From Ruminococcus sp. (GTDB lineage Bacteria > Bacillota > Clostridia > Oscillospirales > Ruminococcaceae): DNA of 40,562 nucleotides. The stretch lies in contig JAFXVY010000087.1 in the NCBI GenBank assembly GCA_017534595.1, positions 1 to 40,562 on the forward strand, written 5' to 3'. Below are positions 1 to 40,562 of the stretch, piece by piece; positions within the stretch are counted from its first letter, which is position 1, and each line of letters opens with the position of its first letter. A program made the translations under genes and the position numbers. The notes beneath the pieces are model-generated. The model saw only the letters and a list, made by a program, of their open reading frames with translations, had not been told where the DNA came from and ran no database searches.

Positions 1-144
1 CCTTTGTACATCATCCGCTTGCATATTTTCCGTCAGATTACCCAAATTCTCCTTGCCTTGCGCCAGCAAGGCGGCGTCGAATTTAGGCAATCTGACGAAA
101 AATCTGACTGCGCGTCTGACGCACAATGGTTGTGCGGTGTTACC
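1..144 (-). repeat. Partial copy of interspersed MITE-like repeat (copy 1)
   Basis: Read on the minus strand, this stretch begins with GGTAACACCGCACAACCA and continues with the body seen at 14695-14902 (TTTTTCGTCAGATT, CGACGCCGCCTTGCTGGCG, GGATGATGTACAAAGG). It is cut by the window edge before its second terminal repeat. It lacks the TGTCAAC-AA-GTTGACA inverted repeat of the other two copies and has a shorter alternative sequence there. TTA flanks the visible end. Confidence 0.85.
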
Positions 145-196
145 TTAAGCAAAACAGCTCAAAACAAGTACAATTATCTGGACTGTTACCCTGTTT

Positions 197-2350
197 TCAG
201 CCTTTTGCCTCATTCAGCCTGACTTTCAGCGAGATCTTTCTCGGCGTCGAGAGGTCGTCGAACTTGATAAGATAAGCGCTGCGTGTCCTGTCGAGCTCAA
301 GGACGGTGCCCGCTCCGAGAATGGCGTGTACCACCCTCGCACCCACCGCGAAGAGCCCGCTTTCAAAGTCCTCGGGGAGGAACCTGTCCCGGCTTGCTAT
401 GTACTCCCTTGCGTCGCGGATAAGAGTATCGGTCTGCGGCGGGTCAAATTCAAGGAGACCGTCGCCGATATCCAGCACGAACCGGGAGGGATAGCGCGGC
501 GAACCGTCAAGATTGCGCCCCTCCGCGCCGGAGAGGTACAGCCCCTTTTCGGCTCTCGTCATGGCAACGAATGCGAGGCGGCGCTCCTCCTCTATACCGA
601 GTAGGTCTCTGACCTTCCGCGACGGGAATATCCCCTCGTTCATCCCGCAGAGCAGGACGTAGGGGAACTCCAGACCCTTTGCCGCGTGAACGGTCATCAG
701 CTTCACCTTGTCGGAGCTGTCGTCCTCGTCGCTTGATGTGAACAGCGCAACGTGGGCAAGGTAGTGGAGTATCGTGGCTTCCTCGCCGCAGGTGTTCTCG
801 TAGTCCTGCACCGACTGTTTCAGCTCGGCCAGGTTGTCGAGCCTCTCCTGACTGCCCTCGGTGCGCAGCATCGCCTCATAGCCGCTCTCGGTGAGGATAG
901 CGGTGAGCAGGTCGGACAGCCGCTTGTTCTCGCAGCCCTCGGAGAAAGTCTCGATGAGGTTCACAAAGCTCCGTGCCTTTGTTCCCGCGAAGATATCGTC
1001 ATCGAGGGTCTGTTTCAGGGCGGTGTAGAGCGTGCAGCCGCTCTTTTCGGCGTACTGTTCGAGGAACTCCATTCGCCGCCTGCCGATGTTGCGCTTCGGG
1101 TTGTTGGCGATACGCCGGAAGGACAGATCGTCCTGCGCCGCGATCATCCGCAGATAGCTCAGCGCGTCCTTGATCTCGGCTCTGCCGAAGAATGGCACGC
1201 CGCTGTAGATGTGGTAGGGTATCTTCTCTTTCAGCAGAGCTTCCTCCACCGGGCGGGTAATGTAATGTGCCCGGTAAAGCACCGTCATATCCCGGTATGG
1301 CACGCCGCTTTCACGCAGCTGTTTAATCCTGCCGATTATGCGCACAGCTTCCTCGTCGGTGTTTTTCAAAAAGCTGAACACCGGTTTTTCGCCGTCCGGC
1401 AGCACTGCTTCCAGTGACTTTTTGATTCGGTGCTTGTTCTTTTCGATCAGCGAATTTGCGGCGGCAAGTATCTGGGGGGTGGAGCGGTAGTTTTTCAGCA
1501 GCATCACCGTTTTGCAGGGCGAGAAATGCTTTTCGAAGTCCAGCAGATATTTCACATCAGCACCGCGCCAGGTGTAGATGGTCTGGTCGGGGTCGCCCAC
1601 GATGAACAGGTTGTGATGAAATCCGCTCAGCACCTCCATAAGCTCATACTGCAAAGCGTCGATGTCCTGGAACTCGTCGATCATGATGTATTCGAGCCGC
1701 TGCTGCCATTTCAGTCTGATATCCTCATTCCGGGCGAAGATGTAGAGCGTGAACTTTATCAGGTCGTTGTAATCGAGGGCGAAGCACTTCTTCTCCTGAT
1801 ACAGATAGCCGTAAAAGATTATGTCATCGGTGTTTTTGGCGTTAAGATATTTCTCCTTCAGCGCCTCGTCGGACATATCCAGCATATCGAGATAGTATTC
1901 CGGCTTTTTAAAGAGCTTCTGTATCTCGATCATATCCCGGGCATCCGAGAAGGTCATATCCCGGAGGGTGAGCCCACGCTCCTCGTAGATTATCCTCAGC
2001 ATGGCGTCGATATCGCTGTTGTCGAGAACGAGAAAGCTCTTTGGGTATTGCACCGCGTGGCTGTCCTCCTGCAGGATCGACACGCAGAAGCCGTGGAAGG
2101 TGTTGATGCGTCCGGTGTCGTTATCGCCGATGAGGTTGTGTATCCGCTGGCGCATCTCGTTGGCGGCCTTGTTGGTGAAGGTCACGCAGAGGATGTTCTC
2201 GGGCAGTATACCCATTTCGTTGACGAGAAACGCAAAGCGGTGGGTCAGCGCCTTGGTCTTTCCGGAGCCCGCCCCGGCAACTACTCTGACATATCCCTCG
2301 GTGGCGCGGACGGCTTCGAGCTGAGCGGCGTTTAATTCGGGTCCGGTCAC
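197..2350 (-). CDS. UvrD/PcrA-family ATP-dependent DNA helicase
   Basis: A 717-residue superfamily 1A 3'-5' DNA helicase, probably acting in DNA repair or in clearing recombination and replication intermediates. The Q motif (LNAAQ, 6-10), Walker A (AGAGSGKT, Lys31) and DEFQD box (Asp225-Glu226) are seen directly. Further on are KNYRST (motif IV), a TVHAAKGLEF motif V and an AFVAMTRAEK motif VI. The C-terminal 50 residues (FAVGARVVHAILGAGTV) resemble the Tudor-like RNA-polymerase-binding tail of PcrA. The start is GTG, preceded by AAAGGAGG at 9 nt. The length is close to PcrA (about 720-740 residues). It could be a second UvrD-like paralogue rather than PcrA itself, so no symbol is given. A TATAAT lies at 2404-2409 on this strand, but I could not find a convincing -35 box. 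No terminator is visible in the 50 bases before the repeat at 144. Confidence 0.95.
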   Translation of the reverse strand: MTGPELNAAQLEAVRATEGYVRVVAGAGSGKTKALTHRFAFLVNEMGILPENILCVTFTNKAANEMRQRIHNLIGDNDTGRINTFHGFCVSILQEDSHAVQYPKSFLVLDNSDIDAMLRIIYEERGLTLRDMTFSDARDMIEIQKLFKKPEYYLDMLDMSDEALKEKYLNAKNTDDIIFYGYLYQEKKCFALDYNDLIKFTLYIFARNEDIRLKWQQRLEYIMIDEFQDIDALQYELMEVLSGFHHNLFIVGDPDQTIYTWRGADVKYLLDFEKHFSPCKTVMLLKNYRSTPQILAAANSLIEKNKHRIKKSLEAVLPDGEKPVFSFLKNTDEEAVRIIGRIKQLRESGVPYRDMTVLYRAHYITRPVEEALLKEKIPYHIYSGVPFFGRAEIKDALSYLRMIAAQDDLSFRRIANNPKRNIGRRRMEFLEQYAEKSGCTLYTALKQTLDDDIFAGTKARSFVNLIETFSEGCENKRLSDLLTAILTESGYEAMLRTEGSQERLDNLAELKQSVQDYENTCGEEATILHYLAHVALFTSSDEDDSSDKVKLMTVHAAKGLEFPYVLLCGMNEGIFPSRKVRDLLGIEEERRLAFVAMTRAEKGLYLSGAEGRNLDGSPRYPSRFVLDIGDGLLEFDPPQTDTLIRDAREYIASRDRFLPEDFESGLFAVGARVVHAILGAGTVLELDRTRSAYLIKFDDLSTPRKISLKVRLNEAKG

Positions 2351-2517
2351 GGGGTCCCGCCTCCTTTCGTGTGTTATCTGAAAATGTACCGTGTCTAATC
2401 GGCATTATATTTCTTTACAGCTGAATCATATCATATCAGTTATTCAGTATTTATATATCTGACACATTTTTCCGCACATATTTATAAAAAGCTCACCTCA
2501 CACTCCCCCGCCCCGAA

Positions 2518-2545
2518 TTGACTTTCCCCCGACATCTGATATAAT
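2518..2545 (+). promoter_or_regulatory. Extended -10 sigma-A promoter
   Basis: TTGACT (2518-2523), a 16-bp spacer and TATAAT (2540-2545) preceded by TGA, giving an extended -10. It points into the small broken gene at 2571-2944 and is the only strong plus-strand promoter seen in the first 10 kb. Confidence 0.75.
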
Positions 2546-2570
2546 ATACGGAGCAGAGAGCGATAACGGT

Positions 2571-2944
2571 ATGCTCGCACAGACCGGGATACAAGAGATG
2601 GATACCATGAAAATATGTCCCGAAAACGACGACAGGATATCTGTAACAGATAACCGTACAGAAGTGTATGAAGCTGATGAAAAGCTCTCTCGAAAGGATA
2701 GTCTGGCTGTCCCCGGAATGGCCGGCCTGCGGACACGGACTGCCGGGTACCGAACAGAACAGTAAAGGCCATCATCGCAGGTATCGCTGCTGTTACAGCA
2801 ATGACCACCGCAACTATCGTATTCGCCTCTGCAAATGCAGCCGAGATCACCTCTCCCGCAGCACAGACTCAGGTAGATGCCAACGGCAAGCACCCCGGCG
2901 AGAGCGGTTACTGCTACGATGCAACACTCCAGCCCACCGCATAA
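2571..2944 (+). pseudogene. Small secreted or membrane peptide gene, frameshifted by a 5-bp duplication
   Basis: The reading frame opens at ATG 2571 (alternatives 2598 and 2607, the last with GAGATGG upstream) and stops at TAA 2763. The sequence continues in another frame as an open stretch to TAA 2942 that has no start codon of its own. At 2752-2761 the five bases GAACA occur twice in tandem. Taking out one copy joins the two parts exactly (...AGYRTVKAIIAGIAAV...). The restored protein has a roughly 50-residue charged N-terminus, one hydrophobic segment ending in an Ala-X-Ala site (FASANAAEI), and a short tail with a single Cys. This looks like a secreted or membrane-tethered peptide, with 110 residues if ATG 2607 is used. 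A good promoter lies just upstream and a terminator just downstream. The function is not recognised. The duplication could be a recent mutation, a slippage switch or a sequencing error. Confidence 0.55.
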
Positions 2945-2960
2945 ACTCACAAGAGACAGA

Positions 2961-3002
2961 AAAACGGTATGACCCCCTCACCCGCGGGAGTTATACCGTT
3001 TT
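2961..3002. terminator. Bidirectional terminator between converging small genes
   Basis: AAAACGGTAT (2961-2970) pairs with ATACCGTTTT (2993-3002). The stem extends inward through further C-G pairs. A and T runs on either side make it work in both directions. It serves the broken peptide gene on the plus strand. On the minus strand it overlaps the stop codon of the 35-residue gene that follows the WYL regulator. Confidence 0.8.
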
Positions 3003-3098
3003 GCTGTTTGTCCCGTGCAGCATAGTCTCCGACTTCCTCCGCGCCTTCGGAAAGGAAAATGCTGTAAACAGACCGATCATTGCAAATATCGCGCCCAT
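2991..3098 (-). CDS. 35-residue membrane miniprotein
   Basis: A short open frame starts at ATG 3098 behind an excellent site (AGGAGG, 6 nt spacing). The protein begins MGAIFAMIGLFTAFSF and then turns basic (PKARRKSE), which suggests one short membrane-inserted helix with a positively charged cytoplasmic flank. It starts 33 bases after the stop of the WYL regulator on the same strand, and its stop codon lies inside the terminator stem, so it is probably the last gene of that transcript. No family is recognised. The strong ribosome binding site is the main argument that it is translated. It may be a small modulator, or a toxin-like or leader peptide, but nothing in the sequence decides this. 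Confidence 0.5.
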   Translation of the reverse strand: MGAIFAMIGLFTAFSFPKARRKSETMLHGTNSKTV

Positions 3099-3131
3099 AG
3101 CAGCACCTCCTGATGTTTACAGTATTGCACA

Positions 3132-4121
3132 TCAGTTGTTCGGTATCTGTATATCTGAATACATCTCGGAAACATTTTTCAGCTCCTGCGCAAACCCCTG
3201 TCTGACATCGTTCGGCGCCGTGATCTCTATCGCGTCGCCGTAGCGCATCACCCACAGATAAAACTGCTTGTTGATGCCGCACTTTGCCCGGACTATCGCG
3301 TACCCGGGATCCTCAAAATCCTCACGAGAGCTGACAGTGTCCCCGAGCTGTTCGATCATTTCGTCAAGCATATATCTGCGCACCTTGAAGGTGACGGTAT
3401 CGAACCGCTCCGGCTTAAAGACATCCGGCACAAAGCCGTCGTATTTTTCAAGCGGCGGCAGCTTTTTCCTGCTGACCTCCCCGCTGCGGATGTTCCTCAT
3501 GCGGTCGATGCGGTACGTCCAATACATATCTTTTTCCAGATTGAAACAGTGGAGATAGAACCTCTCGTTCTTATACAGGACCTTCAGCGGGATTATCTCG
3601 CGGTGCTTGTCGTAGTAGTTCACGTGCTTGGCGGTGTCGAATTTGCCGTAATCAAAATTCATCATACGCTTCTCGGAAATGAGACGGTGGATCTTGTCAA
3701 GGTTCCCGAGCAGATCCCGCTGGATGCGGCTGATATCGGTGATCTCGACCCGGCTTATCAGCTGGTTGTACTCCGAATCCGAGCACATCCCCTTGAACTT
3801 TTTGATAAGCTCCTCCTTCTGTCTGTGAGACAGGAACTTGTTTATCGAGACCGAGTCCACGATGAAGCGTATCTCGTTGAATGTAAACCCCTTGCCGGAA
3901 AGGTGATAATAAGCCGTGTTGTGAGCCCCGTGAGAGACCCGGATATCGTACCCCATAGCCGTGAGCCGCTCAATGTCGCGGCGTACCGTCAGCACGGAAG
4001 TATCCGAGGACTCATCGAGCTCAATGAGGTGATCCTGTATATCGCGTATAGTCACCCCATGCTTTTCGTCAGACTCACGGGAGAGATATTCGAGTATGTG
4101 GATTATGCGTTCGTGGTTCAT
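3132..4121 (-). CDS. WYL-domain HTH transcriptional regulator (YafY/DeoR-like)
   Basis: A 329-residue DNA-binding regulator. The N-terminal 75 residues form a winged helix-turn-helix (TSVLTVRRDIERLTAMGYDI, about 41-60). The rest contains a WYL-type ligand-sensing domain (RMMNFDYGKFD and IIPLKVLYKNERFYLHCF, with YRIDRMRNI close behind) and a WCX-like C-terminal domain. WYL regulators commonly sense nucleotides or nucleic-acid ligands and often control stress, defence or DNA-repair genes. The start ATG has AGGAGG 5 nt upstream. The gene lies next to the helicase but is separated from it by the converging pseudogene. Its upstream region is a long AT-rich simple-repeat tract in which I could not fix a promoter. 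The target genes cannot be read from the sequence. Confidence 0.9.
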   Translation of the reverse strand: MNHERIIHILEYLSRESDEKHGVTIRDIQDHLIELDESSDTSVLTVRRDIERLTAMGYDIRVSHGAHNTAYYHLSGKGFTFNEIRFIVDSVSINKFLSHRQKEELIKKFKGMCSDSEYNQLISRVEITDISRIQRDLLGNLDKIHRLISEKRMMNFDYGKFDTAKHVNYYDKHREIIPLKVLYKNERFYLHCFNLEKDMYWTYRIDRMRNIRSGEVSRKKLPPLEKYDGFVPDVFKPERFDTVTFKVRRYMLDEMIEQLGDTVSSREDFEDPGYAIVRAKCGINKQFYLWVMRYGDAIEITAPNDVRQGFAQELKNVSEMYSDIQIPNN

Positions 4122-4216
4122 GGGGACCTCCTTTTCCTGATCTGTTCCGTCATCTTACCTTGCTCAAATTGTTATCTGCACTTATTCAGAATATTAACTC
4201 AGCATTAACAAAATGG

Positions 4217-4425
4217 CGTAAAATAAATATATATAATATATATTTATTGTTGTTGTTATTTGATATTATTACTTGTTATTATATATTATTACTTTTATTT
4301 TCTCTATTTGTTATCTGTTATTATTGCTTATTGTTATCTGTTATTATTGCTTATATTATTGTTATTAGATATTATATCTGTTATTATCTGTTATTTCTGA
4401 TATTATTATCTGTTCTCATTCTTAA
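4217..4425. repeat. AT-rich degenerate TTATT/TTATCTG simple-repeat tract
   Basis: A stretch of about 200 bases made almost only of A and T with regularly spaced TTATTATT, GTTATTA and TTATCTG words. It includes a direct repeat of period 23 (TGTTATCTGTTATTATTGC at 4309 and again at 4332). Its composition contrasts sharply with the GC-rich neighbours. It fills the 5' region of the WYL regulator. The frame across it (Tyr/Leu/Ile-only) is an artefact of composition. The rest of 4426-4550 shows nothing recognisable. Confidence 0.8.
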
Positions 4426-4550
4426 ATGTAAACATACCTCGCTGCTCCCTGCTGATCTGATTATATCAGACCTCCGGCGAAAAGTCAATTTCCTATCCGG
4501 AAACACTCAAGGGGCTGCCGCGGAACGCCCCGGATATACGAGTGCGAACA

Positions 4551-4581
4551 AAAAGAGCAGGGCTTGATCACCCTGCTCTTT
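4551..4581 (-). terminator. Rho-independent terminator of the GGDEF gene
   Basis: AAAGAGCAGGG pairs with CCCTGCTCTTT around an 8-base loop. On the minus strand the stem runs into TTTTTG. It lies 14 bases past the stop codon of the diguanylate cyclase. Confidence 0.9.
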
Positions 4582-4594
4582 ATGATCTGAGATC

Positions 4595-6007
4595 TTATCC
4601 TCTGCTTCTCCTGCGCCTGTCCTTTTCGGGATGGAGGCGGTAGAATTCCTCTTTGTCCCTGTACATATTCTCATCTGCGGCCTGCATAGCCTTGCAGATA
4701 TCGTAATCGCCGGTCACATAAGCCGTACCCACCGCAAAGCTGACATCGTGGGTGCTGTCGGCAAGAGAGCGCAGCTGCTGCACCTGTTCAAGCAGCTTTT
4801 CCTCCGAGATCCCGGGACAGAAGGCCACGAACTCGTCGCCGCCCGCACGGTAGATCTCGTGATCGCCGAACGCGATCTTCAACAGCGAGGCGGCTCTGGA
4901 AAGCAGCCTGTCGCCCGCATCGTGACCCTCATCATCGTTGACGGTCTTCAGGCCGTTAAGATCGGCGAAGGCAACTCCCATTACTTCGGGAAGCTTCTCC
5001 GCACCCGAGGTCCACCTGTCTACACGGTCGTTCATCGCGTTTCTGCTGCCTACCTGCGTCAGACCGTCCACGGTGCTTCTCATTTCAAGCCTCGAAACGA
5101 GCTGATAGTTCCGGATGACCGCAGCAAGCAGGAAGGAGGTCAGCTCAAGGGTCTGCTTGATCTTCATCATTTTAGAGGTGTCAACGTTCGCAGCCCAGAT
5201 AAAGCCTACGAGCGTCCGCTGGCAGCGTATCTCGTAAAGCACGATGTTCTTCACGCCGTGTTTGCAAAGCGAGCTGTACCACGCCGGATCCCGCTCCTCG
5301 ATGACTTTAAGATCCTCGAGCAGCAGACAGTCGCTCATTTCGAGGGTCTTCTCCCAGCGCATGGCTACCTCAAACGGCGAACAGCCCATCTCGACGGCCA
5401 GTGCCTCGAGCTGTTCGCCCTGTATGCCGTCCCCGTTGATAAGGCAGCATTTCTGACTTTGCCCGTCAACGGTGTATATCGAGCACAGCTCGGCGCCGCA
5501 GATAGTCTTTATCTCCGAAGCCGCCGCACTCATCGCCTGATAGAAATCCTGCATCTCATGGAGCTTGATGCTGATATTGGTAACGGAGGAGGCCACATCC
5601 GCCGAGTGCTGCGACATGGAGTCCGTTTCGATATCGTTGGCATATTCAAGGATGTAGAGGCAGTAAACGGTCTTGGTGCCGTCCTCTGCGGGAGGGGTAT
5701 CAAAATTGCTCACGGGGATATAGAACCCCTTGAGCCAGAAGCCTCTCGCATTCACATAGGAATACAGCGATCTTCTCTCGCTGCCGCTCTTGTAGAGTAC
5801 CCTCTCGAAATTAAGATCCTTCCAGTAATAGCGGTAAGGGATGCCCGGATAGAACTCCGGAGCGTCGGGGCTGAAATGAAGCATACCCTCATTCTGCCTG
5901 TTCACTCCCATAAGACGTATCTCGCTGAAGCTCCCGTCGGGGAGGATATCAAAAGAATACAGGCTGGCAAGCGCGTCCACGCCCTCAAGAAAATCTTGGT
6001 AATCCAT
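4595..6007 (-). CDS. GAF-like/GGDEF diguanylate cyclase
   Basis: A 470-residue cytoplasmic protein predicted to make cyclic di-GMP from two GTP. The C-terminal third is a canonical GGDEF domain: FADLNGLKTVND carries the metal-binding Asp, HDAGD follows, and the active-site loop GGDEF is at 389-393. Residues about 140-310 look like a GAF-type sensor fold (MSAAASEIKTICGAELCSIYTVDG...). The N-terminal 130 residues are an unrecognised, possibly PAS-like region (RYYWKDLNFERV). There is no RxxD inhibitory site at the expected place before GGDEF, so product feedback is probably absent. There are no membrane segments. The start has AGGAGG at 8 nt. The gene is monocistronic, with a clear promoter at 6060-6088 and a strong terminator. 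The tail ends in a basic stretch (DRRRRSRG). Confidence 0.93.
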   Translation of the reverse strand: MDYQDFLEGVDALASLYSFDILPDGSFSEIRLMGVNRQNEGMLHFSPDAPEFYPGIPYRYYWKDLNFERVLYKSGSERRSLYSYVNARGFWLKGFYIPVSNFDTPPAEDGTKTVYCLYILEYANDIETDSMSQHSADVASSVTNISIKLHEMQDFYQAMSAAASEIKTICGAELCSIYTVDGQSQKCCLINGDGIQGEQLEALAVEMGCSPFEVAMRWEKTLEMSDCLLLEDLKVIEERDPAWYSSLCKHGVKNIVLYEIRCQRTLVGFIWAANVDTSKMMKIKQTLELTSFLLAAVIRNYQLVSRLEMRSTVDGLTQVGSRNAMNDRVDRWTSGAEKLPEVMGVAFADLNGLKTVNDDEGHDAGDRLLSRAASLLKIAFGDHEIYRAGGDEFVAFCPGISEEKLLEQVQQLRSLADSTHDVSFAVGTAYVTGDYDICKAMQAADENMYRDKEEFYRLHPEKDRRRRSRG

Positions 6008-6035
6008 AGTGATGCCTCCTGAAATTTCCGTTTTC

Positions 6036-6046
6036 GTACAGTGTAC
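6036..6046. promoter_or_regulatory. Possible operator in the leader of the GGDEF gene
   Basis: GTACA-G-TGTAC is a perfect inverted repeat located 14 bases downstream of the -10 box of the diguanylate cyclase promoter, that is, near the predicted transcript start. The position suits a repressor site. The binding protein is unknown. Confidence 0.35.
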
Positions 6047-6059
6047 CTGTTATATATTC

Positions 6060-6088
6060 ATTATATATAAAATCCCGGGAAAAATCAA
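6060..6088 (-). promoter_or_regulatory. Sigma-A promoter of the GGDEF gene
   Basis: On the minus strand TTGATT (6083-6088), a 17-bp spacer and TATAAT (6060-6065), about 50 bases upstream of the ATG. Confidence 0.75.
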
Positions 6089-6098
6089 GATATAAAAT

Positions 6099-6142
6099 CA
6101 AAAAACACAAAACCCGCCCGCGCTTTGGCAGCACGGGCGGTT
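6099..6142 (-). terminator. Terminator of the moxR-DUF58-transglutaminase operon
   Basis: CCGCCCGTGC pairs with GCGCGGGCGG (one mismatch) around a 7-base loop. On the minus strand it is followed by TTTTGTGTTTTTTG. It lies 16 bases after the transglutaminase stop codon. Confidence 0.85.
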
Positions 6143-6157
6143 CGTCAATTATTCGCT

Positions 6158-8377
6158 TCACTGATTTCGCAGCAGGAGCATCAGCCGGTTCCTGAGCCTG
6201 CGCTTCTTTACCAGCCCGCGCAGAGCGTGTGCGGATGCCTCCGCCGAGGCGAGGTCTTCATCGGTCAGCTCGCAGTCGGAGTAAAGCACCCTTTCATATA
6301 CCGGGATAAAGCCTATATGCTCCCCGGGCTCCTTGTCACCCGAGCCCGTGACCTTGCCGGCGAACTCGGAAAGCGTCTCGCCCTCCCCGAGCTCAAAGCC
6401 GAGATAGCCGAGATAGCGTATGCTCAGCTGTGCGGTGTACCTGAACTTATCGCGGCTGCTCATGCGCCTGTAACGCTTTGCCGACACCGTCCGGCTCACC
6501 GCATAGAACATAAGCAGGAAGCTCACCGCCGCCAGCGACGGGATAATGAATATCAGCGGGCTAACACCCGGCTCATCCCTGCCCGGCTCGCCGGTGATGC
6601 CCGCAGGCTCCGGAGGCGTGATATTGATATCGAGCCCGGCGTTCCAGTCATCCGGCAGAGAAGCTCCCTTCTCGCTGACCTTCCAGCCCGTAGGCACAGA
6701 GTACCCCGGCGTAGGCTCAAAGGCCACCCAGCCCACATTGTCGAAGTAGACCTCCGGCCAGGCGTGAGCGTCGTTCTCCCGGACGGAGACCGAGCCGTCG
6801 GAGCCCCGCTTTACCGAGTAGCCCTGCACATGGCGGCAGGGTATGCCCATTTCCTGAGCCATCAGCACAAAGGCCGTGGAGTAGTGCATACAGTAGCCCT
6901 TGCGGGAGGTCAGCAGGAAATAGTCAAGATAGCTGCCCGCGTCGGTAACGCTTTCGGGCAGAGGGCCGCAGTCGGTGGAGTATTCCATTTGGTTGAGATA
7001 CGCCTCGAGCCGCTTCACCGTCTCGTATCTTCCCGACGAGCCGCTCTGCAGCTGCCTTAGTATATCCGCGACCTGCGCGGACACGCCTCGGCTCCGGCAG
7101 TATTTCTCGTAAACCGTCCTGCGGTAGGCCTGATAGTCCGCATAGCTGAGCCCTGCCTTGCCGGATACTCCCTCCGCAAGCGCTGCCTCGTTCCACTCGC
7201 TCTCGGTGAGGGGCCGGGCATTGTCGAGCAGCTCCTTTATCGCCGGGTTGGAGTAGTTGAGCACATAGCAGGAGATACGGTAGCTGTCCTTGTAGCCGAG
7301 CCGCTTGTCGGTGAGGACGCTGCCGTTATGCTCGGAGGCGCCGAGGCTTTCCTCCGACGCCGCGTCGAGCCGCAGCTTCGAGGGCGAGAAGATATAGCTC
7401 GTGTTGTAGAAATAGGTCTCGCAGCTCATCTCCGTGCCGCGGATGTAGTCGAACTCATAGCCCTGATCGTATTTCTTCACGGCAGCAGCAGTCTCGATGG
7501 CGTCGGTCATGCGGTAGTCGGTCTTGCCTGCGGTATCGAATACCCATTTGCAGCCGCTGAAATCGCCGCTCATGCAGCCCACCAGCCGGAAGGCTCTTAT
7601 CACGCTGTTGTTGACGTTTATCCGCAGCACCTCGTCATCGTTGCTGCTCAGCCCCGAGAAGAAGCCGCCGCCGTCGGAAAAGCCGATCATCCCGTAATCG
7701 TCCGAGGAGTCGGAGGACGAGCCGAAGATCCTGCTCAGCGCCGAGACCGTCCTGTTGAAGATATCCTTTGCGAACTCCCAGCCGAAGGGCTTTGCCGGCG
7801 CGGGTATCAGGTAAACTATCAGGCAGAGCGCCGCAATAAACGGCGAGACTCTTGTGATGTGCTCGTTTATGTCCGGACTGCCGCTCTTGACCCAGCTGCG
7901 CTGTATCTCTTCCGTCAGCCGGACGAGCACGACAAAGCATATCAGCGCAAAGATCTCCTTGCCGACGCCCAGCTCCTTGATAGCTATACCCGCCAGCGCG
8001 TAAGCGAGAAAGCCCAGCGCCGCGGCACGCCGCAGCCAGATGCTCTTATACATTATCAGCCCCGCAGCCATGGCTCCGAAGCAGAAGCAGATCACCCAGA
8101 TCACCCACAGGTGCTTGTCAAAGAAGACCTGCCTGTGCTCCTCGCCCGCCGCGATCAGCAGACCCGCGGCGAATACGGCAGCGATGCCCGTGCCGCGCAG
8201 ACGGTTCTTGAGCTTCATGTTCCGCAGCGCGATCAGCAGAGCGGTAAACCCGACGCAGATCATCACCGCCGGGAAGCTCCGCACCGGTATCCCCGCGTCA
8301 GACCCGAAGATCATCATAAGAAGCAGCGACAGCGGCATTATGTTCACGATATCGTAAAGTGTGCTCATCATGCTCAT
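6158..8377 (-). CDS. Membrane transglutaminase-like protein (TgpA family)
   Basis: A 739-residue membrane protein. Five to six hydrophobic segments fill the first 200 residues, followed by a large outside region, a transglutaminase-like (TGc) cysteine-protease fold, another membrane helix (about 626-646) and a C-terminal cytoplasmic tail similar to DUF4129. The catalytic Cys496 (GYCMHYS) and His538 (NDAHAW) are clear. The third position lies in VAFEPTPG, with Glu where animal transglutaminases have Asp, which is usual in bacterial relatives. It is the third gene of the common MoxR-DUF58-TgpA operon and overlaps the DUF58 gene by 4 bases (ATGA). The trio is usually linked to envelope protein processing or assembly, but the exact substrate is not known. 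This may be relevant to the surface and secretion genes nearby, though that link is inference. Confidence 0.9.
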   Translation of the reverse strand: MSMMSTLYDIVNIMPLSLLLMMIFGSDAGIPVRSFPAVMICVGFTALLIALRNMKLKNRLRGTGIAAVFAAGLLIAAGEEHRQVFFDKHLWVIWVICFCFGAMAAGLIMYKSIWLRRAAALGFLAYALAGIAIKELGVGKEIFALICFVVLVRLTEEIQRSWVKSGSPDINEHITRVSPFIAALCLIVYLIPAPAKPFGWEFAKDIFNRTVSALSRIFGSSSDSSDDYGMIGFSDGGGFFSGLSSNDDEVLRINVNNSVIRAFRLVGCMSGDFSGCKWVFDTAGKTDYRMTDAIETAAAVKKYDQGYEFDYIRGTEMSCETYFYNTSYIFSPSKLRLDAASEESLGASEHNGSVLTDKRLGYKDSYRISCYVLNYSNPAIKELLDNARPLTESEWNEAALAEGVSGKAGLSYADYQAYRRTVYEKYCRSRGVSAQVADILRQLQSGSSGRYETVKRLEAYLNQMEYSTDCGPLPESVTDAGSYLDYFLLTSRKGYCMHYSTAFVLMAQEMGIPCRHVQGYSVKRGSDGSVSVRENDAHAWPEVYFDNVGWVAFEPTPGYSVPTGWKVSEKGASLPDDWNAGLDINITPPEPAGITGEPGRDEPGVSPLIFIIPSLAAVSFLLMFYAVSRTVSAKRYRRMSSRDKFRYTAQLSIRYLGYLGFELGEGETLSEFAGKVTGSGDKEPGEHIGFIPVYERVLYSDCELTDEDLASAEASAHALRGLVKKRRLRNRLMLLLRNQ

Positions 8378-9540
8378 TCTCTCAGCCCCCCTGTGATCTC
8401 CCTGTAAGGGGAAAGCTGTATGAGGTCGCAGCTCTTGTGACCCGAAAGGTCGAGGCGCTCGTCCTCGTTGTCGCTGATGTAGCAGATGACCGTGTGCAGC
8501 TCGTTTTTCTCAAACTCTGTAAGCAGAGCCTCGGTGTATCTGTCCCATGAGGACAGTATCAGATACACCATCGAGCTGCCGAAGATCTCCCTCTTTGCGA
8601 GCACCGAGCTGTAAAGCAGCTTGTGAGTGTTCCGGTCGCTGAAGCCGATATCCGAGATAACATCGTAGAACTCCTCGAAGGCTGCGCTGCTGCGTGCATT
8701 GACGCAGACCAGCTTCTGCTCGAGGTGATACTCCGCCGCCGAGATGTTGTTCCGCCTTAAACAGTAGGAGACCGCCAGCGTCACCTCAAGTATCTTGTTC
8801 TCCGCCGGCAGGAACACCGCCTGCTCGTCACTGCTGCGGAAGGTGTCGGTTATGACCGCGACCTCCTGATGATCCGAGCCGGTGAGCAGCCTTGTCATAA
8901 GCACACCCGTCCTTGCGGTCTGGTTCCAGTCTATGAGCCTGCGGTCGTCCCCGGGGACGTATTCGCGGCTGAGTATATCCGGCTCGCTGCGGGTGTACTT
9001 GTTCTCCCTGACCGCGTCAGAAAGCTCGATCTCCCCGAGGCGGTCGGTATCTATGAGCTGCGGCTTGACAAAAGCGCGTATGCATTCCTTATTCTTGTAT
9101 CTCACCCGGAAAAGCCGGAAGTAGTCCTGTATCTCGATCTCCTTGATGCCGATCTCGTACTCTCCGCGGTATTTGCAGATGAGCCTTGTTTCCTTCTCTA
9201 TCCGCGAGCCCGGTTTGAGCTCGTATTCCGTCTCGTCGTCAAGGTCGGTGATCGACGAAAAGGAGGAATAGAACCTCACCCTTATCCCGACGAACTGTAT
9301 CGGGTATTCGTCCACCAGCGCGAAACGGTACTTGACCGGCTCGTTGACTGTGACAAATCTCTGGTCGAGCTCCTGATATATATGGAACAGCTTGTATACG
9401 GCAAGCAGATAAAGCGCGGAAACTACGGGGACAAGGGTCAGCGCGGTAAAGAGCCCGTAGGTCACGGCGCCGCCCCGCAGGCTTATCCCCACCAGCGACA
9501 GCACCCAGAGCAGCCCCCAGATGATCCTGTTTCTTTTCAT
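8374..9540 (-). CDS. DUF58 protein with two N-terminal membrane helices
   Basis: A 388-residue protein. Two hydrophobic segments (about 7-20 and 27-48) precede a beta-rich region and the DUF58 signature REYVPGDDRRLIDWNQTAR at 192-210. The remaining part has the vWA-like alternating strands typical of these proteins. DUF58 proteins work with MoxR ATPases, probably as vWA-like clients or adaptors. The gene sits between moxR (33-base gap) and the transglutaminase (4-base overlap), so the three should be translated together. The start ATG follows GAGGATAGGAT. The biochemical role of the family is not established. Confidence 0.92.
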   Translation of the reverse strand: MKRNRIIWGLLWVLSLVGISLRGGAVTYGLFTALTLVPVVSALYLLAVYKLFHIYQELDQRFVTVNEPVKYRFALVDEYPIQFVGIRVRFYSSFSSITDLDDETEYELKPGSRIEKETRLICKYRGEYEIGIKEIEIQDYFRLFRVRYKNKECIRAFVKPQLIDTDRLGEIELSDAVRENKYTRSEPDILSREYVPGDDRRLIDWNQTARTGVLMTRLLTGSDHQEVAVITDTFRSSDEQAVFLPAENKILEVTLAVSYCLRRNNISAAEYHLEQKLVCVNARSSAAFEEFYDVISDIGFSDRNTHKLLYSSVLAKREIFGSSMVYLILSSWDRYTEALLTEFEKNELHTVICYISDNEDERLDLSGHKSCDLIQLSPYREITGGLRE

Positions 9541-9572
9541 ATCCTATCCTCTTGATCCCGTCCGGGCGGGCA

Positions 9573-10490
9573 TCATACCGGTACCTTGGCCTTTTTGATG
9601 AGCTTGGCGATGATGTCGGCCTTGTCTTCCTTGGCGCTCCTTGCCTCGGAGGTCAGGGTAAGCCTGTGTGAGATCACAAACGGCGCCACAGCCTTGATGT
9701 CGTCGGGCTTTACGAAATCCCGGCCCTCTATCATCGCTCTCGCCTGAGAAGCCTTTACCAGCGCGAGCACCGCTCTCGGGCTTATGCCGAGCGTGAAGCG
9801 CTTTTCCTGCCGCGTCAGCTCGGCGATGTTCCTCGCGTAGAGGATGACCTCATCCTTTACGGTGACTTTCGCCGCCTGCTCCTTGAGCCTGATGACATCC
9901 TCCGCGGTGATGACGCTCTCAACGGTATCTACCGTCTTGCCGGCCAGCATATTCTTCGTCATCCGCAGCTCCTCGGCCTCGTCGGGATAGCTCAGATCTA
10001 TCTTCATCATGAACCTGTCTATCTGCGCCTCCGGCAGGGGATATGTCCCCATGAAGGTGGCGGGGTTCTGCGTCGCTATAACGAGAAACGGCTGGGGCAG
10101 CCTGTGCTTGACTCCGCTGACGGTGGCCTGCTCCTCAGCCATGGCTTCGAGCAGGGCTGCCTGCGTCTTCGGGGAGGTGCGGTTGATCTCGTCGGCGAGG
10201 ACGATCTGATGCATTATCGCACCCTCGCGGTACTCGAACTCACCGGTCTTCATATTGAACATCTCGGTACCCGTAACATCCGAGGGCAGGGTATCGGGAG
10301 TGAACTGTATGCGCCCGAAATCGCATTTCACAGACCTTGCAAGCGTGGAAGCGAGGGTAGTCTTCCCGACGCCGGGAACGCCCTCCAGAAGTATATGTCC
10401 GCCCGCGAACAGGCAGATCAGCAGACAGTCGGCGGTCTCTTCCTTTCCGACATAGTATTCGCTTATGTGTTTTTTCAGTTTGTTTATCAT
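9573..10490 (-). CDS. MoxR-family AAA+ ATPase
   Basis: A 305-residue AAA+ ATPase with Walker A GVPGVGKT (37-44), Walker B IVLADE (96-101), sensor 1 in LVIATQNP, the arginine finger region in PEAQIDRFMMK, and the AAA lid domain (LGISPRAVLALVKASQA). MoxR ATPases act as chaperones that activate or assemble vWA-type partners, here most likely the DUF58 product encoded directly downstream. It is the first gene of its operon, with its own promoter at 10537-10565 and GAGAGG ahead of the ATG. The length is normal for the family (300-330 residues). Confidence 0.96.
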   Translation of the reverse strand: MINKLKKHISEYYVGKEETADCLLICLFAGGHILLEGVPGVGKTTLASTLARSVKCDFGRIQFTPDTLPSDVTGTEMFNMKTGEFEYREGAIMHQIVLADEINRTSPKTQAALLEAMAEEQATVSGVKHRLPQPFLVIATQNPATFMGTYPLPEAQIDRFMMKIDLSYPDEAEELRMTKNMLAGKTVDTVESVITAEDVIRLKEQAAKVTVKDEVILYARNIAELTRQEKRFTLGISPRAVLALVKASQARAMIEGRDFVKPDDIKAVAPFVISHRLTLTSEARSAKEDKADIIAKLIKKAKVPV

Positions 10491-10536
10491 TTCAGCCTCT
10501 CCCCTCTGCCGCCCTGCGGCATCGCTCGATAGCTAA

Positions 10537-10565
10537 ATTATACCACACAAGCCGCCCGAATACAA
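10537..10565 (-). promoter_or_regulatory. Extended -10 sigma-A promoter of the moxR operon
   Basis: On the minus strand TTGTAT (10560-10565), a 17-bp spacer and TGG-TATAAT (10537-10542), about 45 bases upstream of the moxR ATG. Confidence 0.75.
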
Positions 10566-10595
10566 GGGAAAAACTGTTAATAAGTTTACGCAGAA

Positions 10596-10637
10596 CAGCC
10601 GCTGTCCCCCGCCCGAAGGCGCCGGAAACAACGGCTG
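10596..10637. other. Long hairpin between response regulator and moxR
   Basis: CAGCCGCTGT (10596-10605) pairs with ACAACGGCTG (10628-10637) with one wobble. Nested inside is CCCGAAGGC, which can form a tight loop. On the minus strand no T-run follows, so it is not a clean terminator for the response regulator. On the plus strand a T-run begins 8 bases later. It may still attenuate read-through into moxR. Confidence 0.4.
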
Positions 10638-10666
10638 CTGATCCTGTTTTTATTATGTCCGGGCGG

Positions 10667-11455
10667 TCAGTAAAGATCCTCGTCAAACATAAAATCCGCC
10701 CAGTAATACTGGCTCATGTATTCGTTCTGATAGGAGTTCACCGCTCCGGCATCAAGCTCCTTGAAACGGTAGTAGTCGCAGTCGAGCAGCTTGGTGTTCA
10801 CCGCAAGAGCGTTGTAGTCCTTCACGATCACAGTCTCGGCGCCCACGGCCTTCAAAGCCTTTATCATCGTGTGGGTGAGCTGCTGCATATAGTTGAGCTG
10901 TTTCTTGTCGTAGGGCTCATCCTCGAAGAGAGCGGCTGCGATCTCCTTGACGGTGCAGTAGCTTCCCTGCTTGTGGACAAGGTATGCGAACATCTCCTTT
11001 GCCCTGCTGCGCTCGAATTTGACGTGCTCACCGCCGGGCGTGAAGACGTCGAAGTTCCCGAAGCACTGCACCCGCAGCAGCGCGTCGCTCTTGGGCACGA
11101 TCGGAAAGCGCAGATCCTCAAGCTCCCGCTTTACATCCGCCGCCGTGACCGGCTTCATGATGTATCCGCTGGCCTTGAGATCCATGGCGTCGCCCTTATA
11201 CTCCGAAAAGCCGGTGACGAAGATTATGTTCATTTTCGGATTGACGGCCTTGAGCTCCTTTGCAAGCTCCACACCGTTCATGCCCCTCATGTGGATATCG
11301 AGAAATGCCACGTCGCAGCCGTTATTCTTCGCGTCTTCCAGCAGTTCGGTCTGCTTTTGGAAGGCGGTTATATCCGCATCGGGCTTGGCTTCCTTTACTG
11401 CCATTTCAAGCATTTTGAGCATCAGGGGCTCATCATCGACACAGAGTATCCTCAT
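10667..11455 (-). CDS. Response regulator with SARP-like winged-helix output domain
   Basis: A 262-residue response regulator. The receiver domain has the acidic pair Asp7-Asp8, phosphoacceptor Asp53 (FLDIH), Thr81 and Lys101 (IMKP). The output domain (about 127-250) begins LLRVQCFGNFDVF and continues with RSRAKEMFAYLVHKQG, as in SARP/OmpR-type winged helices, rather than the LytTR or AraC domain usually paired with LytS-type kinases. It overlaps the kinase gene by 4 bases (ATGA) and is downstream of it, so the two are translationally coupled and almost certainly partners. The target genes are unknown. The neighbouring moxR operon has its own promoter. Confidence 0.92.
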   Translation of the reverse strand: MRILCVDDEPLMLKMLEMAVKEAKPDADITAFQKQTELLEDAKNNGCDVAFLDIHMRGMNGVELAKELKAVNPKMNIIFVTGFSEYKGDAMDLKASGYIMKPVTAADVKRELEDLRFPIVPKSDALLRVQCFGNFDVFTPGGEHVKFERSRAKEMFAYLVHKQGSYCTVKEIAAALFEDEPYDKKQLNYMQQLTHTMIKALKAVGAETVIVKDYNALAVNTKLLDCDYYRFKELDAGAVNSYQNEYMSQYYWADFMFDEDLY

Positions 11456-13092
11456 GGGGCGTCATCCTCCTTTTTCTTCTTCGGTATGATTATCCTTGCG
11501 GTCGTGCCCTCGCCGGGCTTGCTGGTTATTATCACGTCGGCACCGCACATCTCTTTGAGACGACGTCTGGTGTTCTCCATGCCGACGTGAGAGCGTCCGT
11601 CGTCCTTTTTCGGAGCGTCGGGATCAAAGCCCACGCCGTCGTCGGCTACGACGACCTCAAAGCTGTCCTCCGTCTCGCGGGAGGAGATAGTCACAGTGCC
11701 GCCGTCGTCCTTCATGCCCACTCCGTGCTTGACGGCGTTTTCGGCTATCGGCTGCACCGAAAGCATCGGCAGCTCGAACCCGGTAGCCTGAATGTCGTAG
11801 ACGATATTGAGCTTATCCGCGAACCGCAGCTTTTCAATGTAGAGATACTGTTTCAGATGCTCGAGCTCGACCTCAAAGGGTACCGGCTCGGTGCGCTTGA
11901 GTGAGTCCATGTTGCCCCGCAGATACTTGGAAAATGCAATAGTCGCCTCGTAAGCGGTGTCGGGATCCAGCTTGCAGAGTATGGCGATAGAAGACAGCGC
12001 GTTGTACATGAAGTGAGGCCTGATCTGCGAGACCATGACCTGTACCTCGGCCTGATAGAGCTCCTTTTCAGCTCGCTCCTTTTCACCTGCGATGCGGATG
12101 TTCTCCTTGGTGTAGTGGTCGATCTCAAGGGCAAGGTCGGAGATGGCGTCCGAAAGATATTCCAGCTCGTTGTTTACGGATACCTTGTACATCTCATCTA
12201 CGATCCTTGCGCTGTTCTTGTCGTCGGTATAATGCAGTACGGCTTTCTGCATCCTCCCAGTGGGACTGATCACCTTGCGGTAGAGGAACACCAGCAGCAC
12301 CGTCAGAACTGCGGCAATACCGCCCACGATAATTAGCAGCGCCTTTGTAATGGTGCCGGTGAGATCATCGCGGAAACCGTCCCAATTATAGGTCACGCCG
12401 ATGACCGCCTTTGAGTCTCCGTTTACGAAGACGGGCTTGTAGCCGATGTAGTAGTTGCCTGAGCAGGGGAAATCCGAGGCTTTTTCAAACCGGACGGTGT
12501 TATCATCGCTCCCTGCGATCTCCTTCCACACCGGATGCTGCGAAAAACCGTCTTCCAGGCGCGTTCCCATTTTGATGCTGTTGCCGTTGATATTCTGATC
12601 GAAGAGTATGACCGCGTGACCGTCGGAGGTAAGCTCCATAAGGAACAGGCTCTCGATATCGCCGCTATAGGCAAGGGTATTGGAGATATCTTGCTGCGTG
12701 GCATAGAAATACTGCCTCAGGAACAGCTTCCTGATATTGTCCGGCATCTCCTCGTACCAGTTATATTCAAAGCTGTCTTCCCTGCTCTGATACTCTATGT
12801 AGACGTTCAGCTCGTCTTCGGTGAGATCTCTGTCATAATCGAAATCGGCTTTCTTGATCTGCTCGATGAACCACTGCTGTACACGGGGCTCGGTGTTGTC
12901 CCCGATGAACAAAAAATAATTGTATCTGTCGGACAGCATCTGTTCTATGTGATTGTTCTTGGCTTCAAGGAAGCCGTTGACGGTACTGTTATATACCGTC
13001 AGCGCAACGGAAACAGTCATCAGTATGAACAGCGGTATCACCAGCGCCGTTATCTGAAACAGCAGCTTCGGAGTTCTTTTCTTGCTTTCCAT
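11452..13092 (-). CDS. Membrane sensor histidine kinase (LytS/YesM-type His_kinase)
   Basis: A 546-residue sensor kinase. One membrane helix at about 14-34 and another at about 252-272 bracket an outside sensor region of over 210 residues. A HAMP-like linker and coiled coil (ENIRIAGEKERAEKELYQAEVQ) lead to the His_kinase domain with QIRPHFMYN, phosphorylated His360, then a HATPase_c domain (PIAENAVKHGVG, ADDGVGFDP, GMENTRRRL). This arrangement is typical of sensors for extracellular peptides, sugars or envelope state. The actual signal cannot be read. ATG 13092 has AAGGTGA upstream, and a promoter lies at 13126-13154. The C-terminus is strongly basic/acidic (PKKKKEDDAP). Confidence 0.95.
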   Translation of the reverse strand: MESKKRTPKLLFQITALVIPLFILMTVSVALTVYNSTVNGFLEAKNNHIEQMLSDRYNYFLFIGDNTEPRVQQWFIEQIKKADFDYDRDLTEDELNVYIEYQSREDSFEYNWYEEMPDNIRKLFLRQYFYATQQDISNTLAYSGDIESLFLMELTSDGHAVILFDQNINGNSIKMGTRLEDGFSQHPVWKEIAGSDDNTVRFEKASDFPCSGNYYIGYKPVFVNGDSKAVIGVTYNWDGFRDDLTGTITKALLIIVGGIAAVLTVLLVFLYRKVISPTGRMQKAVLHYTDDKNSARIVDEMYKVSVNNELEYLSDAISDLALEIDHYTKENIRIAGEKERAEKELYQAEVQVMVSQIRPHFMYNALSSIAILCKLDPDTAYEATIAFSKYLRGNMDSLKRTEPVPFEVELEHLKQYLYIEKLRFADKLNIVYDIQATGFELPMLSVQPIAENAVKHGVGMKDDGGTVTISSRETEDSFEVVVADDGVGFDPDAPKKDDGRSHVGMENTRRRLKEMCGADVIITSKPGEGTTARIIIPKKKKEDDAP

Positions 13093-13125
13093 TTCATCAC
13101 CTTGCTTTGCGCTGTTGTTTTATAC

Positions 13126-13154
13126 ATTATAACTCAAAATCCCGCAAATGTAAA
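13126..13154 (-). promoter_or_regulatory. Sigma-A promoter of the two-component operon
   Basis: On the minus strand TTTACA (13149-13154), a 17-bp spacer and TATAAT (13126-13131), about 34 bases ahead of the kinase ATG. It is divergent from the promoter at 13193-13221, and the two are separated by only about 40 bases. Confidence 0.75.
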
Positions 13155-13192
13155 GACACCGCGGAGAAAAACGTCCCGAGCCCCCCCGACAC

Positions 13193-13221
13193 TTGCAATC
13201 CGCCGCCGTAAATGGTATAAT
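13193..13221 (+). promoter_or_regulatory. Extended -10 sigma-A promoter of the Syd-like gene
   Basis: TTGCAA (13193-13198), a 17-bp spacer and TGG-TATAAT (13216-13221). The TTG of this -35 box is the formal start of the longest open frame, so that longer start is wrong and ATG 13247 should be used. Confidence 0.75.
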
Positions 13222-13246
13222 ACAAAAAAGAAAGGAGCCGGCCGCC

Positions 13247-13825
13247 ATGCAGATACAGAACGAAGCGCTCAGCAGCGCCGTACAGCATTATATAGAAACA
13301 GTGCGTCGGAAAGGGCTCACCGTTTACAGCTTCCCGACAGCAAGAGCTCTCGCAGATGTCGATCCGATGATCAGGCAGTGCTTTGAAGCGGGCACGCTTT
13401 TCGTCAGCAGAGCGGAGCATTCCGATTTTGAGATATTCAGGCGAGAGGTCGGATATCCTCTGCCGGAGGATATCGCCGAGCTTCTCAACGCCTACTGGCA
13501 GCCCGGCATCTTCGGGTACTATAAGGACTTCCCCGAATGCTTCATCCTGTTCCCGGCGATGCGTAACCGCGGCGAGCAGCCCGATGACTTTTTCCTGCGG
13601 CACGGCGGACTGGTATCCGAGGTCAGAAGGTGGATCGAGTACGACGGCGACCCCGTAAAGTACCTGCCCATCGGCATCTATGACCCCTACTCCTGCAACT
13701 TTATCCTGTACGAGGCCGCAACGGGAAGGATATTCATTGAAGCCTTCGACGATCTCTGCAACAGAACATTCGAGCCCGTCGCCGGCTCTCTGGCAGAGCT
13801 GATAGCCGGCCTCTTTCTGCACTGA
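13247..13825 (+). CDS. Syd/SUKH-superfamily-like protein
   Basis: A 192-residue soluble protein and one of the very few plus-strand genes here. ATG 13247 follows AGGAG at 10 nt. The middle (NAYWQPGIFGYYKDFPECF, about 80-98) and the end (FILYEAATGRIFIEAFDD) resemble the Syd/SUKH superfamily, which includes the SecY-interacting protein Syd and many contact-dependent toxin immunity proteins. If so it might be an immunity protein or a secretion-linked factor, but there is no toxin gene beside it and the similarity is recalled, not computed. It has its own promoter and ends at a bidirectional terminator facing the next gene. Confidence 0.55.
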   Translation: MQIQNEALSSAVQHYIETVRRKGLTVYSFPTARALADVDPMIRQCFEAGTLFVSRAEHSDFEIFRREVGYPLPEDIAELLNAYWQPGIFGYYKDFPECFILFPAMRNRGEQPDDFFLRHGGLVSEVRRWIEYDGDPVKYLPIGIYDPYSCNFILYEAATGRIFIEAFDDLCNRTFEPVAGSLAELIAGLFLH

Positions 13826-13848
13826 AATCCGGCAGTATTCATATAAAC

Positions 13849-13880
13849 AACGGACGGTCAGAGCACTCCGACCGTCCGTT
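13849..13880. terminator. Bidirectional terminator between converging genes
   Basis: AACGGACGGTC (13849-13859) pairs perfectly with GACCGTCCGTT (13870-13880) around a 10-base loop. It lies between the stops at 13825 (plus) and 13895 (minus). Confidence 0.88.
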
Positions 13881-13894
13881 AAATATTTCTCGTT

Positions 13895-14593
13895 TCAGTT
13901 CTTCCCCATATAGATCTTGTGGGTCTTTGCCTTTTCCATGAACTCCGCCAGCTTGCCCCTGCTGACGACGTCCCCGTCGCAGGAGGGCAGCTTTGCAGCC
14001 ACCTGCTCGAAGGTCTCCGTCCGGTAAAAGAATCTGTCCAGATCTCTCCAAAAGGTTCCGCCGAAGGTGTTGCCTGCCGACGAGCCGGGTGAGCTCACTT
14101 CGGTCTTGACCTGTATGCTGCCGTCGCGGTGAAATACCATGGTCAGCACTGTTACCTCATGCACCGGCTCGTATTCATACCGCCCGATGACGAAATCCGC
14201 AGGCCTGAACCGCAGACCTCTCCCGGCAGCAAAGCGCTCCGCGAAGGAGTCAAAGCTCCCGCGTATCAGAGGATCGTTTTTCTTGAAGATCTCTTCGAGC
14301 TTAGGCGTCATCTCAAGCTCTGTGACCGAGTCGGGCAGTATCAGCTCACGGAGCGTTTCCAGCCTTTCAAGATAGGCCGGATCTATCGAGGTGTAGCCGT
14401 AATCGAGGCCGTAGGAAAAGGTGTCCTCGATAAACAGCGAGATATCTGTCGGCTCCCCTCCATAGTTTTCCCTGTACTCGCGGAAGATATCGTCAAGCTT
14501 TATACTCATGCCGCTGTCCTCTAACCTTCCCTCACCCCAGGCGGAAAGCGAAAGCGCATATTCGCCGCCCATGTTGAAATGCATAAGACTCAT
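13895..14593 (-). CDS. Hypothetical protein, soluble, unknown function
   Basis: I do not recognise this 232-residue protein. It is acidic in the first half (IKLDDIFREYRENYGGEPTD) and has alternating beta-like strands in the centre (HEVTVLTMVFHRDGSIQVKTEV). It ends with a lysine-rich tail (KAKTHKIYMGKN). No signal peptide or membrane segment is visible. AAGGAG lies 8 nt before the ATG. It lies downstream of the secretion operon, separated by the complete repeat element and a hairpin, so read-through could co-express it, but no promoter of its own is evident. It converges with the Syd/SUKH-like gene, which leaves open a toxin/immunity or effector pairing. Nothing in the sequence proves that. 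Confidence 0.7.
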   Translation of the reverse strand: MSLMHFNMGGEYALSLSAWGEGRLEDSGMSIKLDDIFREYRENYGGEPTDISLFIEDTFSYGLDYGYTSIDPAYLERLETLRELILPDSVTELEMTPKLEEIFKKNDPLIRGSFDSFAERFAAGRGLRFRPADFVIGRYEYEPVHEVTVLTMVFHRDGSIQVKTEVSSPGSSAGNTFGGTFWRDLDRFFYRTETFEQVAAKLPSCDGDVVSRGKLAEFMEKAKTHKIYMGKN

Positions 14594-14655
14594 ACCCTGT
14601 TCTCCTTATCATTCACATTCCCCGCAGACCCGATTTATCGGCCTGCGCCTATGAT

Positions 14656-14692
14656 ACGGCGGGAGCCCGAAGCCGGTGCTCCCGCCGTTTTT
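14656..14692 (+). terminator. GC-rich hairpin with plus-strand T-run
   Basis: ACGGCGGGAGC (14656-14666) pairs perfectly with GCTCCCGCCGT (14678-14688), followed on the plus strand by TTTTT. No plus-strand gene precedes it, so it may be a relic, a transcript-stabilising hairpin downstream of the secretion operon, or an antisense terminator. The repeat at 14695 starts right next to it. Confidence 0.5.
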
Positions 14693-14694
14693 AG

Positions 14695-14902
14695 GGCAAC
14701 ACCGCACAACCATTGTGCGTCAGATCGCGCGCAAGCTCAATAAAGTTGAGCTGAGATTTTTCGTCAGATTCCCCAAATTCGACGCCGCCTTGCTGGCGCA
14801 AGGCAAGGAGAATAGTGTCAACAAGTTGACACGGTAATATGACGGAAAATATGCAAGCGGATGATGTACAAAGGCGTTAGCCGGTGGTTGTGCGGTGTTG
14901 CC
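14695..14902 (+). mobile_element. Complete MITE-like repeat (copy 2)
   Basis: A 208-bp non-coding element with terminal inverted repeats GGCAACACCGCACAACCA at the left and its exact complement at the right, each flanked by TTA/TTAG. The inside carries CGCACAA-CCA-TTGTGCG, AGCTCAATAAAGTTGAGCT and TGTCAAC-AA-GTTGACA, each able to form a hairpin. It has no coding capacity, so any mobilisation would have to come from a transposase elsewhere. It lies just 8 bases after the stop codon of the PASTA pseudokinase gene, where the operon terminator would be expected. Confidence 0.8.
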
Positions 14903-14910
14903 TTAGTCTC

Positions 14911-17130
14911 TTATACCACATTTACCCGGCATTTTCTTTCCATGCCGCCGTAGCTTACCGTCACGGTCACTTCGCCCTGCTTCAGAGCCTTGAAGGTGAT
15001 GCTGAGAGTCTGCTTGTCGATATAGACGGGCTCAATCACGCCCTCCTCCGACAGATCGTAATTCACGGCCACAAGATCGGGTATGTTCGCACATCGCACG
15101 TTGAGCACGAACTGCTCACCGGCGTTTATCCTCTGCTCGTCCGGCGAGATCTCAAGCTTCTTGGCTCTGTCCTCGGGCACGAGCACGACAGTTACCTCCG
15201 AGCCCGACTTCACGGCTGTACCCTTTGCGGGGAACTGTACGTCCACGTAGCCCTCCTCGGGATTGGAGTTGCCGGAGTATACGCCCAGCGCCAGACCCTG
15301 CTCCGCGAGCACATCCGCCGCCTCGTCCTTGGAAAGGCCTATGAGCGACGGAACGGAGACGAGCTCCTCATCGCTGTTAAGGGTGATTATCACCGACGCG
15401 CCTCCCGAAAGCTCGGTCGAGGGATCAACGCTCTGTGAGAGCACCTTTCCGTCCTCGGAGCCGTCCTGCTTGCCGTAAACGACCATCGGAACTATCCCGG
15501 CTTCGGTCAGCTTCCTGAGAGCCTCCTCGCCGCCCATGCCGACCACATCCGGCACCTTGACAGCGGCTCTGCCCTTGCTGACGGTAAGTGTCACGGTGTC
15601 ACCGGAGGCCGCCTTGCTGCCGGCTGCCGGCTGCTGTGAGATCACCAGCCCCGGGGCAACAATGTCGCTGAACTCGGTGCCTATCTGCGCACTGAGTCCC
15701 AGCGCCGTGAGCTTGTCCGAAGCCTCCTGCTGTGACAGCAGCGTAAGGTCGGGCAGAATGATGCCGTCCTCGCTGTTCCCCGCGGGAGCCTCCGGCTTTA
15801 CGCTCACCGTTATCCCGACGGCGGTGTTGCGCTCGACTATGCTGCCGGCGGCTATGCTCTGGGAAACTACCGTGTCCGGCGGGAGCGCGTCGGTCTCCTC
15901 CCTGCCGACCTTTTCGGTGAGCAGACCCGACCTGCCGAGCAGTTCCGCAGCCTTGTCGGCGCTCAGCTCGGTAACGGAGGGTACCACCGTCAGCTCGGCG
16001 GAAAGCTCCGCCTTGGTGACGATTATCCTCTCGGGACCTCTGTTCTTCATTATGAGCAGCACTGCTCCGCCGGCGACAAGCGCCGCGCAGATCGAAGGTA
16101 TGGCGATCTTCGCCCACATCGGCAGGCCGCCGCCCTTTTTCGAGATTATCCTGACCTTCTTGTCACCGGAGAGCTCCTTGATAAAGCTGTCCATATCCGG
16201 CGTGCGGAAGGCCGTATCCACATAGGAGGCGTTTCTGAGCGCAGCCTCCTTGTTCTGATCTATCCTTATGCGGTAGCTGCTGATGAGCTTGAGCTTGTCC
16301 TTGTGCTTCTTTTCAAAGCAAGCGTCCCTCTCCGCAGCCTCCGGCACGGGTATACCCATCATCCTGTGCATGATCAGTGCAGCCGAGTAAACATCGCAGG
16401 CCGGCAGCAGCGACGGTGAATCCGTGGCTCTCAGCCTCTCGTAGGAGTAGTACCTCTGCCGCTCCTTGTGAGTGATATCGCTGCGGTCGTCGGTGACGTT
16501 GAGCAGCGAGTTCTCGAGATAGGAGCTCAGATACAGGCTGCCGTCCTCCATGACGAGCAGATCGTCCGGCGAGAAGCCGCCGATGATGAAGCCGCTCTCG
16601 TGCAGCCTGTCTATCGAACGCAGTATCGGCAGAAACATCTTCTCTGTCATCTGCGGGGAGACGGCGCCGTTCTTCTCGATGTACTCCGAAAGCGGCATTC
16701 CCGCCTGATACCCGGTTATCACATAAGAAGTATTGTTCTTCTCGAATATCTCGTAAACATCGGAAACGTTGTCCGGCAGATGCAGCTGAGCGAGCAGCTG
16801 CGCCTTCTTGACGAACCTCTCCATATATTTGTAGAACTCGTTTTTCTTGAGCACCGTTATGCCCGTCTCGCCGATATTGCGCGCAGCATATCTGGCAGGG
16901 CTGTACTCGTACACCGTTACCTTCCGGTTGAGCAGCGCGTCCCAGCCTATGTACTTTACGAACCAGCTGTCAATATTCAGCGGCATACCCACTATATACC
17001 TGTCGCAGAGTATGGCTCCGGGCTCGATGCACCTTGAATTGAAGGGCTGGGTACCCTCCTCAAAGCCGCATTCCGGGCACTTGCTCACCCCGTCGTCATA
17101 CTGCGCCATACAGCTCATGCAAAATCTCAT
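14911..17130 (-). CDS. Membrane pseudokinase with zinc ribbon and four PASTA domains
   Basis: A 739-residue protein. It has a zinc ribbon (Cys4, Cys7, Cys18, Cys21), a protein-kinase-like domain (about 40-330), a membrane helix near 345-370, four PASTA-like repeats and a C-terminal Ig/BIG2-like domain. Aligned by eye with the kinase encoded next door, all catalytic sites are lost: VAIKEF becomes VTVYEY (Lys to Tyr74), HRDISPDN becomes IGGFSPDD (catalytic Asp to Gly185), and DFG becomes SYL (203-205). The glycine loop is lost too. It is therefore a pseudokinase that probably binds partners. PASTA domains bind muropeptides or lipid II outside the cell. EssB/YukC of type VIIb systems is also a membrane pseudokinase, so this may be its stand-in (inference). 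It is the last gene of the secretion operon. GGTGAG lies 8 nt before the ATG. Confidence 0.9.
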   Translation of the reverse strand: MRFCMSCMAQYDDGVSKCPECGFEEGTQPFNSRCIEPGAILCDRYIVGMPLNIDSWFVKYIGWDALLNRKVTVYEYSPARYAARNIGETGITVLKKNEFYKYMERFVKKAQLLAQLHLPDNVSDVYEIFEKNNTSYVITGYQAGMPLSEYIEKNGAVSPQMTEKMFLPILRSIDRLHESGFIIGGFSPDDLLVMEDGSLYLSSYLENSLLNVTDDRSDITHKERQRYYSYERLRATDSPSLLPACDVYSAALIMHRMMGIPVPEAAERDACFEKKHKDKLKLISSYRIRIDQNKEAALRNASYVDTAFRTPDMDSFIKELSGDKKVRIISKKGGGLPMWAKIAIPSICAALVAGGAVLLIMKNRGPERIIVTKAELSAELTVVPSVTELSADKAAELLGRSGLLTEKVGREETDALPPDTVVSQSIAAGSIVERNTAVGITVSVKPEAPAGNSEDGIILPDLTLLSQQEASDKLTALGLSAQIGTEFSDIVAPGLVISQQPAAGSKAASGDTVTLTVSKGRAAVKVPDVVGMGGEEALRKLTEAGIVPMVVYGKQDGSEDGKVLSQSVDPSTELSGGASVIITLNSDEELVSVPSLIGLSKDEAADVLAEQGLALGVYSGNSNPEEGYVDVQFPAKGTAVKSGSEVTVVLVPEDRAKKLEISPDEQRINAGEQFVLNVRCANIPDLVAVNYDLSEEGVIEPVYIDKQTLSITFKALKQGEVTVTVSYGGMERKCRVNVV

Positions 17131-17161
17131 TGTTATCTCTCACCTGCCGTCAGCTTTGTGA

Positions 17162-19210
17162 TCAGTCAAAGAAACCGCTCTCGACCATGTTTTCCTCGTA
17201 TGCCATATCCTTGTAGACATAGCCCTGGGTAAAGATCTTATCCCCCTCGTATTCACGCATATAGATCCTGAACAGGCAGCCCTGATCCTTGAGCGCCCAT
17301 CTTATCTCGTCGCCGTTCTCGTAGATCGGCTCACCGTATTTCTCTGTGGCCTTCTCCCTGACCGACTGATCGTACTCGGAACCGTTCTCGAACTGGACCT
17401 GATAAAGAGCGTCACCCTTGAAGTAGAGGTCTATCGAATCGAAATAATCCTCCTCGTAAACGCCGAGGTCTATCGGCACAGCGATGACCAGCTCGCCCGG
17501 GATCCAGCAGTTGTGGTTCTCGGTGGTATAATTCGTGCCGTTGCCGACCAGCAGCTCGACAGAAGCCTTCTTCATGCTGAATACCGCCGTGTTCATGGTC
17601 AGGAAGCCGTCCTTGACCTCGAAGTTGCCGCCCAGCTCGGGATAGATTATGTGCATATGAGGCTGTGAGGAGGTGTCACCGCCCGAGGTATCGGAGGAGG
17701 TCTCCGACACATCCGCCGACGATACCGGCTCCGTCTCGGATACCGGCGCCGAGGTGACTGTCTCGGCTGTTGTTACCGTTGTCGTTGTTTCGGTCACGGA
17801 GCTCGCCTCACTCACGGATGAGCTGTCCCCCGAGGATACCGGGGGCTTGCTGTCGCCGCTGCCCGCAAGCAGGAATATCACCGCGCCGACCGCCGCTGCC
17901 GCAGCCGCCGCTATGCCGATGATCAGAGGCAGCTTGCTTTTCTTCTTTTCCTCGGGTACGGGAGCCGCCGGCTTTTTCTCCTTTTTCGGAGGCTCCTCCG
18001 GCTCCGGCTTCGATGAGGGTATATACTCCGAAAGCCTCTGGTCGCGGTTGTCCGCCGGAGCGGAGGGCGTTTCGCTTATCGCCGCCGGCCTGGCGGGCAT
18101 TACAGTGCTGTCGCTGTCGTAGGAATCCCGCGGGATATACTGCGAAAGGCGCTGATCCTCCTTGTCAGACGAGGAGGGCACCCTGTCCCTGACAGGCTGC
18201 TCCGGTGCCTCACCCGAGCGGGATGAACCGTCCGAGAAGTCGATGTCAAAGTCCGGGACGGCTGCAAGCTCCCTGAGCAGTTGGTCTATCGACTGTATCC
18301 TGTCCTCAGCCTTTATCGCAAGACCGTGCCGCAGCACCTGCTCGAATTCCGGCGACGCCTCAAAGCCCAGCTCCGAGGGCATTTTCAGATTGTCCTCGTA
18401 GATACGGTCGGGCGCGTCGGGCGGTATGGTCCCCGTGATGCACTTGTACACCGTCGCGCAGATCGCATAGATATCCGTCCATGCGCCTTGCTTGCCGTGG
18501 CGGCGGTACTGCTCCATGGGAGCGTAGCCGTGCTTGAGCATGACCGAAAGGCTCTTCTCGTCGGCGAATTCCCTCGCCGCGCCGAAGTCGAGCAGCTTCA
18601 CCTGCTCGCCTACGAGCATTATGTTGTCCGGGCTGATATCCCGGTGGATAAGGTTCTTTTCGTGTATCTTTTTCAGCGAGCGGAACACCGGCATCAGCAG
18701 GCAGATCGTGTTGTAGCTCGAGATCGTCCCGACCTGCTTGAGATAGCTTTTAAGGGTGATGCCGTCAAGGTATTCCATAACGATATAGACGGTATGGTTT
18801 TCCTCGAAGAAATCCCTTACCGCCACTATACCCGGCTCATTCGTGAATTTCGCAAGCGTTCTCGCCTCGTGCAGGAAATGCTCGCGGCTCTTGGAAAACA
18901 GCTCCCTTGCGGAGTCGGCGCTGATGCTCTGGACATCGTTCGAGACACTGTTGTTGCGGTTTACCATTCCCGCAGGGTAGAACTCCTTGATCGCCACTCT
19001 CACCTGGAGCAGCGTGTCAAGGCCTATGTAGGTGATACCGAAGCCGCCCTCTCCGAGCACTCCGCCCACAAGGAACCTGTGGTTGAGCATAGCTCCGCGT
19101 GCGAGGGTGTGGGAGGGAGAGGTGTATTCCCCGGTATCCTTCCCGCAGGAGGGGCAGATCCGCTCCCCCTCCGGGACCTCATTCATACAGTAAGGACAGT
19201 AGCTCATCAT
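17162..19210 (-). CDS. Zinc-ribbon Ser/Thr protein kinase with one membrane helix
   Basis: A 682-residue Hanks-type kinase with all catalytic motifs intact. The order is zinc ribbon (Cys5, Cys8, Cys19, Cys22), glycine loop GEGGFG, Lys75 (VAIKEF), HRD at 189-191 with Asn196, and DFG at 208-210. A Ser/Pro/Asp linker (320-425) carries the repeated motif DQRLSQYIP/DQRLSEYIP. A membrane helix at 428-450 and a Ser/Thr-rich stalk lead to an outside domain of about 160 residues without PASTA. The second ATG (19207) has better spacing from AAGGAG than the first. It is probably the active kinase of this operon, phosphorylating proteins read by the FHA protein and reset by the two PP2C phosphatases. The PASTA sensors sit on the neighbouring pseudokinase instead, an unusual division of labour. 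Confidence 0.94.
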   Translation of the reverse strand: MMSYCPYCMNEVPEGERICPSCGKDTGEYTSPSHTLARGAMLNHRFLVGGVLGEGGFGITYIGLDTLLQVRVAIKEFYPAGMVNRNNSVSNDVQSISADSARELFSKSREHFLHEARTLAKFTNEPGIVAVRDFFEENHTVYIVMEYLDGITLKSYLKQVGTISSYNTICLLMPVFRSLKKIHEKNLIHRDISPDNIMLVGEQVKLLDFGAAREFADEKSLSVMLKHGYAPMEQYRRHGKQGAWTDIYAICATVYKCITGTIPPDAPDRIYEDNLKMPSELGFEASPEFEQVLRHGLAIKAEDRIQSIDQLLRELAAVPDFDIDFSDGSSRSGEAPEQPVRDRVPSSSDKEDQRLSQYIPRDSYDSDSTVMPARPAAISETPSAPADNRDQRLSEYIPSSKPEPEEPPKKEKKPAAPVPEEKKKSKLPLIIGIAAAAAAAVGAVIFLLAGSGDSKPPVSSGDSSSVSEASSVTETTTTVTTAETVTSAPVSETEPVSSADVSETSSDTSGGDTSSQPHMHIIYPELGGNFEVKDGFLTMNTAVFSMKKASVELLVGNGTNYTTENHNCWIPGELVIAVPIDLGVYEEDYFDSIDLYFKGDALYQVQFENGSEYDQSVREKATEKYGEPIYENGDEIRWALKDQGCLFRIYMREYEGDKIFTQGYVYKDMAYEENMVESGFFD

Positions 19211-19239
19211 TTCTCCTTCTTACTCTGCCGCCGCAGGGC

Positions 19240-20950
<1,711 letters not shown>

Positions 20951-20957
20951 ATCCCTT

Positions 20958-21686
20958 TCACTCCCTGACTGTCACCGCAACGGCCGTAAAATTGTCCATG
21001 CTCCTGCCGCTGCTGTTTTTTTCGGCGAGCTTTGCAAGCCCCGTTACCCATTTCTTTGCCTTTTTGCTGTCCGCAAGCAGAGCCTCCATCTCACCCTCCG
21101 TAACAGGCTCCCAGAGCCCGTCGGAGCAGAGCAGAAAGGCGTCCCCGGGCATCACGTCGAAGTCCGAGCGCTCGACCCTGCCCTCGTCGGAATCATCCCC
21201 GAGAGCGCGGAGCAGCTTGTTGCGGTCGGGGTGAGAGCGTATCTCCTCCTCGGAGATCTCACCCGCCATATACAAAGCCTGCGGCAGGCTGTGATCCCTC
21301 GTCCGGGAGATCACCCTGCCGTTTCTGAACCTGTAAAGCCGCGAGTCCCCGATATGCAGAGCCAGCCCTCTGCTGCCGTCGATGCACAGAACGACCGCAG
21401 TCGTCCTCATCTGACGGAGCTTCGCATCGGTCTGCTGCGCTTTGTGCAGCTCGGCCTGCGCTCTTGAAAAAGCGTCCGCCGCGAACTCGTCAAGGCTGCC
21501 GCAGCTGCGGAAATACCCGGTCAGGCACCTTGTCACAATGCCCGACGCCGTATCTCCCATGCCGTGACCGCCGAGCCCGTCGCATAGCACGAAGCACCAG
21601 CGCTCCCCGGCACGGACAGCGTCCGCACAGTCCTCGTTGACCGGGCGGCCGCCCTTATCGCTGAAAATGCTGTGGTCTGTTTTCAT
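20958..21686 (-). CDS. PP2C-family protein phosphatase (2)
   Basis: A 242-residue soluble PPM/PP2C phosphatase with the classic motifs LCDGLGGHGMGD, HIGDSRLYRFRNG, SRTRDHS and LLCSDGLWEPVTEGE. The tail ends DNFTAVAVTVRE as in active family members. It starts 9 bases after the stop of the WXG100 gene. Two adjacent PP2C genes for one kinase is unusual in firmicutes, where a single prpC-prkC pair is the rule. This supports the idea that different phosphoproteins, or opposite sides of the cycle, are handled separately. Confidence 0.94.
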   Translation of the reverse strand: MKTDHSIFSDKGGRPVNEDCADAVRAGERWCFVLCDGLGGHGMGDTASGIVTRCLTGYFRSCGSLDEFAADAFSRAQAELHKAQQTDAKLRQMRTTAVVLCIDGSRGLALHIGDSRLYRFRNGRVISRTRDHSLPQALYMAGEISEEEIRSHPDRNKLLRALGDDSDEGRVERSDFDVMPGDAFLLCSDGLWEPVTEGEMEALLADSKKAKKWVTGLAKLAEKNSSGRSMDNFTAVAVTVRE

Positions 21687-21695
21687 TTCTCAGTC

Positions 21696-22013
21696 TCACT
21701 CCGCATTGGGGTCACGGTTGAAATCTCCGAGAGTCTTGTCGGTCTTGGCGAGCTGAGCCCGTATATCGTCAAGGGTGCTGCACATATTTGCGAGTATGTC
21801 GGCTATCCCTGCGATATTCCTCCTGATGACATCGGCGTCATCAAGGAAAAGCTCGGCGCTGTCGCCCTTCCAGTTTGCCCTGAGATCGTTCACGATCCTT
21901 TCGTAGCGGGTGGTTATCGCAGCATATCTGTTGATGAAATCCTGCTTCTTGGCTTTGCATTTATCAAAAGCTCTGCTGTCTATACAGATGCATCTCTGAT
22001 TGTTGTTTGCCAC
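21696..22013 (-). CDS. WXG100-family protein (ESAT-6-like)
   Basis: A 105-residue helical hairpin protein with the WXG turn at Trp48-Lys49-Gly50 (ANWKGDSAELF) between two long helices, and a C-terminal tail LGDFNRDPNAE. The start is GTG behind AGGGAGGG. WXG100 proteins are secreted as dimers by EssC-type ATPases and are the defining substrates of type VII systems. The gene directly follows the second EssC part (12-base gap). The NRDP tail is shared with the WXG100-like protein at 28125-28448. Two Cys near the N-terminus (RCICID) are unusual for the family. Confidence 0.9.
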   Translation of the reverse strand: MANNNQRCICIDSRAFDKCKAKKQDFINRYAAITTRYERIVNDLRANWKGDSAELFLDDADVIRRNIAGIADILANMCSTLDDIRAQLAKTDKTLGDFNRDPNAE

Positions 22014-22025
22014 AGTGATCCCTCC

Positions 22026-23579
22026 CTACACTTTAATGAATTTTATCTTCTTGAGCTCGTCGGATTCTATGTCGAAGTAGTATCCGTCGCCGAGCTCACA
22101 GCGTGCGTACTCGTTTTTGAGCTCCTTCGGATCCATCTCGCCGAATACCGAACGGTTGCCTCTGTCGGTGACGAATTCGGCGATGTTGTCCAGCAGGAAC
22201 GCCACCGCGATGCTGTTGTTGAGCGAGGACTCAGTCTCGCGGTCGTTGTTGCTGATACGCCTTACATCCGAGTAGATGAACCAGTACCTCTTCTCCTCGG
22301 CGGAGGCGGTCATGCGCGGGAACACGTTTCTCAGCAGCTGCGACCCGACGGCCTGGAACAGCATCTTGTTCTGAAGCACGAATACCGTCGGCGGATTGTT
22401 CTGCTCGGTAAAGGCCTTGTTTATGACTCCCCTCTCGAGCTTGGCGGCGTAGCCGTAGCCGTCGAGGAAGTTATACATCTCCTCCGTGGAGGTCAGGTAG
22501 AAGCAGCCCTCCGGAGCCTCTTTGTACAGGTCGAGCAGCTGCTTTCTGCCGTCGTCGAAATAAACTATGCGGTAGTCGGGGTGATTTTTCCTGATGAACC
22601 GTATCAGCAGCGTCAGCAGATTGGTCTTGCCGAAATGCTTCTTGCCGTAGATCGCTATCGAGTGAGCCTCGTGCATATTCACGGTTATCGGGAAATGGTC
22701 GTAGTAGTCGAGGCCGACTACGGGGCAGTCTGCGCCGGTGTCACCGTCGAAGTCCCCCGAAAGGAAATCGAAGAAGTTGGCCTCGGTGAGGTCGCCGTCA
22801 AAGGCGGTCAGCTTCTCGGTGGGCACCTTTACCTCCCTCAAAGCCTCCATGAACATCGGCAGATCCTGCGCCTCATCCATAAAGGGCAGGAAGATCTGCA
22901 GCTCCCGCGGTTTGCCGTTTATCACCGTGACTCCCCTGCCGGGGCAGTGCATCGGCTCGCTTATGCGCATACCGAACAGATCGAGATACTTGTCGCTCGA
23001 CCCCTCGAGAGCGAAGCGCTTTGTGAAATGCCCGAGCAGCCTGCTGACCCCTCCGCTGAGATCCGACGCGGTGATGACCACCGAAAGTCCCTTTGAGAGA
23101 CCGTCGCGGCAGAACTTCGAGAGCAGCTCCTGATACGGGTCGAAGCGCTCGTCTGCCAAGAAGGAGTTGAGGTTGTCGATCACGAGGATCATCTGCGCGG
23201 GCTTTACAGGCGAGTCACTGTCCCACGCCTCGGAGAACTGCCTCGAGTTGAGCACCTTGGTGTTCTTCTCGAGCTTGCTCTCTATCGTCCTGAACACGCG
23301 CCTTACGTTCTCCTCGTTGGAGCTGTCGAAGCAGGCCGCCACGGTATTGAGCTCGCGGTACTGCCCGAGGTTCCCGCCCAGGTCGAGGATGAAGATATCC
23401 CGCTCGCGGTCGGTGTCAAGGCTCTCGTGGAGCCGCACGAGCATCGTCTTTATAAACGTGGTCTTGCCGCTCGAATGCCCGCCGACTATAAAAATGTTTT
23501 CCTTTTCGGGGCAGACGGTCAGAACAGGCTGAGTCTGGTTGTCGAGATCGTCATACAGTCCTATTGCCAGCTCCTTCAT
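22026..23579 (-). CDS. EssC-type ATPase, C-terminal part (two P-loop domains)
   Basis: A 517-residue protein with two FtsK/SpoIIIE-like P-loop domains: VGGHSSGKTT (Lys39) and YGKKHFGKTN (Lys318). The first has IFILDLGG and MILVIDNLNS as strand and Walker B-like parts. The second has YRIVYFDDGR. It corresponds to ATPase domains 2 and 3 of EssC. Its ATG overlaps the stop of the 1039-residue first part by 4 bases (ATGA), so the two are made together, and their summed length (1556) is about that of a whole EssC. Split EccCa/EccCb proteins are known from actinobacterial type VII systems, but in EssC the chain is normally continuous. The start lies within good coupling distance, with GGAGG ahead. 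Confidence 0.93.
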   Translation of the reverse strand: MKELAIGLYDDLDNQTQPVLTVCPEKENIFIVGGHSSGKTTFIKTMLVRLHESLDTDRERDIFILDLGGNLGQYRELNTVAACFDSSNEENVRRVFRTIESKLEKNTKVLNSRQFSEAWDSDSPVKPAQMILVIDNLNSFLADERFDPYQELLSKFCRDGLSKGLSVVITASDLSGGVSRLLGHFTKRFALEGSSDKYLDLFGMRISEPMHCPGRGVTVINGKPRELQIFLPFMDEAQDLPMFMEALREVKVPTEKLTAFDGDLTEANFFDFLSGDFDGDTGADCPVVGLDYYDHFPITVNMHEAHSIAIYGKKHFGKTNLLTLLIRFIRKNHPDYRIVYFDDGRKQLLDLYKEAPEGCFYLTSTEEMYNFLDGYGYAAKLERGVINKAFTEQNNPPTVFVLQNKMLFQAVGSQLLRNVFPRMTASAEEKRYWFIYSDVRRISNNDRETESSLNNSIAVAFLLDNIAEFVTDRGNRSVFGEMDPKELKNEYARCELGDGYYFDIESDELKKIKFIKV

Positions 23580-26500
23580 TCTGCCACCTCCCTCATAAGC
23601 TCAAATCTTCCGTCGCGCTCCTCGAAGATGCTGCCGTTCTCAAAGACTATCTTTCCGGGCAGCGGCTTCTCGAAGATGATATGCACCTTCGGATAGCTTG
23701 ACTTGGTGCGGTTGTAGTAGGTCTTGATCGCTCCTACCACGGCATTGAGCTGGGTCTCGAGCTTGCCCTGAGCCTCAAGCTCCTTCTTGCGGCGGATAGC
23801 GTCGGTGTTGTCCTTCTCGGAGCGGTAGAATTTGGTGTATACGCCTGTCTTCGAGGCCTCGATCATCTCTGTGGGGAGCTCGAAGTTCTCCTCCGCGACA
23901 GCTCCCGCATAGCCCGACTGGAAGTACTCGAACTTGGAGCCCGTACCCACCAGCAGATAAGCTCTGCCGTGACCGGGCATCGAGGGGTTGGCTGCGAGGT
24001 CGTTTCCGAGCATCTCCTTGGAGGCCTGCCGTGTGGCGACCTTCAGACAGAGCCTCGATCTCGAGTTGACGCGGATATCGTCGGTGATCGCACCCTCGAT
24101 ATTCTGCGAGATAAGTATGATGTGGAAGCCGAGGCTTCGGCCCACACGGGCGATAGTCGTGATCTCGCCGATGAAATCAACATTGTTGCTCTCGGTGGAG
24201 AAGCGCTTGAGCTCGGTGAACTCATCGACTACCAGCACAAGGTGAGCAAGGGGATCGTTCTTTGCCTGATCCCTGATCTGCTGCTCCTCGGCCTCGGTGA
24301 GGGGCTCCTTGTCCTCGCCCCTGAGCCTGTTGTTGATCTTCTTGATATGTGACTCTATGCTCCTGCACGCCGAAATATACTGGTTGATGCTGTCAACGTG
24401 CATGGAGTTGAAGAGTATCTTTCTTCTCTTGATCTCGGAGCGCAGCGCATCGAGGAAGCGCCCGAGCATATACTCGGCACCTGTGCCGTTCTCGTCGCCG
24501 TCAACATCGGTGACGGAGCCGACAACGTGGGGCAGAGTGCCTATCCTCTTGATAAAGCCGCCGCCCTTCATATCGACGAGCATAAGGTTGACCTCGTCGG
24601 GTCTGAAATACATACACAGCCCGAGCAGATAGGTGATGATAGTCTCCGACTTACCGGAGCCCGTAGTACCGGCCACCAGCATATGCGGGCCGTCGGCATC
24701 CTCGTGAAGGTCGAGGCAGGTGATGCCGCTCTCGGTCTTTCCGATGGGCACCGAAAGGGTCTCGATGACGTTCTTTCTGTTGTCGCTGTCCCAGTAGGCG
24801 GAAACGTCGATGTTGTTCTTTGTGAAGCCGTAGAGCTCGAAGAGGCTGACCGCCGAGGGCACCTTTCCGTTCTGCGAGATCTTGGAATAGCAGAGCGAGG
24901 AAAGTATCTTCGAGGTGTTGTAGAGCTTGGCCTGCCACTCGGGAACAACGTTGAAGCTGAACTCCCGCTTCTGACGCTCGTCGTCGTGGGGGATCAGATC
25001 GGCGGTGTGATCGCCGGTGAAGTTTATAACGTGGTCGCAGTAGGCCGGCAGATGCTCCTTGTACTGCTTCGGGAAGATAAAGCTTATCCCGAGGCTGTTG
25101 ACATAGGGCTTGCCGTCCTCCGGAGTCCTGGGGAGGAACTGCGCGAAGGCGTGCTCCTTGACGTCATACTCGTGATACACGATGAACACGATATGCGGGA
25201 AGCGTATCGTCTCCTGCCCCTCCGCCGAAGAGGCTGCGGCGCGCTCGGTCATGATATTGAGCATGGCGCTGAACACCATGTTGGCGTTGGCGCTGTCAAA
25301 CACGAACTGCGAGCGGTCGGGGAACAGGTCTCTGAAATGCGGCAGGAATTTGAAATTCGCCACTGCGTTCTCTATCCTGTCGCGGTCGTCGGTGGGATCG
25401 AAGAGAACGATGAACTGCAGATCGTCCGGCGACTGATAGAAGCAGAGGTCAAAGACCATCCGCTGTATCAGCCTCTCGGAGAACACGCTGTTCGGCGAGA
25501 TTATGCCCAGCGCTCCGCAGTTCTTGAAGGAGAACAGCATCGGCGCCAGCTTCATGTACTTGTAGTGCTCGGAGATATAGTGCGGGAGGTTCGCCAGATA
25601 GTAGGTCTCGTCCTCATTCTCGTTGTAGTCCGGGTCATCCGACATAAGCACGCTGACCTTGTCGAACTTCTCCCTGAACGAAGTCGAGGAGAACACTCTC
25701 TCCTGCTTGGAGCCTTCGATCTCAAAACAGTTCCTCACCATATCCGAGATGCCGAGCCTTACGGTCAGGAAGTCAAGATCCTCCTGGCAGCGGCTGAATA
25801 TATTTCCGCTCACGCCGTAAACGCTTTTGTAGGGATCCTTGTCGTCAAACAGCTCGTTGACGTCGGGATACAGCTCGGCCAGCTTTTCGGTATCCTTCTG
25901 CTGGCGCTCGAGTATCCCTGCGATAGTTTTGTTGATATACTTTTCGTAATTGCCCCGCCAGTCGGCAAGAGCCTTCTTGTACTTCCTCTTCATGCGGATA
26001 AAGTTGATGACCGAGGTGATCAGCGTCGCCACGCTCATCAGCGCACTGATAAGCACCGCCGTAAAGTTGGCGCTTCCGGAAAGCGTTCTGGTCAGTATCG
26101 TCACCGAGACCATTATCAGCGTCGGCAGGAGCATCAGAAAGATGTTCTGATCCGGCTTCTGCGGGGGATCCGAGGGCGGGATGACAGATACGGGGGTGTC
26201 GTCGAAACGGTAAAGCAGACGGGTGCTGATATTGTAATCCGGGAAGCTTATGCCGTCGTCCTTCTGCTCCGCGGGATTGAAGGCCGGGATGATGTCCTTG
26301 GTGTTGATCTCAAAGGAACGGTAGCCGCGGGCAGGGTCGAAGACCAGCCTCGTCGAGGAGATGAAGCCGATGTCCACAAGCGTGCGCCCCATATCCTCCT
26401 CGGTGATCGGGAACCTTCCGCGGTCGTTTTTATCGCTGCTGATAGAATCATTATAGGCTGTAAGGGTCATTTTCCCATACAGCCCGGAATCGTCCCTGAA

Positions 26501-26695
26501 AGAGACGCTCTCTTCAAATATCCTTCTGCACGCAGAATAAAATTCGTCCTCACCCTTTTTGGCGAGTCCGTACCCGATGCCGTCAAGCAACTGTCTGAGA
26601 GTCAGATCCCTGAGCACCATGAGCTCAAAGACAAGACTTTTATTGTCAGCCGGATCAACGAACTGAACTCCGATCAGCAGCTTATTGTTTTCCAT
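23576..26695 (-). CDS. EssC-type ATPase, N-terminal part with ubiquitin-like domain and first ATPase
   Basis: A 1039-residue membrane ATPase that should energise type VII secretion. Residues 1-125 look like a YukD/EsaB-type ubiquitin fold (LRDLTLRQLL, then GRTLVDIGFISSTRLVF) in place of the FHA domains seen in EssC. Two membrane helices follow at about 184-203 and 210-234. A coiled region and domain-zero region lead to the FtsK-like ATPase with GTTGSGKS (Lys682), LMLVDMKGGGF and Walker B VLVVDE (Asp824-Glu825). The fold continues to LISQNIEG and ends at about residue 930. A tail with ATPase-linking segments precedes the stop. It is first in the pair with the 517-residue protein. AGGGTGAGG precedes the ATG. 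Confidence 0.94.
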   Translation of the reverse strand: MENNKLLIGVQFVDPADNKSLVFELMVLRDLTLRQLLDGIGYGLAKKGEDEFYSACRRIFEESVSFRDDSGLYGKMTLTAYNDSISSDKNDRGRFPITEEDMGRTLVDIGFISSTRLVFDPARGYRSFEINTKDIIPAFNPAEQKDDGISFPDYNISTRLLYRFDDTPVSVIPPSDPPQKPDQNIFLMLLPTLIMVSVTILTRTLSGSANFTAVLISALMSVATLITSVINFIRMKRKYKKALADWRGNYEKYINKTIAGILERQQKDTEKLAELYPDVNELFDDKDPYKSVYGVSGNIFSRCQEDLDFLTVRLGISDMVRNCFEIEGSKQERVFSSTSFREKFDKVSVLMSDDPDYNENEDETYYLANLPHYISEHYKYMKLAPMLFSFKNCGALGIISPNSVFSERLIQRMVFDLCFYQSPDDLQFIVLFDPTDDRDRIENAVANFKFLPHFRDLFPDRSQFVFDSANANMVFSAMLNIMTERAAASSAEGQETIRFPHIVFIVYHEYDVKEHAFAQFLPRTPEDGKPYVNSLGISFIFPKQYKEHLPAYCDHVINFTGDHTADLIPHDDERQKREFSFNVVPEWQAKLYNTSKILSSLCYSKISQNGKVPSAVSLFELYGFTKNNIDVSAYWDSDNRKNVIETLSVPIGKTESGITCLDLHEDADGPHMLVAGTTGSGKSETIITYLLGLCMYFRPDEVNLMLVDMKGGGFIKRIGTLPHVVGSVTDVDGDENGTGAEYMLGRFLDALRSEIKRRKILFNSMHVDSINQYISACRSIESHIKKINNRLRGEDKEPLTEAEEQQIRDQAKNDPLAHLVLVVDEFTELKRFSTESNNVDFIGEITTIARVGRSLGFHIILISQNIEGAITDDIRVNSRSRLCLKVATRQASKEMLGNDLAANPSMPGHGRAYLLVGTGSKFEYFQSGYAGAVAEENFELPTEMIEASKTGVYTKFYRSEKDNTDAIRRKKELEAQGKLETQLNAVVGAIKTYYNRTKSSYPKVHIIFEKPLPGKIVFENGSIFEERDGRFELMREVAE

Positions 26696-26763
26696 ATCCT
26701 CACCCTATCTGTTTACAATCATATCGCTGCAGCGCTGGCAGGAGCCATGCTGCAGCGTATTCA

Positions 26764-27747
26764 TCAAAGCTCGGCTCTGACCGCCTCGAGTATCTCATCG
26801 ACAGCGGCGGTTATGTCCGGCTTATCCGGGATCTCCGGATAAACGGGAGCAGCCGCTTTTTCATGCGGAATATCCGCAAGCTCGAAGCTCACGGGCTCCG
26901 CGGGCACATAGTTCACCGATACCGATACCGGCTGCGCCTCCGGCAGCTTGAACATCCCGGCTCCGCCCTTTGCAAGAGCCTCGGCTCCGCTCAGATCGAC
27001 AGCAGCCTTTATCTCTGTCATCACAACGGGCGCTATCGCGAACACGGTCATATCCGCAGCGGTATCCGGCACCTCTGCCTCAACAGAGACCTCGCAGGCC
27101 GGCGCCTCGAACCCGACGCCCGCCTTACCGGCGTTCACGTCCAAACCGGTATCGACCGCACTCACGGCTGCCGCTGCCGGCAGCTCCGGGATCTCGATGC
27201 CCGGCACGGCTCCGACACCCGTTTCGGGCGCCTTTACCTCCGGCACCGAGCCGGCCATATCTGCGTCCAAGGGCTTGAACCCGGCAGGTATCTCCGCCGC
27301 GCTCACGCTCACCTTCGGCAGCTCCTTTACCTCTGCGGCAGCGGAAAGCTTCCCCGCGTCGAAGGCCTCCGCCGCAGCCGCTTCCTTCGGGAAAACTGCC
27401 GCGACAGCCTTTCTCGGGTCTGCCGCCCCCGGCATACCGGGGAGAGTGAAGCTCTCCGGCTCCCTGTAATCCTCAAGCCCGTCGAACTTCTCCGCCTCCG
27501 GAGCCGTGAACTCCGGCGCCCTGATCTCTCCCGGCGCCTCGTATCCGACTCCCTCCGCCTTGAATTCGGGTGCGCCGAAAACGACTTCCGGCTTGTCGAT
27601 CTCCATTTCGAGGTATTCATTGAGCAGGTTCTGCTGCGCCTCCTTTTCCTCGGCGGCGGCAAGCAGCACAGCGGTCATTTCATATTCAAACAGAGCCTTA
27701 GCCCTTTCGATGTTTAACTCGGCAAGCTTATCATTGTTGTTTTCCAT
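26764..27747 (-). CDS. Low-complexity Pro/Ala/Glu/Val-rich protein of the secretion operon
   Basis: A 327-residue protein that I do not recognise by family. The first 55 residues are helical and charged (ERAKALFEYEMTAVLLAAAEEKEAQ). The rest is a low-complexity chain with irregular APEF, VPEV and IPELP units and almost no Lys or aromatic residues. The last 30 residues are again helical (DITAAVDEILEAVRAEL). It has no signal peptide or membrane helix. ATG 27747 after AAGGTGAGG fits better than the GTG two codons upstream. Ends that can form helices around an extended, Pro-rich middle suggest a flexible spacer or scaffold. It lies between the WXG100 trio and EssC, so a chaperone or cytoplasmic docking role is possible (inference). 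Confidence 0.75.
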   Translation of the reverse strand: MENNNDKLAELNIERAKALFEYEMTAVLLAAAEEKEAQQNLLNEYLEMEIDKPEVVFGAPEFKAEGVGYEAPGEIRAPEFTAPEAEKFDGLEDYREPESFTLPGMPGAADPRKAVAAVFPKEAAAAEAFDAGKLSAAAEVKELPKVSVSAAEIPAGFKPLDADMAGSVPEVKAPETGVGAVPGIEIPELPAAAAVSAVDTGLDVNAGKAGVGFEAPACEVSVEAEVPDTAADMTVFAIAPVVMTEIKAAVDLSGAEALAKGGAGMFKLPEAQPVSVSVNYVPAEPVSFELADIPHEKAAAPVYPEIPDKPDITAAVDEILEAVRAEL

Positions 27748-27781
27748 AAGCACCTCACCTTACACAGCTATGCCGGGGCAG

Positions 27782-28087
27782 CTATACGAGGCTCTCCGGA
27801 ATATTGTCTGCGATAGCCTGATCGGCCTTCTCCATCTGCTCGGCGTCTGCATTGAGCAGTGCTGCGAGCGCAGTAACGATCGAAGGTACGGTCGAGGCCA
27901 TATAGTCGTTGACCGGCCCGCTGATAAACGCAGTGATCTTATCCTTGCTGGCGCCCTCCCAGCCGGCGGTAGCGTCGGCAAAATCCTTCTGGAAGGTAGC
28001 TGCCACGGTCTTGTATCTGGCTGCGATATCCTCTATCTTGGCTGCAGCCGCTCTCATCTCATCAAATCTGTAAACTATATCTGCCAT
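27782..28087 (-). CDS. WXG100-family protein (canonical WEG turn)
   Basis: A 101-residue helix-turn-helix hairpin with Trp43-Glu44-Gly45 (TAGWEGASKDK). It is the most canonical WXG100 member of the operon. It is acidic and Ala-rich, with AAAAKIEDIAARYKTVAATF on the first helix and TVPSIVTALAALLNADAEQ on the second. ATG 28087 follows AAAGGAG. It probably forms a dimer with itself or with the neighbouring variants and is exported through the EssC machine. The C-terminus (IADNIPESLV) lacks the NRDP tail of two sister proteins. Confidence 0.93.
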   Translation of the reverse strand: MADIVYRFDEMRAAAAKIEDIAARYKTVAATFQKDFADATAGWEGASKDKITAFISGPVNDYMASTVPSIVTALAALLNADAEQMEKADQAIADNIPESLV

Positions 28088-28124
28088 AGCTCTTTACTCC
28101 TTTTCAAAAATTTCCTGGTCACGC

Positions 28125-28448
28125 TCATGACTTTGTGGGATCTCTGTTGATCTCGCCGAGCTGCGGGTCAACGGTATCGAGCAGGTTCACCTTGATGCTT
28201 TCGAGCATAGTGCTTATGCCTGCGGCAAGGGATGACTCCGGAGCGATGAGGTTGTCCACGAGAGCGGGGGTAGCCTTTGTTCTGAAGAACTCGTTGAAGC
28301 CGTCAGCGGCGTCGCCCATGAAATTCGATGCGGTCAGCTGACCTATCAGTGCGTTGAGCTCGTCATAGAGCCCCTGTGCAGCGGTCTGATAAGTGGTAAG
28401 GCTGGCCTTCGCGTTTACGATTATTGCGCTTGTAAGTATTGATGCCAT
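28125..28448 (-). CDS. WXG100-like protein with Phe in place of Trp
   Basis: A 107-residue protein of the same size and layout as the neighbouring WXG100 gene. The turn reads SNFMGDAADGF, with Phe43-Met44-Gly45 at the same residue numbers as the WEG of the neighbour, so Trp is replaced by Phe. The tail LGEINRDPTKS closely matches LGDFNRDPNAE of the WXG100 protein at 21696-22013. ATG 28448 has GAAAGGAG upstream. It lies in the trio of small genes between the TPR protein and the low-complexity protein and is probably a secreted partner or pilot. Confidence 0.8.
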   Translation of the reverse strand: MASILTSAIIVNAKASLTTYQTAAQGLYDELNALIGQLTASNFMGDAADGFNEFFRTKATPALVDNLIAPESSLAAGISTMLESIKVNLLDTVDPQLGEINRDPTKS

Positions 28449-28516
28449 GATCGGATACTCCTTTCAAATCAACAAATTTTGATAATATTCCTGCCCCTTC
28501 GGGCTTATGCCTTTGA

Positions 28517-28858
28517 TCAATCGGACATATAGTTGACTAACTTCCTGTACTCATCGAACACGCTCTGATAGCCGTTCTTGCAGAGCTGGAGGTTCTTGCA
28601 GATCTGGTCTATAACAACATACTGCTCGGTGATCGGGTAGATGATGTAATCCTGACAGGCGGCGACGAATTTCCGTCCCGCCGGGGTATCGTAGCCCAGA
28701 CTCAGCGTCGCAAGCATATCACCGGTGTCACTCAGAAGCTGCTTGATGTCAGCCACCAGTGCCTGAAATTCCCTTACAGCTCTGTCAAAGACCTCCTCGT
28801 CGATGACGATGTCATTTTTGAGCGAGTACAGCTCTGTTATACTGTCAATGGCTCCCAA
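28517..28858 (-). CDS. Divergent WXG100-like helical hairpin protein
   Basis: A 113-residue protein starting at TTG, 9 nt after GGGAGG. It has two long helical stretches (DEEVFDRAVREFQALVADIK and EQYVVIDQICKNLQLCKNGY) joined by a turn LGYDTPAGRKF at 54-64. This replaces WxG with Tyr-Asp-Thr-Pro-Ala-Gly. The length and position in the operon support membership in the WXG100 superfamily, but the signature is weak. It has two Cys in CKNLQLC and no signal peptide. It is the first of the three small genes after the TPR gene (19-base gap). An alternative is a chaperone-like partner rather than a secreted protein. Confidence 0.65.
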   Translation of the reverse strand: MGAIDSITELYSLKNDIVIDEEVFDRAVREFQALVADIKQLLSDTGDMLATLSLGYDTPAGRKFVAACQDYIIYPITEQYVVIDQICKNLQLCKNGYQSVFDEYRKLVNYMSD

Positions 28859-28877
28859 TTAAGAACACCTCCCGCCT

Positions 28878-30503
28878 TTACTTCTTCTCCGAATCAGCGC
28901 GGCAGTCCTCGATGTACTTCTCAACAGCAGCCCTGTCCTCAGAGTCGAGCAGACACGCCATTTCGAGAGACTTGTCGTATTTCCCGAGCTCGGCATACAT
29001 CCTTGCTCTGAAGAGCAGGGCGTAATTCGAGTTCTCGTTTCTCTTGAGCGTCTCGCCGCGGAAGTATACCAGCTCGAGATCGTATTTCCTCTCGGCCTCC
29101 TCCATGCTGAACCGCTTGCCCTCCTTGGCGAGCTGCAGCGTTGCGAACGCCTCGGCATAGTGGCCGAAGTAGGTATAGTAGCTGTCTCTTGCGCCGGCCT
29201 TTACGGCAGCGGCATACTCGAGCACCTTTTCAAAATCGTTCTTTGCGGAATAGCAGGAGAGCAGCATGAAGTTGACTCTCGCATTGAATTCCGCAGCGTT
29301 CTCGACGGCGGCAGCCTTCTCGAGCTCAACGATCTTCTCGGGAGACGGCAGACCGAATTTCTCGGGATCCGCACCGTCCGGGATGTCGTCGAACGTCCCC
29401 TCGGGATACTCTCTTACGGGCTTGCCGTTCTCATCGTAGCTCACCTCGGCAAGCTCGCCGATGCTCTCGTCGATGACGCCCTCGGAGATAAGCGCATCCA
29501 TGCGCTGCATATCCTTCTCGCGCATAGCGTCTATCTCGGCGGGATCGGGAGCTCCGGGCTCCTCTGTCTCCGCAGGCGCCTCCTCCGGCACTGTCTCCGG
29601 CTTCTCGGAAAGCATTGTCAGCAGGTTTATCGCCTCGTCCACCTTGTCGAGCTTGATGCACAGCTCCGCGAGCGCCAGCACCAGTTCGTTCTTCTGATGC
29701 GTGCCGCCCAGCGGGCTCACTATCAGCTCGCTGAGCATAGCGTAAGCCTTGTCGTTGTAGTCGCCGTCCTTGTCGGCATTGCTGCCCGCCGCGAGGGAAT
29801 AGTAATTCGCGCGGCTGACATCCACCGCATACTTCCCGGCCTCATCGGTGACAGCATATTTCAGCGCGTCGTCGAGAGCAGCCTCGGCCTCCCCGTACTT
29901 CTCTGCTGCCATCAGCAGGTTGAAGTAAGCCATGTAAGCTCTGAGCTCCGAGGGCGCAAGACCTATCCACTTTACAGCGCACTTCTCTGCGTTCTCAAAA
30001 TCCTCGAGCTTCACATAGAGCTGTATCTTCTCGGTGATGATATCCACATCGAGGGAGGCGGCACCGGTCTTGTCGGCGTCCTCATACTTCTGATAGTTTA
30101 TCAGCGCGGCTCTGTAATCCTGCTTGATAGTACACATAAGCGCCATCTGGTAGAATATCCTGGCCTTTACGTCCGGGGAGCAGGGCTTCACCGAAGCAAG
30201 GGTGTAATACTCCATGGCCTTGCTCACGTTGCCCTCGAAGAAGTAGGCGTTCGCCATGTTGAACAGGTTGTCGCCGTTCTCGGGCTGATAGTCTATCGCC
30301 TTCTGGAAGTAGGGATACGCCCGCTTGAACTGCCCCGCCGCCACCAGCGCCGCGCCTGCACGCGCAAGCGCATAGACGTCCTTCGGGGCGGATGCAAGAG
30401 CCTTCTCATACCATTTGACCGCTTCCTCATAGTTCTCGTTGGAGAATGCTATGTCCGCATTAGTGATCGATTCCTTGTAGGTCTCAATTTCCAATCCACT
30501 CAC
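28878..30503 (-). CDS. TPR-repeat protein of the secretion operon
   Basis: A 541-residue soluble protein with several tetratricopeptide repeats: NYEEAVKWYEKALASAPKD, GQFKRAYPYFQKAIDYQPEN, then GNVSKAMEYYTLA, DYRAALINYQKYE and EKYGEAEAALDDALKYA, with more toward the C-terminus (GKYDKSLEMACLLDSEDR). A Glu/Pro linker (about 305-335, PEEAPAETEEPGAPDP) splits the two repeat blocks. TPR proteins are scaffolds that bind short peptide segments. Here it may hold WXG100 proteins, the repeat protein, or the EssC parts. The annotated GTG start has a weak site. TTG 30494 is better spaced from GAGGTGA and may be the true start. Confidence 0.88.
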   Translation of the reverse strand: MSGLEIETYKESITNADIAFSNENYEEAVKWYEKALASAPKDVYALARAGAALVAAGQFKRAYPYFQKAIDYQPENGDNLFNMANAYFFEGNVSKAMEYYTLASVKPCSPDVKARIFYQMALMCTIKQDYRAALINYQKYEDADKTGAASLDVDIITEKIQLYVKLEDFENAEKCAVKWIGLAPSELRAYMAYFNLLMAAEKYGEAEAALDDALKYAVTDEAGKYAVDVSRANYYSLAAGSNADKDGDYNDKAYAMLSELIVSPLGGTHQKNELVLALAELCIKLDKVDEAINLLTMLSEKPETVPEEAPAETEEPGAPDPAEIDAMREKDMQRMDALISEGVIDESIGELAEVSYDENGKPVREYPEGTFDDIPDGADPEKFGLPSPEKIVELEKAAAVENAAEFNARVNFMLLSCYSAKNDFEKVLEYAAAVKAGARDSYYTYFGHYAEAFATLQLAKEGKRFSMEEAERKYDLELVYFRGETLKRNENSNYALLFRARMYAELGKYDKSLEMACLLDSEDRAAVEKYIEDCRADSEKK

Positions 30504-30551
30504 CTCTAAATGTATAATTTGATTTTATTGTCAGTGTATATGTCCGGCCGC

Positions 30552-33500
30552 TCAGATCATTCCCAGACCCAGACCCGCCAGCCCGTCGCCCGCTCCCTTG
30601 AGGGAGCCTACCGAGCCGAGCAGCTCACGCAGCACCGCGTTGATGTCGTAGACCGAGCTGATCTGATCTCCTATAGCCGTTGCGAAGTCGCTGCCGCAGA
30701 GGCTGTTGAAAGCGTCCTTCGAGCTGTCGATGATCGAGTTCATCGTGCCGCCGAGTATGCTCGAGGCATTCGAGCCGAGCTCGCTCATCAGGTCGGGCAG
30801 GCTCGTTATGCCGGAGAGATCCGGCAGGCCGAGCGAATCCGCGAGCTCCGAGAGCGCTGGGATGCTGGGCATCTCCAGACCCATGATCGAGCCGAGCTGT
30901 GCAAGGTCGCCGCCGCCGATCGCAGCTGCGAGCTTGTTCAGGTCGCCGGTATCCACACCGAGCATCTGACCGATCTTTCCGAGATCGGGAGTATCTATAC
31001 CGAGCACCGATCCGAGCTTGCTTATATCGCCGCTCGAGATCGCATCCGCAAGCTTGCCGAGGTCGCCGGTGTCCACACCGAGCATTTCGCCTATCTTGCT
31101 GATATCCGGAACGTCCATTCCGATAGCGCTTGCTATCTTGCTGACATCGCCGCTCGAGATAGCGTCCGCAAGCTTGCCGAGGTCTCCGGTGTCCACGCCG
31201 AGCATCTCGCCTATCTTGCTGATATCCGGAACGTCCATTCCGAGGACGCCTGCTATCTTGCTCACATCGCCGCTCGAGATAGCGTCCGCAAGCTGTCCGA
31301 GCTCGCCGGTATCCACGCCGAGCATCTCGCCGATCTTGCTGATATCGGGAACGTCCATTCCGATAGCGTTTGCTATCTTGCTCACATCGCCGCTTGCGAT
31401 AGCTTCCGCAAGCTTGCCGAGGTCGCCGGTATCCACGCCGAGCATCTCGCCGATCTTTGAGATATCCGGCACGTCCATTCCGAGGGCGCCGGCGATCTTG
31501 CTGATGTCGCCGCTGGCGATCGCGTCGCCCAGCTTGGAGATGTCGCTCGCATCGACTCCGAGCGCATCCGCGATCTTGTCGAGGCTCGCATCCACGCCGA
31601 GAAACTCTGCGATCTTGTTTATGTCGCCGCTGGTAAGAGCATTGAGCATATCCTTTGCCTCGCCGACGTCTATGCCCAGCATATCGCCCAGCTTGGTGAG
31701 GTCTGCATCTACGCCTATGACCTCTGCTATCTTGGATATATCTCCGCTCTCGATAGCGGAAACGAGCTTGTTTATGTCGCCGGTATCTATGCCGAGCATT
31801 TCTCCTATCTTGGTGAGGTCGGTGTCTATGCCGATGACCTCCGCGATCTTGGAGATATCTCCGCTCTCGATAGCGGAAACGAGCTCGTTTATGTCGCCCA
31901 CATCAATGCCGAGCATATCGCCCAGCTTCGCAAGGTCTGCATCTATGCCGATGACCTCTGCGATCTTGGAGAGATCTCCGCTGACTACGGCATTCACAAA
32001 GTCGGTCACGCCGCCCATGTCTATGCCGATAGCCTCGCCGAGCTTGACGATATCCGCGCTGTTGATCCCTATGATCTCGCCGATCTTGGCTATGTCGCCG
32101 TTTATGATCGCGTCACCCAGCTCGCCGAGCATACCGAGGTCTACGCCGAGCGCTTCGCCGATCTTGCTGAGGTCGGGCGTACCGATGCCGAGAGCTTCGG
32201 CCACCTTGCCGAGGTCGCCCTGCACGATAGCCTCTCCGAGCTTGGAGAGATCCGCGTCGCCCAAGCCGATCGCCTCACCCAGCTTCTGGAGGTCTACGTT
32301 GTCGAGACCCAGCGCCGAGCCGAGCTCCTTGAGCTTCTCGTAGTCGAGGCCGAGAGAATCGGCTATCTGCTCGAGACTCAGGTTGTCGAGCAGATCCGAA
32401 AGCCCGATAGCCTCCGCCAGCTTGTCGAGACCGGTGCCGAGCAGCTCCGTGAGGTTATCGGAGTTGAGCAGGTTGCCGAGTACCGTCTCGCCGAGCGCCT
32501 CCGCGAACTTCGAGGGATCCTTTATGATCTCTATGACGTCGTTTATATCGTTTATTCCTATATCGCTCAGGCTGTTGATCCCGAGGAAGTCGAGTACGCC
32601 TCCCTCACCCCACAGCCATTCGGTGGAATCCTTTATGTTGTTGAACAGCTCCATGGCTGTCTCACCGAAGGAGGTGTTGCACAGATAATCCACTGCGGCA
32701 TCGTACAGCTCTCCGAGCTGATCCATTATGAACTCGCTCGCAAGATCCAGTGCGCTGCCCGCCATGCTTCCGAGTATCTCCAAACCGGTGTTCTCCGCAA
32801 AGTCGGAGAAGAAGCCGCTGAGCGTACCGTGCTCTTCATAATACTCGATACCCTGTACGATCAGCTTGCCGAGGAACTTCGCAGCGCCCTCCGCAAGTAT
32901 CTCCGTGCCCTTTGCGAGTATAGTGGAACCGGTTGCTCCGAACACTAAGCCTCCTGCAGCGCCTGCAGCGCCGCCAAGGCCTCCCATTATGGCGCCTGTC
33001 AATAAGGAGTCGCCCGTTGCATCGAAGATCTCTGCGGCGGATTTGCCCTGTGCTATACCCACAATGACCGTCGTCGCCGCCCCCGTCAGCGCGGCGGTCA
33101 AGGCCCCTTGGGCAGCCGCGGCAAATATCACTGCCGCCGTACCGCCCGTCACCACGGATAGGACGAACAATCCCGCGATGATCAGCGCTGCCCCGACGAT
33201 CTTGAGTATCGCCTTGTAATGCTTCTTTATGAAATCGACCGTCGCGTTCCAGGCTTTCTTAATGCCCTTCCAAATGGCCTTGAAGGTATCGACGATAGCC
33301 TCGCCGATGTCTTCAAAGAATTCACATACAGCATCAACGGCCCTTCTAAGCCAACTCTTTTTCTTCGGCGGGTGGTACTCAGCCCACGGACACATCTTGT
33401 AGAACTCGGCCTGCTGGACCTTGAGCGCCTGATAAACGTTCCGGTCGGTGTTGAGAGTGTTGACCACAAAGTTCGCGAACCTTCGGCCTACATCCTCGAT

Positions 33501-33737
33501 CCTCTCGACTACCGGCTGCTCTGTTTTATTGATCCTTTCCTGTATGCAGTCATAAGCCTCGCGGACATTATCCGAGCTTTCGGGATTTCGGGAAATATCA
33601 TCGAGATCGCACTTTACAAACTTGAACGAGCTGACTATATTCTTATGGGAAGCGGTCAGCTGCTTAAAGGACTCGACAAAATCATTTACCCTGCCCTTGC
33701 CCTTTTTACTGTTTCCTGCTAAAATTTCAAGTCGCAC
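30552..33737 (-). CDS. 1061-residue protein with hydrophobic core and twelve 40-residue helical repeats
   Basis: I do not recognise a family. Residues 1-175 are helical and charged, ending in basic amphipathic segments (KSWLRR, WKGIKKAW). Residues 177-270 are hydrophobic and Gly/Ala-rich (LIIAGLFVLSVV; LLTGAIMGGLGGAAGA), like the membrane-active middle of polymorphic and LXG-type toxins. Residues 462-951 are twelve units of about 40 residues, each three short helices of 14, 14 and 12 residues. A typical unit has GMDVPDISKIGEM, LGVDTGDLGKLADA and ISSGDVSKIASA. The C-terminal 110 residues are Ser/Gly-rich. The start is GTG. There is no signal peptide. It follows a small helical gene in the first positions of the secretion operon, so it is probably the large exported substrate or a cell-surface fibre. 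A classic toxin domain is not visible. Confidence 0.85.
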   Translation of the reverse strand: MRLEILAGNSKKGKGRVNDFVESFKQLTASHKNIVSSFKFVKCDLDDISRNPESSDNVREAYDCIQERINKTEQPVVERIEDVGRRFANFVVNTLNTDRNVYQALKVQQAEFYKMCPWAEYHPPKKKSWLRRAVDAVCEFFEDIGEAIVDTFKAIWKGIKKAWNATVDFIKKHYKAILKIVGAALIIAGLFVLSVVTGGTAAVIFAAAAQGALTAALTGAATTVIVGIAQGKSAAEIFDATGDSLLTGAIMGGLGGAAGAAGGLVFGATGSTILAKGTEILAEGAAKFLGKLIVQGIEYYEEHGTLSGFFSDFAENTGLEILGSMAGSALDLASEFIMDQLGELYDAAVDYLCNTSFGETAMELFNNIKDSTEWLWGEGGVLDFLGINSLSDIGINDINDVIEIIKDPSKFAEALGETVLGNLLNSDNLTELLGTGLDKLAEAIGLSDLLDNLSLEQIADSLGLDYEKLKELGSALGLDNVDLQKLGEAIGLGDADLSKLGEAIVQGDLGKVAEALGIGTPDLSKIGEALGVDLGMLGELGDAIINGDIAKIGEIIGINSADIVKLGEAIGIDMGGVTDFVNAVVSGDLSKIAEVIGIDADLAKLGDMLGIDVGDINELVSAIESGDISKIAEVIGIDTDLTKIGEMLGIDTGDINKLVSAIESGDISKIAEVIGVDADLTKLGDMLGIDVGEAKDMLNALTSGDINKIAEFLGVDASLDKIADALGVDASDISKLGDAIASGDISKIAGALGMDVPDISKIGEMLGVDTGDLGKLAEAIASGDVSKIANAIGMDVPDISKIGEMLGVDTGELGQLADAISSGDVSKIAGVLGMDVPDISKIGEMLGVDTGDLGKLADAISSGDVSKIASAIGMDVPDISKIGEMLGVDTGDLGKLADAISSGDISKLGSVLGIDTPDLGKIGQMLGVDTGDLNKLAAAIGGGDLAQLGSIMGLEMPSIPALSELADSLGLPDLSGITSLPDLMSELGSNASSILGGTMNSIIDSSKDAFNSLCGSDFATAIGDQISSVYDINAVLRELLGSVGSLKGAGDGLAGLGLGMI
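30885..32354 (-). repeat. Coding tandem repeat, twelve units, period about 120 bp
   Basis: Within the 1061-residue protein the units occupy 32193-32354 (162 bp), two of 120 bp, four of 117 bp (31485-31952) and five of 120 bp (30885-31484). The units between 31005 and 31484 are nearly identical in DNA, which points to recent unit duplication by recombination or slippage. Toward the start of the tract the units diverge. Confidence 0.92.
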
Positions 33738-33770
33738 TTATTCTCACCGGCTTTCATCAGAGGATTATTT

Positions 33771-34358
33771 TCAAAGATATTTCTTATAGTGTTCCATGTC
33801 AAACGCGCAGCTGTCCATAGTCTTTTTGTAATCCGCCATATCGCTCTCGCAGGCACGCACCTTTTTGACAAGTTCCCTGCAGACATCTTCTGAGCTGCTG
33901 CACTTGGCTTCCTCCTGGGAGATGAGCATTCTGACTCTTGCATACTCCACATCGACGAGATATTTTGCACGGGCGGAAAAAGTTTCGTCGGCCACGCAAG
34001 GAGATGTTGCTGCCTTACCGAAGGGCGGAGACATCACTCCGGAGCAGGTTATGAACTCCTTGAGCTTCGCGGAAACATCGATCGCCCACACTCTTGACAA
34101 ATATATTTCCCTGTCAGCGTTCCCATCATTGCTTTTAAGGTAACGAGCTACCCGTTTCAGACTGAAATCCTCTCTTTTCAGAGCTGCCAATCTGTCACAT
34201 TGATCGCCGTACTTTTGATACGCCGCCGCCGACTCTGACTTGTACTGATCCCTGAGTTTTGATAAACGCAGGTATTCCTCCGCTGCAGTGTCATACTTCT
34301 TCTTGGCAGCATCATAGCACTCCTGAGCCTCCTGCTGGGATGGATTTGACCAGCTCAC
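33771..34358 (-). CDS. Helical protein at the head of the secretion operon
   Basis: A 195-residue coiled-coil-rich protein without a known family. Two long helical stretches (about 9-65, QEAQECYDAAKKKYDTAAEE; about 130-195, RAKYLVDVEYARVRMLISQE) surround a less regular middle (CSGVMSPPFGKAATSPCVAD). It has seven Cys, no signal peptide and no membrane segment. The start is GTG behind GAGGGGGG. As the first gene of the operon, 33 bases ahead of the 1061-residue protein, it resembles the small helical partner proteins encoded upstream of LXG-type substrates, which help deliver them to the secretion ATPase. That role is an inference from position and shape. Confidence 0.75.
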   Translation of the reverse strand: MSWSNPSQQEAQECYDAAKKKYDTAAEEYLRLSKLRDQYKSESAAAYQKYGDQCDRLAALKREDFSLKRVARYLKSNDGNADREIYLSRVWAIDVSAKLKEFITCSGVMSPPFGKAATSPCVADETFSARAKYLVDVEYARVRMLISQEEAKCSSSEDVCRELVKKVRACESDMADYKKTMDSCAFDMEHYKKYL

Positions 34359-34417
34359 AAAACAACCCCCCTCACTGTCTGTCGCTCCTCCGAGCGTTCA
34401 TATAGTTAACCAAATTA

Positions 34418-34446
34418 ATTATAACAGAATTTATAAATATTGTCAA
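34418..34446 (-). promoter_or_regulatory. Perfect consensus promoter of the 15-gene secretion operon
   Basis: On the minus strand TTGACA (34441-34446), a 17-bp spacer and TATAAT (34418-34423), preceded by TG (extended -10). Upstream lies an A/T run (ATAATATTATTATATT) like an UP element. The leader holds a small hairpin (CGCTC-GGAG-GAGCG) before the GTG start. Nothing downstream of it to 14911 looks like a second promoter or terminator. Confidence 0.88.
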
Positions 34447-34565
34447 TAATATAATAATATTATTTTATGTAAAGATCGTTTTTGGTACATTTCCCAAACA
34501 GTAGCCGTTCTGATTGTGAACAATTTACAAAGCTTTTCATACAACTTTCATAACCCGACAGTACA

Positions 34566-34601
34566 AATCAAAAAAGCCGCCCGAACTGCCTCGGGCGGCT
34601 T
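34566..34601 (-). terminator. Rho-independent terminator of the surface-protein gene
   Basis: AAGCCGCCCGA (34574-34584) pairs with TCGGGCGGCTT (34591-34601) around a 6-base loop, followed on the minus strand by TTTTTTGATTTG. It isolates the surface-protein gene from the secretion operon promoter. Confidence 0.92.
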
Positions 34602-34612
34602 GATGAAATAAC

Positions 34613-36448
34613 TTATTTCTTATTTCTGATGAATACGAATACCGCAGCGATCAGCACGATCACAGCCGCAGCCGCAGCTGCCGACTTAACGCCTGTGCCG
34701 GCGTTTGTGCTGCCGTCATCAACGGTATCGGCGGGAGTCGTCTGACCGGTCCTGGGGATGATCCTTGTCTGCATATGCTCGCCGTCGTTGTCGCAGACGC
34801 GCATCTCAAGGCCGTCCTCGGTGGCGGTGGCGGGCTTTACGACCGTCCACTCGAGCCACTTGTGGCCGTAGGGGTCGATATCGTCGTTGTAGGAAGCGTC
34901 CTTGCTGCGGCAGGTGTAGGTCATAACGCCCTTATCCTCACAGCCGGCCTTCTTGGTGATAACGCCGCTGTCCCAAACATGGTCTGCGGTTATCATGCCT
35001 ACTACGGTGAAGTTGTTTCCGCCCTTGGAGACCACGGTCGCATTGGAAACGAAGCCGCCCTTTGTCGAGGGCTTTGCGCCGCCGGAGAAGGTAGTGCCGG
35101 CAACTGTCTCATTAACGGTTATCTTCAGATTCTTGGCAAAGTAAACGGGTTCCCCGTCGCCGGGTCTGGCTTCGAGAACGAACGTATAGTCATTCTCGCC
35201 GTAGATCGTGCCCAGGAACAGCTCCACTTGGGTCGAGATATTGAGCTCGGCAAACGGAACATCCGTGGTGATCCATCTCGAATAAGCCTCAATACCCTCG
35301 ACATCGCAGGTCACGACGGGCTCGTTGGAGAACTCTATCGTCTCGGCGACCACGTTCTCGAAATCAATATCCGCTGCATATGCCAGAGCCGTTGTCAGCT
35401 CCTCGGGAGGAAGATCTTCGCTGGTCTCAACGACATCGCCGCAGAGCGGGGTCTCTATGGTGAAGTTCAGCTCGTCGATGATCTTTGCCCACCTTGCATA
35501 AAGCTCCGTATCGCCGTTTATATACAGCGTGTCAAGGGATTGGCAGCCGTACTGCGCGAACTGAGGATCGGTGAACCAGTCAACAAGGACATAGCCGTCA
35601 TCGACAGGATTTGACTCGCCGGACGCCTGATCGATCAGCAGCCCGGGATTGAGCCTGGCGTTCACAGGCACCTTGACCGTCTTGTCCTCAACATTCCCGC
35701 GCCCGCCGTAATGGAGCGTGAGATCGTAGGTCTCGGGCTGACCAAGGGTGACGGGGAAGATGACTCTGAGCGGGAGCTCTCCCGCAGTATAGCTTTCATA
35801 CTTCACATTGGCCTTGCTGCCGTTCACGGTGGCACCGTCGACCGAGAGCTGAAGCGCACAGTCGTCGCTGTAGGTGTAGTCAAAGACCTTATTGCCGTCC
35901 GGGATCACGCTGACACTGAGGAAATAGGTCTTATTGTCCTCGAATGCCGTTTCGTCCCCGACAGCAGTATAACCGGCTTCCGTTACCTTGAAGCCGTCGG
36001 GAACGGAAACGAATGCGCTGATGTCCGACGGGATGGTATCCCCGACAACAGGAAGCTCGCTCTCGTCCACGGTAACTGCGATCGTACCCGCATCAACGGT
36101 ATCCGCTGTGACGGGGTAAAGCTCGATATCCGCGGTCACGGCAGAGGTGAGATCATACTCCGCTCCGCCCTCCGTGAGGCTCCAGCCCACGACAGCCTTG
36201 CCGTCAACGGGCTCGGGATACATTACCGAGGATACATAGTATCTGTCGTAATCGTAAGCGGAATAGATAACATCCTTGACGTTCTCACCGTCGCCGACCT
36301 TGAGTACGACCTTTTCTCCTCCGCCAAAGCTGCCGTAGTTCATGACTACGATATGACTGTCCGCAGCAGAAGCGCTGAGCGGCACGATAAGGCTCAGAGC
36401 AAGCGCCGCAGCTGATGCAGCCGATGCAGCACGTTTGATCTTTTTCAT
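34613..36448 (-). CDS. Secreted surface protein with InlB-like repeats and C-terminal anchor
   Basis: A 611-residue exported protein. A signal peptide covers residues 1-28 (basic MKKIKRAASAASAAALALSL, then a site at SASAAD). The middle has Listeria-Bacteroides-type InlB B-repeat patches (YSAYDYDRYYVSSVMYPEPV and AVVGWSLTEGGAEYDL; DTLYINGDTELYARWAKI). These are beta-grasp modules common in cell-surface adhesins. The end has a Thr/Gly linker, NAGTG, a hydrophobic stretch (AAAAAAVIVLIAAVFVFI) and a basic tail RNKK, which is like a sortase sorting signal or a simple membrane anchor. It is transcribed alone from a strong promoter and is not part of the secretion operon. It is probably an adhesin or cell-surface structural protein; ligand unknown. 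Confidence 0.87.
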   Translation of the reverse strand: MKKIKRAASAASAAALALSLIVPLSASAADSHIVVMNYGSFGGGEKVVLKVGDGENVKDVIYSAYDYDRYYVSSVMYPEPVDGKAVVGWSLTEGGAEYDLTSAVTADIELYPVTADTVDAGTIAVTVDESELPVVGDTIPSDISAFVSVPDGFKVTEAGYTAVGDETAFEDNKTYFLSVSVIPDGNKVFDYTYSDDCALQLSVDGATVNGSKANVKYESYTAGELPLRVIFPVTLGQPETYDLTLHYGGRGNVEDKTVKVPVNARLNPGLLIDQASGESNPVDDGYVLVDWFTDPQFAQYGCQSLDTLYINGDTELYARWAKIIDELNFTIETPLCGDVVETSEDLPPEELTTALAYAADIDFENVVAETIEFSNEPVVTCDVEGIEAYSRWITTDVPFAELNISTQVELFLGTIYGENDYTFVLEARPGDGEPVYFAKNLKITVNETVAGTTFSGGAKPSTKGGFVSNATVVSKGGNNFTVVGMITADHVWDSGVITKKAGCEDKGVMTYTCRSKDASYNDDIDPYGHKWLEWTVVKPATATEDGLEMRVCDNDGEHMQTRIIPRTGQTTPADTVDDGSTNAGTGVKSAAAAAAVIVLIAAVFVFIRNKK

Positions 36449-36526
36449 ATCAAATTCTCCCCTCCGATATTGTACGCCGGCCTGCCCATCCCGCAGCTTC
36501 CGGCGGCAACAGTATTGATTTTATAC

Positions 36527-36555
36527 AGTATATCACATTTTTATCGCCTTGTCAA
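36527..36555 (-). promoter_or_regulatory. Promoter of the surface-protein gene
   Basis: On the minus strand TTGACA (36550-36555), a 17-bp spacer and TATACT (36527-36532) preceded by TGA. GGAGGGGAG precedes the ATG at 36448, leaving a leader of about 70 bases. Confidence 0.85.
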
Positions 36556-36702
36556 TAACCGCAGCACACTGACCGGGTGCCGGAACGCTTCGCTTTTACA
36601 GTCTTTCCGCTCCGCAGACCCCTTATCTTGTGCCCGGTATCCTATATCCGGTATTCCGGACCCAAATATTGAATTTCCGCAGCACAAAAACCCCGGAAAA
36701 AC

Positions 36703-37059
36703 TTACAGCCATTTCTTCTTTTTAAAGAATATCAGGCAGACCACCACTATCGCTATGCTCACGCCTATGACTATCGGGTACGCGGACTTGTAATCGAGCT
36801 CGGGCATATACTTGAAGTTCATGCCGTACCACCCCGCGATGAGGGTCAGGGGCATGAAGATCGAGGTTATCACGGTGAGCAGCGTCATTATGCGGTTCTG
36901 CTTCTTGTCGAGCTGCGACTGATAGAGATCGCGTATCTGTATCGAATAGTCTCTGAGCGACGCGGTGATGTCATGCAGCCGCGAGACCCTTTGCGTGAAC
37001 AGGTGGAAGTATCGGGTGTTGTCCTTGGAGAAGAAGTTGTTTTCGTTCTCCTCGATTTG
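36703..37059 (-). pseudogene. corA: CorA-type Mg2+ transporter, C-terminal remnant
   Basis: The last 118 codons of a CorA-family channel: coiled-coil helix (RLHDITASLRDYSIQIRDLY), then the two membrane helices with the selectivity loop GWYGMNF and a basic end KKKKWL. The N-terminal cytoplasmic domain, roughly 180-200 residues, is absent. At 37059 the frame enters the palindromic element and reads only Arg/Pro/Gly-rich repeat translation upstream. The sequence beyond the element (37894-37991) does not look like CorA in any frame. The gene has therefore lost its 5' part, probably by insertion plus deletion, and should not make a working transporter. No start codon with a ribosome binding site is apparent inside the remnant. 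Confidence 0.88.
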
Positions 37060-37893
37060 ACGGCGGGCTGGACAGAGTATAAGATCAAAACGCGAAGCGA
37101 AAGAGGGGTCAAGGGGGACGCTTCCCCCTTGCGGGGGTCGAGGGGGCGGAGCTCCCCTCGCGGGGTACGGGGCAGAGCCCCGACGGCTCCGCACAAGGCA
37201 ATAATTCAATACAAATAAGGCGCTGCGCCCAAAAATCCAAAGGGCACAAGCGCCTTATATTTTTTCTATGCCGCGGGGACAGATATTCGCAGCGCCGACA
37301 AGAAAGTCCGGCGTCCGCAGGCACAGGAATAGTGAGGATGCGAACGCATCCGAGGTAATTCCGTCCGGCTCCCAAATAAGAGGCGGTTCTGAGTTTCACG
37401 CTCTCGACTTCGTATAATGCGAAAGAGAGCCACCCGCCCTGTCTCGGGGGCTTTCCGGTCGCCCCCGAACCCCTTCGGGTGATCTGCCTCCCAACCCCTT
37501 CGGGTGGACATCTCCCCTCACAGTGCGGAGCCTTCTGTACCGCTGACTTTCAGCGGAGCCGGCTGTACCGCTGACTATGTTAGCAGCCGGACGGAATTCG
37601 CTCGGGTGCTTTGCACCCTGCTATTCCTGTATGTGCGGGCGACATAGGGAGTCGGTCGGCGCTGCGAATATCTGTCCCCGAAGCATAGCAAAATGATAAG
37701 GCGCTTGTGCCCTTTGGATTTTGGGCGCAGCGCCTTATTTGTATTGAGTTTTTCGTGCCTGCGGAGCCATGCGGGGCTCTGCCCCGTACCCCGCAAGGAG
37801 GGCTCTGCCCCCTTGACCCCCGCAAGGGAGCAAAGCCCCCTTGACCCCAAGTCGCTTCGCGTTTGGGTCTTATACTCTGTTCAGCCCGCCGTC
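37059..37893. mobile_element. Near-palindromic non-coding element of about 835 bp
   Basis: The left arm begins GACGGCGGGCTG at 37059 and the same sequence appears inverted at 37882-37893. The arms match over at least 240 bp (GGGGTACGGGGCAGAGCCCC, TAAGGCGCTGCGCCC, GGGACAGATATTCGCAGCGC) and, with gaps, over about 310 bp (ATTCCGTCCGGCT). The centre (about 37373-37577) has short direct repeats (AACCCCTTCGGGTG twice; GTACCGCTGACT twice). No transposase frame is present; the frames read are repeat translations. It is either a foldback element or two copies of a shorter repeat in head-to-head order. It truncates corA. Confidence 0.8.
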
Positions 37894-37991
37894 ACACCAA
37901 AGTGATTTCCTGCACTCCATAATCCAAAGGCGGAACCGCGCCGTCCGCGCCGAGGACCGCTTTGCGTTTGGCGCCACGGCTATCTGCGGGT

Positions 37992-38360
37992 CTATTGCTT
38001 CTCCATAAACTCCACAAGCTTCTCAAATGTCTCTTCACTGATAACGTGCTCTATGCGGCAGGCATCCGCTTCCGCATTCTCCGCACTTACCCCTAAGATC
38101 TCATCAAGAAATCTCGTCAGCATCTTGTGCTTCGCGTATACCGCCTCTGCCTTCTCACGCCCCGCTTCGGTCAGCGTGATCTGTCCGTCAGCACCGAAGT
38201 TGATGTAGCCGCTGTCCCGCAGTATCCCTACCGCTCGGCTTATGCTCGGCTTCGAATACCCGAGCTCGTTCGCTATGTCTATGGATCTTACATATCCCGT
38301 CCGTTCGTGCAGGATAAGGATAGTCTCAAGATAATCCTCGCCCGATTCTCTCAGTGCCAT
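37992..38360 (-). CDS. DtxR/MntR-family metal-dependent repressor
   Basis: A 122-residue metalloregulator made of the HTH domain (SIDIANELGYSKPSISRAVGIL, about 27-48) and the dimerisation/metal domain, without the SH3-like domain of DtxR. Candidate ligands by position are Asp9, Glu12, His78, Cys101, Glu104 and His105. This combines a MntR-like N-terminal Asp/Glu with Cys101 as in DtxR/IdeR, so Mn2+ or Fe2+ could both be the effector. It starts 15 bases downstream of the LTA-synthase-like gene stop, with AAGGGTGA before the ATG, and is probably cotranscribed with it. Its targets are unknown, but the adjacent dead corA remnant suggests a former metal-transport locus. Confidence 0.92.
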   Translation of the reverse strand: MALRESGEDYLETILILHERTGYVRSIDIANELGYSKPSISRAVGILRDSGYINFGADGQITLTEAGREKAEAVYAKHKMLTRFLDEILGVSAENAEADACRIEHVISEETFEKLVEFMEKQ

Positions 38361-38375
38361 TCATATCACCCTTTC

Positions 38376-40340
38376 TTACTGCTTCTTGTTCTTTGAAAAC
38401 ATCCGGTAGTACTGTATGATGCTGTATTCCTTCAGCTTGTCCTCGTATCCGCCGAGATCGTCTCCCGTTGCGTGCCACTCCCCGTCAGAGGTCCTGCACG
38501 CGAACCCCGATACTATCGGAAGCTCCCCGCGGATGCTCTCAAGCTCCTGCTGTACCTGCGTCAGGGGCAGCCCCGCCGCCTTGAACATCTCGGTGCCGAG
38601 ATAGTTGAGGCTTATGTCCTCATGCTTCCCGATCCCGAGCGTGCGGTTGCTCCAGATTATATACGGCGTCTGGTGGATGAGCGAATACTCCTGCGCATTC
38701 AGCCCCGCCAGCGAGCTGCCGTAGAGCTCCTCATGGAAGCTCGGGATGTGCGGGTAATGGTCGCCGAACATGACGATTATTACTTCCTCGTCGTAGTCCT
38801 TGAAGTGCTCGACGAGCTCTCCGAAGGCCTTGTCGCTCTGATAGATCGAGTTGAGATACCTCTCGGCGCTCTGATCCTCGATATCGGTCAGCTCGACGCC
38901 GCCCTCCACATCGACGTTGTACGGAGCGTGGTTCTGCATGGTAGTCACCCAGTAGAAAGCGCCCTTGCTCTTGTCTCTGCCGTCTGCCAGCTCGCAGACC
39001 TTCTCAAACAGTCTGCTGTCGGAGATCTGACTGTTTATCTCCTCGCCCTCCGGCCAGGCCTTGTTCTCGCCGATATACTTCACATCGAACCCGAGATAGT
39101 CATAGGCATAGCCGATATCCCACAGCTCGGGATTGCAGGGCGAAACGGCTGTCGTGACGAAGCCGAGATCGTTCATCGCGGTGACGATCGAATCCTGATC
39201 CCCCTTGAGGTAGTTGGTGTACACCGCCGACCCGAGGGGCAGGAAATGCATCGTGTTGCCCGTCAGGAACTCATACTCCGAGTTGCAGGTATACCCGCCG
39301 TAGGGCGAAACGGTAACGAAGCCCTTGACTGTATTCTCCTCGAGGGAATGGTAAACGGGCAGATAGTCCTTGTTTGTGGAGAACTCTTTGATATGGGCAT
39401 AGTCGGCGAAGCTCTCGTTGAGTATGCCTATAACGACAGGGGTCTTCTTCTCCGCGCTCTGTACCGGGTACTGCGAGATCAGCTCCTCAGCCTTTTCGTC
39501 GCTGTAGCCGTCCGGCACGATGACATGGTTATAAACGCCGTCGTAGTAGAACATCAGCAGGCTGCCGACTCTGCGGGAGGTATAGGAATCCTCGTCGCCG
39601 GAGAAGTTGAGCTTGATGATGCGGTTGTTCACGCCGTAGTCGTAGCTCCAGCGGGAGACGAGCAGAAACGCCGCCGACGCTGCCGCAACGGCTCCGAGGG
39701 TGATGAGCCTCGGCTTCTTGCTCTCCGAGCAAAGGCTGCTGCGTATGGTGATGAACAGCATCCCGCCGATCTGGAACAGCACGCAGGCTATGGTGAAGGA
39801 GAGGGTGAGCTTATACTCGCTCTTTACCTCCATGGCGCTGCGGAGGTTGTCGAAGTCGGTGAACTTGACGGGCGCTCCGCGGAACTGTGTGAGGTAATAC
39901 TGTGCGACGGAATATATCGCAAACAGCACCTCCCAGACGCAGAACCAGACCTTCGGCCTTTTGAATATCACGGCTCCGAGCAGGAAAACGCCGGCATAGA
40001 TAGCGTACCCCATGATGTTATAGAGGGGGTAGAGCTTGATCACAAACGCCTCCATACACAGCTCTGAGAGCCAGTAGGACCACAGTGCGGCGAACAGCGC
40101 AAAAACTATCGGATCGGCCTTTATCGGTCTTTCGAGCCTGAGATAGGCTCTGACCGCCAGCCATACCGCACCGGCCATGGCAAGTCCGGAGCAGATCGCT
40201 CCCACCAGCAGCATGACATTCTCGGCGGTATCCTCCATTTTAAAGGCATTGTCGGCACAGACCCCGAGCGCTCCGCTGAGCACGAATGCACAGCCGCTCA
40301 TGAGCCAGAACCACAGTCTCGGATGTGTTTTCGGTAACAT
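38376..40340 (-). CDS. LTA-synthase-family membrane sulfatase/phosphoglycerol transferase
   Basis: A 654-residue membrane enzyme. Five to six N-terminal membrane helices fill residues 1-235, followed by an outside sulfatase-fold domain. Catalytic parts seen are Glu309 (IGILNESF), nucleophile Thr351 (GGYTCNSEYEF), a His in TMQNHAPYN, and Asp527-His528 (FGDHYP), which match the metal site of LtaS-type enzymes. LtaS transfers glycerol phosphate from phosphatidylglycerol to build lipoteichoic acid. Related enzymes decorate other envelope glycans. The Cys next to Thr351 is not typical. GAAGGAAAG lies ahead of ATG 40340. Upstream there are only 57 bases before the repeat, and I saw no promoter there. 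It is linked to a metal-dependent repressor gene, which fits the Mn2+ need of LtaS enzymes. Confidence 0.9.
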   Translation of the reverse strand: MLPKTHPRLWFWLMSGCAFVLSGALGVCADNAFKMEDTAENVMLLVGAICSGLAMAGAVWLAVRAYLRLERPIKADPIVFALFAALWSYWLSELCMEAFVIKLYPLYNIMGYAIYAGVFLLGAVIFKRPKVWFCVWEVLFAIYSVAQYYLTQFRGAPVKFTDFDNLRSAMEVKSEYKLTLSFTIACVLFQIGGMLFITIRSSLCSESKKPRLITLGAVAAASAAFLLVSRWSYDYGVNNRIIKLNFSGDEDSYTSRRVGSLLMFYYDGVYNHVIVPDGYSDEKAEELISQYPVQSAEKKTPVVIGILNESFADYAHIKEFSTNKDYLPVYHSLEENTVKGFVTVSPYGGYTCNSEYEFLTGNTMHFLPLGSAVYTNYLKGDQDSIVTAMNDLGFVTTAVSPCNPELWDIGYAYDYLGFDVKYIGENKAWPEGEEINSQISDSRLFEKVCELADGRDKSKGAFYWVTTMQNHAPYNVDVEGGVELTDIEDQSAERYLNSIYQSDKAFGELVEHFKDYDEEVIIVMFGDHYPHIPSFHEELYGSSLAGLNAQEYSLIHQTPYIIWSNRTLGIGKHEDISLNYLGTEMFKAAGLPLTQVQQELESIRGELPIVSGFACRTSDGEWHATGDDLGGYEDKLKEYSIIQYYRMFSKNKKQ

Positions 40341-40397
40341 TATTCTTTCCTTCGTTCTTTCGGCGGGACCGTTCAGCGAGCCTCGCCGGTATTTTTA

Positions 40398-40562
40398 GGC
40401 AACACCGCACAACCATTGTGCGTCAGATCGCGCGCAAGCTCAATAAAGTTGAGCTGAGATTTTTCGTCAGATTGCCTAAATTCGACGCCGCCTTGCAAGC
40501 GAAGTTCACTTCGCTTTACGCAACGGCAAGGAGAATAGTGTCAACAAGTTGACACGGTAATA
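40398..40562 (+). repeat. Partial copy of interspersed MITE-like repeat (copy 3)
   Basis: It begins GGCAACACCGCACAACCA after TTTTTA and follows copy 2 (14695-14902) closely, including TGTCAAC-AA-GTTGACA. It has an internal insertion with the hairpin GCGAAG-TTCA-CTTCGC. It is cut by the window edge before the second terminal repeat. Confidence 0.87.

Follow-up and report, generated by a model that had tools for sequence, protein, structure and literature searches.

Fifteen collinear genes of a Ruminococcus sp. contig (JAFXVY010000087.1, assembly GCA_017534595.1) probably encode a type VII-like export machine, which would combine a two-protein motor, WXG100-like partners, a TPR adaptor, the g2 protein as cargo and a portable kinase-phosphatase-FHA switch. 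The split ATPase core of this operon is widespread, and the phospho-cassette that follows it is accessory and portable. We directly observed the gene content, its conservation, the ATPase clade, the motif states of the kinases and the effector domain that is common to different loci. In the following, the window denotes the whole stretch of 40,562 nt that was analysed.

Operon layout

The fifteen ORFs lie on the minus strand from 34358 to 14911 with intergenic gaps of −4 to 68 bases (Table 1). The promoter TTGACA-N17-TATAAT at 34446-34418 is the only exact match in the window, and 100 shuffles contained none. The original prediction of fifteen same-strand genes with gaps of up to about 70 bases behind one perfect promoter was thus accurate. 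The promoter is not general among relatives, since a relaxed form was found within 260 bases upstream of g1 in just 7 of the 39 related loci checked. All 15 proteins were searched against Pfam and 10 of them against NCBIfam. The TPR and FHA domains, the two PP2C phosphatases, the Ser/Thr kinase and the kinase-like domain with four PASTA domains, all of which had been named from the sequence, were recovered by domain searches. Candidates for membrane insertion in a simple hydropathy scan were g8, g14, g15 and one stretch of g2.

Table 1. Features of the operon. Counts of loci refer to the best 80 of 106 related loci.
Feature	Description	Position	Strand	Source
Promoter	sigma-70-type, exact consensus, 17-base spacer	34418..34446	-	motif search
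g1	195-aa protein, helical by eye, precedes effector gene; relatives in 44/80 loci	33771..34358	-	
g2	1061-aa putative substrate; N-terminal domain common to toxin-bearing proteins, hydrophobic stretch, long repeat array	30552..33737	-	
g3	TPR protein; relatives in 61/80 loci	28878..30503	-	domain search
g4	WXG100-like, TPAG near the place of WXG	28517..28858	-	family alignment/search
g5	WXG100-like, under Pfam cut-off	28125..28448	-	Pfam
g6	WXG100 protein	27782..28087	-	Pfam
g7	Pro/Ala/Glu-rich low-complexity protein; sequence diverse, position often conserved	26764..27753	-	
g8	First half of the EssC/EccC-type ATPase; about 1-150 N-terminal domain of unknown fold, 184-230 two predicted transmembrane helices, and first FtsK domain	23576..26695	-	
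g9	EssC/EccC-type ATPase, second half, two P-loops	22026..23579	-	
g10	WXG100 protein	21696..22013	-	Pfam
g11	PP2C phosphatase a	20958..21686	-	Pfam
g12	PP2C phosphatase b	20237..20950	-	Pfam
g13	Cys-rich N-terminus (zinc-ribbon-like by eye) and FHA domain	19240..20217	-	
g14	Ser/Thr kinase, catalytic motifs intact, one predicted transmembrane helix	17162..19210	-	
g15	Pseudokinase, four PASTA domains, one predicted transmembrane helix	14911..17130	-	

Several other genes were noticed around the operon. Just upstream, on the same strand, 34613-36448 encodes a putative surface protein with a signal-like start and a C-terminal hydrophobic segment by eye, and relatives of it adjoin the upstream side of the operon in three genomes (G197, G199, G202). 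The region 6158-10490 holds a gene set like MoxR ATPase, DUF58 and transglutaminase, of which the transglutaminase domain was found by search and the other names were given by eye. A histidine kinase (domain match) is followed by a response-regulator-like gene (by eye) at 10667-13092, and 38376-40340 encodes a sulfatase-family protein (domain match).

The split ATPase core and its putative substrate

The two ATPase genes cover successive parts of the model TIGR03928: positions 2-749 align with g8 (478.5 bits, E 4e-143) and 786-1258 with g9 (110.8 bits, E 4e-32), each below the curated cut-off of 778.4 bits. The pair therefore reads as the EssC-type ATPase that had been proposed, and these sub-cut-off matches supply the EccC/EssC FtsK-like ATPase by which type VII secretion is recognised. 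The best solved-structure sequence for g8 is a YukB entry. To place the locus among relatives we scanned one genome per species for 84,980 species, which gave 106 confirmed loci; the best 80 were kept, and the 26 weaker loci outside them may include full-length ATPases. In all of the best 80, g9 immediately follows g8. In a tree of 32 ATPases all 22 split proteins formed one clade (SH-aLRT 100) apart from the 10 full-length rows, which comprise one Streptomyces T7SSa, one L. fermentum T7SSb (plasmid locus L198) and eight others; the tree was built with a quick method and has flagged long branches, which limit finer placement. Two of the ATPase rows, L157 and L161, are identical and come from records of Thomasclavelia and Massilimicrobiota.

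At the N-terminus of g8, where the ATPases of T7SSb carry FHA domains, Pfam gave no FHA match, and the FHA domain is present instead on the separate g13. The N-terminal region could be a fused ubiquitin-like part, which is plausible by eye. Pfam matched YukD in none of 56 members and gave single weak matches to UAE_UbL and RA_2, and a PDB profile search with residues 1-150 gave no match. The hhalign comparison of these residues with YukD gave P values of 0.016 in local and 0.017 in global mode, while eight control families gave at least 0.15 (global); its L182 row is doubtful. Taken together, these searches did not establish a ubiquitin-like fold.

The WXG100 proteins that accompany such an ATPase in type VII secretion are present as well, with Pfam scores of 32.0 bits for g6 and 31.2 bits for g10 (cut-off 27.3). 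The four WXG100-type proteins that had been counted hold up to a different degree, as g5 scores below the cut-off (16.8 bits) and g4 alone has no WXG100 match in Pfam and is included through its family, in which 13 of 31 members match at E values up to 1 (the sample being 30 of 60 complete relatives and the g4 of the window). The strict order TPR, g4, g6, g8, g9 was found in every one of the 60 loci that hold all five (best 80 of 106). A core test on 47 of the 80 was passed by 45, and the other two (L089, L110) are each short of one small-gene call.

Within the genus g8 occurs in 7 of 16 genomes. All fifteen genes stand in order in the window and in two other genomes, and the remaining four carriers show contig-end cuts and/or lack one small-gene call; in G168 the genes are partly miscalled owing to long antisense ORFs. 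As seven genomes carry g8 and three of them the full order, the gene set is more than a chance arrangement and, together with the core order of the wider loci, forms the conserved synteny block that had been anticipated.

The own genome of the operon has one EssC-type match and two WXG100 matches, all of them inside the operon. Profile searches of this genome gave no match over the cut-off for EssB, EsaA, EssA or YukD; it is 93% complete, so these absences are not proof. Canonical esaA, essA and essB elsewhere in the genome had been named beforehand as the observation that would speak against a separate architecture, and none was found. The same searches across carrier genomes, several of which are incomplete, found no match over the cut-off for EssB (17 of 17 genomes, a weak sub-threshold match in one), EssA (17 of 17, weak in five) or EsaA (7 of 7, weak in three), in agreement with the prediction of a T7SS-like locus unlike the T7SSb build. 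YukD was found in two of 17 carriers, namely G218 and G197, where it lies inside the second EssC locus.

The large repeat protein g2 is probably an export substrate, toxic or not, because its N-terminal domain also occurs, in relatives, in proteins with a nuclease or another toxin domain at their end. An iterative search with residues 1-330 found 86 ORFs in 53 of the best 80 of 106 loci. We scanned the window's g2 and 74 of 91 family proteins (complete, at least 250 aa); among the first 25 of 45 families listed, the toxin-type matches in these 75 members were PT-HINT (at least 5), Endonuclea_NS_2, WHH, Colicin-DNase and Tox-HDC (at least 2 each) and TNT and Tox-GHH (at least 1 each). In one locus (L127) an SMI1/KNR4 immunity gene lies one gene beyond a member that ends in a nuclease domain. 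Among the matches listed the window's g2 showed no recognisable toxin domain, its Pfam matches falling in the repeats, and Pfam found no immunity protein among the 15 proteins of the operon. This absence, together with the lengths of 639, 678, 1007 and 1061 aa among complete g2 genes of the genus, would suit a real export machine whose main job is the display or release of a surface repeat protein rather than toxin delivery. We regard this as possible, though the less favoured use of the machine, since the same N-terminal domain carries toxin domains in other loci.

The taxa among the best 80 of 106 loci include Ruminococcus, Lachnospiraceae, Erysipelotrichaceae, Thomasclavelia, Coriobacteriia and others, which suggests that a T7SS lineage with a putative toxin-delivery family of its own is widespread among bacteria of the rumen and gut. 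Carriers recorded as strains and not as MAGs are Ruminococcus sp. YE71 and R. albus AR67, which have the cassette, and R. flavefaciens ND2009 and 007c, which have the other kinase type. Such strains could allow a direct test of control of T7SS export by Ser/Thr phosphorylation, which the available part of PMC11217815 brings up as possible. A phage or plasmid origin was considered and rejected: there was no relative in viral contigs, and the 336 matching plasmid records are all below 60% identity.

The phospho-cassette

The genes that follow the core differ between loci. We labelled downstream modules by the presence of genes, as clustered protein families, within the stretch examined for each of the best 80 of 106 loci. 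Module A, with PP2C, FHA, kinase and PASTA-type kinase or some of these, occurs in 26 loci. Module B (24 loci) combines a different family of kinases with a small membrane protein and a large protein; for the latter, the single member scanned has Ig-like Pfam matches. Module C (5 loci) has PP2C, a B-type kinase, small membrane proteins and the large protein of B; the one locus scanned shows a weak vWA match before the ATPase. One locus has PP2C alone, and 24 have no module, 19 of them with less than 3 kb left beyond the second ATPase gene.

For the 48 of these 80 loci with at least 8 kb past the second ATPase gene, we found a kinase in 46, PP2C in 25 and FHA in 19, again counted as clustered families. 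PP2C was thus not seen in 23 of the 48 and FHA not in 29. The core can therefore do without phosphorylation of this kind, and the original prediction that the whole phospho-module belongs to the secretion system was not supported. Homologous loci in which these genes are unlinked from the secretion genes, which had been named as evidence against the prediction, do exist for PP2C and FHA and hardly for kinases. No kinase was seen downstream of the second ATPase gene in L124 and L157, nor in the shorter stretches examined for L125 (7.6 kb) and L122 (4.6 kb). Within these stretches L124 and L122 have PP2C by Pfam without a kinase, and in L125 and L157 neither was recognised.

The same order of PP2Ca, PP2Cb, FHA, kinase and g15-type kinase was also found apart from split ATPases in four genomes, G197 (contig C63), G132, G153 and G063, where only neighbourhoods of g15-like kinases above 150 bits were opened. 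In the first three a full-length EssC lies no more than about 7 kb from the cassette. In G063 its neighbours are Tad-like genes (named by eye) and a prepilin peptidase found by Pfam, and the contig has no EssC match; the cassette is therefore not specific to T7SS. G197 has a second T7SS (L071, 3005-19998) in which an FHA-bearing EssC, a DUF6382-FHA protein, YukD and a Mbeg1-like protein are accompanied by a diverged copy of the phospho-cassette. The cassette at L175 (2040-18532) has two g15-type kinases and a DUF6382-FHA gene and lies by prepilin peptidase and Tad-like genes, with no EssC match on the contig.

The neighbourhood of Tad-pilus-like genes and the absence of the cassette from many core loci would both be expected of a cell-envelope module that merely shares the operon and controls wall enzymes or surface structures while secretion runs independently. 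We think this rather unlikely. An orthologue of g15 (at least 488 bits) was found in exactly the seven of 16 genus genomes that carry g8 and in none of the nine others, whose best matches are other kinases; in one carrier (G206) the two genes are on different contigs. Furthermore, some kinase follows the ATPase in nearly all loci with enough downstream sequence (the 46 of 48 above, from the best 80 of 106), and three of the four non-split cassettes, within the neighbourhoods opened, are near EssC.

g14 retains the motifs VAIK, HRD and DFG and g15 has lost them, as expected from the earlier description of an active-looking kinase and a PASTA pseudokinase. Across the split clade 22 of 44 rows of cassette kinases are active-like, 22 of 24 for the g14 type and 0 of 20 for the g15 type (excluding one of the 45 fam-14 kinases, which has fewer than 400 aa), and the pair in the window follows this rule. 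The two degenerate g14-type exceptions are L118 and L126, in which both cassette kinases are degenerate. All nine kinases of the four non-split cassettes retain the motif residues tested (Lys, Asp, Asn, Asp); one of them has HCD and two have DLG. A natural experiment is offered by this shift, in which an active kinase of the PASTA type became a conserved pseudokinase. One g15 relative (L092, 18967-20532) has 521 aa compared to 739-1106 aa in the other complete copies and is possibly truncated. An FHA motif usually has a His after the Ser; in 22 relatives of g13 with a complete domain Arg, Ser and Asn are conserved by eye and this His is not. The missing His, like the degenerate kinases of L118 and L126, speaks against the switch proposed below.

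All three catalytic motifs are degraded in EssB, a pseudokinase of the membrane (PMC11217815 and PMC12599244) that is described as a scaffold (PMC12599244), each as far as available. As g15 has the same layout, and diverged EssB, EssA and EsaA can escape profile searches, the operon might be a diverged T7SSb with unrecognised counterparts of these proteins and g15 as the EssB equivalent. This is very unlikely in our view. The best NCBIfam match of g15 is the PASTA kinase model NF033483 (under its cut-off), the corresponding kinases of the four non-split cassettes are active-like, the loci labelled B show no g15-like gene in the stretch examined (partly by the definition of the label), and the one named T7SSb row of the tree lies outside the clade of split ATPases. 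On the first three of these grounds g15 was rejected as an EssB orthologue, and the likeness is one of analogy only.

Judged from gene content, secretion, phosphorylation targets and gating of export may be connected as follows in the type VII-like machine that we favour. The EssC/EccC motor would be formed by g8 and g9, with g4, g5, g6 and g10 as WXG100-like partners and g3 as TPR adaptor; motor and WXG proteins would probably export g2, with g1 helping. The kinase g14 may phosphorylate threonine on g15 or on the export machine. The FHA domain of g13 could bind this phosphothreonine and dock at the ATPase, which itself has no FHA match, and g11 and g12 would return the switch to its initial state. 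Cell-wall material may be sensed by the PASTA domains of g15, and g15 itself would act as a phosphorylated scaffold or regulator, by analogy with MviN for FhaA. Such a switch has a precedent in mycobacteria, where MviN, a pseudokinase phosphorylated by PknB, recruits the FHA protein FhaA (PMC12599244, available part).

Relation to described systems

The linkage of T7SS to kinase, phosphatase and FHA genes is already published. The available part of PMC11217815 describes T7SSc to T7SSj, among which it finds kinases, phosphatases and FHA proteins to be common, and suggests control by phosphorylation. That text names no split ATPase, separate TPR gene, PASTA pseudokinase or set of two phosphatases, and it places a TPR domain on TsjD. 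The split FHA-less ATPase, the TPR gene, the effector domain and the conserved PASTA pseudokinase match no subtype in it. A literature search by title and start of abstract gave no paper describing such a locus among the matches listed.

As described in the same part of PMC11217815, T7SSc shares with the operon an FHA-less EssC-type ATPase, a membrane Ser/Thr kinase, a PPM phosphatase, WXG100 proteins and the lack of EsaA, EssA and EssB. However, its ATPase is a single chain whereas that of the operon is two, the operon has no separate ubiquitin-like protein or vWA match in profile searches, and it adds the TPR gene, two PP2C, the FHA protein and the PASTA pseudokinase. A vWA domain, the T7SSc component TscE, was not matched by Pfam in the 15 proteins; among related loci it was matched in L109 (below the cut-off) and L122. 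The EspG-like TscG of T7SSc was recognised there by structure.

T7SSe, T7SSf and T7SSj all have a separate FHA protein (TsxJ) and a PPM phosphatase, and e and j a kinase (PMC11217815, available part). The kinase, small membrane protein and large Ig-like surface protein of the B-type relatives resemble their components D, H/K and I. In contrast to the operon, their ATPase is one protein with FHA domains, they have a separate TsxB, and TsxJ combines DUF6382 with FHA, whereas g13 has FHA without a DUF6382 match in Pfam.

More tentatively, and with considerable doubt, the operon may represent a further T7SS subtype, with a split ATPase that has a ubiquitin-like part fused at its N-terminus, an FHA reader in trans, a former PASTA kinase as EssB-like pseudokinase that would couple the wall state to toxin export, and a plug-in switch common to T7SS and pili. 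The T7SSb of Bacillota shares EssC homology and WXG100 proteins with the operon and differs in EsaA, EssA, EssB and YukD, which the genome of the window lacks over the cut-off, and in the ATPase, which here is split, has no FHA match and belongs to a separate clade. The ATPase of mycobacterial ESX-1 likewise consists of two proteins, EccCa and EccCb, split after the first FtsK domain. ESX-1 is nevertheless of another lineage, and EccB, EccD, EccE and MycP were not matched by Pfam in the 15 proteins or by NCBIfam in 10 of them. The threonine phosphorylation of T6SS, in which the phosphatase is a PP2C, belongs to an unrelated secretion machine. It resembles the operon in having, beside the secretion machine, such a phosphatase as well as a kinase and an FHA protein (the latter two as cited in the available part of PMC11217815). 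A plasmid T7SS was also noticed in Agathobacter rectalis (L197, 7689-11854), where an FHA gene overlaps the start of the EssC gene and YukD and Imm59 genes are near.
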